Below, in pieces: positions 1 to 64,000 of a stretch of DNA of 64,000 nucleotides. The translations under genes were made by a program, and so were the position numbers. Source of the stretch: Roseateles sp. (GTDB lineage: Bacteria > Pseudomonadota > Gammaproteobacteria > Burkholderiales > Burkholderiaceae_C); assembly GCA_016790285.1 (NCBI GenBank), contig JAEUPJ010000033.1:1-64000 (forward strand). Reading direction: 5' to 3'. A model generated the notes under the pieces. It saw only the letters and a program-made list of their open reading frames with translations. It was not told where the DNA came from and searched no databases. How positions within the stretch are numbered: position 1 is the stretch's first letter; the number at the start of each line of letters is the position of its first letter.

Positions 1-15
1 TCACCCGTGCCAGCT

Positions 16-140
16 GGCTTCTATATGCCGATCCGGCGCCGGCTCCATTACGCCGATCACGCAGTGGCTCCAATATGCCGGTCAGTCACTGGCTCCTACA
101 TGCCGATCACGGACCGGCTCCTATATGGCGGTCGGTGACA
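16..140. repeat. Five tandem 25-bp repeats
   Basis: Five copies start at 16, 41, 66, 91 and 116, so the period is exactly 25 bp. The conserved first 18 bases approximate GGCTCCTATATGCCGATC and the last 7 vary. No gene overlaps them convincingly. The last copy ends in GGTGACA, so read inward on the minus strand the block begins TGTCACC. Such multiple end repeats occur at the termini of IS21-like and other DDE transposons; plasmid-type iterons are the alternative. The array may continue beyond the left window edge, so neither reading is settled. Confidence 0.75.
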
Positions 141-224
141 GCCGCTCTGTGCAACCGCACGCTCGAAAAAGAGTTGGGCAGCGCCGAACGGATCGACCAC
201 CGATCAAACGCGGAGCGCGGCGTC

Positions 225-599
225 ATGGAGATGCCCACGGTCCACGTCGGCCGCTCGAAATCCACCGCCGAATTGGCGTATCGGCTCGGCCTCAATTCCT
301 GGCGCCGCACCTTGCGCGCGCTGCGCAACGTAAAGGCAGAAATCGCCGAACTTCGCGGCCGCCTAGCTGCCTTGCGGCCTTCGACTACAGCGCCGAACAA
401 GCCCGCAGCCGCTTCACCTGTTACCGCAAATCCTCTTGACGTCCAGCATGCGATGGCAGGACCACAACCCATTAGCCGTGCGCTGCAACGCCTCATTGCG
501 AAGTCGCTCCAGCCCACACCCAAGACCATCGGGCCGCAGCAGGTCGATGGCGATTTACCCGACCACCAAGGAGGTTCCCATGCTGTCTCTACTCATTAG
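225..599 (+). CDS. Hypothetical island protein, coiled-coil-like
   Basis: A 124-residue protein if started at the ATG at 225; upstream ATGs at 75 and 125 fall in the repeat block or another frame. Residues about 10-45 are basic and helical with a heptad-like stretch (LRNVKAEIAELRGRLAAL), followed by a Pro/Ala-rich tail. I do not recognise a family. It would overlap the start of the next small gene by 20 bp, as is common in mobile-element operons. The opposite strand is also open from 107 to 529, so the call is weak. Confidence 0.35.
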   Translation: MEMPTVHVGRSKSTAELAYRLGLNSWRRTLRALRNVKAEIAELRGRLAALRPSTTAPNKPAAASPVTANPLDVQHAMAGPQPISRALQRLIAKSLQPTPKTIGPQQVDGDLPDHQGGSHAVSTH

Positions 600-789
600 A
601 TTGTTTGCGCGGTTCGCCGCGCGCTTGTTCCTTCGCCCGCCAGCAGGCATTGCGGCGGGCAGTAAGCCACCCAAAGTGCCGCCCGTGTGTGACTGGCCAG
701 ATTACACACCGGTGCGAAAGGCCGCCATGCCACGCAGACCCGCACCGCCACGGGCATGCCGTGACGACGAACCAAACTTTTCGTTGTGA
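580..789 (+). CDS. Small membrane-anchored or secreted hypothetical protein
   Basis: A 69-residue protein. The ATG at 580 is chosen because a perfect AAGGAGG lies at 568-574 at ideal spacing; longer in-frame starts such as 436 have no such site. The N-terminus (MLSLLIRLFARFAARLF) is a short hydrophobic/basic amphipathic helix that could sit in the membrane. The rest is Pro- and Arg-rich with no recognised domain. It lies 8 bp upstream of the next gene and is probably co-transcribed with it. Confidence 0.6.
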   Translation: MLSLLIRLFARFAARLFLRPPAGIAAGSKPPKVPPVCDWPDYTPVRKAAMPRRPAPPRACRDDEPNFSL

Positions 790-797
790 GGTGAGCT

Positions 798-1466
798 ATG
801 CAGTTTTACACCCAACGAATCGATGACCACGCCTCCTTCGCAGCCCTGCAGGCGCCGCCAAGCCCGCAGCCCGTGACCTGCTTTGGCATGCGTGTACTGA
901 AGCTTGCATATGACGCCATGCCCGACGCCTACGCAGACGACCTGCTGCTTCGCGTGCCTGAACTGACTGACACCCCGCACGAGTACTTCTTTGCTGCCAG
1001 CAGCGGTGGCAAAGACCTGTTCGCAGTCATCGTCCTCACAGCCGTTGGCGGCTACAGGGGCGCTATCGCGGTGCAGGTTTCCCACTTCGCCTTGTTTATG
1101 CCGCCCACCGGGCTACTCGCGCCCTCTGGCGCCTTAGTCGAAATGTCGCCGCGCGCCGCAGTGCTGATGCCCGACGACGGCATGCCTGTTCGCCATCAAA
1201 TCGTTGATCCACAAGGCCAGCAATATTTCGCCGTGCGGGAGGGCTTCTCGCACACACCGCTGCCGCCTGCGCAACCAGCATCGCATGGCCAGCCGAGCGC
1301 GGTGCAACAGGTGGACCGGCACTTGGCGAACGTGCTCACCCCCGCCTACCCCGTATCCGGGGCACCGATTTGGGTCGAAATCGGATCAACGGCCTTTGGA
1401 CGCGTGCATGCGAACCTCAATCCAGGCCTCGCGCACCTGGCTGGAATTGATGGAGGTATGCAATGA
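798..1466 (+). CDS. Hypothetical island protein
   Basis: A 222-residue protein starting at an ATG preceded by GAGGTGAG. No signal peptide or membrane segment is evident and I do not recognise a domain. The central part (residues about 60-140) reads like a soluble beta-rich fold, with a Pro/Gln-rich linker near 150-170. Its stop overlaps the next start as ATGA (1463-1466), suggesting translational coupling. Base composition matches the island rather than the chromosome to the right. Plausibly accessory cargo of an integrative or conjugative element; function unknown. Confidence 0.6.
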   Translation: MQFYTQRIDDHASFAALQAPPSPQPVTCFGMRVLKLAYDAMPDAYADDLLLRVPELTDTPHEYFFAASSGGKDLFAVIVLTAVGGYRGAIAVQVSHFALFMPPTGLLAPSGALVEMSPRAAVLMPDDGMPVRHQIVDPQGQQYFAVREGFSHTPLPPAQPASHGQPSAVQQVDRHLANVLTPAYPVSGAPIWVEIGSTAFGRVHANLNPGLAHLAGIDGGMQ

Positions 1467-1642
1467 CAGCTCGCTCACCCATCACAACGGATCGCGTGGT
1501 CCGCTTGCAACTTGACGCCCTCAGGGCACTCGTCCGTCACGTTGAAGCGACGATGGCCGAGGGCGCAGAGGCCTGCCAGTTGACGCTGACGACGGAAGGC
1601 GGCGAAGCAGTTGAGCTTGTCGTGGAGGTGCGCCATGACTGA
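1463..1642 (+). CDS. Small hypothetical protein coupled to ardC
   Basis: A 59-residue ORF between two larger genes. It begins at the ATG at 1463, which overlaps the previous stop by 4 bp, and a GGAGG at 1452-1456 lies at good distance. It ends at 1642, overlapping the ardC-like start at 1635 by 8 bp. The product is acidic with a predicted helix (RLQLDALRALVRHVEATM) then a beta-hairpin-like end. Overlaps on both sides and the strong ribosome site argue that it is real. No family recognised. Confidence 0.6.
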   Translation: MTARSPITTDRVVRLQLDALRALVRHVEATMAEGAEACQLTLTTEGGEAVELVVEVRHD

Positions 1643-2720
1643 ACCCAAGAAACAGGACCTATACGCAGAGGTCACGCAACGCATCCTCGCGGCAATGGAA
1701 GAGGGGACAACTCCTTGGCAACGGCCATGGAAGGAGCTGGCGCACCGAGGCGTGCCACGCAATGGGCTCACGAATCGCGAATACTCCGGCATCAATACCG
1801 CCCTCCTCCAGGTGGAAGCCTGCCAGCGTGGCTATGACGACAACCGATGGTTCACGTTCAACCAGGCGAACATGGCAGGCGCCAAAGTTCGCAAGGGAGA
1901 GCGATCCACCGCCGTGTACTTTTTCAAGCTGCTTCAGCTTCAAGGAAGCGAACAACATAACGACTCAGTCAGCGACACCAAGGAGGGCCGCCGCGCAGTT
2001 CCTTTCCTCGCCCAGTTCCGGGTCTTCAATGCGGCACAGCTCGATGGTGTCGCTCCAGCGTCTGACCAATGCCCGCCAGAGTTTGAACCCGTCACTGCGC
2101 TTGAAAGCTTGCTAGCGATCCACAACCCAGTGATCCGACATGGCGGCTCAAAGGCCTACTACTCGCCGTCACGGGACTTGATCCAGCTGCCTTCAAGGCA
2201 AGCATTTGCGGATGAGGAAGCCTACATCGCGACCGCCTGCCACGAGTTGGGCCACTGGACAGGCGCTCCCCATCGCCTGGATCGAAAGTTCGGAAGCTTT
2301 GGCAGCCCCGATTACGCCCGGGAGGAGCTGCGAGCTGAATGGGCCTCAGCGATGCTCGCCGCGCGCATCGGCGTGCCGTACCAAGTCCCACAACACGCGT
2401 CCTACTTGGCGGCCTGGCGTGATGTGCTGAAGGCGGATCGCTTCGAAGTCATTCGAGCCGCTCGCGATGCGCAACGCATCGCTGACTACCTGACGGATGC
2501 GCCTCTTGCCGCCGATGAACCGGTCGAGTCTGCAAATGTGGTGTCGCCCGCTCCGGGCCTCACAGCATCGGCATCGTCAGGTAGTCTGTCGCCGTCGGAA
2601 GCCAAGGCGTTCGAACGTCTGCAGCGGCGGCAGCCCGCGAAGGCTCACGGTGACGGACAAGGGCCGGGACCGAGGTTTGACGGCGCTTGGAGTCCGACCC
2701 GGCATGTCCAAGCACCGTGA
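1635..2720 (+). CDS. ardC: ArdC-type antirestriction protein / zincin metallopeptidase
   Basis: A 361-residue protein. Residues about 6-135 match the ArdC N-terminal single-stranded-DNA-binding domain (DUF1738), with typical W-x-x-P-W and NREYSGIN stretches. A zincin-like domain follows with HELGH at 203-207, the HExxH zinc site, and a downstream ExxRAEW helix that can supply the third ligand. ArdC proteins are carried by plasmids and integrative elements and protect incoming DNA from restriction. The ATG at 1635 fits family N-termini better than the one at 1611. About 60 residues beyond the usual end form a low-complexity tail. The same island carries a restriction cassette. Confidence 0.85.
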   Translation: MTEPKKQDLYAEVTQRILAAMEEGTTPWQRPWKELAHRGVPRNGLTNREYSGINTALLQVEACQRGYDDNRWFTFNQANMAGAKVRKGERSTAVYFFKLLQLQGSEQHNDSVSDTKEGRRAVPFLAQFRVFNAAQLDGVAPASDQCPPEFEPVTALESLLAIHNPVIRHGGSKAYYSPSRDLIQLPSRQAFADEEAYIATACHELGHWTGAPHRLDRKFGSFGSPDYAREELRAEWASAMLAARIGVPYQVPQHASYLAAWRDVLKADRFEVIRAARDAQRIADYLTDAPLAADEPVESANVVSPAPGLTASASSGSLSPSEAKAFERLQRRQPAKAHGDGQGPGPRFDGAWSPTRHVQAP

Positions 2721-2742
2721 ACCAAGCGTCGGCGCGGCATGG

Positions 2743-2772
2743 TCCACTTCGACCGAAAAATTCCGCTATAAA
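2743..2772 (+). promoter_or_regulatory. Possible sigma70 promoter of the H-NS-like gene
   Basis: An AT-rich patch lies immediately upstream of the H-NS-like gene. TATAAA at 2767-2772 resembles a -10 element; the best -35, TCCACT at 2743-2748, is weak with 18-bp spacing. The A/T-rich tract continues to the start codon, which suits autoregulation by an AT-preferring xenogeneic silencer. Based on appearance only. Confidence 0.3.
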
Positions 2773-2799
2773 CGCAGAATTATTTTTCTGTGCGCTTTT

Positions 2800-3156
2800 A
2801 TGGGACAGCCGAAATACTTAGAACTCCTGGCAGAAGCCGAGCGACTCAAGGAGCAGGCGGAGGCGATCCGCCTTGAGGAAGTGGCCACCATTGCCAAGCA
2901 GATAACCGCCACGCTAAATCTGTATCAGATCAGTCTTGACGACCTCATAGCGGCTGGCTATAAATTTTCTGGCGCTAAGCGTGTCGCGCCCGCACCTGAA
3001 GCGCGCGAGCCCAAGGGGAAACGCCCGCCTGTCCCGATGAAATATCAAGATCCGAATAATCCTGCGAACCGTTGGTCAGGCAGAGGAATTTTGCCGACGT
3101 GGGTTCGCTTACACATCGACGCTGGCGGAAAAAAAGAAGACCTCCTGATTCAATAG
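2800..3156 (+). CDS. H-NS family histone-like nucleoid protein
   Basis: A 118-residue protein. The N-terminal half is a coiled coil (LLAEAERLKEQAEAIRLEE) of the H-NS dimerisation type. The C-terminal domain, about residues 75-115, carries the H-NS DNA-binding signature with KYQDP, NRWSGRG and LPTWVR. The ATG at 2800 is chosen because the domain begins there; the open frame upstream to 2497 overlaps ardC and is not H-NS-like. Single H-NS paralogues on mobile elements usually silence element genes and lessen transfer cost. It stands alone, with an AT-rich upstream region and no clear Shine-Dalgarno. Confidence 0.88.
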   Translation: MGQPKYLELLAEAERLKEQAEAIRLEEVATIAKQITATLNLYQISLDDLIAAGYKFSGAKRVAPAPEAREPKGKRPPVPMKYQDPNNPANRWSGRGILPTWVRLHIDAGGKKEDLLIQ

Positions 3157-3527
3157 ATTCAGTCAGTGAAGCTGCCCGGCTTCGGCGGATGCCAGCAGCG
3201 CCCCTGTTGAGATCGACGTGCTGCGGACCCTACACCGCAGCGCCTTCCGTCGCGCTGCGCTCACGTCAGCGGCATCTCAACGGCGCAACGTGGACTCTCC
3301 GCTTCGACAAGCAGTTCGTAGAACTTCGCTGACGCTCCCTCACGATGCTGATAGCCTCAGCACAAAATTCAACAGGCTGTCGCCGAAGGTGCGGTTGCCG
3401 AGGGAGCCGCTCCGATCCGTGATGGCGGAATGACGAACTGCCTGACACCTCAATGGTGCCTGGCGGGGACCGCTCAGCTCCTCCGGCCACCATGTGACCC
3501 GACGGAGGCGGCCAGAGAGCGCACACC
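3157..3527. other. Intergenic gap upstream of the restriction cassette
   Basis: About 370 bp with no convincing gene. Short open frames on both strands overlap each other and look random. A partial inverted repeat (GTTGAGAT near 3206 and ATCTCAAC near 3277) could be a weak terminator for the H-NS-like gene. Promoters for the downstream restriction operon must lie here, but no clear -35/-10 pair stood out. Confidence 0.5.
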
Positions 3528-6260
3528 ATGGCACTACATCCTTCGTTCCCAAGCTCGCCCTACGAAGTTCTCGACCCTTCAACCCGGTGGTTTCCGGCAG
3601 CCGAGGAGATGCGAGACACCGCGTACGAGAAGCTCTTGCCACCGCTGGTGGCCAAGATCCGCCAGGAAGTCTTCGACTGGCGTGCCTCGGGCTACCAAGG
3701 GGCATCCGCCACGTCTCGGGCGCTTCTCCAATGGTGGTTCGATACCCATCATTTGATCGAGCAGGCCGACGGAACGCAAACCGAGTTCCGCTACTACTTC
3801 TCGCAGCGCGAAGCGGTTGAGTCGGTCATCTGGCTGCATGACGTTCGCAAGGCGCGCGACAAGTACGACCTCCTTCGGTTCGATGCCTCGGGTGCGGTGT
3901 CGAGCAACATGTTCGACGAGGAGTGGCCTCGCTTCGTGGTCAAGATGGCTACGGGCGCGGGCAAGACCAAGGTGCTGTCGCTGCTGATGGCATGGAGCTA
4001 CTTCCACAAGCTCTACGAGCCCGACTCCACGCTCTCACGCAACTTCCTTCTGATTGCCCCAAACATCATCGTTCTGGATCGCCTGCGATCCGATTTCGAT
4101 GGCCTCCGCATCTTCTTCAATGACCCCGTGCTGCCCGACAACGGGCACGAGGGTCGCAACTGGCGGGATGACTTTCAGATCGCCCTGCACATCCAGGACG
4201 ACGTGCGGGTAGTGAGGCCTACGGGCAACCTGTTTCTGACCAACATCCATCGCGTCTACCTGGGCGAGGTTCCCGAGCCTTCGCTGGATGACGATGACCT
4301 GCGGGACTACTTCCTCTCCCCCTTTGGCGACAAGCCCGTGGGCAAGACCACGGACAGCAACACGGATTTGGGCGAGCTGATCCGCGAGATCGACGAGCTG
4401 GCTGTCTTCAACGACGAGGCCCACCATATCCACGACCCGCGCATGGCGTGGTTCAAGTGCATCCAGGACATCCACCACCGCATGCTGCAAAAAGACTTGC
4501 GGCTGTCCCTTCAGATCGACGTGTCTGCCACGCCCAAGGCGAACAACGGGGCCATCTTCGTCCAGACCGTCAGCGACTATCCACTGGTGGAGGCCATCGC
4601 CCAAAACGTGGTCAAGCATCCCGTCCTGCCCGATGCCGTAAGCCGAGCCAAGCTGACAGAGCACAGCAGCCCCATCGTCAGCGAGAAGTACGCCGACTAC
4701 CTGGCCCTCGGTGTCGAGGAGTGGCGCAAAAGCTATGCCGAGCACGAGAAGCTGGGCAAGAAGGCCGTACTCTTCGTGATGGTGGATGACACCAAGAACT
4801 GCGATGAGGTGGGCGCCCATCTGGAGAAAGTCTGCCCCGAGTTGCAAGGGGCGGTCTTGGTGATCCACACCAAGGCCAACGGTGAAATCTCGGAGGCCGC
4901 CAGCGGCAAGAGCAAGGACGAGCTGGAGCTGCTTCGCAAGCAGTCCAACGAGATCGACACGTGGAAGTCGCCCTACAAGGCCATCGTGTCGGTGCTGATG
5001 CTCAAGGAAGGCTGGGACGTTCGCAACGTGAGCGTCATCGTCGGCCTACGCGCCTACTCAGCCAAGAGCAACATCCTGCCTGAGCAGACGCTGGGCCGTG
5101 GCCTGCGTCGGATGTACTTCGGCAGTCAACAGCGGGAAACCGTTTCGGTCATGGGCACGCCCGCCTTCATGGACTTTGTGGAGTCCATCCAGAGCGAGGG
5201 CGTGAACTTCGAGCGGGTTGCAATGGGGGGCAACGGAGGCAAGGAACGTCAGGATTCGTTGGTGGTGGAGGTCGAGAACGACAGCACCGCCAAGAACATC
5301 GACGAGCTGGACATCGCCCTGCCCCGGCTGACCCGCCGCTTCAATCGCGAGTTCAAGGACCTGGGCGAGTTGGACCCATCAGCCCTGGGCAACAGGCCCT
5401 TGGCTGTCAAGCCGTTCACACCTGAGGAAACCCGCGAGATCGTCTTCAAGACCATGCTCGATGCGGAGGTGGACCACACCATCCAGCTCGACACCGGGGG
5501 CATGGCTGACTTCCGTTCCGTCGTCGCCTTCTTCGCTCGCCAACTTCTGAAAGAGCTGCGACTGGTGGGTGGGTACGAGCTGCTCTACCCGAAGGTCAAG
5601 GTCTTCATCCGCGATCACCTGTTTGACCAGGCCGTCGATCTTGAAAGCCCAGTGGTGCTGCGAAACCTGTCCGAGGCTGAGGTCAGCAAAGTCATCTTCG
5701 ACAGCTTCCGTACCGCCATCAACGGCCTGACGATCCGCGAGACGGGCTCGTCGCGCATCGAGGGCAGCATCAAGCTTCGAGACACCCGACCATTCCGCAC
5801 GCAGCCACGAGGCTTCTTGCAGGCCAAGAAGTCGGTGTTCAACCGCATCGTGGGTGAGGGTTCAGCCGACGGCTTGGAACTGGCCTTTGCCGCGTTCCTC
5901 GAAGAAGCCGAGGACGTGCAGTCCTTCGGCAAAAACTACATGGCCGTCGGCTTCAAGATCGACTACGTGAAGGCTAGCGGCGAGCTGTCCACATACACGC
6001 CCGACTTCATTGTCCGGACCAAAGACGGGACCGTGTGGATCGTTGAGACCAAGGGACGTGAGGAGTTGGACCTTCCGCAGAAGATGCGGCGCCTAAGCCA
6101 GTGGTGCATGGACGCCACCGAGGCCAGCAAGGACGAGGGCGGGACGAACTACGGCTTCGTCTACGTCGATCAAGAAGGCTTCGAGCAGCATAGGCCCACC
6201 ACCTTTGCGGGGCTGGTGAGTGCCTTCCGCGAGTACCAAGATCAAGAACAGGGAGCCTGA
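3528..6260 (+). CDS. Type III-like restriction subunit (helicase plus PD-ExK nuclease)
   Basis: A 910-residue superfamily 2 helicase with a C-terminal nuclease. Visible motifs: Walker A ATGAGKT at 141-147, DEAH at 296-299, SATP shortly after, and the arginine-finger motif EQTLGRGLRRM near 525. The PD-(D/E)xK site is PDF at 825-827 with ETK at 840-842. This is the architecture of Res subunits, which translocate on DNA and cut it with Mod. The Mod-like gene follows 3 bp downstream, so res precedes mod, the reverse of classical type III operons such as EcoP1. The ATG is preceded by GAGAG. Confidence 0.88.
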   Translation: MALHPSFPSSPYEVLDPSTRWFPAAEEMRDTAYEKLLPPLVAKIRQEVFDWRASGYQGASATSRALLQWWFDTHHLIEQADGTQTEFRYYFSQREAVESVIWLHDVRKARDKYDLLRFDASGAVSSNMFDEEWPRFVVKMATGAGKTKVLSLLMAWSYFHKLYEPDSTLSRNFLLIAPNIIVLDRLRSDFDGLRIFFNDPVLPDNGHEGRNWRDDFQIALHIQDDVRVVRPTGNLFLTNIHRVYLGEVPEPSLDDDDLRDYFLSPFGDKPVGKTTDSNTDLGELIREIDELAVFNDEAHHIHDPRMAWFKCIQDIHHRMLQKDLRLSLQIDVSATPKANNGAIFVQTVSDYPLVEAIAQNVVKHPVLPDAVSRAKLTEHSSPIVSEKYADYLALGVEEWRKSYAEHEKLGKKAVLFVMVDDTKNCDEVGAHLEKVCPELQGAVLVIHTKANGEISEAASGKSKDELELLRKQSNEIDTWKSPYKAIVSVLMLKEGWDVRNVSVIVGLRAYSAKSNILPEQTLGRGLRRMYFGSQQRETVSVMGTPAFMDFVESIQSEGVNFERVAMGGNGGKERQDSLVVEVENDSTAKNIDELDIALPRLTRRFNREFKDLGELDPSALGNRPLAVKPFTPEETREIVFKTMLDAEVDHTIQLDTGGMADFRSVVAFFARQLLKELRLVGGYELLYPKVKVFIRDHLFDQAVDLESPVVLRNLSEAEVSKVIFDSFRTAINGLTIRETGSSRIEGSIKLRDTRPFRTQPRGFLQAKKSVFNRIVGEGSADGLELAFAAFLEEAEDVQSFGKNYMAVGFKIDYVKASGELSTYTPDFIVRTKDGTVWIVETKGREELDLPQKMRRLSQWCMDATEASKDEGGTNYGFVYVDQEGFEQHRPTTFAGLVSAFREYQDQEQGA

Positions 6261-6263
6261 CCG

Positions 6264-8609
6264 ATGGCACGCCAAGAAAAGAAGACCTACGACCTCAGCG
6301 AAGCCGAGCAACGCGACCTGTTCAACCTGATTCAGCAAGGCAAAGCCCTGCCCGAGAAGTACCGCTTCATCCTGTTCGAAGACAAGCGTGAAGTTGAGCT
6401 GGTCTGGAACGGCAAGACTCGGGATGTGTGCACGACCGTGCTGCCATTCCAAACACTCGAACACATTGACGAGCCGAGGGCAGAGACCAAGTCGCAGGGC
6501 GACTTGTTCGACAGTCGCGGCCGACAGATGAAGGGCTGGTCGAACAAGTTGATCTGGGGTGACAACAAGCTGATCCTGTCGTCACTGAAGGCCGGTCCGC
6601 TTCGCCAACAGATCGAAGACGCTGGCGGTCTGAAGCTGATCTATATCGACCCACCTTTCGATATCGGCGCAGATTTTTCAATGGACGTTGAGATCGGCGG
6701 AGAAACGTTCCATAAGGAACCCAGTCTGATCGAGCAGATCGCATACCGAGACACATGGGGCCGAGGCGCAGACAGCTTTATCTCGATGCTGTACGAGCGC
6801 CTTGTATTGATGCGAGACCTGCTGGCTGACGATGGATCGATCTATGTCCACATGGGCCCCAACGTTGCGTACGCCGTTGAGGCTGCACTACGGGAGGTCT
6901 TTGGCACTTCGGGCGCGGGGGCAACCATCGCTTGGAAGCGCGTCACAGCTCATGGGGACAGCCTCAGATGGGGTGTTGTGCACGACGTGCTGCTGTGGCG
7001 AACCAAGTCTGAACGCTTCATCTGGAACCCGCAGTTCGAACCCTACAGCGAGGCATATACGGATTCGAAATACAGCAACGTTGACCAAGATGGCAGGCGA
7101 TATCGACTCGGCGACCTCACCAGCCCTAACCCACGACCGACACTGACTTACGAGTGGCGTGGCCACCCCCCGCCAGCAAACGGCTGGCGATTCGAGCTGG
7201 CAACCATGGAACGGCTCTTCGCCGAAGGCAGGATCGAGCTGCCTAGAAAGCCTGGCGGAAGACCTCAGCTCAAGCGCTACCTTGATGAGGGCAAAGGCGT
7301 TCCACTAGGAACCTTCTGGTCAGACATTTCGCCACTGAACCCACAAGCAAAGGAAGGCACAGGCTACGCCACACAGAAGCCCAGCGCACTCCTTGAACGC
7401 ATCATCAAGGCAAGCAGCAACGAGGGCGACTTGGTTGCTGACTTCTTCGTGGGGTCTGGAACAACGGCAGCGGTCGCCGAGAAGCTGGGCCGCAAGTGGA
7501 TTGCCACAGATCTTGGAAAATTTGGAATCCACACCACCCGAAAGCGTCTCATTGGTGTGCAGCGTGAGCAGAAGGCAACCGAGAAGGACTTTCGGGCGTT
7601 CGAAGTCTTGAACCTAGGCCGGTACGAACGTCAGGCGTACCTAAACATCGGTGGACGCCTGACAGCCGAACAGCGGGCTGAGGCACTGACTCAGAAGGAA
7701 CGTGAGTTCCGAGATCTGATCCTGCGCGCCTACAAGGCAAGCCCTCTGGGCGCCGATGCTCCTGTTCAGGATGGCTTCTTCCATGGCGCCCGCAATGGCC
7801 GTCTAGTGGTGATCGGGCCGATCAACCTTCCCGTTGGGCGATTGTTCGTCGAAGAGGTCATCACTGAGTGCCGCAAGCGCGGCGCATCGCGCGTGGACAT
7901 CCTTGCTTTCGAGTTCGAAATGGGGCTGTTCCCCGCAGTGCTTGAAGAGGCGCGAAACAAGGGCATCGACCTGACACCCAAATACATCCCCGCCGAGGTG
8001 TTTGACAAACGGGCCGTCGAAAAGGGACAGGTGGTCTTCCACGACATCAGCTTTGTGGAAGCAGCACCACGCTACGACAAGAAGAACAAGTTGGCAGTCA
8101 CCATCCAGCTGGCCGACTTCTCGGTCTATTACTCCCAAGGCGCAGCAGACGCGGCAATTTCCTCGCTTAAAGACGGTAAGAGCGATGTGATCTGCGAACA
8201 GGGTCAGCTTTACAAGATCAGCAAGAGCAAGGACGGCGTTGTGAATCGGGAGCGCTTGACCAAGCACTGGACCGACTGGGTGGACTACTGGGCCGTGGAC
8301 TTCGACTATCTGCAACGCAAGGAGATCATCAAGGTCCCAGTCGGCACGGGCATTGGTGGCGTGGCCAGCCTGGAGGGCTTCGAGCCACCGCAAGGTGAGT
8401 TGAAGCTGCCCGAGTTCGAGGAGCGGTGGACGGGTGGCTACATCTTCGAGAACGAGTGGCAAAGCTTTCGCACCCGCCAGAGCCGAGACCTGGAATTGAC
8501 CACGGCCCTGCACACCTACGACCGCCCTGGCCGCTACACGGTCGCGGTGAAGGTGATCGACATTTTCGGCAACGACACCATGACGCTGGTGCCCGTGAAC
8601 GTCGGATAG
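6264..8609 (+). CDS. Type III-like DNA methyltransferase (Mod)
   Basis: A 781-residue N6-adenine/N4-cytosine methyltransferase. DPPF at 129-132 is the catalytic motif IV; the SAM-binding motif FVGSGTT lies near 395. The order IV before I places it in the beta class, as for type III Mod proteins. An unusual C-terminal part of roughly 350 residues follows, ending in a beta-rich stretch (RYTVAVKVIDIFGND) that resembles a PKD-like strand pattern. It should modify the site recognised by the partnered helicase/nuclease and also supply target recognition. It lies between res and a HipA-like kinase in one transcription unit. Confidence 0.87.
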   Translation: MARQEKKTYDLSEAEQRDLFNLIQQGKALPEKYRFILFEDKREVELVWNGKTRDVCTTVLPFQTLEHIDEPRAETKSQGDLFDSRGRQMKGWSNKLIWGDNKLILSSLKAGPLRQQIEDAGGLKLIYIDPPFDIGADFSMDVEIGGETFHKEPSLIEQIAYRDTWGRGADSFISMLYERLVLMRDLLADDGSIYVHMGPNVAYAVEAALREVFGTSGAGATIAWKRVTAHGDSLRWGVVHDVLLWRTKSERFIWNPQFEPYSEAYTDSKYSNVDQDGRRYRLGDLTSPNPRPTLTYEWRGHPPPANGWRFELATMERLFAEGRIELPRKPGGRPQLKRYLDEGKGVPLGTFWSDISPLNPQAKEGTGYATQKPSALLERIIKASSNEGDLVADFFVGSGTTAAVAEKLGRKWIATDLGKFGIHTTRKRLIGVQREQKATEKDFRAFEVLNLGRYERQAYLNIGGRLTAEQRAEALTQKEREFRDLILRAYKASPLGADAPVQDGFFHGARNGRLVVIGPINLPVGRLFVEEVITECRKRGASRVDILAFEFEMGLFPAVLEEARNKGIDLTPKYIPAEVFDKRAVEKGQVVFHDISFVEAAPRYDKKNKLAVTIQLADFSVYYSQGAADAAISSLKDGKSDVICEQGQLYKISKSKDGVVNRERLTKHWTDWVDYWAVDFDYLQRKEIIKVPVGTGIGGVASLEGFEPPQGELKLPEFEERWTGGYIFENEWQSFRTRQSRDLELTTALHTYDRPGRYTVAVKVIDIFGNDTMTLVPVNVG

Positions 8610-8626
8610 CAGCCTCGGAGCCAGCC

Positions 8627-9370
8627 GTGCCCTACCCTGACCCGCCTCGCATCGTCCAGATCACGGAAGTGATCCGTGAAGCCGACCAGGGCATGACCAA
8701 GCCCATCCTTTGCACCGGGGAGGACGGTCATCGCTACTACGTCAAAGGGCAACAGACCAATCGGTCCAGCTTGTGGCGGGAGTGGATTGCCGGGCACCTT
8801 GCCCAGGCTCTGGGTTTGCCCATCGCGCCGTTCAGCCTGGTGCAGGTCGATGAGGTGCTGCTGCGTGAACTGCCGTTCGAGCTACGGGCGATTGGGCCAA
8901 CACCCGCGTTCGGCTCCCAGGAACTACCAGGCCTGACCTGGTACGAAAACTCGCTCACGCCCCGCCTGGACATGCGGGTCCAAGAGGAGTTGCTGGTGTT
9001 CGACTGGTGGACCCGAAACGCCGACCGGCAGGTCGGGAACACCAACCTGCTTTGGGAGGCCGTTGAACGAAGGCTCGTGGTGATTGACCACAACCAAGCC
9101 TTCGACGCACATTTTGACCCCCAAGGCTTCCTGCAACATCACGTCTTCGCGTCGGAGTGGGCCAGGCTGGAGCAGGACTGGATTCTTCGTGACGAATGGG
9201 TACAACGAATGACCCAGGCGTTGGCCGTGGCTCGATGGGCTTGCGATAATGCTCCTCCGGAGTGGCAGTGGGAAAACGCCGAGCAGGATGTACCGGCGAA
9301 CTACGATCCCGAGGACGCGATGCGCGTGCTGTCACGGTGTATGCAACAAGATTTCTGGAGGGCGGAATGA
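8627..9370 (+). CDS. HipA-like kinase (HipA_2 type)
   Basis: A 247-residue protein from a GTG at 8627 with GGAG 6 bp upstream; a longer start inside mod is unlikely. The fold resembles HipA-family Ser/Thr kinases: K40 in a YVKG strand as the ATP lysine, RNADRQVGN at 130-138 as the catalytic loop with D133, and VVIDHNQAF with D154 as the metal-binding Asp. It lacks the N-terminal HipA lobe and a HipB gene. Such compact kinases are typically followed by a DUF3037 gene, as here, with a 4-bp ATGA overlap. Substrate unknown; toxin-like or signalling activity is inference. Confidence 0.78.
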   Translation: MPYPDPPRIVQITEVIREADQGMTKPILCTGEDGHRYYVKGQQTNRSSLWREWIAGHLAQALGLPIAPFSLVQVDEVLLRELPFELRAIGPTPAFGSQELPGLTWYENSLTPRLDMRVQEELLVFDWWTRNADRQVGNTNLLWEAVERRLVVIDHNQAFDAHFDPQGFLQHHVFASEWARLEQDWILRDEWVQRMTQALAVARWACDNAPPEWQWENAEQDVPANYDPEDAMRVLSRCMQQDFWRAE

Positions 9371-10191
9371 ACAAGCAGGCTTGTCGCTATGCCGTCGTCC
9401 AGTTCATGCCCCATGCCGAGACCGAAGAGTTCGTGAACGTCGGCATGGTCGTGGCGTGCCCTCAGACCGGCTACTTCGACTTCAAGCTGGAGACGCGCAA
9501 GCACAAGCGCGTGACAGACTTTTTTGAAGAGCTGGCTCCTGCAACTTATCGTGCAGCCATGGCTGTGATGCGCGACGAGTTGGAGCGGACGAAGCAGGTG
9601 CTAACCCACCTGCGCGGCGACGACCTTGTGGCCATGACGCGCATGATCTTCGACCGGGCAACCCACCCACGCGAAGCGTTGGTACGGTTCAGCAAGCCGC
9701 GCGTTGTTCTGGCCGAGGCGCCTGCGAAGGAGCTTGAGCGCCTCTTCAAGCACTACGTAGACCGAGCATTCGCCACGCCGGAGCACGTTGAAGCGAAGAT
9801 GGCACGACGGATCAGTAAGCTGCTCAAGACGCTGGACTTGACCGCGCCCTTCAAGCTAGACAAGGTGGGTGATGACGTGGTGCACGCCACATTCCCGTTG
9901 GTTCAGCGGCGTGGCGAGCAGGTCTTCAAGGTCATCAAGCCTCTTGACCTGAACAAGCGGGATGCCAACAGCATCTACGAGCGGGGCGACGACTGGATTC
10001 AGAAGGTCAGGCGCTTGCGCAGCCGTGGACTTCTTCCGGTCAACACGTTGTTCCCGCTGGCCCGCCCCACACCTGGCGACGCAAAGCGCAACCACGCGTT
10101 CGAAGACATCCGCAGTGAGTTGATCGGGCTCGACGTGGAAGTGGTCGATCAGGCCGCCCAAGATTCGATCATCCGGTTCGCGACACACTGA
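9367..10191 (+). CDS. DUF3037 domain protein
   Basis: A 274-residue protein; the ATG at 9367 overlaps the kinase stop. The N-terminus (YAVVQFMPHAETEEFVNVG) is the DUF3037 signature. The remainder is helical and basic with no transmembrane segment. DUF3037 genes commonly sit next to compact HipA-like kinases, so it may be the partner or substrate of the kinase. Here the pair forms the tail of a restriction-modification operon. No catalytic residues can be assigned. Confidence 0.75.
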   Translation: MNKQACRYAVVQFMPHAETEEFVNVGMVVACPQTGYFDFKLETRKHKRVTDFFEELAPATYRAAMAVMRDELERTKQVLTHLRGDDLVAMTRMIFDRATHPREALVRFSKPRVVLAEAPAKELERLFKHYVDRAFATPEHVEAKMARRISKLLKTLDLTAPFKLDKVGDDVVHATFPLVQRRGEQVFKVIKPLDLNKRDANSIYERGDDWIQKVRRLRSRGLLPVNTLFPLARPTPGDAKRNHAFEDIRSELIGLDVEVVDQAAQDSIIRFATH

Positions 10192-10251
10192 GTACCGCCG
10201 CTGACGCGGGTCGCGGCTGTCCAAGCTGTCGCCAGAGGACCAGCACCCAAC

Positions 10252-10530
10252 ATGGAAGCGCCGTCCCCACGCACCAGAGCGGATGCCGTGTTGTTGCATC
10301 GGCAACTGACGCCAGCGCTGGCGTTGGAAGCCTTCGCCACGTCAGAAGGGGTCGAATGGCTCCGCGCGTTTCCAAACATCGTGGCGATTGCTGCTCGCGC
10401 CTACGGGCAGCTTCCGGAGCTGCTGGGGCAGCACATGCCTTCAGACCTCATCGCAATCCAGGTGTGCGCCATTCTTGATGGAGAAAAGATGGCTGATCCG
10501 AACAGCGCACTAGATTGCCCGTTCGACTAG
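10252..10530 (+). CDS. Small hypothetical protein
   Basis: A 92-residue ORF 60 bp after the DUF3037 gene and on the same strand. It is predicted mostly helical, without signal peptide, membrane segment or recognised motif. The ribosome site is weak. It could be a fifth member of the restriction cassette or a chance ORF. Its end faces the convergent HTH gene at 10547. Confidence 0.4.
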   Translation: MEAPSPRTRADAVLLHRQLTPALALEAFATSEGVEWLRAFPNIVAIAARAYGQLPELLGQHMPSDLIAIQVCAILDGEKMADPNSALDCPFD

Positions 10531-10546
10531 ATCAACGTCATCGGCA

Positions 10547-11347
10547 TCAGGTCATCGCCAGCAGACGGGCACGCCGACGGTCTTCAGTGCGCTGCGGTAA
10601 ATCTGCCGCCTCGCATGTCATGCGTTTCAGCCAGAAAAGCCGCTCGCTTTCGGCCTCCCAGACACCAGCCAGCGCTGTGTCCCAGGTCATCCAGACAATC
10701 TGATCTGCTGCGCCTTGATGTAACGGCGTCGCTTCAAGGTCCACGGCCAGGCAGGACACAAGACCTGTTGGCTGAACAAAAAACGGATAGCGCCGGGATG
10801 CGAACGGAACATCAGCGCTCACGCCCGCCAGGTGATGACCAATCCGGGCCAGCGCGGCGACGGCGGCCGCCACCGATCCTTCGAACTCGTTGACGGACGT
10901 GAACGCGCCAAGAGCGCCCGTGAGGCCATCCGTAGCGAGCCGGTGCTCATGTTCGATTGCCGCCCTGAGTAGGTCGGCCTGGAAGGCAGTCCTGACGCCG
11001 TCCGCTTTGGCCCTCTTTGTTGAGCCACGAGGGCGACCGATTCGCTTCTTTTCGACGACAGCAGGCCGAGGTGCAGCAGCAGCAGTCGGCTCGTATTCGG
11101 ACAGCGTCTCACGGTCCAGGTGTGCCGCCAGTTCGAGTACCGAAACCTTGATCTTGTTGCCGCCAACGCAACTCACCTTGAAGGGCAACTTGCCAGCGCT
11201 GCTCAGGTTGTAGAGATGCCCCTTCCCGTAGCCCAGCACCTTGGCGATGTCGTCCACGTCAAGCAAGACCTTGCCCGGAAACATGCTCTGCAGCAGGGTG
11301 AGGTGGCGAGGCGGAGGCGGGCTAGCGGCGGACACACTGTTGGCCAT
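10547..11347 (-). CDS. DNA-binding protein with excisionase-like HTH and AT-hook
   Basis: A 266-residue protein. Residues about 25-75 (DVDDIAKVLGYGKGHLYNLSSAGKL and beyond) look like an HTH_17/AlpA-type winged helix as in excisionases and mobile-element regulators. Near residue 105 is KKRIGRPRGSTKRAK, an AT-hook core (GRPRG) in basic context. The C-terminal 150 residues are unrecognised. The ATG at 11347 is preferred: extension to 11494 would run through a hairpin terminator. Its place between the island cargo and the tRNA-Leu suggests a role in excision or element control; no integrase gene is adjacent. Confidence 0.65.
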   Translation of the reverse strand: MANSVSAASPPPPRHLTLLQSMFPGKVLLDVDDIAKVLGYGKGHLYNLSSAGKLPFKVSCVGGNKIKVSVLELAAHLDRETLSEYEPTAAAAPRPAVVEKKRIGRPRGSTKRAKADGVRTAFQADLLRAAIEHEHRLATDGLTGALGAFTSVNEFEGSVAAAVAALARIGHHLAGVSADVPFASRRYPFFVQPTGLVSCLAVDLEATPLHQGAADQIVWMTWDTALAGVWEAESERLFWLKRMTCEAADLPQRTEDRRRARLLAMT

Positions 11348-11472
11348 CAGCAACGCTCCGATGTTGATTGGCGAAGCTGCCACAGCCAACCGACCTTCCC
11401 AAAAACTTCCCAAACTGGACTCATGAAAATGGCTGAGTTCGGATGAAAAGCGATGAAGTCCCGTGAAATACG

Positions 11473-11512
11473 AAAAAGCCAAGGAATCCAACAAGCTGTT
11501 GATTTCCTTGGC
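11473..11512 (-). terminator. Intrinsic terminator downstream of tRNA-Leu
   Basis: Arms at 11478-11493 and 11497-11512 pair over 14 of 16 positions around a 3-nt loop. Reading on the minus strand the hairpin is followed directly by five T (complement of 11473-11477). It lies 17 bp past the tRNA CCA end and fits Rho-independent termination of the tRNA transcript. Confidence 0.85.
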
Positions 11513-11529
11513 AATTTCCTCACTTACAG

Positions 11530-11616
11530 TGGTGCGCGGGGCCGGACTCGAACCGGCACGCCCGTGAAGGCGTCAGGACCTAAACCTGGTGCGTCTACCA
11601 ATTTCGCCACCCGCGC
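11530..11616 (-). tRNA. tRNA-Leu (anticodon UAG)
   Basis: The minus strand reads GCGCGGG at the 5' acceptor arm and CCCGCGC-A-CCA at the 3' end, with CCA encoded. It has the long variable arm of class II tRNAs, a GGTTCGAGTCC T-arm, and loop TTTAGGT giving anticodon TAG, hence leucine. Length is 87 nt. Lower-GC accessory DNA lies on its 3' side and core-like sequence on its 5' side, the usual arrangement when an element has integrated at a tRNA 3' end. Confidence 0.95.
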
Positions 11617-11709
11617 GGGTCAGCTTTGAGCTGCTGCAGTTTGTAGGCGCAGCAACCCCGTAGGCGATTCGGCAAACCGGCGATTGTAGCGATCTCGCGC
11701 GGCCTGCCC

Positions 11710-11732
11710 GCCGCCCCGGCTCGCGGGGCGGC
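11710..11732 (-). terminator. GC-rich hairpin after the RND operon
   Basis: GCCGCCCC at 11710-11717 pairs perfectly with GGGGCGGC at 11725-11732 around a 7-nt loop. It lies 20 bp past the permease stop codon. There is no good T tract, so it may be a processing or stability hairpin rather than a classical terminator. Confidence 0.5.
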
Positions 11733-11751
11733 TAAACCCTGAAGAAACGGG

Positions 11752-14700
11752 TCAGGCGACGCCGTCGGGTTCGTCGGGCAGCCGGCTGTGCAGGCGGCTG
11801 TGTTCTTCAGGCCGTTGCACGCGGAACCAGGCTGCATACATCGCCGGCAGCGCCAGCAACGTGAGCACGGTCGCGACGATGAGGCCGCCCATGATGGCCA
11901 CGGCCATCGGGCCCCAGAACACGCTGCGCGACAGCGGGATCATGGCCAGCACCGCCGCCGCCGCCGTCAGCACGATCGGGCGGAAACGCCGCACCGCGGA
12001 CTCCACGATGGCCGACCAGTCCGGCACGCCGCGGGCGCGGTCCTGCTCGATCTGGTCGATCAGGATGACCGAGTTGCGCATGATCATGCCCATCAGCGCG
12101 ATGACGCCGAGCAAGGCCACGAATCCGAACGGTCGATTCAGCAGCAGCAAGGCCATCGCCACACCCGCGATACCCAGCGGTCCGGTCAGGAACACCAGCA
12201 TCGCGCGGCTGAAACTCTGCAACTGCAGCATCAGCAGCGTGAAGGTGATGAACAGCATGATCGGCACGCCGGCCGCGATGGAGCCCTGCCCCTTGCTGCT
12301 TTCTTCCACGGCGCCGGCGATGTCGATGCGGTAGCCCGTGGGCATCTGCTTCTGCAGTTCGTCCAGCTTGGGCCAGACTTCCTTGGTGACGGTCGCGCCC
12401 TGCAGGCCTTCGGCCACGTCGCCCTGCACCGTGACGGCGTACATGCGCCCTTCGCGCCACATCACGCCCGGCTCCCAGTCGAACTGCACCTTGGCGATCT
12501 GCGTGAGCGGAATGGAGCGGCCGGTGCTGGTCGGCACATAGGCGTTGCCGATGTCGGTGATGACGGCACGCTCGTCTTTCGGTTGGCGCAGGACGATGTC
12601 GATGAGCTTGTCGGCCTCGCGGTACTGGCCGATGACCGTGCCCGACAGCAGCGTGCGCGACGCCTGCGCCAGCACCTGGCTGGAAACGCCGAGCGCCCGC
12701 GCCTTGTCCTGGTCCACCGTCAGGCGCAGCGTCTTGACGTTCTCGTTCCAGTTGTCATTGACGCCGCGCATGTTGGGGCTGGCGCGCAGGATCTCCTTGG
12801 CCTTGTCGGCCCAGTCGCGCACCACCTTCGGGTCGGCGCCGCTGACACGGAACTGCACCGGATACGGCACCGGCGGCCCGTTGGGCAGCAGCTTGACGCG
12901 GCCTCGCGCCTCCGGGAACTCCTCGGCGAGCACGGCCGGCAGGCGTTTGCGCAGCTCTTCCCGCTCGGGCAGGCTCTTGGGCACGAGGATGCTCTGCGTG
13001 ACGTTGGCCTGCGGGAAGATCTGGTCCAGCGGGAGGTAGAAGCGCGGCACGCCCGATCCGACCCAGGTCGTCACGGTCGAGATGCTCGGCTCCTTGAGCA
13101 TGCGGGCCTCGAAGCGCTTGGCCAGCGCCTCGGTTTCCTGGATGGTCGAGCCCTCGGGCAGCCACAGGTCCACGAGCACTTCGGGGCGGCTGGAATCGGG
13201 GAAGAACTGCTGCTGCACCCGGCCCATGCCGAGGATGCCCAGCGCGAAGACGAACAGCGTGATGCCGATGGTCTTCCAGCGGTTCTCCACGCACCAGCGC
13301 ACCACGCCGCGGAAGCGGTTGTAGAACGGCGTGTCGAAGAGTTCGTGCACCTCGCCTTCGGCGGCAGGCTTGGCCTTGAGCAGCAGCGCGCCCAGGTAGG
13401 GCACGAAGTAGACCGACACCACCCACGAGATGACGAGGGACGCCGCCGTCACCGCAAAGATGGCGAAGGTGTACTCGCCCACCGTCGACTTGGCCAGCCC
13501 GATGGGCAGGAAGCCCACCGCCGTGATGAGCGTGCCCGTCAACATGGGCATGGCCGTCACGTCGTAGGCGAAGGTGGCCGCGTGCATCTTGTCGTAGCCC
13601 TCTTCGAGCTTGCGCACCATCATCTCGACGGCAATGATGGCGTCGTCCACCAGCAGCCCGAGCGCAATGATGAGCGAGCCCAGCGAGATCTTGTGCAGGC
13701 CCACGCCCCAATAGAACATGGTGACGAAGGTGATGGCCAGCACCAGCGGGATGGTGATGGCCACGACCAGGCCGGGCCACACGTCGATGCGCAGCGGGCG
13801 GGTGTGCAGGCCCAGCGAGATGAAGCTCACCGCCAGCACGATGACGACGGCCTCGATGAGCACGTGCACGAACTCGCCCACTGAGGTCGTCACGGCCTTG
13901 GGCTGGTCCTGGATCTGCTCGAGCTGGATGCCGGCCGGAAGCTCACGCTCCACGGCCTTGAGCGCCACGCCCAGGGCCTTGCCCATGGCGATGATGTCGC
14001 CGCCCTTGGCCATCGACACACCGAGGGCGAGCACTTCCTTGCCCTGGTGTCGGACCTTGGTGGTGGGCGGGTCCACGTACTCGCGCTTGATGTCGGCGAT
14101 GTCGCCCAGGCGCATCTGGCTGGCCACGCCCGTCTGGGGGTTCACCGCGCGGATCGGCACCTCGGCGAGCGCCTGGGCGGTGGTGAACTGGCCCTGCACG
14201 CGGATCTGGAAGTTGGCGGCCCCGGCATTCAGCACCCCCGCGCCTTCAACGGCGTTCTGGGCGCCGATCTGGCTGATGACCTGGTTGAAGTCCAGGCCCA
14301 GCTGCGCCAGGCGCTTCTGGGAGATCTCGATGAACACCTTCTCCGGCTGCACGCCGAAGATCTCCACCTTGGCCACGTCCTTGACCTGCAACAGCGCCTG
14401 GCGCACGCGGTCGGCATGCTCGCGCAGCTCTTCGCGGCTGAAGCCGTCGGCAGAAAGTGCATAGATGGAACCGTAGACGTCACCGAACTCGTCGTTGAAC
14501 ACCGGCCCCAGCACGCCCTGCGGCAGCGAGGCGCGCATGTCGCCGATCTTCTTGCGCGTCTGGTACCAGAGGTCGGCGACCTCCTTGGGCGGGGTGTTGT
14601 CCTTGACCTGGAAGACGGTGAGCGACTCGCCCGGCTTGGTGTACGAGCGGATCTTGTCCGCGTGGTTCACCTCCTGCAGCGTCTTTTCGATCTTGTCGGT

Positions 14701-14928
14701 GACCTGGTCGGCCATCTGCTGGGCCGTGGCGCCGGGCCAGAAGGCCTGGATGACCATGGCGCGGAAGGTGAACGGCGGGTCTTCGTCCTGGCCGAGCTGG
14801 AAATAGGCGGCAAAGCCCATGACCATCAACACCACCATCAGGTAGCGCGTCAGGGCCGGGTGCTCGAGCGCCCAGCGCGAGACGTTGAAGCCGCCGACGT
14901 GGGGCTGTTTCGTGATCGGGGAAGTCAT
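11752..14928 (-). CDS. RND efflux permease (AcrB family)
   Basis: A 1058-residue inner-membrane proton-driven exporter of the HAE-1/AcrB family. After a cytoplasmic start comes TM1 (YLMVVLMVMGFAAYFQLG), a large periplasmic porter domain, the TM2-6 block near 330-500 with the charged TM4 motif LVDDAIIAVE that relays protons, then the repeat with a second porter domain and TM8-12. Length matches the family. It lies 12 bp after the adaptor gene in one operon. No outer-membrane channel gene is present, so it probably borrows a TolC-like protein. Substrates cannot be read from sequence. Confidence 0.95.
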   Translation of the reverse strand: MTSPITKQPHVGGFNVSRWALEHPALTRYLMVVLMVMGFAAYFQLGQDEDPPFTFRAMVIQAFWPGATAQQMADQVTDKIEKTLQEVNHADKIRSYTKPGESLTVFQVKDNTPPKEVADLWYQTRKKIGDMRASLPQGVLGPVFNDEFGDVYGSIYALSADGFSREELREHADRVRQALLQVKDVAKVEIFGVQPEKVFIEISQKRLAQLGLDFNQVISQIGAQNAVEGAGVLNAGAANFQIRVQGQFTTAQALAEVPIRAVNPQTGVASQMRLGDIADIKREYVDPPTTKVRHQGKEVLALGVSMAKGGDIIAMGKALGVALKAVERELPAGIQLEQIQDQPKAVTTSVGEFVHVLIEAVVIVLAVSFISLGLHTRPLRIDVWPGLVVAITIPLVLAITFVTMFYWGVGLHKISLGSLIIALGLLVDDAIIAVEMMVRKLEEGYDKMHAATFAYDVTAMPMLTGTLITAVGFLPIGLAKSTVGEYTFAIFAVTAASLVISWVVSVYFVPYLGALLLKAKPAAEGEVHELFDTPFYNRFRGVVRWCVENRWKTIGITLFVFALGILGMGRVQQQFFPDSSRPEVLVDLWLPEGSTIQETEALAKRFEARMLKEPSISTVTTWVGSGVPRFYLPLDQIFPQANVTQSILVPKSLPEREELRKRLPAVLAEEFPEARGRVKLLPNGPPVPYPVQFRVSGADPKVVRDWADKAKEILRASPNMRGVNDNWNENVKTLRLTVDQDKARALGVSSQVLAQASRTLLSGTVIGQYREADKLIDIVLRQPKDERAVITDIGNAYVPTSTGRSIPLTQIAKVQFDWEPGVMWREGRMYAVTVQGDVAEGLQGATVTKEVWPKLDELQKQMPTGYRIDIAGAVEESSKGQGSIAAGVPIMLFITFTLLMLQLQSFSRAMLVFLTGPLGIAGVAMALLLLNRPFGFVALLGVIALMGMIMRNSVILIDQIEQDRARGVPDWSAIVESAVRRFRPIVLTAAAAVLAMIPLSRSVFWGPMAVAIMGGLIVATVLTLLALPAMYAAWFRVQRPEEHSRLHSRLPDEPDGVA

Positions 14929-14940
14929 GGCGAGCCCCGC

Positions 14941-16080
14941 TCAGCGAGATGCAGCAGGGGCGGCGGGCGTGGCCGGCGCGGCAGCGGCGCGCGGCGGCAC
15001 GTAGCGTTTGACCTTCTGGCCCGGGTTGAGCACATGCACCCCGGCGACCACCACCTCCTGGCCCGCGCTCAACCCGCCGGCGATGACGACGTCGTTGCCC
15101 TCGGCGCCCCCCACCTGCACGGCGACGGGCTTGACCGTCATGGAGCCACTCTCCAGCACCCAGACGGAGCTCTTGCCGCCCTGCTGCAGCACGGCCGTCA
15201 AGGGCAACTTGATGACGTTGCTGACCTGCGGCAGGTCCAGCACGACGGTGGCGGACTGGCCGAGGGCGACGTCCAGCTTGCCGGCATCGGCCTTGATCAG
15301 GAAGGTTCGCGTCACCGGGTCGGCCGCGGCGGCCACCTCGCGCAGGGTCAGCGGCGCGGTCTTGTCGCTGCCCCAGACCTTGACCTTCAGCGCGCCGGGC
15401 AGGCCGGCTGCGGCCTTCACGCGGGCGATCTGGTCCTCGGGCACCGAGAACACCACGTCACGCGGGCCATCCAGGGCCACGCTCACCACCGGCGTGCCGG
15501 CCGCCAGCACCTGGCCGGGCTCGGCGTTCACGGCAGTGACGACACCGGCGCCGTCCGCCACGAGCTGGGCGTAGGCGGCCTGGTTGCCCTGGACATCGGC
15601 CTGCGCCTTGGCCTGCTCCAGCTGCGCCTGGGCGGCCTTGAAGGCCGAATCACGGCGCTCCAGCTCGGCTGCGCTGATGAAGCCCTGGCGCTGCAGGTCG
15701 ACGAAGCGCTTGTAGTCCTGCCCGGCCTGGTCGCGGTTCGTGCGGGCGGCGGCCACGGCGGCACTCGCCGCGGCCTCGGCGAGCTTCAGGTCCTGAGCGT
15801 CGATGCGGGCGAGCACCTGGCCGGGCTTGACCGTGTCGCCCAGATTGACAGCGCGGCTCAACAGCTTGCCGCTGACGCGGAAGGACAGCCGGGACTCCAC
15901 GCGGGCCTTCACCTCGGCCGCATACTCATGGCTGGCGCTGGCCGAGCCCGCGCTGACGAGCTGGGTGCGCACCGCGCGCTCGGGTTCGGGGGCGGCGGCC
16001 TGCTTGCCACACCCCGACAGCAGAGCCGGGAGCAGCGTCGCCAACAGCAGGGGCGACACGAGACGCAGAAGATGGGGCAT
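14941..16080 (-). CDS. RND efflux periplasmic adaptor lipoprotein
   Basis: A 379-residue membrane-fusion protein. The N-terminus has a lipoprotein signal with LLSGCGKQ as lipobox. Then come the first barrel-sandwich half (ARVESRLSFRVSGKL), an alpha-hairpin near 100-165 rich in Ala/Gln, the second lipoyl half (PGQVLAAGTPV), and beta-barrel and membrane-proximal domains. It bridges the permease to an outer-membrane channel. First gene of the efflux operon; its promoter carries a TetR-type palindrome. The C-terminus ends in an Ala/Pro-rich tail. Confidence 0.93.
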   Translation of the reverse strand: MPHLLRLVSPLLLATLLPALLSGCGKQAAAPEPERAVRTQLVSAGSASASHEYAAEVKARVESRLSFRVSGKLLSRAVNLGDTVKPGQVLARIDAQDLKLAEAAASAAVAAARTNRDQAGQDYKRFVDLQRQGFISAAELERRDSAFKAAQAQLEQAKAQADVQGNQAAYAQLVADGAGVVTAVNAEPGQVLAAGTPVVSVALDGPRDVVFSVPEDQIARVKAAAGLPGALKVKVWGSDKTAPLTLREVAAAADPVTRTFLIKADAGKLDVALGQSATVVLDLPQVSNVIKLPLTAVLQQGGKSSVWVLESGSMTVKPVAVQVGGAEGNDVVIAGGLSAGQEVVVAGVHVLNPGQKVKRYVPPRAAAAPATPAAPAASR

Positions 16081-16116
16081 GCAGACCTCGGCAGGAAGAT
16101 TCGGGCCGGCGAAAAT

Positions 16117-16138
16117 TTAATGACCGGCGGGTCAGTAA
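16117..16138. promoter_or_regulatory. TetR-type operator palindrome upstream of the RND operon
   Basis: TTAATGACC (16117-16125) and GGTCAGTAA (16130-16138) are inverted repeats matching at 8 of 9 positions around 4 bp. The form TTAcTGACC..GGTCAgTAA is typical of operators bound by AcrR/TetR regulators of efflux pumps. It abuts the predicted -10 of the adaptor gene, so a bound repressor would block initiation. No TetR gene is in the window. Confidence 0.65.
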
Positions 16139-16166
16139 TGTATTCAGACCCCGTAACAACTGTCAA
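16137..16166 (-). promoter_or_regulatory. Promoter of the RND efflux operon
   Basis: On the minus strand a perfect TTGACA (complement of 16161-16166) is followed after 18 bp by TACATT (complement of 16137-16142). The transcript would begin near 16130, inside the palindrome, with a leader of about 50 nt to the adaptor start at 16080. Confidence 0.6.
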
Positions 16167-16211
16167 ACCTCGCGGAATTTCGCTGGTACACCGCGGCTTT
16201 GCAAGCGGAAC

Positions 16212-17048
16212 TTGAGAAAAAGCTTGAGCGTCGACCATTACGAGAACTTTCCCGTTGCATCCATGCTGTGCCCGCCGGACCTGCGGCCGGCGGTGGTGGC
16301 CATCTACCACTTCGCCCGCACGGCAGACGACCTGGCCGACGAGGGCGATGCACCCACCGCGCAGCGGCTTCGCGCGCTCAGCGACTACCGCGCCGACCTG
16401 GCGGCGACGGTCGAGGGCCGGGCACCGTCGCCGCGCTGGGCGCATGTGTTCCTTCCGCTGGCGCGTGAGATGCCGCGCCTGGCACCCGCGCTGCTGCACG
16501 ACCTGCTGGACGCCTTCGAGCAGGACCTGACCCCGCCCCGCTACCGCGACCGCACCCACCTGCTGGACTACTGCCGCCGCTCGGCCAACCCGGTCGGCCG
16601 CCTCCTGCTGGGGCTCTACGGTGTGGGCGACGAGCACTCGCTGCAGCGCTCGGACGCCATCTGCTCCGCGCTGCAGCTCATCAACTTCTGGCAGGACTTC
16701 ACCCGCGACGGGCCCAATGGCCGCCTCTACGTGCCGCAGTCCGACCTCGACCGCCACGGCGTGACCGCCGAAGACATGCTCGCCTGCCGCGACAGCCCGG
16801 CGGCGCGGGCGCTCATCGCCGAGCTGTGCGCCTGGGCCCGCGGCCTGATGCACCAAGGCGCGCCGCTGGCCCTCACGCTGCCCGGGCGCGCCGGGTGGGA
16901 GCTGCGCCTCGTGGTTCAAGGCGGCCTGCGCATCCTCGACAAGATCGAGTCCCGCGGCCACGACAGCCTGTTGCACCGCCCCGCCATCAGGGTTTCGGAC
17001 GCCCCCCGGCTGCTGTGGCGCGCCCTGACAATGCGGGCCGCACCATGA
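16212..17048 (+). CDS. hpnC: Squalene biosynthesis protein HpnC
   Basis: A 278-residue trans-isoprenyl synthase family member. It begins VDHYENFPVAS, the usual HpnC N-terminus; starts at TTG 16212 or TTG 16224 are both possible. First Asp-rich motif: RTADDLADEGD near 36-46. The second is atypical, NFWQDFTRD near 158. In the HpnCDE route HpnC turns presqualene diphosphate into hydroxysqualene. First gene of hpnCDE, overlapping hpnD by ATGA. The end product could feed hopanoids, but no squalene-hopene cyclase is in the window. Confidence 0.9.
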   Translation: MRKSLSVDHYENFPVASMLCPPDLRPAVVAIYHFARTADDLADEGDAPTAQRLRALSDYRADLAATVEGRAPSPRWAHVFLPLAREMPRLAPALLHDLLDAFEQDLTPPRYRDRTHLLDYCRRSANPVGRLLLGLYGVGDEHSLQRSDAICSALQLINFWQDFTRDGPNGRLYVPQSDLDRHGVTAEDMLACRDSPAARALIAELCAWARGLMHQGAPLALTLPGRAGWELRLVVQGGLRILDKIESRGHDSLLHRPAIRVSDAPRLLWRALTMRAAP

Positions 17049-17893
17049 GCCCAGAACAATACGTCCAGGAGAAAGCCGCTGCGAGCGGCTCGAGCTTCTA
17101 CTACGCCTTCCTGTTCCTGCCGCCGCCCCGGCGCGCGGCGATCACCGCGTTCTACGCCTTCTGCCGGGAGGTCGATGACGTCGTCGACGAAACCCAGGAC
17201 GCCGGCGTCGCCGCGACCAAGCTGGCCTGGTGGCGCAAGGAGGTGGCCTCGGCCTTCGCCGGCCAGCCCAGCCACCCGGTCATGAAGGCGCTGATGCCCC
17301 ACGTGCAGACGTTCGACATCCGGCTGGAGCACCTGAACGCGGTCATCGAGGGCTGCGAGATGGACCTGCAGCAGACGCGTTATCTCGACTTCCCGGGCCT
17401 CGCGCGCTACTGCCACCTCGTGGCCGGCGTGGTGGGCGAAGTGGCCAGCGGCATCTTCGGGCGCCACGACGCGCAGACCATCGCCTACGCCCACAAGCTG
17501 GGCCTGGCCATGCAGCTCACCAACATCATCCGCGACGTCGGCGACGATGCCCGGCGCGGGCGCATCTACCTGCCCGTGAACGAGCTGCAGCAGTTCGGCG
17601 TGAAGGCCAACGAGATCCTGCTGCGCAGCAAGCCCTGGGGCTACAGCGAGCGCTTCACGGCGCTGATGAAGTTCCAGGCGCAACGCGCGCACCAGCTCTA
17701 CGACGAGGCCTTCGCGCTGCTGCCCGACGCCGACCGGGCCGCGCAGAAGCCCGGCCTGATGATGGCCAACATCTACCGGGCCCTGCTCGTGGAGATCGAG
17801 CGCGAGGATTTCCAGGTGCTGCACCAGCGCATCTCGCTCACGCCGCTGCGCAAGCTGTGGATCGCGATGCGCACCAACTGGCGCGGGCGTTGA
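17045..17893 (+). CDS. hpnD: Presqualene diphosphate synthase HpnD
   Basis: A 282-residue squalene/phytoene synthase family enzyme that condenses two farnesyl diphosphates into presqualene diphosphate. Both Mg-binding motifs are intact: CREVDDVVDE near 40-49 and NIIRDVGDDARRGRIYLP near 160-177. The ATG at 17045 overlaps hpnC by 4 bp; the longer upstream frame is a shadow of hpnC. The stop overlaps the hpnE start by 4 bp, so the three genes are translationally coupled. Confidence 0.93.
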   Translation: MSPEQYVQEKAAASGSSFYYAFLFLPPPRRAAITAFYAFCREVDDVVDETQDAGVAATKLAWWRKEVASAFAGQPSHPVMKALMPHVQTFDIRLEHLNAVIEGCEMDLQQTRYLDFPGLARYCHLVAGVVGEVASGIFGRHDAQTIAYAHKLGLAMQLTNIIRDVGDDARRGRIYLPVNELQQFGVKANEILLRSKPWGYSERFTALMKFQAQRAHQLYDEAFALLPDADRAAQKPGLMMANIYRALLVEIEREDFQVLHQRISLTPLRKLWIAMRTNWRGR

Positions 17894-19182
17894 AGGTCGC
17901 GGTCGTCGGCGCGGGCTGGGCAGGCATTGCGGCAGCGACCGCGCTGATCGATGCCGGGCACACCGTCAGCGTGCTGGAGATGGCGCCGCAGCCCGGCGGG
18001 CGCGCTCGCAGCGTGGCCGGCCCCGATGCGGCGCGGCCCTACGACAACGGCCAGCACATCCTCATCGGCGCCTACCGCGACAGCCTGGCCCTCATGCGCC
18101 GCCTGGGCGTGGACCCGCAGGCGGTGCTGCAGCGCCTGCCGCTGGCCCTGCCCTACCCGGGCGAGCCCGGCTTGCGGCTCCCGCCGGGCCCGGCCCTCAT
18201 CAGCTTCACGCGCGGCGTGCTGGCGCACGGCGGCTGGCCACTCACGGCGCGGCTGGCGCTGCTGGCGGCGGCCACCGGGTGGCTGGCGCGGGGTTTCCGC
18301 TGCGACGACCGCCTCACCGTGGCCACGCTGTGCGCGGGCCTGCCCGGCGTCGTCAAGCGCGACCTGATCGAGCCGCTGTGCGTGGCGGCCCTGAACACGC
18401 CGGCCCCGCAGGCCAGCGCGCGCGTGTTCCTGCGCGTGCTCAAGGACGCCCTCTTCAGCGGCCCCGGCAGCGCCGACCTGCTGCTGCCGCGGCAGCCGCT
18501 GTCCGAGCTGCTGGCGGCGCCGGCCGCCGCCTGGCTGGGGCCGCGCCTGCGCCTGGGCGAGCGTGTGCAGCGCATCGAGCCTGGCTGGCGAGTCGACGGC
18601 GAGGCGTTCGACGCCGTCGTGCTGGCCTGCACCAGCGTCGAGGCTGCACGGCTCACGGCCAGCATCGCGCCGGACTGGTCGGCCACGGCGGGGGCCTTTG
18701 CCTTCCAGCCCATCATCACCGTCTACCTGCACAGCCCCGGCAGCGCCCTGCCTGCGCCCATGCTGGCGCTGCGTGAAGGCCCGCAGGCCCCGGCGCAGTT
18801 CGTCTTCGACCACGGCCAGCTCGGGGGCACGCCGGGCCGCTTCGCCTTCGTCGTGAGCGGTGCCGCGCCCTGGGTGGAGCGCGGCGGCTGCGCCGAGGCC
18901 GTGCTCGCCCAGGCCGTGCAAGCGCTGACCTGGGCCACGCCGCCGGTCATCGACAAGGTGCTGACCGAGAAGCGCGCGACCTTCGCGTGCACGCCTGGCC
19001 TGGCGCGCCCCTCAGCCCGGGTCGCGCCCGGGTTGTGGGCGGCGGGCGACTATGTGGATGGCCCCTACCCCGCCACGCTGGAGGGCGCGGTGCGCTCGGG
19101 ACTGGCGGCGGCTCAGGGCGTCGACGGCGGCGTCAAGGGCGCGAACGGCGCGGCCAGCGGCTCGCCAACGAACGCGCCCTGA
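17890..19182 (+). CDS. hpnE: Squalene-associated FAD-dependent desaturase HpnE
   Basis: A 430-residue flavin amine oxidase family protein. The start is a TTG at 17890 overlapping the hpnD stop; it begins directly with KVAVVGAGWAGIAAA, the dinucleotide-binding GxGxxG, followed by E in VSVLEMAPQPGGRARS. The C-terminal FAD-contact motif GLWAAGDYVDGPYPATLEGAVRSG is present in shorter form (GDYVDGPYPATLEGA). It reduces hydroxysqualene to squalene. Its 3' end overlaps the convergent gene at 19113 by 70 bp. Confidence 0.92.
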   Translation: MKVAVVGAGWAGIAAATALIDAGHTVSVLEMAPQPGGRARSVAGPDAARPYDNGQHILIGAYRDSLALMRRLGVDPQAVLQRLPLALPYPGEPGLRLPPGPALISFTRGVLAHGGWPLTARLALLAAATGWLARGFRCDDRLTVATLCAGLPGVVKRDLIEPLCVAALNTPAPQASARVFLRVLKDALFSGPGSADLLLPRQPLSELLAAPAAAWLGPRLRLGERVQRIEPGWRVDGEAFDAVVLACTSVEAARLTASIAPDWSATAGAFAFQPIITVYLHSPGSALPAPMLALREGPQAPAQFVFDHGQLGGTPGRFAFVVSGAAPWVERGGCAEAVLAQAVQALTWATPPVIDKVLTEKRATFACTPGLARPSARVAPGLWAAGDYVDGPYPATLEGAVRSGLAAAQGVDGGVKGANGAASGSPTNAP

Positions 19183-20252
19183 CCGGGCCAGGCCACGCTG
19201 TGCCAGTAGGCCTCCAGCGCGCTGAGCCCCTGCGCGTAGGCCAGCAACAGCATTTGCGGATGCGGAAACTTCTGCAGGTGGTTGCAGGGTTCGCTGACGG
19301 TGCCGTAGCTGGCCGTGGCGCCCGCGTCGATCCAGTCGAGGATGCTCATCTGGCCGTCGCCGGGAGGCTTGTCGAGCTGGCCGCCGAAGGACGTGAGGTG
19401 GTCGGCCAGCGCGCCGGGCAGCCACTCGCCGCCCAGCGGCGCCGGCACGCGCGCCAGCCCGGTTTCGTAGATCAGGATGCGCCGCATTGGCGGCAGCGCG
19501 TCGCTCTTCACACGCGCAACCTCCAGGCCGGCCACACCCGGCACCGGACCAGCAGGGGGGAAGAGCCGTTCGCGCACGTTGCGCGCGGCGTCGGGCGTGC
19601 TGGTGAAGTACGCCTGGGCGGGCTCGGCGGCGCCTGACGCCAGCGTGTGGTCCGACGCCATGCCGCGCTCGATCATCGCCAGCGCCGCCGGCACCGAGCG
19701 CGCCGCCAGCTGCATGGCCGGGCGCATGCCCAGCACGGCCCAGGGTCGGGCGCCGAAATAGTTCAAGTAGGGGCTCGGGCGGGTGGCGGCGCAGCTGTTG
19801 GCGCACACCTCCGGCTGCAGGCCGAGGGCCAGCGCGCTCGTGAGCGAATTGCAGTCCACCGCATGGGGCTGCACCCAGGCCAGGGCCAGGCCCTGCACCT
19901 GCTCGGGCATGTGGCTGCGGATGGCCTGGTCCAGCGCCACGAACTCCTCGCGCGCGAGGCTGGCACGCTGCGGCAACTGCACGCGCAGCACCTGCTCGGG
20001 CGGGATGCCGCGCCGGCGGGCGTAGTGCTCGCCCACCGCCACCGAATACGGGTCGGCCGTGTTGATGACCAGGCCCAGCTCCCTGGCCGTGATGCGGCCG
20101 TACAGGCGCGGCACCCGCATCCAGCGCGACTCCGAGGCGGCGGCCGGCACGGCGGGGCTCGGCGCGGCGTCGGCGGCGTACGTCACACCAGTCAGCGCCA
20201 GCAGCAAGGCCACCATGAGCGCTTGCCACCTGCTGAAGCTCGCTTTCGCCAT
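19113..20252 (-). CDS. TIGR03790 family protein, secreted
   Basis: A 379-residue protein with a Sec signal (WQALMVALLLALTGVTYA) near 10-26. The core (RITARELGLVINTADPYSVAVGEHYARRRGIP split across 60-90, then LTSALAL and ASYGTVSEPC) fits the TIGR03790 family, an uncharacterised group I recall as tracking with exosortase-bearing bacteria. The ATG at 20252 is chosen because it starts the signal peptide; earlier starts run into the divergent IclR gene. The last 70 bp overlap hpnE tail to tail. Function unknown; envelope location is inferred. Confidence 0.75.
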   Translation of the reverse strand: MAKASFSRWQALMVALLLALTGVTYAADAAPSPAVPAAASESRWMRVPRLYGRITARELGLVINTADPYSVAVGEHYARRRGIPPEQVLRVQLPQRASLAREEFVALDQAIRSHMPEQVQGLALAWVQPHAVDCNSLTSALALGLQPEVCANSCAATRPSPYLNYFGARPWAVLGMRPAMQLAARSVPAALAMIERGMASDHTLASGAAEPAQAYFTSTPDAARNVRERLFPPAGPVPGVAGLEVARVKSDALPPMRRILIYETGLARVPAPLGGEWLPGALADHLTSFGGQLDKPPGDGQMSILDWIDAGATASYGTVSEPCNHLQKFPHPQMLLLAYAQGLSALEAYWHSVAWPGQGAFVGEPLAAPFAPLTPPSTP

Positions 20253-20286
20253 ACAAAACACCGGCAATCTCCCCCACAATGAAGGC

Positions 20287-21057
20287 ATGAAGCCCAAAGA
20301 CGCCCAGCAGACCCCGGCCATCCAGGTGCTGGAACGCATGTTTGCGCTGCTGGATGTGCTGGCCAGCCACCAGGACCCCGTGTCGCTGAAGGCCCTCTCC
20401 GAGGCCACCGGCCTGCACCCCTCCACGGCGCACCGGATTCTCAATGACCTGACCCTCGGCCGCTTCGTCGACCGGCCCGAAGCCGGCAGTTATCGACTCG
20501 GCATGCGAATGCTGGAGCTCGGCAACCTCGTGAAGGCGCGGCTGGACGTCCGTGACGCCGCCCTGCCCGCCATGCGGGAGCTGCACAAGTTCACCCACCA
20601 GCCCGTCAACCTCTCGGTGCGCCAGGGCGACGAGATCGTCTACATCGAGCGCACCTACTCCGAGCGCTCGGGCATGCAGGTCGTGCGCGCGGTCGGCGGC
20701 CGAGCGCCGCTGCACCTCACCTCGGTCGGCAAGCTCTTCCTGGCCAGCGACGACAGCCCCCGCGTGCGCGCCTACGCCACGCGCACGGGCCTGTCGGGCC
20801 ACACGCGCAACAGCCTCACGGACGTCGGCGCACTCGAACGCGAGCTGGCGATGGTGCGCCAGCGCGGCATCGCCCGCGACGACGAGGAGCTGGAGCTGGG
20901 CGTGCGCTGCATGGCCGCCGGCATCTACGACGACCAGGCCAAGCTCGTCGCAGGCCTGTCCATCTCCGCGCCGGCGGACCGGCTGGAAGAAAGCTGGGTG
21001 GTGCGGCTGAAGGAGACGGCCGCCCAGATTTCCGCGGCCCTGGGCTACCGGGGCTGA
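20287..21057 (+). CDS. IclR-family transcriptional regulator
   Basis: A 256-residue regulator. The N-terminal winged helix reads AIQVLERMFALLDVLA, then LKALSEATGLHPSTAHRILNDL and RPEAGSYRLGMRMLELG. The C-terminal effector-binding domain has APLHLTSVGKLFLA and a GIARDDEELELGVRCMAAGIYD core. IclR proteins control catabolic genes, but nothing next to this one is catabolic, so its target is unclear. It diverges from the TIGR03790 gene across only 34 bp. Whether it serves the pectin locus 33 kb away is a guess. Confidence 0.9.
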   Translation: MKPKDAQQTPAIQVLERMFALLDVLASHQDPVSLKALSEATGLHPSTAHRILNDLTLGRFVDRPEAGSYRLGMRMLELGNLVKARLDVRDAALPAMRELHKFTHQPVNLSVRQGDEIVYIERTYSERSGMQVVRAVGGRAPLHLTSVGKLFLASDDSPRVRAYATRTGLSGHTRNSLTDVGALERELAMVRQRGIARDDEELELGVRCMAAGIYDDQAKLVAGLSISAPADRLEESWVVRLKETAAQISAALGYRG

Positions 21058-21065
21058 AAAGCACA

Positions 21066-21087
21066 ACGCGGCGCCGAGGCGCCGCGT
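21066..21087. terminator. Bidirectional hairpin between convergent genes
   Basis: ACGCGGCGCC (21066-21075) and GGCGCCGCGT (21078-21087) are a perfect inverted repeat with a 2-nt gap. It sits 8 bp after the IclR stop and 23 bp after the pbpG stop. A TTTT follows on the minus strand, so it probably ends pbpG transcription and may stop both genes. Confidence 0.7.
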
Positions 21088-21110
21088 CGTCATTCAGGCC
21101 GAGGCCGCTG

Positions 21111-22124
21111 TCAGAGCTTGGCCGCGGGTGCGGCCGCTTCGCCCTGGCTGGCCAGCCACTTGCGCATGCGCTCGGCGTCGGCAATCCGCGAGGCCTTGCC
21201 GCTGGAATCCAGGAACACCATGATCAGCTGGCGGCCGGCCATGCGGGCCTGCATGACCAGGCACTTGCCGGCTTCGTTGATGAAGCCCGTCTTCTGCAGG
21301 CCGATATCCCACAACGGGTTGGACAGCAGGCCGTTGGTGGAGCGGAACTGCACCAGGCGCTTGCCCAGCGCCACACGGGCCTCGCGGGAGGTGGACAGGT
21401 CGCGCAGCAGCGGGACCTGGCTGGTGACCGCCACGAGCTTGGCCAGGTCGGCCGCGCTGCTCTGGTTGCGGCTGGACAGGCCCGTGGGCTCGACGTAGTG
21501 CGTGTCGGCCATGCCCAGGCTCTGCGCCTTGGCGTTCATGGCGGCCACGAAGGCGTCCAGGCCACCGGGGTAGTTGCGACCCAGGGCGTGGGCGGCGCGG
21601 TTCTCGCTGGCCATCAGTGCCAGGTGCAGCATGTCGCCGCGCGTGAGCGTGGTGCCGACGGCCAGGCGCGAGCGGGTGAACTTCTCGGTGTCGACGTCGT
21701 CCTGAGTGACGGTGAGCTGTTCGTCCAGCGACAGGCCCGCCTCCACGACCACCAGCGCCGTCATCAGCTTGGTGATGGAGGCGATGGGCAGCACGGCCTG
21801 CGGGTTCTTGGAGAAGAGCACCTCGTTGGTGTCCTGGTCGAGCACGTAGGCGACGCTGGACTTCAGCGCGAGCGGGTCTTCCACGGCGTGCAGGCCCGCG
21901 ACCTGGCCGAACGTGGGCACGGCGGGCAGCACCGGCGCGGCCTTGCGCAACACGACGGAACGGACCTTGCGCGTCTGGGTGGGCGCGGCCTTGGCACTGG
22001 CCTTGGCGCTGGTCTTGGCGCTGGTCTTGGCTTTGGATTTGGTGTCGGCGGCAGCGGCCGTGGCGACGCTGGGCAGCGTGGCCAGGAGGCTGAGGCTCAA
22101 CAGGGCGGCAGCAAAAGTCTTCAA
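21111..22124 (-). CDS. pbpG: D-alanyl-D-alanine endopeptidase (PBP7-like)
   Basis: A 337-residue S11 peptidase that cleaves peptidoglycan cross-links in the periplasm. Signal peptide MKTFAAALLSLSLLATLPSVATA, then a Lys/Ala/Ser linker built from 12-bp repeats, then the catalytic domain: SITK at 116-119, SEN at 173-175, KTG at 278-280. Start chosen at TTG 22124, which has GGGGA upstream and makes a normal signal peptide. The longer TTG at 22175 would lie inside the predicted -10 element. Single-gene unit. Confidence 0.9.
   Translation of the reverse strand: MKTFAAALLSLSLLATLPSVATAAAADTKSKAKTSAKTSAKASAKAAPTQTRKVRSVVLRKAAPVLPAVPTFGQVAGLHAVEDPLALKSSVAYVLDQDTNEVLFSKNPQAVLPIASITKLMTALVVVEAGLSLDEQLTVTQDDVDTEKFTRSRLAVGTTLTRGDMLHLALMASENRAAHALGRNYPGGLDAFVAAMNAKAQSLGMADTHYVEPTGLSSRNQSSAADLAKLVAVTSQVPLLRDLSTSREARVALGKRLVQFRSTNGLLSNPLWDIGLQKTGFINEAGKCLVMQARMAGRQLIMVFLDSSGKASRIADAERMRKWLASQGEAAAPAAKL
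21987..22034 (-). repeat. Four 12-bp repeats in the pbpG linker
   Basis: Four 12-bp units (GGCCTTGGCACT, GGCCTTGGCGCT, GGTCTTGGCGCT, GGTCTTGGCTTT on the plus strand) encode a repeated KxSA-type linker between signal peptide and catalytic domain. Copy number may vary between strains. Confidence 0.8.
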
Positions 22125-22174
22125 CGGGATCCCCAGGGCTGGGCGGCAGTGTAGCGCCGCCAAAAACACCGACA

Positions 22175-22202
22175 AGATAAGAACTTATGCAACATTCCTC
22201 AA
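22175..22202 (-). promoter_or_regulatory. Promoter of pbpG
   Basis: On the minus strand TTGAGG (complement of 22197-22202) and TTATCT (complement of 22175-22180) are 16 bp apart. A palindrome ATAAGAACTTAT at 22177-22188 overlaps the spacer and -10. The start would be near 22168, leaving a 44-nt leader to the TTG at 22124. Confidence 0.45.
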
Positions 22203-22537
22203 GTGAACTCTTGCCCCAGGTTAGGGAAGGATCACCGATTGCCGCCGTTCCATCACGTCGCAGCTGACTCCGATGCACACGTAAACAAATGCAAGTAGGC
22301 CCCGGCTGGCGGGGCGGCGCCATCGGGGTCAGCCCCAAAAGAGGGGGGCTGCTCGACACGCCAGCCGCTTGCAGCCGGTCCATGGCAGCGGATTCTGAGG
22401 GCGCAACGCGCCAGGCACCCCGGAAGGAAGACCGGCTTTACACGCCAGATGCCCTTCGCACCCCTCACGGGGGCGGCCGGCGTGACGCGCATCACGCCGG
22501 TTACAGCGCACGGCCGCCCTCGCTGGCCGTCGGCCAG
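22203..22537. other. Intergenic gap between pbpG promoter and leuA end
   Basis: About 335 bp without a convincing gene. The plus-strand frame from 22289 is antisense to leuA for most of its length and is rejected. CTGGCC/GGCCAG at 22523-22537 forms a tight hairpin right after the leuA stop but has no T tract, so terminator activity is doubtful. Confidence 0.5.
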
Positions 22538-24079
22538 TCAGCCCTGGGCCGCGACCCGTTCGTTCTTGCTCTGCAGCTTGCTCAGCGCGGCCAGGTAGGC
22601 CTTGGCCGAGGCCACGACGATGTCCGGGTCGGCCCCCACGCCGTTCACGACGCGACCGGCGTGTTGCAGCCGCACCGTCACCTCGCCTTGCGACTCGGTG
22701 CTGCCGCCCGTGATGGCATTGACGGAGTACAGCAGCATCTCGGCGCCCGACTGCACGACCGACTCGATGGCCTGCAGCGTGGCGTCCACCGGACCGTTGC
22801 CGTCGCTTTCGGCGCGGTGCTCCTGGTGGCCCATGGCGAACACGATGGCCGCGTGCGGGCGCTCGCCGGTTTCGCTTCGCTGCGCGAGAGACAGCAGCCG
22901 GAAATGCTCCTGCTCGGCCGTCACCGACTCGTCCATGACCAGGGCGATGATGTCCTCGTCGAAGATCTCGTTCTTGCGGTCGGCCAGGTCCTTGAAGCGC
23001 TGGAAGGCCGCATTGACTTCGGCCTCGCTCTCGAGCTGGATGCCGAGCTCCTGCAGCCGCTGCTTGAAGGCATTGCGGCCCGACAGCTTGCCCAGCACGA
23101 TCTTGTTGGCCGCCCAGCCGACGTCTTCGGCACGCATGATCTCGTAGGTGTCACGCGACTTGAGCACGCCGTCCTGGTGGATGCCGCTGGCATGTGCGAA
23201 CGCGTTGGCGCCGACCACGGCCTTGTTGGGCTGCACGACAAAGCCGGTCGTCTGCGACACGAGGCGCGAGGCCGGCACGATCTGCGAGGTGTCGATGCCG
23301 ACGTCCAAGCCGAAGTAGTCACGCCGCGTCTTGACGGCCATGACGACTTCTTCGAGTGAACAGTTGCCCGCCCGCTCGCCCAGGCCGTTGATGGTGCACT
23401 CCACCTGGCGCGCACCACCGATCTTCACGCCGGCCAGGGAGTTCGCGACCGCCATGCCGAGGTCGTTGTGGCAGTGCACGCTCCAGATGGCCTGATCCGA
23501 GTTGGGCACCTTCTCGCGCAGGCGGCGGATGAAGTCGCCGTAGAGCTCGGGGATGCCGTAGCCGACGGTGTCCGGGATGTTGATGGTGCCCGCACCCTCG
23601 CGGATGACGCCCTCGCAGACGCGGGCGAGGAAGTCGATGTCGGAGCGGTAGCCGTCCTCCGGCGAGAACTCGATGTCGCCGCACAGGTTGCGCGCGAAGC
23701 GCACGGCCAGCGTGGCCTGCTCCAGCACCTGCTCGCGCGTCATGCGCAGCTTCTTCTCCATGTGGAGCTCGCTCGTGGCGATGAAGGTGTGGATGCGCGA
23801 GCGCTGGGCTGGCGCCAGGGCCTCTGCGGCGCGGGCGATGTCGCGGTCGTTCGCACGGGCGAGCGAGCAGATGGTGCTTTCGCGCACTGCCGTGGCGATG
23901 GCCTTCACGGCCTCGAAATCGCCGTTGCTCGACGCGGCGAAGCCCGCCTCGATGACGTCGACCTTCATGCGCTCGAGCTGGCGGGCGATGCGCAGCTTCT
24001 CCTCGCGCGTCATGGAGGCGCCAGGCGACTGCTCGCCGTCGCGCAGCGTGGTGTCGAAAATGATCAGCTTGTCGGTCAT
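22538..24079 (-). CDS. leuA: 2-isopropylmalate synthase, short (LeuA1-type)
   Basis: A 513-residue enzyme condensing acetyl-CoA with 2-oxoisovalerate, the first step of leucine synthesis. It begins [16 protein letters not shown], the class signature with the metal Asp; [13 protein letters not shown] supplies the metal His residues. A C-terminal LeuA dimer regulatory domain of about 130 residues follows from roughly 385. It overlaps the long leuA upstream by ATGA, so both are translated from one message. Homocitrate or citramalate synthase activity is possible, but the sequence looks like true LeuA. Confidence 0.93.
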
Positions 24080-25764
24080 CGCTCGTTTTCCTCAATGTGT
24101 TGGGGCACCACCACCGGTGCCCGCGACAGGCCCGACAGGATGGCCTGCATGGACGCACGCACGATGCTGCCATCAATGCCCACGCCGTGGCGCGTGACGT
24201 CGCCCACGCGGATCTCCAGGTAGGCCACCGCGCGGGCGTCGGCACCGCTGCCGATCGAGTGCTCGTGGTAGTCCAGCACGCGCACCTCCTGGCCCAGGCG
24301 GGCGGACAGCGCCGCCACGAAGGCATCGATCGGGCCGTTGCCTTCACCCTGCACATGGCCAACCCAGCCGCCCAGCACCACCTCGGCCGACAGCTTCATG
24401 GCGCCGCCTGCGACCTCGGTCATCTGCGGCTGCACCACCGATGCCTGCGCGTTGCCGATGCCGTATTCACGCTCGAAGATGGCGTAGATGTCGGCCGCGG
24501 TCAGCTCCTTGCCGGCGTCGTCCATGACGCGCTGCACGACCTGGCTGAACTCGATCTGCAGGCGGCGCGGCAGCTCCAGGCCGTACTCGGCCTCCAGCAG
24601 GTAGGCGATGCCGCCCTTGCCGGACTGGCTGTTCACGCGGATGACGGCGTCGTAGCTACGGCCCAGGTCCTTGGGGTCGATGGGCAGGTAGGGCATGTCC
24701 CAGATGTCGCCGTCGCGGCGGGCGGCGAAGGCCTTCTTGATGGCGTCCTGGTGGGAGCCCGAGAAGGAGGTGTACACGAGATCGCCCACGTACGGGTGGC
24801 GTGGGTGGACCGGGATCTGCGTGCAGTGCTCGACGCAGCGGCGCACCTCGTCGATGTCCGAGAAGTCCAGCTGCGGGTCCACACCCTGGGTGTAGAGGTT
24901 GAGTGCGATGTTGACGAGGTCGACGTTGCCGGTGCGCTCGCCGTTGCCGAACAGGCAACCCTCGATGCGGTCGGCACCGGCCATGAGGGCCAGCTCGCCG
25001 GCGGCGGTGCCGGTGCCGCGGTCGTTGTGCGGGTGGACCGACAGCACGATGGCCTCGCGCCGTTCGAGGTGACGGTGCATCCACTCGATCATGTCGGCAA
25101 AGATGTTGGGCGTGCTGTGCTCGACCGTGGACGGCAGGTTGATGATGCACTTGCGCTCGGGCGTCGGCGCCCAGACGGCCGTCACCGCATCCACCACGCG
25201 CTTGCTGAAGGCCAGCTCGGTGCCGGAGAACATCTCCGGCGAGTACTCGAAGCGCCAGTCGGTGCCCGGCCGCGCGGCGGCCAGGTCCTTGATCTGGCGG
25301 GCGTGCGTGGCGGCCAGCTCGACGATGCCGTCTTCGTCCTGCCCCAACACCACGCGGCGCATGATGGGTGCCACCGCGTTGTAGACGTGCACGATGACGC
25401 GCCGGGCGCCGTCCAGGGCCTCGAAGGTGCGCTCGATCAGGTGCGAGCGCGCCTGCGTCAGCACCTGGATGGTGACGTCATCGGGGATGTGACCGCCGTC
25501 GATGAGCAGCCGCACGAAGTCGAACTCGGTCTGGGACGCGGACGGGAAACCGACCTCGATCTCCTTGAAGCCGATCTTCACGAGCTGCTGGAACATGCGC
25601 AGCTTGCGGGCGATGTCCATGGGCTCGATGAGGGCCTGGTTGCCGTCCCGCAGGTCGGTGCTCAGCCAGATCGGCGCACGGGTCAGCACGGCGTCGGGCC
25701 AGGTGCGGTCCGGCAGGGTGACGGGAGCGAAGGAGCGGTACTTGAGCTGCGGTTGCTTCAACAT
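24076..25764 (-). CDS. leuA: 2-isopropylmalate synthase, long (LeuA2-type)
   Basis: A 562-residue enzyme of the long class found in actinobacteria and many proteobacteria. It begins [22 protein letters not shown], matching long-form N-termini, then [16 protein letters not shown] and [11 protein letters not shown] with the metal ligands, and a C-terminal regulatory domain. The ATG at 25764 is chosen over 25773 because the family starts MLK and GGATGG lies upstream. It directly follows the leader-attenuator and precedes the short leuA, so two isozymes with different likely feedback behaviour share one leucine-responsive control. Confidence 0.92.
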
Positions 25765-25806
25765 GGTGTCCATCCAGGATGGTGGGTGGGGCAACCTGCA
25801 GCCTTT

Positions 25807-25846
25807 GAAAACACGAACGGCCCGCTGCGGTTGCAATCGGGCCGTT
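25807..25846 (-). terminator. Leucine attenuator terminator
   Basis: A perfect 9-bp stem, CGGGCCGTT at 25838-25846 with AACGGCCCG at 25816-25824, loop 13 nt, followed on the minus strand by CGTG and TTTT (complement of 25807-25810). It lies between the leader peptide and leuA, as expected of a transcription attenuator. Confidence 0.8.
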
Positions 25847-25878
25847 GGGGTCAGGTGTGAGCGTGTACGCGCGACTGA

Positions 25879-25938
25879 CTAGCGAACCCGAGGTTCCTCC
25901 AGGGCTAGTAGCAGGGCAATGTGCGCGGCGCGGTTCAT
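25879..25938 (-). CDS. leuL: Leucine operon leader peptide
   Basis: A 19-residue peptide, MNRAAHIALLLALEEPRVR. It has four Leu codons in five (CTG CTA CTA GCC CTG); two are CTA, very rare in this GC-rich genome, which makes ribosome stalling sensitive to charged tRNA-Leu. The tRNA-Leu(UAG) at 11.5 kb reads exactly this codon. The terminator hairpin follows about 30 nt after its stop. There is no strong Shine-Dalgarno before the ATG. Confidence 0.82.
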   Translation of the reverse strand: MNRAAHIALLLALEEPRVR

Positions 25939-25946
25939 GGGCTGGA

Positions 25947-25974
25947 AATCTAACACGAAAGCCTACTGGTGCAA
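25947..25974 (-). promoter_or_regulatory. Possible promoter of the leu leader
   Basis: On the minus strand TTGCAC (complement of 25969-25974) and TAGATT (complement of 25947-25952) with 16-bp spacing. Transcription would start about 2-4 nt before the leader ATG, giving a nearly leaderless message. The -35 lies inside the 3' end of pssA. An upstream promoter cannot be excluded. Confidence 0.35.
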
Positions 25975-26787
25975 GCCGCGTTCATCGGGCTCGTCGGTGC
26001 TCGTGGAGATGACGCTGACGGGCTTGCCCTTGGCCTTGCGCCAGGCGTAGATGACATAGCCCGACAGGCCGTAGACACAGAAGACACCGAAGAGAACGCG
26101 CGATGGATCGAGTGCGGCCAGGCCGATGCCGAGCATGATCACGACCAGCACGAAGAAGGGCACGGAGCGCCTTCTGTCGAAGACTTTGAAGCTGTAGAAC
26201 GGAGCATTCGTCACCATCGAAAGCCCGGCGAACAGCGTGATGCCGTAGGCCGCCCAGGACTGCCAGCTGCCTGGCTTCACGCCGGTGTAGCTGGCCTGGT
26301 CCACCACCGCCCAGATCAGGCCGATGACGAGTGCCGCCGCCGCGGGGCTGGGCAGGCCCTGGAAGTAGCGCTTGTCCACCACGCCGATGTTCACGTTGAA
26401 GCGCGCCAGGCGCAGTGCCGCACCCGCGATGTACACGAAGGCCGGGATCCAGCCCGGCTTGCCCATGTCCTTGAGCGCCCACATGTAGACGATCAGCGCC
26501 GGGGCGGCGCCGAAGGCCACCATGTCCGACAGGCTGTCCATCTGCTCGCCGAAGGCCGATTGGGTGTTGGTCATGCGGGCGACGCGGCCGTCCAGGCTGT
26601 CGAGCACCGCGGCGGCGAAGATGGCCACGCAGGCCACCTCGAAGCGGCCGTTCATGGCCATGACGATGGCGTAGAACGCGCTGAAGAGCGCGCCCAGCGT
26701 GATGGCGTTGGGCAGCGCGTAGATGCCTTTGCGGCGGGGGCGGACGGCGAGGCTGGGCTCGTCGTCCTCTGTCGGTTCTGGGGTCAT
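25963..26787 (-). CDS. pssA: CDP-diacylglycerol--serine O-phosphatidyltransferase
   Basis: A 274-residue integral membrane enzyme making phosphatidylserine, precursor of phosphatidylethanolamine. The CDP-alcohol phosphotransferase motif is DSLDGRVARMTN continuing to FGEQMDSLSD near residues 67-90, with the conserved Asp set. Six or more hydrophobic segments follow. The ATG at 26787 is used; the longer frame has no support. In Burkholderiales pssA commonly lies between ilvC and leuA, as here on the leuA side; the window shows a break upstream with a divergent NIPSNAP gene. Confidence 0.93.
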   Translation of the reverse strand: MTPEPTEDDEPSLAVRPRRKGIYALPNAITLGALFSAFYAIVMAMNGRFEVACVAIFAAAVLDSLDGRVARMTNTQSAFGEQMDSLSDMVAFGAAPALIVYMWALKDMGKPGWIPAFVYIAGAALRLARFNVNIGVVDKRYFQGLPSPAAAALVIGLIWAVVDQASYTGVKPGSWQSWAAYGITLFAGLSMVTNAPFYSFKVFDRRRSVPFFVLVVIMLGIGLAALDPSRVLFGVFCVYGLSGYVIYAWRKAKGKPVSVISTSTDEPDERGLHQ

Positions 26788-26860
26788 GGGCGGCAGGATA
26801 GCTGACAGATCCAGGCAAATGCCGTGCCTAGCATCCTGGAAAGCGACAGGAGACACCGCC

Positions 26861-27217
26861 ATGAGACTCATCGAGATCCGCACCTACCGCCTCAAGCCGG
26901 GCTGCGCCGAGGCCTTTGTCGACGCGGTGGGCGTGGCGCTGCCGCTCGTGCGCGCCAGCGGCATGGACGTCGTCGCGTTCGGGCGCTCGGACCACGAGCA
27001 CGAGAGCTTCTTCCTGATCCGCGCCTTCGACAGCCGGGCGCAACTCGTTGCCCAGCAGGACGCCTTCTACGGCTCCGACACCTGGCGCCAGGGGCCCCGG
27101 CAGGCGCTCGTCGACTGCCTGGACACCTACCTCAACACCCTGCTGTGGCTCCCGGCCGACGCGGTGGAGGCCCTCCGGGCCAACCATCAGGCCTTCGGGA
27201 CAACGCCACCCGTTTGA
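26861..27217 (+). CDS. NIPSNAP family protein
   Basis: A 118-residue protein with a single NIPSNAP-like ferredoxin-fold domain (MRLIEIRTYRLKPG at the start and SFFLIRAFDS near 47-56). Such proteins are small dimeric alpha-beta barrel proteins of unclear role, sometimes monooxygenase-like. AGGAGA at 26848-26853 supports the ATG at 26861. Its TGA stop at 27215-27217 lies inside the -35 of the next predicted promoter, so it is probably not part of the downstream unit. Confidence 0.85.
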   Translation: MRLIEIRTYRLKPGCAEAFVDAVGVALPLVRASGMDVVAFGRSDHEHESFFLIRAFDSRAQLVAQQDAFYGSDTWRQGPRQALVDCLDTYLNTLLWLPADAVEALRANHQAFGTTPPV

Positions 27218-27245
27218 ACCTCCCGGCTCCGGGCCGGCACTCACG
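27213..27245 (+). promoter_or_regulatory. ECF sigma promoter, copy 3, before B12-type radical SAM gene
   Basis: TTTGAACCT at 27213-27221, 15-bp spacer, GCACTCACG at 27237-27245. The -35 and -10 blocks are identical to those before the monohaem lipoprotein gene (41116-41148) and match 16 of 18 positions of the copy before the ECF sigma gene (44311-44343). The predicted start near 27252 leaves a short leader with GAGGAG before the GTG at 27273. Confidence 0.75.
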
Positions 27246-27272
27246 CGCTGACTCCATGCCCGAGGAGAAGGC

Positions 27273-28670
27273 GTGCTCTCCATCCTGGTCGGCCACAGTT
27301 TCTTCCTGCGCTTCGATGCCAAGCAGTTCGAACGCGCCAAACCCTACCCGCCCCTGGCCACCTTGCAGGTGGCCGCCCTGCTGCGCCGCCTGGGCCACGA
27401 GGTCGCGTTCTTCGACGCGATGCTCGCCGCCGGCACGCAGGATTTCGACGCCCAGCTGGCCGAGAGCCGGCCCGACGTGGTGCTGCTCTACGAGGACAAC
27501 TACAACTACCTGAGCAAGATGTGCCTGGGCAAGATGCGTGAGGCCGCCTGCGCCATGGTGGCCAGCGCCCGGCGCTCGGGCGCCCGCGTCATCGTGGCGG
27601 GGTCGGACGCCAGCGATGCGCCGGACGTCTACCTGAGCGCCGGGGCCGACGTCGCCCTGCGCGGCGAGGGGCTGGATGCCCTGCCCGCCCTGCTTGGCCG
27701 CCTGCAGCGCGAGCCCCAGCTGTCGGGCGCCGAGCTGATGACCGGCCTGCCGCAGCCGGTCGCCCTGCCCCGCAACGACGATGCCGAGCTGGAAGCCCCG
27801 GTCGCCTGGGACCTGGTCGACATCGACCGCTACCGCGGCACCTGGCAGGCCGCCCACGGCCGCTTCAGCCTGAACATGGCGGCGTCCAAGGGCTGCTCCT
27901 TCCGCTGCGCCTGGTGCGCCAAGCCCATCTGGGGCCAGCGCTACCAGCAGCGCAGCCCGCTGGCGGTAGCCGCCGAGATGGCCGAACTCAAGGCCCGGTT
28001 CCAGCCCGACCACATCTGGTTCGCCGACGACATCTTCGGCTTTCGCGCCGACTGGGTGCAGCGCTTCGCCGACGAACTCCGGCGCCTGGGCGGCGGCATC
28101 CCCTTCTCCATCCAGACCCGCGCCGACCTGATCAGCGACGCCATGGCGCGCGCGCTGGCCGACGCGGGTTGCCAGGAAGCCTGGATCGGCGCCGAAAGCG
28201 GCAGCCAGAAGGTCCTGGATGCGATGAACAAGGGCACCACCGTCGCCGAGATCCACGAGTCGCGTCGGCGGCTGCAGGACGCCGGCGTGCGCGTGGGCTT
28301 CTTCATCCAGCTCGGCTACCTTGGCGAGGGCCTGCCCGAGCTGCTGCAGACGCGCCAGCTCATCGAGGAGGCCTGCCCCGACGACATCGGCGTGAGCGTG
28401 TCCTACCCGCTGCCGGGCACGCGCTTTCACGAGCAGGTCAAGGCCCAGCTCGGCGCCAAGACGCACTGGACCGACAGCGCCGACCTGGCCATGATGTTCC
28501 GCGGCAGCTTCGGCACCGAGGTGTACCGCACGGTGCGCGACCTGCTGCATGCGCAGGTGGACCTCGGCCGGCTCGCACCCGCCGCGCGTGCGGTCGCGCT
28601 CGACCAGATCCGCCAGCGCTGGGCGGCGCTCATCGAGCACCTGAGCCCCGCGAGGGCCCTCACCCCGTGA
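27273..28670 (+). CDS. B12-binding-type radical SAM protein
   Basis: A 465-residue protein. Residues 1-150 form a Rossmann-like cobalamin-binding-type domain (PPLATLQVAALLRRLGHEV start), though the canonical DxHxxG is not evident. The radical SAM cluster is C208-x3-C212-x2-C215 in KGCSFRCAWCAKP. A core TIM barrel follows with IGAESGSQKVLDAMNKG. Start at GTG 27273 with GAGGAG upstream. Members include methyltransferases and ring-forming enzymes acting on lipids or natural products. It has its own ECF-type promoter and ends 11 bp inside the convergent HprK-like gene. Substrate unknown. Confidence 0.85.
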   Translation: MLSILVGHSFFLRFDAKQFERAKPYPPLATLQVAALLRRLGHEVAFFDAMLAAGTQDFDAQLAESRPDVVLLYEDNYNYLSKMCLGKMREAACAMVASARRSGARVIVAGSDASDAPDVYLSAGADVALRGEGLDALPALLGRLQREPQLSGAELMTGLPQPVALPRNDDAELEAPVAWDLVDIDRYRGTWQAAHGRFSLNMAASKGCSFRCAWCAKPIWGQRYQQRSPLAVAAEMAELKARFQPDHIWFADDIFGFRADWVQRFADELRRLGGGIPFSIQTRADLISDAMARALADAGCQEAWIGAESGSQKVLDAMNKGTTVAEIHESRRRLQDAGVRVGFFIQLGYLGEGLPELLQTRQLIEEACPDDIGVSVSYPLPGTRFHEQVKAQLGAKTHWTDSADLAMMFRGSFGTEVYRTVRDLLHAQVDLGRLAPAARAVALDQIRQRWAALIEHLSPARALTP

Positions 28671-29667
28671 GCAGCGAGCGCACCGCCTGCGCACCGTCGC
28701 GGGGGTGGCCGCCCCGGCGCAGGGCCCAGCCATGAACCTGCTCGCACGCGCCCACCAGGCTCAGCCAGCCGGGCTGACCCGCCGCGTAGGGCTGGCTCAG
28801 GCGCAGGCGCCGCGCGGTCTCGGCCGCACTCAGCGGCTGCAGCAGCGGCCCGCCTTCGGCCGGCTCGGCCGATGCGAACACCAGGTGCCTGAGCCGCAGC
28901 GGCCCGGCGGCCAGCGGCGCCCACCCGCCGCGCAGGTCCAGCTCGTGCTTCTCGACACCGCTGCGTCGCCGGATCACCGGGGCAGCGGCCAGCCGCGCGC
29001 GCAGGCCGTCGTCCTGCAGCCACTGGGCGGCATCGAAGCGCAGGTGCACGAAGTTGGGCACCCCCACCGCCTGCAGCGTGACCGGGTCGACGAAGGTCGC
29101 GTCCTCCGTCAGGAACGCCAGGCCGAGCCCCATCAGCTGCAACGCCAGTGTCGACTTGCCGGCGCCGCTCGCCCCCATGAGCAACACGCCCTGGCCATCC
29201 AAGCCCACGCAGCCGGCGTGCAGGGCCGCCAGGCCACGGGCCCGGCACACCAGCGTGAAGACCGCGAACTCGATGAGCTCGTAGCGCAGGTGGTAGGGCC
29301 AGCGCAGCAGGGCCGGCGACACCTGCACCACGGCCCGGCCTGCGGCCACGTTCACGAGCGCCAGGTTGTCGGCATCCATCACGGCGCCCAGCAGCCCGGC
29401 GCCGCCGAGCATGCGGGCCACCGGCGGCTCGCCGTCAAAGTTGGCCCCGCCCGTGCCCAGCCGCAGCTCGACAGTGAGCGGCGGCCCCTGGCACGCGCGC
29501 GCCGGCAGCGCCGCGTAGGCGGCGTCGGCCAGCGCGAGCAGCGCCTCGCTGTCGCTGAGGAAATCGACGCACGCGCCCATCACCACATGGCTGCGGGACA
29601 GCGCGAGCGGCGCCTGCTCGCCAAAGGGGTCGGCCACCTGCCGGGTGTCAGCTTGCCATTCGGACAT
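28660..29667 (-). CDS. HprK-related kinase
   Basis: A 335-residue protein with an HPr-kinase-like P-loop, GASGAGKST at 165-173, preceded by AALHAGCVGLDGQG. It lacks the N-terminal HprK regulatory domain of Firmicutes and no HPr gene is near. This fits HprK-related kinase A, which co-occurs with a nucleotidyltransferase of the kind encoded divergently 13 bp away. In lasso-peptide clusters a similar kinase/nucleotidyltransferase pair phosphorylates a peptide, but no lasso genes are present here. Start at 29667 with GGAGA on the minus strand. Confidence 0.8.
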   Translation of the reverse strand: MSEWQADTRQVADPFGEQAPLALSRSHVVMGACVDFLSDSEALLALADAAYAALPARACQGPPLTVELRLGTGGANFDGEPPVARMLGGAGLLGAVMDADNLALVNVAAGRAVVQVSPALLRWPYHLRYELIEFAVFTLVCRARGLAALHAGCVGLDGQGVLLMGASGAGKSTLALQLMGLGLAFLTEDATFVDPVTLQAVGVPNFVHLRFDAAQWLQDDGLRARLAAAPVIRRRSGVEKHELDLRGGWAPLAAGPLRLRHLVFASAEPAEGGPLLQPLSAAETARRLRLSQPYAAGQPGWLSLVGACEQVHGWALRRGGHPRDGAQAVRSLLTG

Positions 29668-29669
29668 GC

Positions 29670-29680
29670 GGGGAGTCTCC
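29670..29680. promoter_or_regulatory. Shared two-strand ribosome binding site
   Basis: The 13 bp between the divergent start codons at 29667 (minus) and 29681 (plus) contain GGGGAGTCTCC, which provides GGGGAG on the plus strand and GGAGAC on the minus strand, each at usable spacing. There is no room for promoters, so each must lie in the opposing coding sequence. Confidence 0.55.
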
Positions 29681-30910
29681 ATGAAATCCATTGAATTGCC
29701 GCGCGGGCCTGCGTTGCAGGCGACGCTGCGGGTCACGACGCAGCGCCTGGCCGCCGAACTGGCCACGCCCACGGCGCAGGCACCGGCCTGGGACGACGTC
29801 ACCTGGCGCGTGGCCATGGCGGTTGCGGTGATGCACGGCGTCAGCGGCCTGCTGGCGACGCGGCTGCAGTGGCGCGGCCCGCCCGCGTGGCAGGCCTTCC
29901 TCGCCGAGCAGGCCGAGCATGGCCGCCGGCGCGAGGCGCGCATCCGCGAGCGCCTGGCGGTGCTGCACGGCGCAGCCACTGCCGCCGGCGTGCCGATGCT
30001 GGCGCTCAAGGGCGCGTCGCTGCTGCAGACTGGGCTCGTGCGCCCCGGCGAGCGGCCCATGAGCGACATCGACCTGCTGGTGGCGCCCGCCGACGTGGAC
30101 GCCGCCGACCGGCTGATCCGCGCGGCCGGCCACGCGCCCGGCGTGCGCAAGCACCGTCACATCGCCTACGAGCCCCTGGCGCAGCCGGCCGCGCCGGCCT
30201 TCGGCGAGCACGAGGACAACCCGATCAAGATCGAGCTGCACACGGCAGTGGCCGAGCCGCTGCCGCGCCGCGAGGTCGACATCACCGCCAGCCTGCCCCC
30301 GCACCGGCCACGCGCCGGGCTGCACGGCTACGCCAGCCCCGGCGCCTTGATGCGCCACCTGTTGCTGCACACCACCGGCAACCTCTGCGTGCGTTGCGTG
30401 CGGCTCATCCAGCTGCACGACATCGCCCTGCTGGCCCAGCACCTGGACGACGCCGGCTGGGCCGAAGCCCTCGCACCCGCCTCGGACGACCGCGCCGCCT
30501 GGTGGGCGGTGCCCACGCTGACCCTGGTGGCGCAGCTCTTCCCGGGGCGCCTGCCGGCCCTGCCGCCGAGCGCACTGCGCGCCTGCCCGCCGTGGCTGCT
30601 GCGCGCGAGCCGCGGCTGGGCGCTGACCGACGTGTCGCTGTCGCACCTTTGCATCCCGGTGCTGCCCGGGCTGGCCTGGGCGCGCGGCCCCGGTGACGCC
30701 CTGGGGCTGGCCTGGCAGCGGCTCTTCCCGGCCGAGCGGGCCGTCACCGCGCAGATCGTGCAACGCCAGCACTCCCTCGCCGGCTCGGCCTGGACGCGCC
30801 AGCCCCCGTGGCGCAAGGCGCTGAGCTTCCTGCGGGGCGCGCCGCCGCGGGCGCAGACGATGTACTCCCTGCATCGCGCCCTCGCCTACCAACCGGCCAG
30901 CTCGGCATGA
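29681..30910 (+). CDS. Nucleotidyltransferase family protein (NTP_transf_5 type)
   Basis: A 409-residue protein. LKGASLLQTG at 109-118 and PMSDIDLLV at 126-134 give the polymerase-beta-type GS and DxD metal site (D129, D131). Further helical parts resemble the PF14907-type family, whose members occur in natural-product and exopolysaccharide loci beside HprK-like kinases. It would transfer a nucleotide or phosphate to an unknown acceptor. Divergent from the kinase; its 3' end overlaps the convergent glycosyltransferase by 25 bp. Confidence 0.82.
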   Translation: MKSIELPRGPALQATLRVTTQRLAAELATPTAQAPAWDDVTWRVAMAVAVMHGVSGLLATRLQWRGPPAWQAFLAEQAEHGRRREARIRERLAVLHGAATAAGVPMLALKGASLLQTGLVRPGERPMSDIDLLVAPADVDAADRLIRAAGHAPGVRKHRHIAYEPLAQPAAPAFGEHEDNPIKIELHTAVAEPLPRREVDITASLPPHRPRAGLHGYASPGALMRHLLLHTTGNLCVRCVRLIQLHDIALLAQHLDDAGWAEALAPASDDRAAWWAVPTLTLVAQLFPGRLPALPPSALRACPPWLLRASRGWALTDVSLSHLCIPVLPGLAWARGPGDALGLAWQRLFPAERAVTAQIVQRQHSLAGSAWTRQPPWRKALSFLRGAPPRAQTMYSLHRALAYQPASSA

Positions 30911-31986
30911 AGCTGCGCAAACCGGTCATGGGTGAAATCGGCGTCCTCGGCCAGTGCGCGCCGCTGGGCGGCTTCGGCCAGGCGCAGGCGCAGGGGCTCG
31001 TCGCCATCCAGTTGCACGAGCAGCCGCGCCAGGCCGGCCACGTCGCCGGGCGCCACGACCAGGGCCGCCCCCGGCGCCCACTCGGCCAGATGGCCGACCG
31101 CCGTGCCGATGCAGGGCACGCCGAGCACCGCGGCCTCCAGCGCCGCCAGCGGCCCGGCCTCGTGGCGCGACGCCACCACGCACAGGTGCGCGCGAGCGAC
31201 CAGTGGCTGCGCCGCACGCTGCGTCATGAAGCCATGGAAGCGCACGCGCTCGGACACGCCGAGTTGCGCCGCCAGGGCCTGCATCTCGCCGTTGAGCGTG
31301 TCCTCGCCGATGAAGTCGGCCTGCACCTGCGGCACCACGCTCAGGGCTCGCAGGAGGCAGCCTGGGTCCTTCACGCGGTTGATGCTGGCCAGCTGCACCA
31401 CGCGCAAGGGCTCGCCCCGCACACGCTGGCGCGGGGCCATGGGCGGCCAGCGGGCCAGGTCCACGCCCAGGGGCAGGCGTTGCCCCGTGTGGCCCAGGGC
31501 AGCGAGCTGTGCGAGTACCGGGGCACTGGCCGCGGTCAGTGCGTCGGCGCCATGCAGCACCCAGGCCTCGCGCAGGCGGCCGCGCCAGGTCAGGCGACCG
31601 CCGTAGCCGATGTCGCCCAGCGCCACGAGCTCGCCACCGGCCACGTGCACGGCGCAAGGCCGCCCGAGCAGGCGCGCCGCCATGACGGCCACCAGCCCCG
31701 CACCGCCCGCCCAGATCGACTGCACCACGTCGAAGCGGCCACGGCGGTGCTCCCGCAGCAGCGCCAGCACGGCGCGCAACTGGCCCAGCGTCGAGCTGCG
31801 TCCGCCGATGTTGTGCACCTGCGCACCGCACAGCCGCCACTGCCCGGGCTGCACCTCCTGGCGCAGCGCGAACACATGCACCTCATGCCGCGCCGACAGC
31901 CGCTCCAGCAGCGCCAGCAGCGCCGGCACCACCTTCACCTCGCCGGAGCGGTCCACACCGCCGGGCACCACGATCGCGATCTTCAA
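30886..31986 (-). CDS. Glycosyltransferase family 4 protein
   Basis: A 366-residue GT-B enzyme. N-terminal VVPGGVDRSGEVKVVPALL gives the acceptor domain, IPALLALL-like helices follow, and the C-terminal donor domain carries LASINRVKDPGCLLRAL and the E-x7-E motif in RHEAGPLAALEAAVLGVP. It likely transfers an activated sugar in the cytoplasm to a lipid- or peptide-linked acceptor. The start is a TTG at 31986 with GGAGG upstream. It diverges from the methyltransferase at 32001 by 14 bp and belongs to the alternating cluster. Confidence 0.85.
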   Translation of the reverse strand: MKIAIVVPGGVDRSGEVKVVPALLALLERLSARHEVHVFALRQEVQPGQWRLCGAQVHNIGGRSSTLGQLRAVLALLREHRRGRFDVVQSIWAGGAGLVAVMAARLLGRPCAVHVAGGELVALGDIGYGGRLTWRGRLREAWVLHGADALTAASAPVLAQLAALGHTGQRLPLGVDLARWPPMAPRQRVRGEPLRVVQLASINRVKDPGCLLRALSVVPQVQADFIGEDTLNGEMQALAAQLGVSERVRFHGFMTQRAAQPLVARAHLCVVASRHEAGPLAALEAAVLGVPCIGTAVGHLAEWAPGAALVVAPGDVAGLARLLVQLDGDEPLRLRLAEAAQRRALAEDADFTHDRFAQLHAELAGW

Positions 31987-32000
31987 ACCCCGACCTCCGC

Positions 32001-32825
32001 ATGAACACGCCCACCCAACTGCAATCCCGCCTGCAGGACACCCAGGCCGCCTTCGACAGCGTCGCCGCCGACTACGACGGCCCGCGCGGCAACAACATCG
32101 CCATCCAGGCCATGCGCGACGAGATGTGGCGTTGGCTGGACCACAGCTTCACGCCGGGCAGCCGCCTCATCGACCTGGGCTGCGGCACGGGGCTCGATGC
32201 CGTGCACCTCGCCGCCCAGGGCCACCACGTGACGGCGACGGACTGGTCCGAAGGCATGGTGGCCCGCACGCGGGACCGCGCCCGCGACGCGGGGCTGGCC
32301 GTCGACAGCCGCGTCATCGGCGCGCACGAACTGCACCGCCTGGAAGGCGATGCGGCTTTTGACGGCGCCTACTCCAACCTCGGGCCGCTGAACTGCGTGC
32401 CCGACCTGGACGACGTCGCCGCGCAGTGCGCGCGCCTGATCAAGCCAGGCGGCCGGCTGGTGTTCACCGTCATCGGCCGCTGGTGCCCGTGGGAGATCGC
32501 CCACTACACGCGCCAGCGCCGCTGGTCGCGCGTGGCGGTGCGCTTCGCGCGCGACACCGTCGCCGTGGGCATGAACGGCCGCACCATCTGGACGCGCTAC
32601 TACACGCCCGCCGAGTTCTACGCCGCCTTCCGCCCGCACTTCGAGCTGGAAGTGCAGCGCGGGCTGTGCGTCTTCGTGCCGCCGCCCTACCTCACGTGGC
32701 TGGCTGAGCGCCACCCGCGCTGGCACGAGCGCCTGTGGGCGCTGGACCGGCGCGTGGCCGGCTGGCCGGGTCTGAACAGGCTGGGTGATCATTTCCTGCT
32801 CGTCATGCGGCGGCGGGTGAGCTGA
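32001..32825 (+). CDS. Class I SAM-dependent methyltransferase
   Basis: A 274-residue enzyme. Motif I is LIDLGCGTGLDAVHLA near 55-70, followed by VTATDWSEGM and a GAYSNLGPLNCV region. No membrane segment. The substrate cannot be read; in this context it may methylate a sugar or aglycone of the cluster product. Its 3' end overlaps the convergent flippase gene by 37 bp. Confidence 0.85.
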   Translation: MNTPTQLQSRLQDTQAAFDSVAADYDGPRGNNIAIQAMRDEMWRWLDHSFTPGSRLIDLGCGTGLDAVHLAAQGHHVTATDWSEGMVARTRDRARDAGLAVDSRVIGAHELHRLEGDAAFDGAYSNLGPLNCVPDLDDVAAQCARLIKPGGRLVFTVIGRWCPWEIAHYTRQRRWSRVAVRFARDTVAVGMNGRTIWTRYYTPAEFYAAFRPHFELEVQRGLCVFVPPPYLTWLAERHPRWHERLWALDRRVAGWPGLNRLGDHFLLVMRRRVS

Positions 32826-34198
32826 GCGGCTTCTTCCAGCAGTGGGTGGCGGCTGGCCCGCAGAGCCGCCAGCCAGGCCAGCGGCACGAGCGACAGCGGC
32901 ACCACCACCACCACGAGGGCCGCGAGCGCACTCCCCCCGAGGGCGGCCCCGACGGCACGCGGCGACAGGCCGAGGTGCTGCGCGCACAGCCGCAACTGCA
33001 GCGGCAGCGCGAGCGCCGCCGCCGCGGCCATGGCCCAGGCGAAGGACGCCACGCTGCCATCGAAGAGCAACACCGCCAGGCCCACGCGTGCCGCAAGCGT
33101 CAGCGCCAGCGGTGACGCCGCCAAACCCGGCCGGCCCACGGCCGCCAGCCCGGCACCGAACTGCTGGAACACGAGCCCGAGCGCCGCCACCAGCGCGAGC
33201 GGCGCCACGGCGGGCACGGCGTCCCGCCAGGCCGCGCCGTACAGGCCGACGATGAGCGGCTCGCGGTAGGCCACGGTCAGCGCCAGCAGCGGCCAGCCCA
33301 GGCCCGTGAGCAGGGCCATCGCCCGCTGCAGCGCCGGGCCGAGGGCCTGGGCCTGCGCGTGCCGCTGCGACAGCACCGGCAGGCTGCCAAAGCTCAGTGC
33401 CCGCCCGGCGAGCACCTGCAGCAGGCCCACGGCGGCCTGGCCGCGGCCGAACAGCCCCAGCAGATGCGCGCCGCCCAGCCGGGCCAGCAGCAGGTCGGGC
33501 ACAAGCCCGTGCAGGCTCGCCAGCGCGCCCGGCAGCAACGACGCCAGGGCAAAGCGCAGCACCTCGCCCATGCCCCGCCACGCGGGCTGCCACGCCAGGC
33601 CGGGTGGCCGCATGCCGGCGTAGGCCAGGCCGCAGGCCAGTGCCGCCGCCAGCTGCGCCCAGGCCAGGCCCAGCGCGCCTGCGCCGTGGCTGCAAAGCAC
33701 CACCGACACCAGCGCCTGCACACCCAGGCCCAGCAGCGAAACGCGGGCGATGCGCCCCGCCGCCAACGCCCGCAGCTGCAGCGCCGCCATCACGCTGCCG
33801 AAGGCCGACAGCGGCAGCATCGCCGCCAGCACCTGCAGCAGCGGCACGAGCGCGGGCTGCCCGAGCTGCGCCGCGAGCGGCTCCGCGCCCAGCAGCAAGG
33901 CAGCCGTCACGGCCGCGGTGGTGCAGCAGGTCAAGCCCAGGCAGGCCGAGAAACGGGCCGGCGTGAGTGCCGGCTCACGCTGCAGGTAGGCCGACAGGCC
34001 CGCGTCCCGCAGCAGCTGCGCGACGCCATACACCGCCATCGCCAGCGCGAAGAGACCCATCTCCGCCGGCATCAGCAGCCGCGCGAGCACCAGGCCCAGC
34101 ACGAAGCGCAAGCCCGTCTCGCCCACCGACGACACCAGGTTGCCCAGCACCGCACGGCGCAGCTCGACAGGCCCCAGGGCCAGCGGCAGCGTGCTCAT
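32789..34198 (-). CDS. Oligosaccharide flippase family membrane protein (Wzx-like)
   Basis: A 469-residue protein with about 12-14 hydrophobic segments and the MOP-superfamily start ELRRAVLGNLVSSVGETGLRFVLGLVLARLL split by turns. Wzx-type flippases move lipid-linked saccharides across the inner membrane. Last gene of the eight-gene minus-strand run, overlapping the upstream glycosyltransferase by ATGA. Its presence argues that the product is a lipid-linked glycan or glycoconjugate that is exported. Confidence 0.85.
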   Translation of the reverse strand: MSTLPLALGPVELRRAVLGNLVSSVGETGLRFVLGLVLARLLMPAEMGLFALAMAVYGVAQLLRDAGLSAYLQREPALTPARFSACLGLTCCTTAAVTAALLLGAEPLAAQLGQPALVPLLQVLAAMLPLSAFGSVMAALQLRALAAGRIARVSLLGLGVQALVSVVLCSHGAGALGLAWAQLAAALACGLAYAGMRPPGLAWQPAWRGMGEVLRFALASLLPGALASLHGLVPDLLLARLGGAHLLGLFGRGQAAVGLLQVLAGRALSFGSLPVLSQRHAQAQALGPALQRAMALLTGLGWPLLALTVAYREPLIVGLYGAAWRDAVPAVAPLALVAALGLVFQQFGAGLAAVGRPGLAASPLALTLAARVGLAVLLFDGSVASFAWAMAAAAALALPLQLRLCAQHLGLSPRAVGAALGGSALAALVVVVVPLSLVPLAWLAALRASRHPLLEEAAQLTRRRMTSRK

Positions 34199-35313
34199 GG
34201 CAGCAACGCATCCGTGTAGCTCGCCAGCAGCCCGCGGCCGACGGCATCGATCGAGCAATGGGCGTCGAAGCGCTCCCGCACCTGCTGGCGCCGCGCCGGC
34301 CCCGGCTGGCCCGCCACGCGCACAAGGGCCGCGGCCAGCGCCGAGGCGTCGCCCACCGGCCAGAGCGCCGCCGCCTGCGCCTGCGGCAGGCCACCCAGCA
34401 GGCTGCGAAACGACGGGATGTCCGTCACCACCGGGCTCAGCCCGCAGGCCAGGGCCTCGATGACGCTGTAGCCCGAGCCCTCCCGGTGGCTGCCCTGCAC
34501 GAGGATGTCCGCGGCGGACATCAACCACTCGACCTCGTCGTGCGGCACCCGCCCGAGCAGGTTCACGCGGCCGGCCAGGCGCGGGTCGCGCAGGCGCTCG
34601 CGCACCGCGCCGTCCAGCGGCGCCTGGCCGAAGCACATCCACAGCTGCAGGCCCGGCAGCTCGTGCGCGGCCAGCGCCACGCCGTCGAGCACCGTCAACG
34701 GGTCCTTGTTGGCGTCCAGGTGGCCCACCCACAGCAGCGCCGGTGAGCCGCACAGGCCGGTGCGCGCCCGCGCGGCCTCGCGCTCCCGCGGGAGGAAATC
34801 GCTGCTGGCCTCGGGCACCTCGTGGATGCGCGTGTGCGCCGCCACCAGGCGCCGGCGCACGAAGAGCTGGGCCTGCTCCCGCGCGCAGAAGATCAGCCCG
34901 CGCGCCAGCGCCAGCGAGCGCCGCCACCGCCACCAGGTCCACGGGCGCACCGGCGGGCATGCAGCGTGGTCCTGCAGCAGCAGCGGCCGCCCCGGCACCA
35001 GCGCCGACAGCCAATGCACCTCGCGCGTGAAGCCGATGCCGTGCAGGTGGACCACGTCGGGCTGCAAGCGGGCCAGCAGTGCAGCGAACCCCGCGTCCGG
35101 CCCGCCGTCGGCGCCGTGCATCGGCAGGCAGTGGCAGCTCACGCCGTCGTCGACAGCCTCGGAGCGCCGCGCGCTGGCCTGCACGACCGTCACGCGCGCG
35201 CCCGATCGCGCCGCCGCCTGCGCGCAGTGGCGCAGCGTCCACCAGTCGCCCAGCAGCTCGGCGGGCGCGCGCCCCTGGGCATCGACGAATGGGTTGATCT
35301 GCACGACGCGCAT
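34195..35313 (-). CDS. Glycosyltransferase family 4 protein
   Basis: A 372-residue GT-B enzyme. It begins MRVVQINPFVDAQGRAPAELLG; the donor domain has LLWVGHLDANKDPLTVLDGV and the E-x7-E motif in HREGSGYSVIEALACGLSPVV. The ATG at 35313 is chosen because the family starts there; the long open frame upstream overlaps the radical SAM gene. It is 13 bp downstream of that gene and overlaps the flippase, so it is part of the same operon. Confidence 0.87.
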   Translation of the reverse strand: MRVVQINPFVDAQGRAPAELLGDWWTLRHCAQAAARSGARVTVVQASARRSEAVDDGVSCHCLPMHGADGGPDAGFAALLARLQPDVVHLHGIGFTREVHWLSALVPGRPLLLQDHAACPPVRPWTWWRWRRSLALARGLIFCAREQAQLFVRRRLVAAHTRIHEVPEASSDFLPREREAARARTGLCGSPALLWVGHLDANKDPLTVLDGVALAAHELPGLQLWMCFGQAPLDGAVRERLRDPRLAGRVNLLGRVPHDEVEWLMSAADILVQGSHREGSGYSVIEALACGLSPVVTDIPSFRSLLGGLPQAQAAALWPVGDASALAAALVRVAGQPGPARRQQVRERFDAHCSIDAVGRGLLASYTDALLP

Positions 35314-35326
35314 CGCCCGTTGCCCG

Positions 35327-36805
35327 TCAGAGCGCGTGGCGCTGCGGGTCCCACAGCTTGACGGCCTGCGCCAGCCAGCGCAGCTCGCGCGGGCCGTCGT
35401 AGCGCGCCGCGTGCCAGCGCCACGCGGACGCCGCACGCAGCGCCGCCTTCTGCCAGGCCGGTGCGCGGATGTCCGTGGCCGTGGGAAACCGGCAGCCCAG
35501 CACGGTGCGGAAGTCGTGGATGCGCGCCCGCAGGGCGTCACTGAGCCAGGGGGCGTCCTTGTGGCACCAGTAATCCACCCATTCGCGGCGCGCCCAGCCA
35601 TCGGCGGTGTCGGGGAAGCTGAAGCCGCGCGGCAGCGCCGGGTCGCGCGGTGTCCAGCGGCCTTCGCCCAGCCGGCGCGGCGGCAGCGGCGTGTGGACGT
35701 GCAGCATGATCTCCGCGCCAGGGTGCAGTCGCTTGACCTGGCGGATGAAGTCGAAAGTCCGCTCCGTCTCGCCTTCGGGGTCCTGCGGCGGGGCCAGCAT
35801 GAACGACAGCTCGGGGATGACGCCATTGGCGCGGCAGGCCTCGACGACCGCCAACGTCTGGTCGGAGCGCGTGCCCTTGCGCATGTCGCGCAGCAGGCTG
35901 TCGTTGGGCGACTCCGCGCCGATGTAGGCCATGCGCAGCCGGCTGCGCCGCACCAGGGCCCAGGACGCGGCCGAGAGCCCGAGCAGCGCGTCCGCCCGGG
36001 CGTAGCACCACCAGGGCATCTGCTGCTGCGCGAGCACGCCCAGCAGCGGCTGCATGTCCACTTCGCGGTCGAAGAAGTTGTGGTCGTAGAACTGCACGGA
36101 GTCCGCACCCAGGCGCGTGCGCAGCAGCGTGAGGTCGCGCGACAGCCGTTCGGCTTCCGGCAGCGCCGTCTTGCCGCGAAACAGCGCCGCGACGCCGCAG
36201 AAGCTGCACCGGTAGCGGCAACCCAGCGCCGCCTGGTAGCCCGCGGTGCGGCGGCCCAGGAAGCTCGGGCCCAGATAGCGTTCCGGCGCCGGCAGGTCCT
36301 CGAAGCCCACGTCCAGCTGCAGCGGCGCGGTGGAGAACGGCTGGTCGGCGTTGTGCACGACCTGGCCGTCTCGGCGCCAGGACAGGCCCGCGACGTCCGC
36401 GAGCGCACGCCCGCCCGCCAGCGCCTCCAGCAGCCCCGCGAAGCCCTCCTCGCCCTGCCCGCGCAGCGCGTAGTCGACGCAGTCGCTGGCCAGTGCCGCG
36501 TCGGCGCACAGCGTAGGGAAGTAGCCACCCCACACGATGGGCACCTGCGGCGCCGCAGCGCGGATGGCGCGCGACACGGCCAGCGCGGCGACCAGCTGGG
36601 GCCCACCCATCACCGACAGGCCCACCGCCAGGGGCGGCGCCTCGCGCACCGCGGCGGCAGCCGTCTCGGGCAGGTGGCGGTCGAGGTTGCCGTCCAGGAT
36701 GCGCGTGGACCAGCGCCCCTTGAGCGCCGCCGCCAGCTGCATCACCGCCAGCGGAAAGCGCGCGTTGGACGTGATGCGCGGGTTGATCAGCAGGACCTGG
36801 CTCAT
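35327..36805 (-). CDS. B12-binding-type radical SAM protein
   Basis: A 492-residue protein. Residues 1-150 form a cobalamin-binding-like Rossmann domain (LLINPRITSNARFPLAVMQLAA start, GGYFPTLCADAAL). The cluster motif is C-x3-C-x2-C in LGCRYRCSFCGV near 200-209. A barrel follows with YIGAESPNDSLLRDMRKGT and LHVHTPLPP. It resembles enzymes of the HpnR/BchE-like group acting on lipids or secondary metabolites; exact chemistry unknown. It overlaps the amidohydrolase upstream by 4 bp. Confidence 0.85.
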   Translation of the reverse strand: MSQVLLINPRITSNARFPLAVMQLAAALKGRWSTRILDGNLDRHLPETAAAAVREAPPLAVGLSVMGGPQLVAALAVSRAIRAAAPQVPIVWGGYFPTLCADAALASDCVDYALRGQGEEGFAGLLEALAGGRALADVAGLSWRRDGQVVHNADQPFSTAPLQLDVGFEDLPAPERYLGPSFLGRRTAGYQAALGCRYRCSFCGVAALFRGKTALPEAERLSRDLTLLRTRLGADSVQFYDHNFFDREVDMQPLLGVLAQQQMPWWCYARADALLGLSAASWALVRRSRLRMAYIGAESPNDSLLRDMRKGTRSDQTLAVVEACRANGVIPELSFMLAPPQDPEGETERTFDFIRQVKRLHPGAEIMLHVHTPLPPRRLGEGRWTPRDPALPRGFSFPDTADGWARREWVDYWCHKDAPWLSDALRARIHDFRTVLGCRFPTATDIRAPAWQKAALRAASAWRWHAARYDGPRELRWLAQAVKLWDPQRHAL

Positions 36806-37926
36806 GCCGGCACCTCCTCGCGACGCGCCGCCAGGCCCGGCTCGGCGGCCCCGGCCAGCAGGTGCGGCGCCAGCGCCTTGGCCCGCCCGTCCACCACCAC
36901 AGGCACGAGGCCCAGCGCCTCGCCCAGGTCGGCATCGGCATACAGCGCGCGGCCGCCCACCACCACCAGCCGCAGGTCGGCCCGCGTCGCGCCCGCCAGC
37001 GGCAGGCCGGGGGGCAGTGCGATCAGGTCGGCCCGCAGCCCCGGGGCGAGCCGGCCGCGGTCAGGCAGCCCGAGCACCGCCGCGGCATCGGCGGTGACCC
37101 AGGTTTCCAGGCGTTCGTCGCTCCATCCGGTCAGTGCCCGCACAAGCGCCAGCTCCTCGAGCAGGTCACGCCCGCCGCTGATGCGCGAATCGCTGCCGAG
37201 CACGAGGCGCCCCTGCGCCGCGAGCCAGGCCGGGTCCAGTGTGCGGCCGAACAGGTGCAGGTTGGAGCCCGGGCACCAGACCACGGCCCCTCCCGCGTCG
37301 ACGAGCCGGCGCTGCTGCGCGGCGCTCAGGCCCAGGCCGTGCACGAGCAGGCTGCCGGGCTCGATGCAGCCCAGGGCGTCCAGCCGCTCGAACTCCAGGC
37401 CGGCCGCCGCATCGACGCCTTCGGCCGCATGCACGACCCACAGCCCGCCTGCCGCCGCTTGGCGCGACTCGCGCACGGCCTCCTCGCCATCGAGGGCCAG
37501 CGAATGCGACCAGCCGGCAGGCGCGGGCGCATCCACCGGGAAGGCCGGGTCGTCCAGCACGGCGTCGCGCGGGTCGTGGTGCAGCACCGTCGTCACGCCG
37601 CTGAGCAGGTTCTTGAGCCCACCGGCGCGCAAGCGCTGCGCACGCGGCTGGGCGCGGTGGGCCAGCAGCAGGGGGTCGGTGCCCAGGCGCGGCGAGATGT
37701 CGGCGATCCACTCGCTCGCGTTGCGGTAGTGGTCGCGGTAGCCGAGGCGCGGCAAGGCGCCGTTCAGGTGCAGGTGGTCGTGCGCGTTGATGAGGCCGGG
37801 CAGCACCCGGGCGCCGCCGAGGTCCACGCGCGGCCCGTCGCCGTGCCCGGCCAGCCGGCCGTCAACGACGGCCAGGTCCAGGGCCTGGCCATCACGCCCC
37901 CGCGCGTTGACGAACTGCAGGTTCAT
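36802..37926 (-). CDS. Amidohydrolase family metalloenzyme
   Basis: A 374-residue TIM-barrel hydrolase. NAHDHLHLNG near 47-56 holds the HxH metal pair; HDP near 112, VVHAAEG near 160, VHGLGLS near 190 and LVLGSDSRISGG near 243 supply the remaining metal and substrate residues. This resembles the chlorohydrolase/cytosine-deaminase-like subgroup. The ATG at 37926 overlaps the preceding methyltransferase stop. It could deaminate or hydrolyse a cyclic amide in the cluster product or its precursor. Confidence 0.85.
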   Translation of the reverse strand: MNLQFVNARGRDGQALDLAVVDGRLAGHGDGPRVDLGGARVLPGLINAHDHLHLNGALPRLGYRDHYRNASEWIADISPRLGTDPLLLAHRAQPRAQRLRAGGLKNLLSGVTTVLHHDPRDAVLDDPAFPVDAPAPAGWSHSLALDGEEAVRESRQAAAGGLWVVHAAEGVDAAAGLEFERLDALGCIEPGSLLVHGLGLSAAQQRRLVDAGGAVVWCPGSNLHLFGRTLDPAWLAAQGRLVLGSDSRISGGRDLLEELALVRALTGWSDERLETWVTADAAAVLGLPDRGRLAPGLRADLIALPPGLPLAGATRADLRLVVVGGRALYADADLGEALGLVPVVVDGRAKALAPHLLAGAAEPGLAARREEVPA

Positions 37927-38567
37927 GGCTTGCCCCAGCGCAGCGCCAGCACCACGCGCAGGCCGTCCCAACGCGCCAGGTGGGGGGCCGTCAGGTCCTG
38001 GCCGATGCGCACCTCGCGCTGCCCCTGCAGCACGAGGCCGGCGGCGCAGGCAGCGCGCAGGTGGTCGTCGGGCTCGTGCAGGGCGTGGGCGAGTTCGTGG
38101 CGCTGGCCGCCGGCGTCGGTGAAGCTGCGCGTCATGCCCACGCGGGCGGCATCGGGGTGGAAGTCGGAGTACACCAGCACGCCGCCCGGCGCGAGCACGC
38201 GCGAGACCTCGGCCATCCAGGCCGCGAGGTCGGGCGCGTGGCCGACGGCCAGGCCGCAGGCGATGACGTCAAAGCTCTCAGCGGCGAAGGGCAGCTGCTG
38301 CATGTCGGCCCGCACGCGGCAGGCCAGCGGCGCACGCGCGAGCATGCCCGCCGAGCGGTCGCAGGCCACCACGCTGCGCGCGCCGCGCTGCTGCATCAAC
38401 AGGCCATAGCGCCCGCTGCCGCAGGCCAGGTCCAGCGCGCGCCGGCCGGCCACGTCGGGCCAGAGCGCCAGCACGGCGGCCTGCTCGGCGGCCATCAGCG
38501 GGTTGTGCGGCAGCGGCGGGTAGTCGCCCGCCCAGAGGTCGTAGGCCGCTTCGTTGGCGAGATTCAT
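37923..38567 (-). CDS. Class I SAM-dependent methyltransferase
   Basis: A 214-residue enzyme of the UbiE/BioC-like fold. Motif I is ALDLACGSGRYGLLM near 43-57, then VACDRSAGMLARA and a FDVIACGLAVGHAPD post-motif; APGGVLVYSDFHP completes the core. The ATG at 38567 overlaps the upstream radical SAM stop by 4 bp. It is distinct from the methyltransferase at 32001. Substrate unknown. Confidence 0.85.
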   Translation of the reverse strand: MNLANEAAYDLWAGDYPPLPHNPLMAAEQAAVLALWPDVAGRRALDLACGSGRYGLLMQQRGARSVVACDRSAGMLARAPLACRVRADMQQLPFAAESFDVIACGLAVGHAPDLAAWMAEVSRVLAPGGVLVYSDFHPDAARVGMTRSFTDAGGQRHELAHALHEPDDHLRAACAAGLVLQGQREVRIGQDLTAPHLARWDGLRVVLALRWGKP

Positions 38568-39547
38568 GTCGGGAACCATTTGGCGCACACGCAGCGCGCG
38601 CACTCGGGCCGCTGGCCCGCCTGGATGGCGGCGCGCAGCTGGCGCTGGGCCGGGGTGTTGAGCGCGGCGCCGAGGCCAGCTTCGCCCAGCCCGCCGGCAC
38701 CGGCGATGAAGAAGCAGGGCCGCAGCCCCCCGTCGGCCTCGACGACGACCGAGTGCTGCGGCGCGTTGCAGCGCACCGCCGGCGGGTCGGCCAGGCCCAG
38801 GTGGGCGCGGTAGTGCGCCTCGATGCGCCCGAGCTTGGCCGGGCTCTCGGCAATGAAGCCGCTCGCGAAGTCGTCGGCATGCGCCTGCGCCAGCCGCGCC
38901 AGGCTGGCCGCCAGCACAGGCATGTCGTCTTCGCGCAGGGCCACCTGGTCATCAGGCTTGCCGTGGCGCCCGAACGCGGCCTCGTGGGCGACGTCGGCGG
39001 CCAGGAAAGAGATGCTGGCCACGCCAAGCTTGTGCGCCAGCGCGACAAGCTCGGGCAGCTCACCCGCATTGCCCCGCTGCACGGTCACGCGCAGGCTCAC
39101 GGGCAGCCCCTCGCGCACGGCGGCCCGCACCCCGGCGCAGACGGCCTCGAAGGCGTCCAGCCCACGGATGCGCGCGTAGCTGGCGGCACTGGCGCCGTCC
39201 AGCGACACCGTCACCTGCTCGAAGTGACGCGCCACCTCGCCGGCCTGCTTGGCCAGCGCGAGCCCGGCGGTGAGCAGCCACAGCCGCAGGCCCTGGGCGC
39301 GCAGCCGGGCCGCGATGTCGCCCCACTGAGGGTGCAGCAGCGGCTCGCCGCCGGAGACGAGCACCGTCTCGACGCCGAGCGCCTGCAACCCCGGCAGCAA
39401 CTGCTCGACGGTGGCGAGGTCGATGTCGCGCCGGCCATGCCGCCAGTAGTCGCAACTCACACAGCGCGAGTTGCAGCGCTCGGTAAGGTACAGGGTCGCC
39501 AGGCGCAGCCGCGTGAGCGCCGGCGCGAGGGCGCCGGCCGCGGGCAT
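38564..39547 (-). CDS. Radical SAM protein with C-terminal cysteine-rich region
   Basis: A 327-residue protein. The cluster motif is C25-x3-C29-x2-C32 in TERCNSRCVSCDYW. GGEPLLHP near 74-81 and VSLDGASAASYARIRG near 112-127 are typical core segments of the PqqE/MoaA group. The end carries further cysteines (VRCNAP, RPCFF, CARCVCAKW) that could bind auxiliary SPASM/Twitch clusters. Such proteins modify peptides or make cofactors. Start at ATG 39547, 10 bp after the porin-like gene. Confidence 0.85.
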   Translation of the reverse strand: MPAAGALAPALTRLRLATLYLTERCNSRCVSCDYWRHGRRDIDLATVEQLLPGLQALGVETVLVSGGEPLLHPQWGDIAARLRAQGLRLWLLTAGLALAKQAGEVARHFEQVTVSLDGASAASYARIRGLDAFEAVCAGVRAAVREGLPVSLRVTVQRGNAGELPELVALAHKLGVASISFLAADVAHEAAFGRHGKPDDQVALREDDMPVLAASLARLAQAHADDFASGFIAESPAKLGRIEAHYRAHLGLADPPAVRCNAPQHSVVVEADGGLRPCFFIAGAGGLGEAGLGAALNTPAQRQLRAAIQAGQRPECARCVCAKWFPT

Positions 39548-39557
39548 GGCGATGACG

Positions 39558-40640
39558 CTAGAACATGGCATGCAGCTCGACGAAGGTCTGCCGCCGGTTG
39601 TCCACCGCGTTCTGCGGGATGCCGCCGAACTTGCGGCTGCCGGCGCGCAGCTGCACGAAGGCGATGGGCGTGTACTCGTAGACGAGGCTGTAGCGCACCT
39701 TGTTGTCGTTGGCCACGCGCCGGTCAGGGTCCAGGTATTCGCTGGTGAGCTTGAGGTTGTGGCCCTGCTGCACGAGCCAGTTGGCCTCCAGCAGCGTCGC
39801 AACCTGACGGCGCTTGCCCTCGGGGTAGCCCTCGTCGCTGACGAGGTCGATCTCGGCCAGCCAGGCCACCGGGCCGGTGGTGGTCCCGGCGAACAGGCCC
39901 CAGGCCTGGCGACCGCCTGCCGAGGACTTCACCTGCGCCGCCGCCGCACCGACACGGCCCCAGGGCTGCATCCAGATCGCCTGCGCGGTGGTCTGGTGGC
40001 CCGTCACGCTGCCCTTGTTGCCGGGCCCGTTGCTGCGCACGACCTGGATGGACCACTCGTCGCTCTCATGACCCAGCTCCAGGCCCTTGTCGGGCACCGT
40101 CATGCTGACGCCGCTGAGCTGGCGCACGAAGGCCAGGCTGTCCTGCAGCCGCCACCCGAACGGCAGGTAGAACTGGCCAGCCTTGGCATACCAGCCCAGG
40201 CCCGGCGTGGACAGGCGCACGTAGGCTTCCTGCCGCTCCGACTTGCCCGGCGCCACCTGCTGGTCGAGGTAGGCACCGAGGTAGTCCTTGATGAGCTGCA
40301 CGTCGGCATACAGCCGCGTCTGCTCGGTGCCGCCGACGCTGCGCGTGGGCTGGCCGGAGACCGACGTGCGCGTCGTGGCGGTGCGCAGGTCGCCGCCCAG
40401 GCGCAGGCGGTCGTCGAACAGGGAGCCGTTCCAGCCCTGCAGCGCCTCCGGCAGCGAATTGGCCGGAATGACGTTCTGCGTGAAGCTGTTGCCCACCGCA
40501 TTGCGCAGGCCGCCGCCCGTGGGGTTGACGTGGCAGGCCACGCACTTGAGCCCGGCGCGGATGGCCAGGTAGGGCTCGGCGCGCGCCGCCTGGAAGCACA
40601 GGGCCAGGGCCAGGCCCAGCAGCAGTCGCACGGCCATCAT
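39558..40640 (-). CDS. Outer-membrane beta-barrel protein with N-terminal CxxCH
   Basis: A 360-residue secreted protein. Signal peptide within 1-22 (VRLLLGLALALCFQAARA), then C33-x2-C36-H37 in KCVACHVNPTGGG, a c-type haem attachment motif, then a long series of alternating hydrophobic strands ending in aromatic Phe (FVELHAMF), typical of an outer-membrane barrel. The combination suggests a barrel with an N-terminal haem peptide facing the periplasm. It overlaps the monohaem lipoprotein gene by 4 bp. Electron transfer across the envelope is speculation. Confidence 0.75.
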   Translation of the reverse strand: MMAVRLLLGLALALCFQAARAEPYLAIRAGLKCVACHVNPTGGGLRNAVGNSFTQNVIPANSLPEALQGWNGSLFDDRLRLGGDLRTATTRTSVSGQPTRSVGGTEQTRLYADVQLIKDYLGAYLDQQVAPGKSERQEAYVRLSTPGLGWYAKAGQFYLPFGWRLQDSLAFVRQLSGVSMTVPDKGLELGHESDEWSIQVVRSNGPGNKGSVTGHQTTAQAIWMQPWGRVGAAAAQVKSSAGGRQAWGLFAGTTTGPVAWLAEIDLVSDEGYPEGKRRQVATLLEANWLVQQGHNLKLTSEYLDPDRRVANDNKVRYSLVYEYTPIAFVQLRAGSRKFGGIPQNAVDNRRQTFVELHAMF

Positions 40641-41086
40641 TTCTGGGCTCCGTTGTTGATCCATTGGCGGATGAGGTTGATGCTCTGCGCGTCGAGGTAG
40701 GGGCCGCCCAGCGGCATGCGCGCGCCCACGGCCTGGTGGCCTTCGAGCTTGTGGATGAGGTAGCTGTTGGCTGCGTCGCCCGGGGCCACGCGCATCAGCG
40801 AAGGCACCTCGCTGCTCGCCGCGCCCACCAGCAGCGCGTAGCTGTTGGTGGCGTCCAGCCGCAGGCCGCGCGGCGCGGCGGCACCGGCATGGCAGGCCGT
40901 GCACATCGGGGTGAACACGTGCGACTGGATGGAAGCGAAGCTCGCCGTCATGGGCCCGCTCGGGTCGACACCTTCGCCAAGCGGTCGCCCGTTGGCGTCC
41001 AGCCCGTCGCCACTGCCGCCGCCGCATCCGGCCACCGTCAAGGCCACGAGGCCCAGCGCGGCCCAAAGCCTTCTCGAGTTCATCAT
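40637..41086 (-). CDS. Monohaem c-type cytochrome-like lipoprotein
   Basis: A 149-residue protein with lipobox LTVAGC (C21) and one haem motif C62-x2-C65-H66 in MCTACHAG. A downstream MPLGG can provide the axial Met. AAAGGA lies just upstream of the ATG at 41086. First gene of an eight-gene run and immediately downstream of ECF-type promoter copy 2. The pair with the haem-motif barrel suggests a small redox module. Similar lipoproteins are often named cytochrome c domain-containing without a known partner. Confidence 0.8.
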   Translation of the reverse strand: MMNSRRLWAALGLVALTVAGCGGGSGDGLDANGRPLGEGVDPSGPMTASFASIQSHVFTPMCTACHAGAAAPRGLRLDATNSYALLVGAASSEVPSLMRVAPGDAANSYLIHKLEGHQAVGARMPLGGPYLDAQSINLIRQWINNGAQK

Positions 41087-41115
41087 CGTCCGTCCTTTAC
41101 CGGGTCTCACTCGGC

Positions 41116-41148
41116 CGTGAGTGCCACGAGAAGGCGGACAGGTTCAAA
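41116..41148 (-). promoter_or_regulatory. ECF sigma promoter, copy 2, before the monohaem lipoprotein operon
   Basis: On the minus strand TTTGAACCT (complement of 41140-41148), 15-bp spacer, GCACTCACG (complement of 41116-41124). The TGA of the torF-like gene (41144-41146) is inside the -35. The start near 41110 leaves about 25 nt to the ATG at 41086. It would drive the eight genes down to 32789. Confidence 0.75.
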
Positions 41149-41854
41149 AGGCGGTGGTCAAGCTCAACAAGCCGGTACGGCGGCGCGTCGCTTCGGTCCA
41201 CACATAGGGCCCGCCGCGACCGGCGCCCACCCAGGCGAGCTGCACTTCCGTGCTGCCGCCCAGCTGCCACGACAGCCCCAGCTGCACGTCAGCGCGCCAG
41301 GCGCGGCGCGTGTCGCCATAGGCCGAGGCTCGCCCTCCCCAGCCGCGCAGCCAGCCCACGTGGCTCACCGCAGCAACGCCGTCGCCCAGCGGCCAACGCG
41401 CGCCGAGTTCCACATAGAGCGTGCGTTGGCCGATGCCGTAGTAGTCGGGCGACGCGTAGGCACGCAGCGTCCAGCCGCTGCCCAGAAGGCCCACGTAGGC
41501 TTCCTGGTAGTCGTAGTGGGACACGTTCTCGTAGAAGCGCGCCGTGACGCCCATCTCGCCGTCCAGCCCTGTGGCCAGCGCCACCACGCGGCCGGCATAG
41601 GCCTGCAGCGTCGCGCCCTGGCGCTGCGTGAAGCGTGCATGGCCGAGCTGGGCGCCTGCGTACCAGCCCGCCTCGCCGTCCCAGGCCAGGCCGGCCTGTG
41701 CGCTGGGCCGGTTGTCGCTGTAGGACACGCCGCGCTCACGCGCGTCGGTCTGGGCCGAGATCGTGCCGCCCACGTCGGCGCGCGCGAACGCCACACTGCC
41801 GAGCAGTGTGGCGAGCAGCAGGGTCCGTCGAGCCGGGCGCGCGGGGGGAGACAT
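41144..41854 (-). CDS. TorF-like putative porin
   Basis: A 236-residue outer-membrane protein. Tat/Sec-like signal (ARRTLLLATLLGSVAFARA) then VGGTISAQTDARERGVSYSDNRPSAQ, the start pattern of the TIGR02001/TorF putative porins, and eight or so amphipathic strands ending in F. Last gene of the sigma / anti-sigma / protease operon, sharing the A of TGATG with the protease stop. It may be the channel or receptor served by this sigma system. Confidence 0.8.
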   Translation of the reverse strand: MSPPARPARRTLLLATLLGSVAFARADVGGTISAQTDARERGVSYSDNRPSAQAGLAWDGEAGWYAGAQLGHARFTQRQGATLQAYAGRVVALATGLDGEMGVTARFYENVSHYDYQEAYVGLLGSGWTLRAYASPDYYGIGQRTLYVELGARWPLGDGVAAVSHVGWLRGWGGRASAYGDTRRAWRADVQLGLSWQLGGSTEVQLAWVGAGRGGPYVWTEATRRRTGLLSLTTAF

Positions 41855-43065
41855 CAGTCGGGAGTCTGCCCCAGCGGTGTGCAACCCGGCGAGCGCCCCT
41901 GCAGATGACGGGCCAACGTGGCGCAACTGTCGATGCGGCCCTGGGCGGCAGTGACCAGCGCCGTCCTGAGCATGGTGGCGCCGCGGCTGCCGTCCAGCTC
42001 CCTCACCAGGGCCAGCAGCCCGGCTGCGTGGGCCGCCGCGAAGGACGAGCCCGACACGAGCGCGAAGCCGCCACCCACGGCCGTGCTCGGCACGTCGCGC
42101 CCCGGTGCGGTGACGGCGCCCAAGGGCAATGGCGGCGCGCTGCCCACGACGAGCACGCCGCGATGGTTGGCCGGGAAAGGCCCCCCGCTGCCGGGCAGTG
42201 CGGCCACCACCGTGGCCCCGCGCGCCAGGGCCTGATCCAGCAGCAGCGCCAGCAGCCGGTCGTCGGGCCCGCCCAGGCTCATGTTGATGATGTGCGCGCC
42301 CTGCTGGATGGCCGCATACAGGGCCTTGGCCAGGCCGAGGCTGGTGCACAGGGTCTGCTCCTGCGGGGCCTGCCAGCAGGCCCGCAGGGCCAGCAGCCGC
42401 GCCTGCGGCGCCACGCCGGCGATGCCCAGGCCGTTGTCGGCCCGCGCCGCGATGATGCCGGCTACCGCGGTGCCATGCCCCTCGGCGGGCGAGGCGCGGT
42501 CGTCGACGAAGTTCTCGTTGGCAACAACCTGCCCCGCCAGGTCGGGGTGGCGCACGTCGACGCCGCTGTCCACCACCGCCACGCGCACGCCGCGGCCGGT
42601 GGCGAGCTTGTGCAACTCGGCCAGGTGCCACTGCTGGGCGGCAGGCTGCGCAGCGTAGAGCGGCTCCTGCTGGGCACCCTGCGCGCGGTACAGCCCGACC
42701 GGCTGGGCCCACGCGACGCGCCGGTCTTCCGAGACGGCGCGGGCGACGTCAGCCGAGGTCCGGTTGTCGCCATCGGCCAGCCGCATGACGAAGCAGTCCA
42801 CGCCGGCCAGCGGCATCGCCCACTGGCTGCGCATCTCCAGCCGGTAGGCCTTGGCCAGGGACTCGGCCACCTGCTGGCGCGACTGGCGCCCCACGCCCTC
42901 GCCGTAGGTGCCGGCATAGCTGCCGTCGGGCCGGTAGTGGGCCTTGGGCAGCTGCAGCATCACGAGCACCTGCCGCTCGGCCTCCTCGGCCTGGGCATGG
43001 GCGGTGTTGCCCGCCAGGCACAGCAGCAGCGCCAGCAGCGCCAGCAGCGTCCACAGCAGCTTCAT
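41854..43065 (-). CDS. S8 subtilisin-like serine protease
   Basis: A 403-residue secreted protease. Signal peptide 1-24, a propeptide to about 150, then the catalytic triad: D166 in VAVVDSGVD, H197 in EGHGTAVAGI, S341 in SGSSFAAAHAAG; N near 261-262 region (IINMSLGG) fits. The GTS motif is GSS here, but the nucleophile is retained. It overlaps the anti-sigma stop by ATGA. In this context it may cleave the anti-sigma factor or process an exported product. Periplasmic or extracellular. Confidence 0.9.
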   Translation of the reverse strand: MKLLWTLLALLALLLCLAGNTAHAQAEEAERQVLVMLQLPKAHYRPDGSYAGTYGEGVGRQSRQQVAESLAKAYRLEMRSQWAMPLAGVDCFVMRLADGDNRTSADVARAVSEDRRVAWAQPVGLYRAQGAQQEPLYAAQPAAQQWHLAELHKLATGRGVRVAVVDSGVDVRHPDLAGQVVANENFVDDRASPAEGHGTAVAGIIAARADNGLGIAGVAPQARLLALRACWQAPQEQTLCTSLGLAKALYAAIQQGAHIINMSLGGPDDRLLALLLDQALARGATVVAALPGSGGPFPANHRGVLVVGSAPPLPLGAVTAPGRDVPSTAVGGGFALVSGSSFAAAHAAGLLALVRELDGSRGATMLRTALVTAAQGRIDSCATLARHLQGRSPGCTPLGQTPD

Positions 43066-43673
43066 CGGGCAGGCCCCGGCTGCAGCGGCTCGGCCATCGC
43101 CACGATGGGCGCGGCGCGCAGCGCGGCCAGCCCCCCGGCGTCGATGCGCAGCAGCCAGGCGCCCGTCTCGGTCGGCCCGGCGACGATGCCGGCCTTCTCG
43201 GCCTGAAGCAGCTCGCGCACCGCCTGCTCGCTGGTGCCCGGCTTGAACATCACGAGGGCGTCGGCCACCACGGGCGCCGTTCCGGCCGCGGAGAGGCCCT
43301 GGTAGGCGGGCTCGTCCTGGCGCGTGGTGAGCAGCACACCCAGCAGCACCGCCACCGCGGCGCCCTGCAGGCCCAGGGCCCAGGGCATCCACCGCGGGGC
43401 GGGGGCTCGCTTGGGGCGCGCGGGCGTCATCAGCGCATGCATGCGCGCCAGGCCCGCCTCGACGTCGCCAACCGGGGCCGGCGTGCCGGCCACATGCATC
43501 AGCGTCTGCATGGGCTGCTCGGCGGCCATCTCCTGGCGGCAGGCCGTGCATTGCATCAGGTGCTGCTGCACCTGGGCCATCTCGGCATCGTCCAGCTGGC
43601 CACGGGCATACCAGGGCAGCAGCGCCTGCACGGCGGCATGCTCGTCCTGCTCCATCGGGATCACGGTACTCAT
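43062..43673 (-). CDS. Zinc-finger anti-sigma factor with prodomain-like periplasmic part
   Basis: A 203-residue single-pass membrane protein. H38-x3-C42-x2-C45 in HLMQCTACRQ is the zinc anti-sigma (ZAS/zf-HC2) motif that holds the ECF factor. A transmembrane helix lies near 97-117. The periplasmic part (ALVMFKPGTSEQAVRELLQ, GPTETGAWLLRI) resembles the N-terminal prodomain of fervidolysin-like subtilases. That resemblance, and the S8 gene directly downstream, suggests the protease and anti-sigma interact. Overlaps the sigma stop by 4 bp. Confidence 0.85.
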   Translation of the reverse strand: MSTVIPMEQDEHAAVQALLPWYARGQLDDAEMAQVQQHLMQCTACRQEMAAEQPMQTLMHVAGTPAPVGDVEAGLARMHALMTPARPKRAPAPRWMPWALGLQGAAVAVLLGVLLTTRQDEPAYQGLSAAGTAPVVADALVMFKPGTSEQAVRELLQAEKAGIVAGPTETGAWLLRIDAGGLAALRAAPIVAMAEPLQPGPAR

Positions 43674-44293
43674 CGCAGGTCTCCTTGATGACCGGCCAGG
43701 TCATCGAGCAGCTGGCGCAAGCGCCGCCGCGCATAAAACATCCGGGTCTTGACCGTCTCGGCCGGGCAGCCCACCACCTCGGCGATCTCGGCATAGGCCA
43801 TGTCGTGGAAGTAGCACAGCTCCACCACCGCGCGGTGCTCGGGCGAGAGCTCGGCCATGGCGCCCCGCAACCGGCCGCGCAGCTGGGCCAGGCCCAGGGT
43901 CTGCTCGGGGCCAGGGCCTGTGTCCACAGGCTCCTCGGCCTCTTCGGCATCCACCGGCAGGTCCTGGCGGCTCAGGGCCTTGAGGGCCTTGCGGTAGGCA
44001 ATGCCGAAGATCCAGGTGGAGAGCTTGCTGCGCCCGTCGAAGCTGTCGGCACGCTGCCAGACCACCAGCAGGGTGTCGTTGAGCACCTCTTCCAGCAGGT
44101 CGGCCTGGCGCAGCATGTGGGCCAGGAAACGCGACAGCCGCGGGTGGTAGAGCCGGTACAGGGCGTCGAACTCGGCGCGCCGGCCGCGCCGGATGCCCTC
44201 CAGCAGGCCCAGCTCCAGGGCCTCGGACGCGGGCCCACGCCCGGTGTCGGGCGCGTCATCGCGCTTTTTCTTGAGGTTGAGCCACTTCAACAT
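43670..44293 (-). CDS. ECF RNA polymerase sigma factor
   Basis: A 207-residue group 4 sigma factor. Region 2 spans about 35-100 (FDALYRLYHPRLSRFLAHM, DLLEEVLNDTLLVVWQRADSF, LSTWIFGIAYRKAL) and region 4 about 140-195 (LSPEHRAVVELCYFHDMAYAEIAEVVGCPAETVKTRMFYARRRL in segments). ATG at 44293 with AAGGA upstream. It is the first gene of its operon and its promoter carries the TTTGAACCT element, so it likely autoregulates. Linked anti-sigma, protease and porin follow. Confidence 0.93.
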   Translation of the reverse strand: MLKWLNLKKKRDDAPDTGRGPASEALELGLLEGIRRGRRAEFDALYRLYHPRLSRFLAHMLRQADLLEEVLNDTLLVVWQRADSFDGRSKLSTWIFGIAYRKALKALSRQDLPVDAEEAEEPVDTGPGPEQTLGLAQLRGRLRGAMAELSPEHRAVVELCYFHDMAYAEIAEVVGCPAETVKTRMFYARRRLRQLLDDLAGHQGDLR

Positions 44294-44310
44294 GGGGGTC
44301 CTTGGTTGCG

Positions 44311-44343
44311 CGTGTGTACCTGGGGGGCGCAAAAAGGTTCAAA
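44311..44343 (-). promoter_or_regulatory. ECF sigma promoter, copy 1, before the sigma gene
   Basis: On the minus strand TTTGAACCT (complement of 44335-44343), 15-bp spacer, GTACACACG (complement of 44311-44319). It differs from the other two copies at 2 of 18 element positions and the spacer length is the same. The start lies near 44305, 12 nt before the sigma ATG. Confidence 0.75.
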
Positions 44344-44381
44344 GCCATCGTAAGGGCGGCCGAGGCGCTATCGTTGCGCCC

Positions 44382-45554
44382 ATGAGCGACGCTGGCGCCT
44401 GGCCCCTGCAGAGTCCGCCCCTGGCCCCGGCCGGGGCAGGCGACGCGGGCGCCGACGCGCCGCCCCGGCTGGAGCCTGCGGGGCCGCGCGAATGGCGCGT
44501 GGCGGGCGACTGGACCGTGCTGGCCCTGCGCGAGCACTACGAGACCTTCCGCCAGCAGGTGGCCGCCGCCGTGGCCGGCGCCCCCGACGCGCTTTGGGAC
44601 CTGCGCGGCCTGCAGCGCCTGGACACCGCCGGCGCGCTGCTGCTGTGGCAGGGCTGGGGCCTGAAGCCGCCCGGCCGGCTGCTGTGGCTGCCGGAGCACG
44701 TGACGCTGTTCTCGCAGTTCATGCAGCCCACGGCGCTACCCCGGCGCCGCCCGAGCCTGGGCCCCGGCCTGGCGCTCGCCAGCCAGAAGCTGATGGCTTT
44801 CGCCCAGCACGGGGTGGACCTCGTCGCGCTGGTGGGCCGGCTGCTGCTGGACCTGCTGCGCATGCTGCGCCACCCGGGGCTGATCGGCTGGCGCGAGATT
44901 TCAGCCAACGTCTACCGCACCGGTGCCCAGGCGCTGCCGATCACGGCGCTGGTGGGGTTCCTCGTCGGGCTGACGCTGTCCTACCTGATCTCCAAGCAGC
45001 TCAAGGCCTATGGCGCGGACATCTTCGTCATCAACATCCTGGGCCTGGCGGTGCTGCGGGAGCTGGGGCCGCTGCTGGCGGCCATCATCGTGGCGGGGCG
45101 CTCGGGCTCGGCCATGACGGCGCAGATCGGCGTCATGCGGGTCACGCAGGAGCTGGACGCGCTGTCGGTGATGGGCATTTCCCACACCGTTCGGCTGGTG
45201 GCGCCCAAGGTGCTGGCGCTGGCGGTGTCGCTGCCGCTCGTGGCGCTGTGGACGAGCGCCCTCATGCTGCTGGGCGGCATGACGGCCGCGCGCGCGCAGC
45301 TCGGCATCGACCCGGTGCAGTTCCTGCACACCCTGCCCAGCGTCGTGGAGCCCGCCAACCTGTGGCTGGGCTGGAGCAAGTCGGTCATCTTCGGCGCGCT
45401 GATCGCGCTGCTGGCTTCTCACTTCGGGCTGCGCGTCAAGCCCAACACCGAGAGCCTCGGGCAGAGCGTGACGCAGTCGGTGGTGACGGCGATCACCCTC
45501 GTCATCGTCGTGGACGCGGTGTTCGCCGTGCTGTTCAGCAACGTGGGGATCTGA
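44382..45554 (+). CDS. mlaE: MlaE-type ABC permease with N-terminal STAS domain
   Basis: A 390-residue fusion. Residues about 30-120 form a STAS-like domain (WRVAGDWTVLALREH, DLRGLQRLDTAGALLL), normally the separate MlaB. Residues 150-390 are the MlaE permease with NVYRTGAQALPITALVGFLVG, MTAQIGVMRVTQELDALSVMGI and several TM helices. First of four genes for a retrograde or anterograde phospholipid transporter between inner and outer membranes. The ATG at 44382 lies 88 bp from the divergent sigma gene. Confidence 0.92.
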   Translation: MSDAGAWPLQSPPLAPAGAGDAGADAPPRLEPAGPREWRVAGDWTVLALREHYETFRQQVAAAVAGAPDALWDLRGLQRLDTAGALLLWQGWGLKPPGRLLWLPEHVTLFSQFMQPTALPRRRPSLGPGLALASQKLMAFAQHGVDLVALVGRLLLDLLRMLRHPGLIGWREISANVYRTGAQALPITALVGFLVGLTLSYLISKQLKAYGADIFVINILGLAVLRELGPLLAAIIVAGRSGSAMTAQIGVMRVTQELDALSVMGISHTVRLVAPKVLALAVSLPLVALWTSALMLLGGMTAARAQLGIDPVQFLHTLPSVVEPANLWLGWSKSVIFGALIALLASHFGLRVKPNTESLGQSVTQSVVTAITLVIVVDAVFAVLFSNVGI

Positions 45555-45558
45555 CGCC

Positions 45559-46401
45559 ATGGACGCCGTCATCGAAGTCGACAACGTGACCACGGCCTAC
45601 GGCGGGCACGTCATCCACCGCCATCTCAACCTGACGGTGCACCGGGGCGAGGTCATGGCGCTCATCGGCGGCTCGGGCTCGGGCAAGACGACCCTGCTGC
45701 GCCTGCTGCTCGGCCTGGAGGTGCCGCAGGCGGGCAGCGTGAAGATCTTCGGCCACCCGCTCGGGCGCTGCGCCGCGCGCGACCTGGAGCGCGTGCGCTA
45801 CCGCTGGGGCGTGCTGTTCCAGAGCGGCGCGCTGTTCTCGGCACTCAACGTGTTCGACAACATCGCCCTGCCGCTGCGCGAGCTCGGCAGCGTGCCGCGC
45901 GACCTGATCAAGCCGCTGGTGATGCTCAAGCTCGCGCAGGTGGGCCTCAAGCCCGAAGACGCGCTCAAGCGGCCGGCGGAGCTGTCGGGCGGCATGGTCA
46001 AGCGCGTGTCGCTGGCCCGCGCCCTCATCCTCGACCCGCAGCTGCTCTTCCTGGACGAGCCCACCGCCGGCCTGGACCCCGACAGCAGCAAGCAGTTCGT
46101 GAAGCTGCTGCGCCGGCTGCGCCAGGAGCTGGGCCTGACCGTCGTCATGGTCACGCACGACGTCGACACGCTGTTCGCCGTCGTCGACCGCGTGGCCGTG
46201 CTGGCCGACCAGCACATCGTCGCCTGCGGCCCGCTGGCCGAGGTGGCGCGCCTGCCCCACCCCTTCGTGCGCAACTTCTTCCTCGGCCATGTGGAGCGCT
46301 GCGCCGAGGACGACCTGCGCCGTTTCCGACTGAGCCTGGACGACACGTCCGACGACGGCGGCGTCCCGGCCGTCCTGCGCGGCGAAGAAGCCCTCCACTG
46401 A
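45559..46401 (+). CDS. mlaF: Mla-type ABC transporter ATPase
   Basis: A 280-residue ATP-binding protein. Walker A GGSGSGKTT near 35-43, Q-loop in VLFQSGALFSALNVFDN, signature LSGGMVKRVSLARAL, Walker B LLFLDEPTAGLDP, and a late H-loop VTHD near 197. It powers the lipid transporter together with the MlaE-like permease 4 bp upstream. Length and motif order are normal for MlaF. Confidence 0.93.
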   Translation: MDAVIEVDNVTTAYGGHVIHRHLNLTVHRGEVMALIGGSGSGKTTLLRLLLGLEVPQAGSVKIFGHPLGRCAARDLERVRYRWGVLFQSGALFSALNVFDNIALPLRELGSVPRDLIKPLVMLKLAQVGLKPEDALKRPAELSGGMVKRVSLARALILDPQLLFLDEPTAGLDPDSSKQFVKLLRRLRQELGLTVVMVTHDVDTLFAVVDRVAVLADQHIVACGPLAEVARLPHPFVRNFFLGHVERCAEDDLRRFRLSLDDTSDDGGVPAVLRGEEALH

Positions 46402-46411
46402 CCCGACCTCC

Positions 46412-47386
46412 ATGGAAAACAAAGCCCACGCCCTCGCCGCCGGTCTCTTCCTGCTGCTGCTCGGCCTGGCCCTGGCCGCCAGCGTCGCCTGGTTCCAGGG
46501 CGACCGCACCGAGCGCGTGCACTACACGGTCGTCGCCCGCAGCGGCGTGCCGGGGCTCAACCTCAAGGCGCCGGTCAAGCTGCGCGGCGTGGAGGTGGGG
46601 TATGTCGAGCGCATCGGCTTCGACCCGCAGGACCCGCGTCAGATCCTCGTGGACATCGCCGTGGACGCCGCCGCGCCCGTCTCGGCCGGCACGCACGCGC
46701 AACTCGGCCTGCAGGGCGTGACGGGCCTGTCCTTCGTGAGCCTGGAGGAGGCCGACGCGAGCGCGCCGCTGCGCCGCGCCCCGCCGGGGGCGCGCATTGC
46801 CTTGCGGCCCACGCTGCTGGACCGCCTGGCCGAGAGCGGGCCGGGGCTGGTCGCCGGCTTCGCAGAAACGGCCACGCGGCTCAATGCGCTGCTCAGCGAA
46901 GGCAACCGGGCGCAACTCGGCCGCACCCTGGCCGAGCTGGAGCAGGCAGCGACCGACACCCGACGCCTCATGACGGCCCTGCAGCCCGGCGCGCGCGCCC
47001 TGCCCGGCCTGCTGCAGGACGCCGATGCCGCCACGCTGCGCGCCGACGCCGCGCTGCGCCGGCTGGAGGCCCTGGCCGCCGACGGCCAGCAACTGGCCCA
47101 GGACCTCAAGGCCCGCGTCGCCGTGCTGGACCGTCTGGACGCGGCCGCCGCGCAAGTGCAGGCAACGAGCCGCAACCTCGAAGTGGCCCTGGTGGGGGAC
47201 ACACCCCCACGCACGCGCCCGCTGCTGGCCGACATCGGTGCGGCCAGCCGCAGCGTGGAGCGCGCCGCGACCGAGCTGGGCGAGCAGCCGCAAAGCCTGC
47301 TCTTCGGCCGCAGCGGCCGCCCGCCCGGGCCCGGCGAACCCGGCTTTGCCGACCGGCTCAAGGCGACCCAGGGGGTGCAACGATGA
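46412..47386 (+). CDS. mlaD: MCE/MlaD lipid-binding protein
   Basis: A 324-residue single-pass protein. TM near 7-28 (LAAGLFLLLLGLALAASVAWF), then the MCE domain with SGVPGLNLKAPVKLRGVEVG near 43-62 and LGLQGVTGLSFVSLEE. A long helical C-terminal tail follows. It forms the periplasmic ring that carries phospholipids. It overlaps the auxiliary lipoprotein start by 4 bp. Confidence 0.92.
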   Translation: MENKAHALAAGLFLLLLGLALAASVAWFQGDRTERVHYTVVARSGVPGLNLKAPVKLRGVEVGYVERIGFDPQDPRQILVDIAVDAAAPVSAGTHAQLGLQGVTGLSFVSLEEADASAPLRRAPPGARIALRPTLLDRLAESGPGLVAGFAETATRLNALLSEGNRAQLGRTLAELEQAATDTRRLMTALQPGARALPGLLQDADAATLRADAALRRLEALAADGQQLAQDLKARVAVLDRLDAAAAQVQATSRNLEVALVGDTPPRTRPLLADIGAASRSVERAATELGEQPQSLLFGRSGRPPGPGEPGFADRLKATQGVQR

Positions 47387-47958
47387 AGACGCTGCCCGCC
47401 CTGCTCGCCGCCAGCCTGCTGGCCGGTTGCGCCCTCACGCCCGCCGTGCCGGCCCGCAGCCTGTACGACCTGGGCCCGGCCGTGGACAACGCAGCGACAG
47501 CCGGCCCCCTGGCCTGGCGCATCGCCGACGTCACCGCTTCGCCCTCGGCGGCCGGCGACGGCATTGCCTACCGGCTGGCCTTCCAGCAGGCGCAGCGCCT
47601 GGAGCACTACCGCGACAGCCTCTGGGCCGCGCCACCGGCCGAGCTGCTGACGCAACGCCTGCGCGAACAGCTCGCCAGCGCGCCCGGCTGCGCGGGCCGC
47701 CCGCCGGCCCTGCTGACGGTGCACCTGGACGCGTTCGAGCAGGTCTTCAGCAGCCCGACCCAGAGCCAGGCCGTGCTGCGGGTGCACGCCACGCTCTGGC
47801 CCGCCGGCGCCAGCGCGCCGGCCCAGCAGCAGCATTGGCGGCTGGAGCGCCCGGCGGCCACGGCCGACGCCGACGGCGCGGTGCGGGCGCTGTCGCAGGC
47901 GGTCGACGCCTGGCTGCCCCAGCTCGCCAGCTGGGCGGCCGGCGCCGCCTGCCGCTGA
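47383..47958 (+). CDS. ABC-type transport auxiliary lipoprotein
   Basis: A 191-residue lipoprotein with lipobox LLAGC near residue 15 and the ABC_trans_aux fold (RSLYDLGPA start, WRIADVTASP, RLEHYRDSLWAAPPAELL). Such proteins replace MlaC/MlaB-like partners in the four-gene Mce systems of betaproteobacteria. Last gene of the transporter operon; it meets the convergent protease gene after 3 bp. Confidence 0.88.
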   Translation: MKTLPALLAASLLAGCALTPAVPARSLYDLGPAVDNAATAGPLAWRIADVTASPSAAGDGIAYRLAFQQAQRLEHYRDSLWAAPPAELLTQRLREQLASAPGCAGRPPALLTVHLDAFEQVFSSPTQSQAVLRVHATLWPAGASAPAQQQHWRLERPAATADADGAVRALSQAVDAWLPQLASWAAGAACR

Positions 47959-47961
47959 GCA

Positions 47962-49065
47962 TCAGGTCACCAGCAGCGACGTCACGCCCGTCTGCCCCGG
48001 GTGGTACAGGCGCAGCCGCACGTGGTAGCGCCGGCCGGCGAAGAGCTTGTAGGTGATGCTCGCGTTGCGGCTCTCGCCGCTGTCGTCGTCCGTGGCCAGA
48101 TGGCGAGGCACGCCGTTGACCTCCTCGAACAGGCCGAGCAGCGTGTCCGACGCCCCTTTGGTGGCGATCGTGAACCTGCGCGACTCGGCAGGCTTGAAGA
48201 GGTAGTCCACCTGCTGGCCGGCCGCCAGCGTGAGCGACACGGCCTTGAAGGCCTCCAGCACCGGCGTCTGCGCGGGCTGGCCCGGGTACCACTTCAGCAC
48301 CCAGTCCTTGTCGGACTTGGACAACGTGCCGGGGGGCACGAGGCCATTGACGTCGTAGGGCTCGGGTTCGTCGATGAGGCCGGGCTCGAATTCGTACTCC
48401 ATGATCGAGTCCGGGTCCCAGGAAGAGCCTTGCACGGCGCTGGTGTCGAGCTTCTGCAGGATGTTGCGGAAGGTCGTCTCGCGCGACCAGCTGTTGGGCG
48501 GCCTGCCGAGCGAGGCGTACACGGCCTCCTCGTGCCACTTGATGCCGGCGAACGGGTTCTGGTGCTCGTGCTCCATGCCCAGCACGTGGCCGAGTTCGTG
48601 CAGCGCGGTGCCGCGGCCGTAGGGCGTGGTGAGGTCCCAGCCGTAGACGGTGGTGGGCTCGTTGGTGGGCACGTTGAGCACGTCGCGCCCGACGGCGGAC
48701 GCGGAGCTGCCGTCGGCCTCCGAGTAGCCGACGCGCACCTCGGCCTCGCTGAGCGCTGCGACCTCCTGGAACACGAGCCCGATGCCTACGGCCTTCCAGG
48801 CCGCGAAGGCGGCGCGCACCGCATCGGCCTGCTTCTTGGGCACGGCGTAGTGGCCGCTCTTGAAAAAGGCGTAATGCAGCACCGTGCCGTTGAGCCACTT
48901 GCCGCGCGTGCGCAGGATGGCATTGACGCGGCGCGGGTCGCTGGCGATGAGCCCCGGCAGCGAGGGCGGCACGCGTGGCGGCGTGCTGCACAGGGGCTTT
49001 TGCCCGGGGCGGGCCGCGGGCCTGACGGGTTTGGCGGGTTTGGCGGGTTTGCTGGGCTTGGCCAT
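47962..49065 (-). CDS. Matrixin-like (metzincin) metalloprotease
   Basis: A 367-residue protein. The zinc site HELGHVLGMEH near 180-190 is HExxHxxGxxH. An M12/M10 catalytic domain fills about 50-275 and a C-terminal PPC-like beta domain (ESRRFTIATKG, YHVRLRLYHPG) about 290-367. The N-terminus is a Lys/Pro-rich tract encoded by 9-bp repeats and is not a clear signal peptide, which is odd for a secreted protease. GAGGAGA precedes the ATG at 49065. Single gene. Confidence 0.85.
   Translation of the reverse strand: MAKPSKPAKPAKPVRPAARPGQKPLCSTPPRVPPSLPGLIASDPRRVNAILRTRGKWLNGTVLHYAFFKSGHYAVPKKQADAVRAAFAAWKAVGIGLVFQEVAALSEAEVRVGYSEADGSSASAVGRDVLNVPTNEPTTVYGWDLTTPYGRGTALHELGHVLGMEHEHQNPFAGIKWHEEAVYASLGRPPNSWSRETTFRNILQKLDTSAVQGSSWDPDSIMEYEFEPGLIDEPEPYDVNGLVPPGTLSKSDKDWVLKWYPGQPAQTPVLEAFKAVSLTLAAGQQVDYLFKPAESRRFTIATKGASDTLLGLFEEVNGVPRHLATDDDSGESRNASITYKLFAGRRYHVRLRLYHPGQTGVTSLLVT
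49024..49059 (-). repeat. 9-bp repeats in the metalloprotease N-terminus
   Basis: Four 9-bp units (GACGGGTTT, GGCGGGTTT twice, GCTGGGCTT) encode a KPx-type repeat near the protein start. Length variation between strains would be expected. Confidence 0.65.
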
Positions 49066-49171
49066 GCGGGTCTCCTCACAAGGCTGCAAAGGCAGCCATG
49101 CCGCAGCATGGAACCGCGGCGGCCGCAACCCAATAGCAGGATTGAGGAAGATCCCTAGCTTGTGCCCGCCG

Positions 49172-49558
49172 TCAGGCTGCGGCGATGCACTCGATCTCGA
49201 CCCGCGCGCCCAGCGCCAGGCCGTTGCAGCCCAGCGCGCTGCGCGCGGGCAGCGGCGTGCTGCCGAAGAACTCGCGGTAGACCTCGTTGAAGGCGGGCCA
49301 CTCCGCCATGTCCGCCAGCATCACGGTGCAGCGCACGAGGTGCTGCAGGTCCAGCCCCTGGCCGCGCAGGATGGTGCGGATGTTCTCCAGCGTCTGCCGC
49401 GCCTCGGCGCGCAGGCCGCCCTCCACCAGGCGCAGCTGCCCCGGCACGTTGCCGAGCTGCCCTGACAGGTAGAGCATGTTCCCCACGCGCACGCCCTCCG
49501 GAAACGGCACGCTCGCCGGCACGACCTGGCCGCTGTTGAATCGCTGGATCTCACTCAT
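49172..49558 (-). CDS. RidA family protein
   Basis: A 128-residue YjgF/YER057c/UK114 protein, a trimeric enamine/imine deaminase that clears reactive 2-aminoacrylate-type intermediates. Signature VGNMLYLSGQLGNVPG near 25-40 and the C-terminal RSALGCNGLALGARVEIECIA. The catalytic Arg is in LPARSALG near 104. Last gene of a four-gene coupled operon, overlapping the amidohydrolase by 4 bp. A role next to amino-acid hydrolases is reasonable. Confidence 0.92.
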   Translation of the reverse strand: MSEIQRFNSGQVVPASVPFPEGVRVGNMLYLSGQLGNVPGQLRLVEGGLRAEARQTLENIRTILRGQGLDLQHLVRCTVMLADMAEWPAFNEVYREFFGSTPLPARSALGCNGLALGARVEIECIAAA

Positions 49559-51504
49559 GGCGGGCTCATTCCCAGGGCTTGTTCGAGGGCGGCGGGCTCG
49601 TAGATACGCCCGCCCTTGATGGTGCGATGCACGCGTCGCACGTCGCTCATGCGCTGCAGCGGGTCGCCGTCGATCAGCACCATGTCGGCCAGCTTGCCCG
49701 GCGTGATGCTGCCGCGGTCCCGCTCCACGCCGAGCACGCGCGCCGGCACGAGCGTGGCCAGGCGCAGCACCTGCGCGGGCGCAATGCCCGCCTGCGCGTA
49801 CAGCTCCAGCTCGCGATGCAGGCTGTAGCCGGCGAACCCGTCGCTGCCCGGCATGATCGTCACGCCGCCGTCGTGCAACGCCTTGAGCATGCGCAGCAGC
49901 CCGGGCAGGGCCTGGGCATACACGGCCTCCTTGCCCGCCGGCACGGCCACGGCGCCCGAGAGCTGGCGGCGCTTGACCACCGCCGGGAAGCGCTGCACCA
50001 CAGGCCGCAGCGCCGGGGCGGCCCGCGCGGGCTCACCCGAGAACAGGCCCTCCAGCACCACCATCGTCGGGTCCAGCACCGTGTGGTGCTCGCGCAGGAA
50101 GGTGACGAACTCGGCGAAGCGCCCGTCGCTGAAGTCGAACTGCGCGAGGCGGTCGGCCAGCACGGTGTAGCGGTCGCGCGTGCGCGTGTCCTTCACGTCG
50201 GGGAAGAAGTTCAGCAGGATGAAGTTCAGGTGCTGGATCTCGTCCGCCCCGGCCTCCACGAAGGCGCGCGCGTACGTGAAGGCGGGCACGTGGCCGCTCA
50301 CGCGCAGGCCGCGCTCGTGCGCGCGCTCGGCCACCGTCTCCACCAGTGCAGGGCTGAACGAGGAGTAGATCTTGACCTGCGCATAGCCGCGGTCCGCGTA
50401 CCAGTCGACCGCGGCGCGGGCCTTCTCGGCGTTGTCGACCTTCACGTCGGTGGGCCCGGCCAGCGGCCCGACGCCTTCGATGATGCCGGCCAGCAGCACG
50501 CGCGGGCCGAGCTCCGTGCCGGCGTCAAAGCGCTTCACGCGGGCCAGCATGGGCTCGTTGTCGTTGGCCATGTCGCGCGCGCTCGTCACGCCGGCGATGA
50601 GGTCGAACACGCCATCGACGTTGCTGAAATGCTGGTGCACGTCCCACAGGCCCGGCATCAGGAAGCGGCCGGCGGCGTCCAGCACCTCGGCGTCGGGCGG
50701 CGCGGCCACATCGGCGTCCGGGCCCACGCGCACGATGCGCTCGCCACGCACGAGCACGCTGGTGCCCTCGCGCACGGCAAGGTGCTCGGGGTCGAACAGG
50801 CGCGCGCCGCGGATCAGCAGCGCACCGCGTGGCGTGTGGGTGTGCTGACGGGCCAGCTGCGCATGCCAGGCCTGGGCGGCGGCCTGCTGCGCGGCCTGCA
50901 GTGGCGCGAGCTGTGGCGCCGCATCGGCGTCCAGCACCTCGAACCAGTCGTCGACGACTGCAGCCGTGTCGCCGTTCTCGTGCAGCCACACCGGCACGGG
51001 CGTGAACTCGATGCCCCGCACGCTCACCAGGCGCAGCGCCCCGTGGCGCGGCCCGGGCTCCAGCCGCGCCTCCCCGGCAGGCAGCAGCGGCAGGCGCTGG
51101 CCGGGCGCCTTCAGCAGCGCGCGGGCCAGCACGCCCAGGAACTCCGGCGGCGGGTTGGCCGGCAGGTAGAAGCCCGGCGCGCGTGTCTCGCCCGATTCGA
51201 TGCGGTTGTGCCAGCGGGCCAGGCCGGCCGCGTCGCGCTCGAAGCGTTCGGTGAACTCGACCTTCCAGTAGTCGTTGCCCCGGGCCTCGTAGGCCAGCGG
51301 CAGGCCGGCCGCATCGAGGCGCCAGCGCGCCTGGATGACGTCTCCCCGGCCGCGGTCGTTGAAGCGGTAGTCGGCCACCGTCGTGCCGTCCGGCGCCAGC
51401 GTGACGACCTGCGTGCCGGCCAGGTTGCCGTGGATCTGCACGCGGTCCTCCCGGGCGCAGGCCGCGCCCGCGACGAACGCCAGGGCGAGCAGCAGCCGCC
51501 TCAT
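49555..51504 (-). CDS. Secreted amidohydrolase
   Basis: A 649-residue protein: short signal (LLLALAFVAGAACA), an N-terminal beta-rich region of roughly 220 residues, then an amidohydrolase barrel with HxH in LWDVHQHFSNVDG near 310, SGHVPAF and EIQHLNFI, and IMPGSDGF. The last part has TLVPARVLGVERDRGSITPGKLADMVLIDGDP. It resembles imidazolonepropionase/prolidase-like CN hydrolases. It lies between the M19 peptidase and RidA genes with 4-bp overlaps. Substrate unknown, perhaps a peptide or cyclic dipeptide. Confidence 0.85.
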   Translation of the reverse strand: MRRLLLALAFVAGAACAREDRVQIHGNLAGTQVVTLAPDGTTVADYRFNDRGRGDVIQARWRLDAAGLPLAYEARGNDYWKVEFTERFERDAAGLARWHNRIESGETRAPGFYLPANPPPEFLGVLARALLKAPGQRLPLLPAGEARLEPGPRHGALRLVSVRGIEFTPVPVWLHENGDTAAVVDDWFEVLDADAAPQLAPLQAAQQAAAQAWHAQLARQHTHTPRGALLIRGARLFDPEHLAVREGTSVLVRGERIVRVGPDADVAAPPDAEVLDAAGRFLMPGLWDVHQHFSNVDGVFDLIAGVTSARDMANDNEPMLARVKRFDAGTELGPRVLLAGIIEGVGPLAGPTDVKVDNAEKARAAVDWYADRGYAQVKIYSSFSPALVETVAERAHERGLRVSGHVPAFTYARAFVEAGADEIQHLNFILLNFFPDVKDTRTRDRYTVLADRLAQFDFSDGRFAEFVTFLREHHTVLDPTMVVLEGLFSGEPARAAPALRPVVQRFPAVVKRRQLSGAVAVPAGKEAVYAQALPGLLRMLKALHDGGVTIMPGSDGFAGYSLHRELELYAQAGIAPAQVLRLATLVPARVLGVERDRGSITPGKLADMVLIDGDPLQRMSDVRRVHRTIKGGRIYEPAALEQALGMSPP

Positions 51505-52562
51505 GCCCAGGCGTCCTGCATCAGGCGGCGGAAGTTGCCGCCCAGGATCTTGTCGATGCGCGCGCCGCTGTGCCCGCGCAGGGCGAGCCGCTCGGCCAGC
51601 TCCACGAACTGCGTGGGGCCGCACAGGTCGGGCAGGAACAGGCTCACGTCGGCCGACTCGCCCGGCGCACCGATGCCCATGCGGCGCCTCAACTCGGTCT
51701 CGGCAGCCAGCATGGCGCGGTAGGCGGCCAGGTCGTCGATGGCGGTGGTGCCGCCATCGGTGCCGATGCCGACGTGGTCTTCACCGCACGCGTCCAGCGC
51801 ATGCTCCAGGTGCGCGATCAGGTCGGCCGACATCGGCTGGCCGGCCAGCCGCAGATAGGGCATGAAGTACAGCCCCACCACGCCGCCGCGCTCGGCCAGC
51901 AGGCGCAGCTCCACGTCGCTCTTGTTGCGAGGGTGGTCGGCCACCGCGCGACAGCCGGTGTGCGTGATGGCCAGCGGCCGGCGCGCCTCGCGCAGGGCGT
52001 CCAGGCAGGTGCGCTCGCTGCTGTGGCTCAGGTCCACGAGCACGCGCTCGGCTTGCAGCCGCGCGACGACCTCGGCGCCGAAGGGCGTGAGCCCGGTGTC
52101 ATCGGGCACCGTCGCGCCGCAGCCCACGGCGTTGCGGCCGTTGTAGGTGAGCTGGATCACGCGCACGCCAAGGCCGGCGAACAGCGCGATGCGCTCGGCG
52201 CTGTGGCCCAGCATCTCGGTGTTCTGGAAGCCGTAGATGACGCCGATCTGGCCCGCCGCGCGGGCGGCGTCGATGTCGGCCACGGTGTGCACCTTGCGCA
52301 ACTGCTGCGGCCGCGCGCGGATGAAGGCGTCCCAGCCGGCGATGTCGGCCACCGTGGCCTCGAAGGGCTCGGCGCTGCCGGCCACGTGGCCGAGCGTGAT
52401 GTTGACGGCAGTCAGCCCCGCGGCGTGTGCATCAGCCAGCGAGCGCTCGTCCACGCCCTGGCCGGTGCTCGTGTAGGCCATGGCCTGGCGGTCGCCAGCG
52501 CTGGGCTGGATGCTGAGGTTGGGGTTGTCGAGCACGCCCAGGGCGTTGATGACGATGTTCAT
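51501..52562 (-). CDS. M19 membrane-dipeptidase family protein, atypical N-terminus
   Basis: A 353-residue renal-dipeptidase-like protein. VDLSHSSERT, ITHTGCRAV, GVVGLYFMPYL and VGIGTDGG carry the later metal and substrate residues. The usual N-terminal metal motif DxHxD is absent; the corresponding start reads INALGVLDNPNLS. This marks an M19 subgroup of uncertain activity. No signal peptide. It overlaps both neighbours by ATGA. Dipeptidase activity is inferred from family only. Confidence 0.82.
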   Translation of the reverse strand: MNIVINALGVLDNPNLSIQPSAGDRQAMAYTSTGQGVDERSLADAHAAGLTAVNITLGHVAGSAEPFEATVADIAGWDAFIRARPQQLRKVHTVADIDAARAAGQIGVIYGFQNTEMLGHSAERIALFAGLGVRVIQLTYNGRNAVGCGATVPDDTGLTPFGAEVVARLQAERVLVDLSHSSERTCLDALREARRPLAITHTGCRAVADHPRNKSDVELRLLAERGGVVGLYFMPYLRLAGQPMSADLIAHLEHALDACGEDHVGIGTDGGTTAIDDLAAYRAMLAAETELRRRMGIGAPGESADVSLFLPDLCGPTQFVELAERLALRGHSGARIDKILGGNFRRLMQDAWA

Positions 52563-53833
52563 GGTTTGGGTCGCAGGAAAGGGAGCACCACGAGGCAGCT
52601 CAGGCCGACGAGGGCGTCCAGGCCGAGTGTCGCGGCATAACCCCAATGCTGCACGGCATAGCCCTGCCAGACGAGGCTGTAGCTGATGGACAGGTTGGTG
52701 AGTGCCATGTAGGCGGCGAACTGCGTGGCCGCGACCGCCGGCTGCGTGATGCCCATGAACACCGCCACGCGCGCGCCGTAGATGAAGCCGAACAGCCCGT
52801 TGTAGGCCAGCACCGCCGCCATGAAGGCCGTGACGAGCGCCGCGGGCGCCGCCTGCCCCGGCGCCCAGCCGTGCTGCTGCAAGGCCAGCATCAGCGCGAG
52901 CCCCGGCAGGCTCAGCAGCACGACATAGCTCGCCAGCGCCCGGCGCAGCGGCAGCCGGTCGGACAGCCAGCCGCCAAGCACGCAGGTCACGGCCGTGGCC
53001 GCCTGCGACGCGGCGGCCAGCCCGCCGATCTGGTCGTTGCTCAGGCCGAGGTCCACGGCCAGGTTGGCCTGCAGCCCCCGCGCCAGCGCCATCGCCGAGA
53101 TGGGCAGCACGCCGAAGAGCAGCCCCGCAAAGGCCAGCCGCGAGCCGAACAGCGCGCGCAGCGCCTCGCGCACGAACCCGCCCACCTCGCCGGCCACGGC
53201 GCCGAGGCCCCCTTGCACCCGCGGCGGCACGGCCTCGACGTTCTCCCGCATCGGCAGCACGACGAACGTCATCACCGCCAGGATCAGCACCGCGATCACC
53301 CCGATGCTGCCCGGCAGCCCGATGCGCCCGACCAGCAGCAGCGCCCCGCCGCCACCCATCAGCACGCCCAGCGACTGCCCGCCGAACATCATGCCGCTGG
53401 CAAAGGCCCGCTCGTCTTCGTGCACGGTGGTGACGGCCAGCGCGTCCACCGCCACGTCCTGCACCGCGCCAAACAGGTTGTGCACGAACAGCAGTGCGGT
53501 GAAGACGCCGAGCTGCGTGGCGAGATCGAACTGGGCCAAGGGCAGCAGCGTCAGCACCATCATCGACTGCGCCGCCAGGATCCAGCCGCGGCGCGGGCCG
53601 AGCCGGCGCGAGGCGATGAGGTCCACGAAGGGGCCATAGACCCACTTGAAGGCCCAGGGCAGCAAGGTCAGCGCGAGGAAGCCGCCGATCTCCGCCGTGC
53701 CCACGCCCTGCCGGCGCAGCAGCGTGGCCACCGTCGTCATCGCGAAGCCGACGGGCAGGCCCTCGGTCAGGTACATCAGGAAGAAGGCCGCGATACGCCC
53801 CTTGCGGGTCGCCAGCAGGTTCGGCAGTCGCAT
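52559..53833 (-). CDS. AmpG-like MFS permease
   Basis: A 424-residue transporter with about 12 TM helices. LMYLTEGLPVGFAMTTVATLLRRQGV near 18-43 is the AmpG-like start (EGLPxG), with PWAFKWVYGPFVD after it. AmpG proteins import muropeptides. The ATG at 53833 is preferred because GGAGGGG is 9 bp upstream. First gene of the permease / M19 / amidohydrolase / RidA operon, which looks like an uptake-and-cleavage unit for peptides or cell-wall fragments. Confidence 0.85.
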   Translation of the reverse strand: MRLPNLLATRKGRIAAFFLMYLTEGLPVGFAMTTVATLLRRQGVGTAEIGGFLALTLLPWAFKWVYGPFVDLIASRRLGPRRGWILAAQSMMVLTLLPLAQFDLATQLGVFTALLFVHNLFGAVQDVAVDALAVTTVHEDERAFASGMMFGGQSLGVLMGGGGALLLVGRIGLPGSIGVIAVLILAVMTFVVLPMRENVEAVPPRVQGGLGAVAGEVGGFVREALRALFGSRLAFAGLLFGVLPISAMALARGLQANLAVDLGLSNDQIGGLAAASQAATAVTCVLGGWLSDRLPLRRALASYVVLLSLPGLALMLALQQHGWAPGQAAPAALVTAFMAAVLAYNGLFGFIYGARVAVFMGITQPAVAATQFAAYMALTNLSISYSLVWQGYAVQHWGYAATLGLDALVGLSCLVVLPFLRPKP

Positions 53834-54006
53834 CGCCCGGATCCCCTCCACACGCATTGCGGTCGGGCGATTCTGGGAGGCGCCGGGGGCACGCGAGCCC
53901 CGAGGTTCCACCAGCGCGCAACGCGCAACCCGCGGCGCGCTCACGCGCTGGCACCCCGAGGCCGGGGTAAACCATGTGAAGAGAATGGACCGGCTGCGCT
54001 ATCTTT

Positions 54007-54025
54007 ATTGAACCGCTGTTTCATT
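54007..54025. promoter_or_regulatory. KdgR-like operator candidate
   Basis: ATTGAACC (54007-54014) and GTTTCATT (54018-54025) form an imperfect palindrome matching 6 of 8 positions around GCT. It resembles enterobacterial KdgR sites (ATGAAAC..GTTTCAT). It lies just before the KDG kinase gene, in place to block its transcription, and TATCTT at 54000-54005 could be the -10. Confidence 0.45.
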
Positions 54026-54068
54026 TTCGATTTCCGTGAACCTTTCTCCTGGGGCCAATCACCGGCCC

Positions 54069-54998
54069 GTGTCGATTGCCGCCCTGGGCGAATGCATGCT
54101 CGAACTCCAGGGCCAAGCCTTCGGGCAGCTGCGCCAGAGCTTCGGCGGCGACACGCTGAACACCGCCGTCTACCTCGCCCGCTGCGGCGGCGGCCAGCTG
54201 CGCGTGCACTACGCCACGGCCCTGGGCGACGACAGCCTGAGCGCCGGCCTGCTGGAGCGCTGGGCGGCCGAGGGCGTGCACACCGGCCTCGTGCAGCGCC
54301 TGCCCGGGCGGCTGCCGGGCCTGTATCTCATCGAACTGGACGACGGCGGCGAGCGGCGCTTTCACTACTGGCGCGGCCAGGCGGCGGCGCGCGCCTACTT
54401 CGACACCGCCACCACGGCGCTGGAGGAGCAGGCCGATGCGCTGGACGCGCTCTACCTGTCGGGCATCAGCCTGGCCATCCTGCCGCCCTCGGGCCGCGAG
54501 CGCGTGCTCGCGCTGATGGCGCACATGCGGGCCGCCGGCAAGGTGGTGGCCTTCGACAACAACTACCGCCCGCGGCTGTGGGAGTCGGTCGCCGACGCGC
54601 GCTACTGGTACGGCCGCGCCTTCGCCACGGCGAGCATCGCCCTCATCACCGCCGACGACCACCAGGCCCTGCACGGCCTGCCGAGCCTCGAAGCCGCGGT
54701 CAGCGCCGCGCAGGCCCTGCCGGTGGAAGAAGTGGCCATCAAGCGCGGGTCGCTGCCGACCGTGATCGGCGGCGACGGCACCTGGCAGGAGGTGGCGACC
54801 GAAGCCGTGGCCCGCGTGGTGGACACCACCGCCGCAGGCGACTCCTTCGCCGCCGGCTACCTCAGCCAGCGCCTGCGCGGCGCCGCGCCGGCCGAAGCGG
54901 CCGCCTTCGGCAACCGGCTGGCCGCACGCGTCATCCAGCACCCCGGCGCGCTCATCCCGCGGGACGCCATGCAAGACCTCCTCGCCCCCGTCGGATAA
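54069..54998 (+). CDS. kdgK: 2-keto-3-deoxygluconate kinase (PfkB family)
   Basis: A 309-residue sugar kinase, or 320 if started at GTG 54036. The start at GTG 54069 gives SIAALGECMLEL, matching KdgK N-termini. The ATP/anion-hole motif is DTTAAGDSFAAGYL near 257-270 with the catalytic Asp. It phosphorylates KDG formed from pectin-derived galacturonate, feeding KDPG aldolase. First gene of the pectin locus, 4 bp before a pectate lyase. Other PfkB sugars remain possible. Confidence 0.85.
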   Translation: MSIAALGECMLELQGQAFGQLRQSFGGDTLNTAVYLARCGGGQLRVHYATALGDDSLSAGLLERWAAEGVHTGLVQRLPGRLPGLYLIELDDGGERRFHYWRGQAAARAYFDTATTALEEQADALDALYLSGISLAILPPSGRERVLALMAHMRAAGKVVAFDNNYRPRLWESVADARYWYGRAFATASIALITADDHQALHGLPSLEAAVSAAQALPVEEVAIKRGSLPTVIGGDGTWQEVATEAVARVVDTTAAGDSFAAGYLSQRLRGAAPAEAAAFGNRLAARVIQHPGALIPRDAMQDLLAPVG

Positions 54999-55002
54999 AC
55001 CC

Positions 55003-56319
55003 ATGCGCCTGCTCTGGACCCTGGCCCTCTTCACGGGCCTGTGCCATGCCCAAGGCAGCAGCCCGCTGCACCCCGCCACCTATGTGCACAGCGGCTGGGC
55101 GCAGACGACGGGCGGCCAGGGCGGCAAGGTCATCCGCGTGACGACGCTCGCCGCCGAAGGACCCGGCAGCCTCAAGGCCGCACTGGACACCCCCGGGCCG
55201 CGCATCGTCGTGTTCGAGGTGGGCGGCGTCATCGACCTGGGTGGCAAGAGCTGGCCCCTGCGCGAAGGCCGCATCACCATCGCCGGCCAGACGGCCCCCG
55301 ACCCCGGCATCACCCTGGTCAAGGGCGAGCTGGAGGTGGCCGCCAAGGACGTGATCGTCCAGCACATCAGCATCCGCCCGGGCGCCTACGGCCGCCCCAA
55401 GCGCAGCGGCAACGACCACGACGGCCTGTCCACCGCCACGGGGGCCGCGCGCGTGATCGTCGACCACTGCAGCTTCTCGTGGGCGACCGACGAGAACCTC
55501 TCCACCAGCGGCAAGCGCTTCGAGGGCGCCACGCCCGACGACTGGCGCGAAGCCACCTCGCACGCCATCACCTACAGCCACAACCTCATCTACGAGGGCC
55601 TGGGCGAGGCGGTGCACCTCAAGGGCGAGCACAGCAAGGGCAGCCTGATCCACGACAACGTCACGCAGGTCCTGCTGCTGGGCAACATCTACGCGTCCAA
55701 CCGCGAGCGCAATGCGCTCTTCAAGGGCGGCGCGTGGGGCGCCATGGTCAACAACCTGATCTACAACCCCGGCTGGCGCGCCGTCCACTACAACCTCATC
55801 GCCCACGAGTGGGTGGGCCGCGCCTACCAGACCGGCAAGATCACGCTGGCCGGCAACGTCTACCGCGCCGGGCCTGGCACCGAGCGCAACCTGCCGCTCT
55901 TCACGCTCGGCGGCGTGGGCGACGTGCAGCTCTTCGAGCAGGACAACCTCGCGCTGGACCGCCAGGGCCAGCCGCTGCCGCTGACCGGCCGCTACACCAG
56001 CAGCAGCGCGCAGATCATCCCGGCGCGCGAGCCCTACCTGCCCGCGGGCCTGACCTGGGTCGCCCCGCGCGAGCTGGAGAAGCTGCTGCCGCTGTACGTC
56101 GGCGCCCGCCCCTGGGCGCGTGACCCGCTGGACTTCAAGCAACTCTCCGACATCGCCGAGGACCGCGGCCAGCTCGTCAACGACGAGACCGACAACAACC
56201 CCGACGGCCTGCCGCGTCGCAAGGCCACGCAGCGCCCGTTCGTGGAGGCCGACTGGAACCTGGCCGACATGAGCCCGAAGGCGGGCTGGGCGTCGCTGTT
56301 CACGCAAGTGTCGAAATGA
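55003..56319 (+). CDS. Pectate lyase (PL1-like)
   Basis: A 438-residue secreted lyase. Signal LLWTLALFTGLCHA. Parallel beta-helix pattern with GPGSLKAALDTPGPRIVVFEVGGVIDL in segments, ITIAGQTAPDPGI near 89-101, VIVDHCSFSWATDENLST near 149-166 giving calcium Asp residues, and HNLIYEGLGE. It cleaves polygalacturonate by beta-elimination. Its C-terminus is closely matched by a second lyase cut at the right window edge. It overlaps the GH43 gene by 4 bp. Confidence 0.9.
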   Translation: MRLLWTLALFTGLCHAQGSSPLHPATYVHSGWAQTTGGQGGKVIRVTTLAAEGPGSLKAALDTPGPRIVVFEVGGVIDLGGKSWPLREGRITIAGQTAPDPGITLVKGELEVAAKDVIVQHISIRPGAYGRPKRSGNDHDGLSTATGAARVIVDHCSFSWATDENLSTSGKRFEGATPDDWREATSHAITYSHNLIYEGLGEAVHLKGEHSKGSLIHDNVTQVLLLGNIYASNRERNALFKGGAWGAMVNNLIYNPGWRAVHYNLIAHEWVGRAYQTGKITLAGNVYRAGPGTERNLPLFTLGGVGDVQLFEQDNLALDRQGQPLPLTGRYTSSSAQIIPAREPYLPAGLTWVAPRELEKLLPLYVGARPWARDPLDFKQLSDIAEDRGQLVNDETDNNPDGLPRRKATQRPFVEADWNLADMSPKAGWASLFTQVSK

Positions 56320-57917
56320 CGGTGCTGCGCCGTGAGCTGCTGGCCCTGCTCGCCGCGCCGCCCGCCTGGGCCGCGGGCGATTGCGCCAACGCCCCCGGCC
56401 AGCCCTACCTGCCCCCCTGCCAGCCCTGGCCGCAGGGCGTCGAGGGCCAGCGGCGGGCCGATCTGGGCGATGGCCGCTACGTCAACCCCGTGCTGTCCGG
56501 CGACCGGCCCGACCCCACGGTGCTGAAGGACGGCGACGACTACTACCTCACCCACTCCAGCTTCGAGGCCGTGCCGGGCCTGCTCATCTGGCACTCGCGC
56601 GACCTCGTCAACTGGCAGCCGCTCACCCATGCCCTGCGCGAGGCCGTGGGCAGCGTCTGGGCGCCGGACCTGTGCAGGCACGGCGGCCGCTACTTCCTCT
56701 ACCTGCCGGTCAAGGCCAGCCCCAACGACATCCTCGTGACCTGGGCCGACCGCATCGAGGGCCCCTGGTCCAAGCCCGAGCCGCTGGGCCTGCATCGCCA
56801 CATCGACCCGACGCATGTGGCCGACGGGCAGGGCCAGCGCTGGCTGTTCCTGTCCGGCGGTGACCGCGTGCGGCTGAGCGACGACGGGCTGCGCGTGGTG
56901 GGCCCGGTCGAGCATGTCTACGACCCCTGGCGCTACCCCGAGGACTGGGACGTCGAGAGCTTCTCGCCCGAGGGCCCCAAGATGCTGCGCCACGGCGGCT
57001 GGTGGCACATGCTGCTGGCCGTGGGCGGCACCGCCGGGCCGCCCACGGGCCACATGGTGATTGCCGCGCGCAGCCGCACGCTCGACGGCCCCTGGGAGCA
57101 GGCCCCCCACAACCCGCTGATGCGCACGCGCTCGCCGCGCGAGCGCTGGTGGTCGCGCGGGCATGGCAGCCTCGTGCAGGGCCCCGCGGGCGACTGGTGG
57201 ATGCTCTACCACGGCTACGAGAACAGTTTTCACACGCTGGGCCGGCAGATGCTGCTGGCCCCGGCACGCTTCAGCGCGGATGGCTGGTTCCACGTCGATG
57301 CCGACGATGGCGCGCCGCTTCTCAAGCCCCAGGGCGGCCGCGCGGTGCCGCACGGCCAGCCGCTCTCCGACGCCTTTGCCGGCACCACGCTCAAGCCCCA
57401 CTGGCAGTTCCTCTCCGGGCGCGACCAGATGGGCCGCGTGCGCGTGGCAGGCGGCCGGCTGCACCTGCGCGCCAGCGGCAGCAAGGGCCCGGGGGACAGC
57501 CCGCCGCTGGGGTTCATCCAGGGCGACCCGGCCTTCGAGATCGAGCTCGACCTTGACCTCGACGACGGCGTGCAGGCCGGCCTTGTCATGTTCTACAGCC
57601 CGCGCCTGTACGCCGGCATGGGGGTCAACGCCCGGAGCTTTCAGCTGCACCGCTACGGGCAGGACATCCGCCCGGTCCCCAAGCCCGCCGGCATCGGCAC
57701 CCGGATGCAGCTCAAGCTGCGCTGCGTGCGGCACGTGCTCACCCTCTTCAGCCGCGCCGACGCGAGCCAGCCCTGGGCCAAGTTCCCGGTGCAGATGGAC
57801 ATCAGCGGCTACCACCACAACACCGCGGGCGGCTTTGCCAGCCTGCGCCCGGCGCTCTACGCGGCCGGCAGCGGGGAAGCCCGCCTCTCGAACCTGCGCT
57901 ACCGCGCCCTCGACTAG
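56316..57917 (+). CDS. Glycoside hydrolase family 43 protein
   Basis: A 533-residue secreted enzyme with a Tat-like start ([16 protein letters not shown]). Five-blade propeller residues: D66 in DRPDPT as base, D118 in WAPDL, and a Glu in SPEGPKM near 219 as acid. A C-terminal beta-sandwich of about 170 residues ([13 protein letters not shown] onward) is typical of GH43 plus DUF1349-like modules. Likely trims arabinose or xylose side chains of pectin. It sits between the lyase and the TRAP genes. Confidence 0.88.
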
Positions 57918-57927
57918 GAGACATCGC

Positions 57928-58884
57928 ATGAAACACCTGACCACCCTGGCCGCCTTGCTGGCACTGCCCGCCGCCCACGCGCTGGAGCTGAAATCCGCCG
58001 ACGTGCACAACAGCGACGACTACCCCACCGTGGTCGCCGTCAGGCACCTGGGCCAGGTGCTGGCCAAGAGCAGCGGCGGCGCGCTCACCGTCAAGGTCTT
58101 CAACAAGGGCGCGCTGGGCAGCGAGAAGGAGACGGTCGACCAGGTCAAGCTCGGCGCGTTGGCGATGACGCGCGTCAACCTCGGCCAGCTCACCGCCATG
58201 TGCCCGAAGACGCTGGTGCCGGCCCTTCCCTTCCTGTTCCGCGACACCGGCCACATGCGCCGCGCCTACGACGGCGCGCCTGGCGCCGAGATCCTCAAGG
58301 CCTGCGAGCACCAGGGCATGGTGGGCCTGGCGCTGTACGACTCGGGCGCGCGCTCCATTTATGCGCGCAAGCCCGTCAAGACGCTGGCCGACGTGAAGGG
58401 CCTGAAGATCCGCGTGCAGCAGACCGAACTCTGGGTGGCGGCCATGACGGCGCTGGGTGCCAACCCCTCGCCCATGCCCATCGGCGAGGTCTACACCGGC
58501 CTCAAGACCAGCCTCATCGACGCCGCCGAGAACAACGTGCCCAGCTACGAGGGCTTCCGCCACTTCGAGGCGGCCAAGTTCTACAGCCGCACCGAGCACG
58601 CCATGACGCCGGACGCGCTGTTCATCAGCAAGAAGGTCTGGGACAAGCTCAAGCCCGAGCAGCAGGCGCAACTGCGCGAAGCGGCCAAGGCTTCGGTCAC
58701 CGTCCAGCGCGAGCGCTGGGACGCGCAGGAGGCCAAGGCGCTGGCGACCGTGAAGGCCGCCGGTGCCGAGATCATCGAACCCGACCGCGAAGCCTTCCGC
58801 AAGGCGGTGCAGCCGGTCGTCGCGAAGTTCGTCAGCACGCCCGAGCTGCAGGCCCTGGTGAAGTCCATCCAGGACACGAAATGA
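57928..58884 (+). CDS. dctP: TRAP transporter solute-binding protein
   Basis: A 318-residue periplasmic DctP family protein. Signal [18 protein letters not shown]; then [29 protein letters not shown] with the ligand-binding Arg, and [16 protein letters not shown]. It binds an organic acid, here probably galacturonate or an unsaturated oligogalacturonide. GGAGA precedes the ATG at 57928. It overlaps the small TRAP subunit by 4 bp. Confidence 0.92.
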
Positions 58885-59375
58885 GCGCCTACACCCGCCT
58901 TTGCGCGGCCCTGTCACGCTGGTCGCTGCGCGCGGCCGTGCTCGGCCTGGTCGTGCTCGTCATCTGCGTGCAGTGGCAGGTGCTGGGCCGCTACGTGCTC
59001 AACGACTCGCCCACCTGGACCGAGCCCTTCGCACTGCTGCTGGTGCTCTACATCACGGGGCTCGCCGTGGCCGTCGGCGTGCGCGATGCCGGCCACCTGG
59101 GCATGGAATCCATCGTGGCGCTGCTGCCCCGCGCGGCGCAGCGCGTGGCCGAGGGCCTCATCCACCTGTGCGTGATGGCCTTCGCCGTGTTGCTGGGCGT
59201 GGCCGGCTGGGAGTGGCTCACGCTGAAGTGGGACGAACCCAAGCCCATGCTCGGCGTGCCCGAGGGGCTGGACTACCTGCCGCTGGTGATTGCCGGCGTG
59301 CTCATCGTGCTGTTCTGCATCGAGCACCTCATCGCGCTGTGGCGCGGTGACACCGTCCAGGAAGCGGGGGTCTGA
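58881..59375 (+). CDS. dctQ: TRAP transporter small permease
   Basis: A 164-residue protein with four TM helices. [28 protein letters not shown] near 31-58 is the DctQ signature (in two parts), followed by [13 protein letters not shown]. It pairs with the large permease for sodium-driven uptake. ATG at 58881 overlaps dctP; 1 bp separates its stop from the dctM start. Confidence 0.92.
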
Positions 59376-59376
59376 C

Positions 59377-60681
59377 GTGGAAGGCATGGAACTCTGGGTC
59401 ATGTGCGGCAGCTTCGTGCTGCTGCTCCTGCTGGGCGTGCCGGTGGCCTTCGCCATCGGGCTGTCCTGCGTCGCCACGGCCTTCGCGGCCGACCTGCCCA
59501 TGGCCATCGTCTTCCAGAAGATGGTGGGCGGCATGCAGGTGTTCTCCTTCCTCGCGATCCCGTTCTTCATCTTCGCGGGTGAGCTGATGCTGCATGGCGG
59601 CATCGCCGAGCGCATCGTCGTGTTCGCCAACCGCCTGGTGGGCCATGTGCGCGGCGGCCTGGGCATGAGCAACGTGCTGGGCTGCACGCTCTTCGGCGGT
59701 GTGGCCGGCTCGCCGCTGGCCGATGTGTCCGCCATGGGCTCGGTCATGATCCCGCTCATGAAGCGCGAGGGCTACGACGCCGACTACGCCGTCAACGTGA
59801 CCACGCACGCAGCGCTCGTGGGCGCGCTGATGCCCACTTCGCACAACCTCATCATCTACGTGCTGGCCACGGCGGGCATCGCGGCGGTGAGCGTGTTCAA
59901 CCTCATCCTGGCCGCGCTGCTGCCCGCGGTGCTGCTGACCCTCGCCAACCTCGTGGCGGCCTACGGCGTGGCCGTCAAGCGCGGCTACCCCACCCACGGC
60001 GCCTTCCCCGGCTGGGGGGCGGTGTTCTCGGCCTTCGTCGCAGCCCTGCCGGGGTTGTTGGTCATCGCCATCATCCTGGGCGGCATCCTGAGCGGCGTGT
60101 TCACCGCCACCGAGTCGGCCGCCACGGCCGTGTGCTGGGCGCTGCTGGTCACGGGCGTGGCCTACAAGTCGCTGTCCTGGCAGGGCTTCCTGGCGGCCTG
60201 CGCCAAGGCGTGCAAGACAACGGGTGTCGTGCTGCTGCTGATCGGCATCTCGTCGGCTTTCGGCTACTTCCTGGCGCTCTACGAAGTGCCCCAGAAGACG
60301 GGCGACTGGCTGGCGCAGATGAGCGGCAACCAGGCGTGGCTCATCTTCCTGTGGGTGAACGTGCTGCTGTTCGTGCTGGGCACCTTCCTGGACATGGCGG
60401 CCACCATCCTGATCTGCACGCCCATCTTCCTGCCCATCTGCATGAAGGCCGGCATGGACCCGACGCAGTTCGGCATCGTCATGCTGCTGAACTGCGCGCT
60501 GGGCCTGAACACGCCGCCCGTGGGCAGCACGCAGTTCGTCGGCTGCGCGATCGGGGGCGTTAGCGTCGGGCAGGTCATGCGCTCGATTGCGCCGTTCTAT
60601 GGCGCGCTGCTCGTCACGCTGCTGGCCGTGACCTACATCCCGGCGCTGTCGCTGGCGTTGCCGCGGTGGATCGGCAGCTGA
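59377..60681 (+). CDS. dctM: TRAP transporter large permease
   Basis: A 434-residue membrane protein with about 12 TM helices. GVPVAFAIGLSC near the start, FFIFAGELMLHGGIAERIV, FGGVAGSPLADVSAMGSVMIP and LNTPPVGSTQFVGCAIG are DctM hallmarks. The GTG at 59377 has GGGGG upstream; the ATG at 59386 would put the ribosome site too close. Last gene of the plus-strand pectin/TRAP operon. Confidence 0.92.
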   Translation: MEGMELWVMCGSFVLLLLLGVPVAFAIGLSCVATAFAADLPMAIVFQKMVGGMQVFSFLAIPFFIFAGELMLHGGIAERIVVFANRLVGHVRGGLGMSNVLGCTLFGGVAGSPLADVSAMGSVMIPLMKREGYDADYAVNVTTHAALVGALMPTSHNLIIYVLATAGIAAVSVFNLILAALLPAVLLTLANLVAAYGVAVKRGYPTHGAFPGWGAVFSAFVAALPGLLVIAIILGGILSGVFTATESAATAVCWALLVTGVAYKSLSWQGFLAACAKACKTTGVVLLLIGISSAFGYFLALYEVPQKTGDWLAQMSGNQAWLIFLWVNVLLFVLGTFLDMAATILICTPIFLPICMKAGMDPTQFGIVMLLNCALGLNTPPVGSTQFVGCAIGGVSVGQVMRSIAPFYGALLVTLLAVTYIPALSLALPRWIGS

Positions 60682-60692
60682 ATCGCGCCGCC

Positions 60693-61460
60693 TCAGGCGC
60701 CCGGGTAGCGGGCCAGCACCTGCTGCCACTGCGGCCGCTGGCGCGCCCGCTGCACGCCCTGGTTGAGCCGCTTGAGCAGCTCGGGGCGCTGCTGCAGCAC
60801 ATGGCGGCTCACGAAAATGTGCACCGGGCTCACCGCCAGCTCCAGCACCACCTTCAGCGGCTCGCCGGGATGGCGCTCGGCACGGTGCAGCAGGGTCACG
60901 GGGTCGTCGATGACGTACTCGACCCGGCGCCCGCGCAGTGCGGAGAGCGTCAGGTCATTCGCGTACAGCGGCACGAGCAACGCCGCCAATTCGGGGTCCT
61001 CGAGCGCCTGCCGCACGGCAGCGGGAAACGTCACGCCACGGATGAAACCCACCCGCACGCCGCGGCCCTTGAGGTCGGCCAGGCGGCGTACGGGCGGCGC
61101 CTCGGGCCCCAGCGCCATCAGGGCGACACGCTCCTGGCGGTACGCCTGCGTGAACTCGCCGAACGCCTGCCGCTCCGGGGACGGCGTGGCCGAGCCCATC
61201 AAGTCGAGCTCGCCCTGGGCGATGTCGGGCACCTGCCGGGCCCAGGGGCGCCGCGACCACACGAGCGTCTCGCCCGCCTCCTGGGCGATCAACTCCAGCA
61301 GCTCCACATCCAGCCCCTGCGGCTGGCCGTTCTCGCCACGGCCCTGGAACGGCGGGTAGTCGCTCCACGCGATGCGCAGCGGCGCATGCCCCTCGCCCAG
61401 CGCCCTGGCGGCAGGCAGCGTCAGCGCAAACAGGCAGGCATGGCGGCGATGAAGCTTCAC
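60693..61460 (-). CDS. Periplasmic substrate-binding protein (SBP_bac_3 type)
   Basis: A 255-residue protein with signal LHRRHACLFALTLPAARA and the family-3 fold: LRIAWSDYPPFQ near 28, GLDVELLELIAQEAG, DLMGSATPSPERQAFGEFT, and VGFIRGVTFPAAVRQA. No ABC permease lies nearby, so it may be a stand-alone sensor-like binding protein. It converges on dctM with an 11-bp gap and diverges from the hydrolase at 61508. A role in the pectin locus is uncertain. Confidence 0.82.
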   Translation of the reverse strand: MKLHRRHACLFALTLPAARALGEGHAPLRIAWSDYPPFQGRGENGQPQGLDVELLELIAQEAGETLVWSRRPWARQVPDIAQGELDLMGSATPSPERQAFGEFTQAYRQERVALMALGPEAPPVRRLADLKGRGVRVGFIRGVTFPAAVRQALEDPELAALLVPLYANDLTLSALRGRRVEYVIDDPVTLLHRAERHPGEPLKVVLELAVSPVHIFVSRHVLQQRPELLKRLNQGVQRARQRPQWQQVLARYPGA

Positions 61461-61507
61461 CCCCGGACTCTCTCACAGCGCCACGGTTTCGGCCGTCCTG
61501 ACAGACC

Positions 61508-62611
61508 ATGAGTGCCCTGCGCCGCCGCGAACTGCTCACCGCGTTGACGGCATCCAGCGCATGGCCGCTGCTCGCCACCGCGCAGCCGCTGGACGAGACG
61601 CTGGCGCTGCTGCAGCGCCGCTGGCAGCCCCGCCAGGTCTGGCGCGCCGACCCGGCCTGGCGGGCTGCTGCCGCCGCCACGGCGCGCGGGCTGATGCTGC
61701 GCCCGGGCGACGACGGCAGCCCCTTCGAGACGCAGCTGCGCGCCGAGCAGGACCGCGGCAGCCACACGGCCCGGCTGCTGACCCTGCGCGGCGCCCTCGG
61801 CGACCGCGTGCCCGCCCTCTTCCTGCAGCCCCACGGGCCGGGCCCACACCCCGCGGTGCTGGTGCTGCACGACCACGGCGCGCGCTTTGACATCGGCAAG
61901 GAAAAGCTCGTCCGACCGATCGGTCCGAACGCCGCGGCCGACGCCTGGGCGCAGCGCTACTTCGACGGCCGCTTCGTGGGCGACACGCTGGTGCAAGCCG
62001 GCTTTGCGGTGCTGGCCATCGACGCGCTCGGCTGGGGTGAGCGCAGCCGGCCCGGTTTCGCGCGCGATGACCAGCAGGCGCTGGCCAACCATTTGATGCA
62101 GCTCGGCCACAGCTGGGCGGGCGTCATCGCCAGCGACGACCTGCGCGCCCACCGCTGGCTGCGCGAGCAGGACGGCATCGACCCGCGCCGCGTGGCCGTG
62201 CTGGGCTTCTCGATGGGCGCCCTGCGCGCCTGGCAGCTCGCTGCCGTGTGCGAGCCCGTGTCGGCCTGCGTGGCCGCGCACTGGATGTGCACGCGTGAAG
62301 GCCTGCTGCGGCCGGGCGAACACACCCTCGTCGGCCAGTCCGCGTTCAGCATGCTGCACCCGGGCCTGGCGGCCGAGCTCGACCACCCCGACGTGGCCGC
62401 CCTCATCGCGCCCCGGCCGCTGCTGCTGTTCGGCTCGCCCGAGGACAAGCTCTTCCCCTGGGACGCCGTCCAGCAAGCCTGGGCCCGGCTGCGCCCGGCC
62501 TGGGGCGACGGCGCCGGCCTGCGCACCGTCACCACGCCGGGCGGGCATCGCTTCGGGGTCGAGCAGCAGCAGGCCGCCGTCACCTGGCTGGCCCAAAGGT
62601 TCCCCGGCTGA
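61508..62611 (+). CDS. Secreted alpha/beta hydrolase (dienelactone-hydrolase-like)
   Basis: A 367-residue hydrolase with a Tat-like start (LRRRELLTALTASSAWPLLATA). Nucleophile in GFSMGALRAW near 236, ALFLQPHGPGPHPAVLVLHDHG as the oxyanion region, and a late GGHRFG for the His. It resembles acetyl-xylan- or pectin-esterase-like proteins. It is plus-strand and isolated between the SBP and the small zinc protein genes. Deacetylation of pectin is plausible but inferred. Confidence 0.82.
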   Translation: MSALRRRELLTALTASSAWPLLATAQPLDETLALLQRRWQPRQVWRADPAWRAAAAATARGLMLRPGDDGSPFETQLRAEQDRGSHTARLLTLRGALGDRVPALFLQPHGPGPHPAVLVLHDHGARFDIGKEKLVRPIGPNAAADAWAQRYFDGRFVGDTLVQAGFAVLAIDALGWGERSRPGFARDDQQALANHLMQLGHSWAGVIASDDLRAHRWLREQDGIDPRRVAVLGFSMGALRAWQLAAVCEPVSACVAAHWMCTREGLLRPGEHTLVGQSAFSMLHPGLAAELDHPDVAALIAPRPLLLFGSPEDKLFPWDAVQQAWARLRPAWGDGAGLRTVTTPGGHRFGVEQQQAAVTWLAQRFPG

Positions 62612-62684
62612 GATCCTCACAAGCGCGATGGCGCGCCGGCGCGGTCGGCGCCACACTCGGCGCATCACCCGAACGTGTCCCGCC

Positions 62685-62999
62685 ATGAACGAGCTGCTTG
62701 CCGCCTACCGCTACACCACGAACAACCACGCCCAGATCGCCGGGAGCAAGGTCTGCGGTTGCTGCCACTGCGTGCAGCTCTTCAAGCCCGACGACATCGT
62801 CGGCTGGACGGGCCTCACGGTGGAGAACATCGACGACCCCAAGGCCATCGCCGCGCAGACGGCCATGTGCCCGCACTGCGGCAGCGAGGCCGTGCTGGGC
62901 GATGGCTGCGGCTTCCCGATCAACGCGCACTTCCTGGCGCGCATGAACGAGGCGTGGTTTCAGCGCACCATGATCCACCGGCCCAAGTCCAAGGCCTGA
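62685..62999 (+). CDS. Small cysteine-rich cytoplasmic protein
   Basis: A 104-residue protein. C24, C26, C27 and C29 in VCGCCHCV and a second set C62-x2-C65 with C75 suggest a zinc-ribbon. No signal peptide. Similar short proteins occur widely and are uncharacterised. It lies between the hydrolase and the acetylesterase and may be unrelated to pectin. ATG at 62685 is used; the longer frame overlaps the hydrolase. Confidence 0.7.
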   Translation: MNELLAAYRYTTNNHAQIAGSKVCGCCHCVQLFKPDDIVGWTGLTVENIDDPKAIAAQTAMCPHCGSEAVLGDGCGFPINAHFLARMNEAWFQRTMIHRPKSKA

Positions 63000-63008
63000 T
63001 CGGCGGCC

Positions 63009-63770
63009 TCAGGGCGTGAGCGTGCGGGCCGCGGCAAGCTCGGGCTTGAGCTTCACGAGCCCGTCCAGCACCTGCTCCGAGAAGAACGCCGCGCCCTTGG
63101 GGCCCAGGTGGGTGCGGTCAAAACGCGGCGGCGCCTCGGCCAGCGTGTCGGCCGCCGCCTGGCCCATGGCGGCGACGCTGGCGTGGCTCACGGCATTGAG
63201 GTCCAGCACCGGCACCCCCTGTTCGGCGCCGACCTGCAAGATGGCCTCGGCCCACGGCCGCAGGTCGTTGGGCAGCTCGCCGCCCTTGAACGTGCGCCGC
63301 GTGAGCGGTGTGAGCAGCACCACCTCGGCGCCGGCGGCTTTCACGTCCTTCACGTAGCCGGCCATGTTGGGGCCGAACTCGGTGGCCAGGTCGGTCGAGC
63401 GGCCGGGCTTGCCGGGCTGGTCGTTGTGGCCGAACTGGATCAGCACGAGCGTCTTCTGCCGGCTCGTGCCCTCGTTGAGCAGGGCCATCACCGTCGCCCA
63501 CAGGCCCTCGGCGCGAAAGCTCATGCTGGAGCGGCCGCCGCGCGCGAGGTTGATGCAGGCCACCTGCTGCAGCCGCGCGCACAGCGCGTTGCCGTAGCCG
63601 CTGCGCGGCGCCATGGTGGAGTCGCCCACGAGGATGAGGCGCGGGCCGGTGGCCACGTTGGCAGTGGTCTCGCCGCGCGGGGCGGAGGCCGCGGGAGCCG
63701 GCGGCGGCGTCTGTGCAAGGGCCGAAGCGGCGCACAGGGTGGTGAGGGCCAGGAGGCGCTTCATCTTCAT
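63009..63770 (-). CDS. Rhamnogalacturonan acetylesterase-like GDSL hydrolase
   Basis: A 253-residue SGNH esterase. Signal LLALTTLCAASALA; block I GDST with Ser51, block III GHND near 122, block V DRTH near 228. These are the RGAE catalytic positions. It removes acetyl groups from pectin hairy regions, helping lyases. It overlaps the second pectate lyase by ATGA on the minus strand, so the two are co-expressed. Confidence 0.88.
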   Translation of the reverse strand: MKMKRLLALTTLCAASALAQTPPPAPAASAPRGETTANVATGPRLILVGDSTMAPRSGYGNALCARLQQVACINLARGGRSSMSFRAEGLWATVMALLNEGTSRQKTLVLIQFGHNDQPGKPGRSTDLATEFGPNMAGYVKDVKAAGAEVVLLTPLTRRTFKGGELPNDLRPWAEAILQVGAEQGVPVLDLNAVSHASVAAMGQAAADTLAEAPPRFDRTHLGPKGAAFFSEQVLDGLVKLKPELAAARTLTP

Positions 63771-64000
63771 GTCGTGGGCAGTGCCGGCCAGCCGGCCTTG
63801 GGGGTCATGTCGTCCAGGTTCCAGGCGTCGGCCTGAAAGGCCCGCTGCGTAGCGGCGTGGCGCGGGTAGCCCAGCGCATTCTCGACCTCGGAGTCGATGA
63901 TGCGGCCCACGCCGCGCGCCATGTCGGCCAGCAGCCGGGCGTCCAGCAGGTCGCGAGCCCAGGGCCGGGCGCCGACGAAGGCCGGCAGATCGCGCGCCAG
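63767..64000 (-). CDS. Pectate lyase, C-terminal part (cut by window edge)
   Basis: The last 77 residues of a gene that starts beyond 64000. FVGARPWARDLLDARLLAD and TQRAFQADAWNLDDMTPKAGWP closely parallel the end of the pectate lyase at 55003-56319 (YVGARPWARDPLDFKQLSD, TQRPFVEADWNLADMSPKAGW). It is therefore a paralogue of the PL1-like lyase. Its stop overlaps the acetylesterase start by 4 bp. Confidence 0.85.
   Translation of the reverse strand: MARDLPAFVGARPWARDLLDARLLADMARGVGRIIDSEVENALGYPRHAATQRAFQADAWNLDDMTPKAGWPALPTT

Follow-up and report, generated by a model that had tools for sequence, protein, structure and literature searches.

The window, by which we mean the whole 64,000-nt stretch of DNA analysed here, holds a 17-kb gene set that starts with an ECF sigma factor operon, continues through a lipoprotein/porin operon into biosynthetic genes, and ends with a B12-binding radical SAM gene (Table 1). 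The sigma factor matches Pfam regions 2 and 4, has no match to region 3 and lies above the cut-off of TIGR02937, which places it among the ECF (group 4) sigma factors.

Table 1 Genes and predicted promoter elements of the locus (positions within the window).
Feature	Position	Strand	Remark
Promoter element P1, TTTGAACCT-N15-GTACACACG	44311..44343	-	17 bp before sigma ATG 44293; PWM 27.9
ECF sigma factor (sigA), 207 aa	43670..44293	-	Pfam: region 2 at 45-111, region 4 at 140-194
Anti-sigma	43062..43673	-	zf-HC2; long helix 96-118; C-terminal domain from 136
S8 (subtilase) peptidase	41854..43065	-	Asp/His/Ser triad intact; no Asn at the aligned oxyanion position
TorF/Gcw_chp family putative porin	41144..41854	-	
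Promoter element P2, TTTGAACCT-N15-GCACTCACG	41116..41148	-	29 bp before lipoprotein ATG 41086; PWM 34.3
Lipoprotein with one CxxCH motif	40637..41086	-	
Outer-membrane porin	39558..40637	-	Predicted 16-stranded; N-terminal CxxCH
Radical SAM/SPASM protein	38564..39547	-	
SAM-dependent methyltransferase	37923..38567	-	
Amidohydrolase	36802..37926	-	
B12-binding radical SAM protein 2	35327..36805	-	
Glycosyltransferase (GT4-like)	34195..35313	-	
Polysaccharide flippase (Polysacc_synt)	32789..34198	-	
Methyltransferase	32001..32825	+	Without own element
Glycosyltransferase	30886..31986	-	Without own element
NTP_transf_5 nucleotidyltransferase	29681..30910	+	Without own element
HprK-like protein	28660..29691	-	Without own element; Hpr_kinase_C match under Pfam cut-off
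B12-binding radical SAM protein 1	27273..28670	+	
Promoter element P3, TTTGAACCT-N15-GCACTCACG	27213..27245	+	27 bp before radical SAM GTG 27273; PWM 41.2

The initial annotation had described one two-part element in three copies, and an exact search for TTTGAACCT-N15-GYACWCACG found it at precisely those three places in the window (P1-P3 in Table 1) and nowhere in 100 dinucleotide shuffles of it. The spacer is 15 bp and the −35 part identical in all three copies, the copy at the sigma gene departing from the other two, as annotated, at two bases of its −10 part, and the distances to the start codons are 17 bp (sigma), 29 bp (lipoprotein) and 27 bp (radical SAM). A purine-rich stretch precedes each of these start codons. 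Two elements also run into the TGA stop of the ORF before them, P2 into that of the TorF-like gene and P3 into that of an upstream ORF ending at 27217. A genome-wide scan, which the initial annotation had suggested as a check, returned no exact match besides the three sites across the 5.88-Mb assembly (107 contigs). Allowing up to three mismatches added four scattered matches (one with two mismatches, three with three), against none for a control with the pattern written backwards; these four were not retained as sites. The shorter core TTGAACC-N16-GNACWCA again matched exactly at just the three sites, while with up to one mismatch it gave six matches including these, the same number as its backwards control, and the additional ones were set aside except for C16:2206, which precedes a second ECF gene considered below. 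A short pattern on the TGAACC core, taken with three mismatches, ran at chance level in the window (6 found against 5.68 expected), so that the informative pattern is the long two-part element alone.

In related genomes the element recurs with constant spacing ahead of the sigma gene in all 16 sigA loci (the window included), of the lipoprotein gene in 14 of 18 loci at three mismatches or fewer, and of the B12-radical-SAM gene in 10/10 orthologues. A weight matrix (PWM) was trained on 35 of the relatives’ sites (14 sigma, 12 lipoprotein and 9 radical-SAM promoters), leaving out the window itself, the sigma and lipoprotein sites of L053 (a near-copy of L052), the lipoprotein sites of L055, L059, L063 and L077 (five mismatches), the radical-SAM site of L129 (four mismatches) and L139 (the second piece of the G206 gene). 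Information content is 1.2-2.7 bits at its core positions but 0.3 at the −10 part's free base; in the spacer it is at most 0.6 save for the base adjoining the −10 part (1.2). On the window the three sites rank first (scores in Table 1), the next-best position scores 4.2 and no position beyond the three reaches 8; the top score in 40 order-2 Markov shuffles was 18.5. Among the untrained lipoprotein sites, those of L055, L063 and L077 scored 13.8, 22.0 and 9.3. The window’s own genome has 44 sigma-region-4 matches (34 above cut-off), and in 30 stretches around such matches scores of at least 15 occurred only at the sigma gene and at the second ECF gene (17.9).

The core pattern was also counted across genomes. 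The 19 system-bearing genome handles, which stand for 16 distinct genomes as three pairs share contigs, gave 36 matches against one in the control: 32 at sigma, lipoprotein or radical-SAM promoters, three at the second ECF gene and one moved to 0.4 kb before GT2. Among 299 family genomes there were 45 matches in all, 13 of them in the eight genomes where a T-type sigma was seen (control 0), whereas the other 291, in which none was seen, gave 32 against 63 in the control, which is background. Since several genomes appear under two handles (G030/G306, G156/G310, G238/G308, G084/G309 and G111/G312), this count is not independent of the locus footprinting and the survey of the second ECF gene; L054 and L077 are likewise loci of one genome.

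The sigma factor itself points the same way. The third base of the −35 part varies with a residue of sigma region 4.2 (T with G in 38/38 cases, A with C in 11 of 13), a covariation that amounts to only one or two events on the tree. Footprints across genomes, background counts where the sigma factor was not seen, the window-blind matrix and the region 4.2 change agree with what the initial annotation had proposed (an ECF-type promoter, autoregulation and one sigma factor as reader), and on this evidence it is highly probable that the three sites are ECF promoters (−35 TTGAACC, −10 GNACWCA, 16 bp between the cores) read by the sigma factor encoded beside P1. Three look-alike sequences have in this way become a promoter model open to testing, which names its reader and gives a short list of predicted sites for one genome.

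The sigma factor would thus transcribe its own operon (sigma, anti-sigma, subtilase and TorF-like porin), the lipoprotein/porin operon together with the biosynthetic genes into which it continues, and, at the opposite end of the cluster, the B12-radical-SAM gene. Only these three transcripts are predicted to start at a site: the methyltransferase, GT1, NTP_transf_5 and HprK-like genes (28660-32825) have no PWM match of 8 or more as promoters of their own and could be reached only by read-through. Such read-through from P2 and P3 might cover the whole cluster, as these outer promoters converge over six strand-alternating, tail-overlapping genes. The biosynthetic set was found within the examined stretch in 9 of 16 sigma loci (window counted). 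The predicted core regulon is the sigma operon with the lipoprotein and porin genes, and the biosynthetic genes are optional cargo, since the other seven loci (L047, L048, L053, L055, L061, L062 and L077) keep the sigma-to-porin genes without them. The element set very probably switches on a conserved cell-envelope gene set in this Roseateles-type bacterium, and it would offer a regulatory handle on a biosynthetic cluster, as yet uncharacterised, that encodes three radical SAM enzymes.

The anti-sigma belongs by its motif to the zinc-binding (ZAS) class I: H38, C42 and C45 of HxxxCxxC are invariant in 38/38 members, all of which match PF13490 at E ≤ 0.1, and ChrR and RsiW chains are among its matches. 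Its helix is presumably a membrane helix that leaves the C-terminal domain in the periplasm, a topology we infer. As modelled, this domain has a subtilisin-propeptide fold; as a candidate subtilase propeptide it would be of the I9/Fervidolysin_NPro-like type. Ranks 1-7 in Foldseek are subtilisin propeptides or pro-subtilisins, followed by an 81-residue chain of ‘PAM Protease’ (rank 8), and ranks 1-23 in VIA are all propeptides or pro-forms of subtilases, or inhibitors that resemble propeptides. In profile comparison the domain matched the N-terminal region of the neighbouring protease at 75.9% (E 2.3e-5), where two control pairs gave 0.3% and 0.04%. The S8 gene adjoins the anti-sigma gene on the same strand in 41 of 43 anti-sigma-bearing loci (the remaining two are truncated at the locus end), and the Asp/His/Ser triad is present in all 42 aligned S8 proteins. 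The sigma factor would be held by a putative zinc-finger membrane anti-sigma encoded next to it. Because the domain is propeptide-like and a subtilase gene comes next in the operon, the subtilase may dock there and either cleave the anti-sigma as a site-1 protease or report its own free or occupied state, with release of the sigma factor in both cases. We give such a protease-prodomain step a little under an even chance.

Competing with it is ordinary DegS/RseP-like proteolysis of the anti-sigma, with the subtilase a mere regulon member and the propeptide likeness a chance ferredoxin-like fold. Beta-alpha-beta folds are indeed common, with NikR at Foldseek ranks 9-10 and unrelated folds from VIA rank 24. 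PF22148, the prodomain family, was found in 12/38 anti-sigma members at E ≤ 0.1 (best 2.6e-5), but for the window member Pfam gave no prodomain match; a re-scan at E ≤ 1 listed PF22148 for three of five members, all under the cut-off, and eight others gave none at E ≤ 0.01. The subtilase also lacks the canonical oxyanion-hole Asn, which is seen at the aligned position in 0/42 proteins, although in L052 and L053 a nearby loop position is Asn; this residue bears on activity and is not needed for family membership. Against these points stand the propeptides at the top of both fold searches, the PF22148 members, the profile match and the conserved gene adjacency, and we regard the competing account as a serious possibility that falls short of probable.

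A fourth conserved site lies outside the locus, before the unlinked second ECF gene, ECF2 (C16:2242-2766). The site at C16:2206, a one-mismatch core match, is kept in relatives, where the element stands 4 bp before the ECF2 ATG in 9/9 close orthologues. This arrangement makes it conceivable that the orphan ECF2 is a different reader of the sites, or that both factors overlap in specificity. Yet ECF2 is absent (E ≤ 1e-45) from 11 of the 19 system-bearing genome handles, or 8 of the 16 distinct genomes, and loci of genomes without it (L046, L047, L050, L055, L058, L063 and L077) retain their sites. Its region 4.2 reads VMSR, unlike that of sigA, and the element is missing from ECF2-like genes of other family genomes (0/27, L211-L237) and from paralogues in the same genomes (0/3, L246-L248). 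A different reader, chiefly ECF2, is consequently improbable; ECF2 is more likely a target of the sigA product than a reader, and a small cascade from sigA to ECF2 is possible. Still less probable is that the element is a transcription-factor operator and no sigma promoter, for although a conserved two-part sequence could serve as one, the element is non-palindromic with ECF-like spacing, keeps a single orientation always just before starts and has a −35 base that tracks sigma region 4.2, and the mapped module genes include no regulator besides sigma and anti-sigma.

Taking sigA as reader, we tentatively suggest a self-contained signalling unit, a proposal that we rate as less likely than not. 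The co-encoded subtilase would be its direct input and, when free, would capture the propeptide-like domain of the anti-sigma, which would then be destroyed. This would be a new principle of ECF activation, spread over Burkholderiales and soil Gammaproteobacteria, that drives envelope and biosynthetic genes from two convergent promoters, as well as a small cascade in which sigma acts on an orphan ECF accompanied by a PEP-CTERM protein. If the prodomain-protease reading is true, it would add a new route from an extracytoplasmic protease to transcription among ECF sigma factors, whose inputs are mostly unknown. In the open PMC literature on anti-sigmas with subtilase or propeptide domains, or on this gene set, we found no paper on the system.

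RpoE/RseA of E. coli pairs an ECF sigma factor with a class I membrane anti-sigma. The present system shares with that type an ECF sigma of two domains, a promoter that the sigma factor would itself read, an anti-sigma with a zinc finger and an AAC-containing −35. It differs in its −35 and −10 sequences, in the propeptide-like anti-sigma domain with a subtilase in the operon, and in a very small predicted regulon with three of four sites in one locus. RsiV of B. subtilis is described in PMC4183432 as an anti-sigma that serves as receptor for lysozyme, binding the enzyme before being destroyed by stepwise proteolysis, whereas the suspected partner here is a co-encoded protease, and the anti-sigma domain resembles the propeptide of that protease class. 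The ECF54 group, which has a subtilase in its neighbourhood, and AntA, which ClpXP degrades, likewise tie sigma control to a peptidase but, in the account given by PMC8999054, do so without an anti-sigma, proteolysis acting, as shown or proposed, on the sigma factor itself. Compared with subtilisin propeptides and POIA1-type inhibitors (3cnq, 1scj, 1spb, 1v5i), the domain described here sits on a sigma inhibitor and not on a protease; its identity to propeptide and inhibitor structures is 14-18% (VIA rows to rank 20).

The initial annotation had described one promoter element, TTTGAACCT-N15-GYACWCACG, as occurring three times at fixed spacing, shortly upstream of start codons and correctly oriented. 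The exact pattern was recovered in the window at those places only (0 matches in 100 shuffles), 17, 29 and 27 bp before the start codons of the sigma, lipoprotein and B12-radical SAM genes, respectively, with the correct orientation in all. Across the whole assembly (5.88 Mb), these were again the only three exact matches, all inside the 17-kb gene set and each before a start codon, and tolerating 2-3 mismatches gave four further matches against 0 for the control. The shorter core TTGAACC-N16-GNACWCA matched the genome exactly at the same three sites only; with ≤1 mismatch it matched 6 times (three sites included), as did the backwards-pattern control (6). In two of the three elements, those at 27213 and 41116, the TGA stop of the upstream ORF (27215-27217 and 41144-41146, respectively) falls within TTTGAACCT.

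Features of the promoter-linked locus and of the unlinked ECF2 gene (window coordinates unless a contig is named)
Feature	Position	Strand	Remarks
P1	44311-44343	-	Element before sigma gene
P2	41116-41148	-	Element before lipoprotein gene
P3	27213-27245	+	Element before B12-radical SAM gene
ECF sigma	43670-44293	-	Sigma operon, first gene
Anti-sigma	43062-43673		Sigma operon, second; zf-HC2
S8 peptidase	41854-43065		Sigma operon, third
TorF-like porin	41144-41854		Sigma operon, fourth
Lipoprotein (P0004)	40637-41086		First gene from P2; CxxCH
Porin	39558-40637		Second gene from P2; CxxCH
Further genes from P2			In order: radical SAM/SPASM protein, methyltransferase, amidohydrolase, B12-radical SAM, glycosyltransferase, flippase
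Beyond flippase			Four genes, strands alternating
B12-radical SAM			Far end, from P3, pointing inward
Six alternating genes	27273-34198		Flippase to radical SAM
Mla-type transport genes	45559-47386		ABC ATPase, MlaD; divergent from sigma promoter
ECF2	C16:2242-2766		Own genome; orphan ECF gene; PhyR_sigma2 + region 4

Relatives of the lipoprotein were found in 13 of the 299 family genomes, and in 11 of the 13 mapped regions the porin adjoins it; when genome contigs were scanned with an alignment of the porin, 276 relatives were obtained, 80 of which were kept, and the records of porin relatives include Roseateles, Pelomonas, Paucibacter, Aquabacterium, Methylibium, Steroidobacteraceae and Nevskia. 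The element stands before the sigma gene at the same spacing in all 16 loci (0-3 mismatches, window included), before the lipoprotein gene in 14 of 18 loci (0-3 mismatches; 5 in the other four), and before 10/10 B12-radical SAM orthologues (67-86% identical; 1-4 mismatches), and it is absent before the four distant paralogues (33-48% identical) in genomes G301 and G306. A weight matrix trained on 35 relatives' sites only, with the window sites left out, scored the three window sites at 41.2, 34.3 and 27.9, against 4.2 for the fourth-best window position and a best of 18.5 over 40 shuffled windows. In 18 relatives' loci, most of whose sites were also in the training set, scores ≥8 were confined to the sigma and lipoprotein genes, except three at 8.3-10.8.

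Autoregulation and linked regulons are familiar features of ECF sigmas; RpoE reads GGAACTT. In 19 system-bearing genomes, including two (G182, G227) whose sigma carries A instead of T at a variable residue of region 4.2, the core pattern gave 36 exact matches (present in 15/19) vs 1 control match; 32 lie at sigma, lipoprotein or radical-SAM promoters, three before ECF2, and one ~0.4 kb before GT2. This last copy (Roseateles saccharophilus, L161, G307:C20 ~89501) has no intact gene directly behind it, the gene cluster being split over several contigs, and it appears to be a relocated promoter or remnant. The 45 core matches among all 299 family genomes divide into 13 in the eight genomes whose lipoprotein match pointed to a T-type sigma and 32 across the remaining 291; of the 63 matches of the backwards control none is in those eight, so the pattern is at background outside them. 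Two of the eight, G111 and G206, have no core match. A sigma could be recognised in 44 loci, and its region 4.2 residue within TVKxR is T in 29 of them, A in 14 and S in 1. When any base was allowed at the third -35 position, 21 T and 8 A loci supplied matches and 93 of the 143 regions searched had none (about 1.6 matches estimated by chance); this base is G in 38/38 T-sigma sites, and C in 11/13 and A in 2/13 A-sigma sites. The tree implies a single T/A change, for which reason a Fisher test on the pairing overstates the evidence, and a further change to S in L067, whose site likewise has G, with spacing one base longer. The direction of the pairing is what one expects if the sigma reads the element, and, together with the element's constancy before the sigma gene and its background frequency elsewhere, it favours the annotation's choice of this sigma as the reader.

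The fourth site lies 4 bp before the ECF2 ATG in the own genome (L174, C16:2206-2766), hence the transcript would be nearly leaderless. The element precedes 9/9 close orthologues (own and L238-L245), all from genomes with the sigma; it is absent before all 27 ECF2-like genes (L211-L237) that were examined from other family genomes, and before 3/3 ECF2 paralogues (L246-L248) from the same genomes as the orthologues. That ECF2 could itself read the sites is a reading that is not needed, since no ECF2 was found (E≤1e-45) in 11/19 genome handles, that is 8/16 genomes (three pairs of handles being the same genome), and loci from among these genomes still have sites, which makes it dispensable as reader. 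ECF2 would most simply be read as a fourth target of the sigma. In the six loci checked, ECF2 is followed by a gene for a secreted protein, homologous among the loci; the copy in the own genome has a PEP-CTERM motif, and a cascade from the sigma through ECF2 to this protein, towards an exosortase system, is possible.

The proposed regulon of radical SAM, methyltransferase, glycosyltransferase and export genes needs refining: the three sites do lie in this gene set, and the biosynthetic set is present within the stretch examined in 9/16 sigma loci (window included) and missing in seven, so that the conserved core is the sigma operon, lipoprotein and porin. Past the porin in these seven loci, the next predicted gene is on the opposite strand in L047, L055 and L061, L062 and L077 have a same-strand ORF without assigned identity, and L048 and L053 carry a different B12-radical-SAM set (33-48% identical) after the same sigma/porin core, as if same-type cargo had been swapped. 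A second lipoprotein/porin copy (L054), this one with the biosynthetic set, lies in the same genome as L077.

In set-bearing loci, neighbours within the six-gene stretch that runs from the flippase to the radical SAM gene lie on opposite strands, and their tails overlap by conserved lengths (37 bp for flippase/methyltransferase and 25 bp for GT1/NTP5, each in 8/9 loci). Predicted gene heads are separated by ≤29 bp (in 9 loci for one head pair and 6 for the other). This arrangement leaves scant space for ordinary promoters. Because P2 and P3 point towards each other across these genes, convergent read-through from both would be an economical way to cover them. The layout is overlapping, non-contiguous and operon-like, and only inward-facing outer promoters were seen.

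The oxyanion Asn of S8 peptidases has a role that bears on activity. In the S8 peptidase and 41 relatives Asp/His/Ser are kept, and Asn occupies the aligned oxyanion position in 0/42; the enzyme may have reduced or specialised activity. For the pairing in this locus, an anti-sigma whose domain has a predicted propeptide-like fold beside its own subtilase, no counterpart was found in the open PMC articles searched; articles consulted include PMC8999054, PMC8103513, PMC7406223 and PMC4183432. Gene identities were taken from Pfam and NCBIfam, except that the porin, without a Pfam match, was assigned by fold: its model (45 sequences; pLDDT 84, pTM 0.82) is 16-stranded, with matches to OprP (TM 0.68) and further porins. 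Near its N-terminus the porin has a CxxCH that is invariant (45/45) and located in a low-confidence stretch of the model, and its position beside the CxxCH lipoprotein tentatively suggests that c-type haem is bound at the outer membrane, possibly in a haem-bearing pair.
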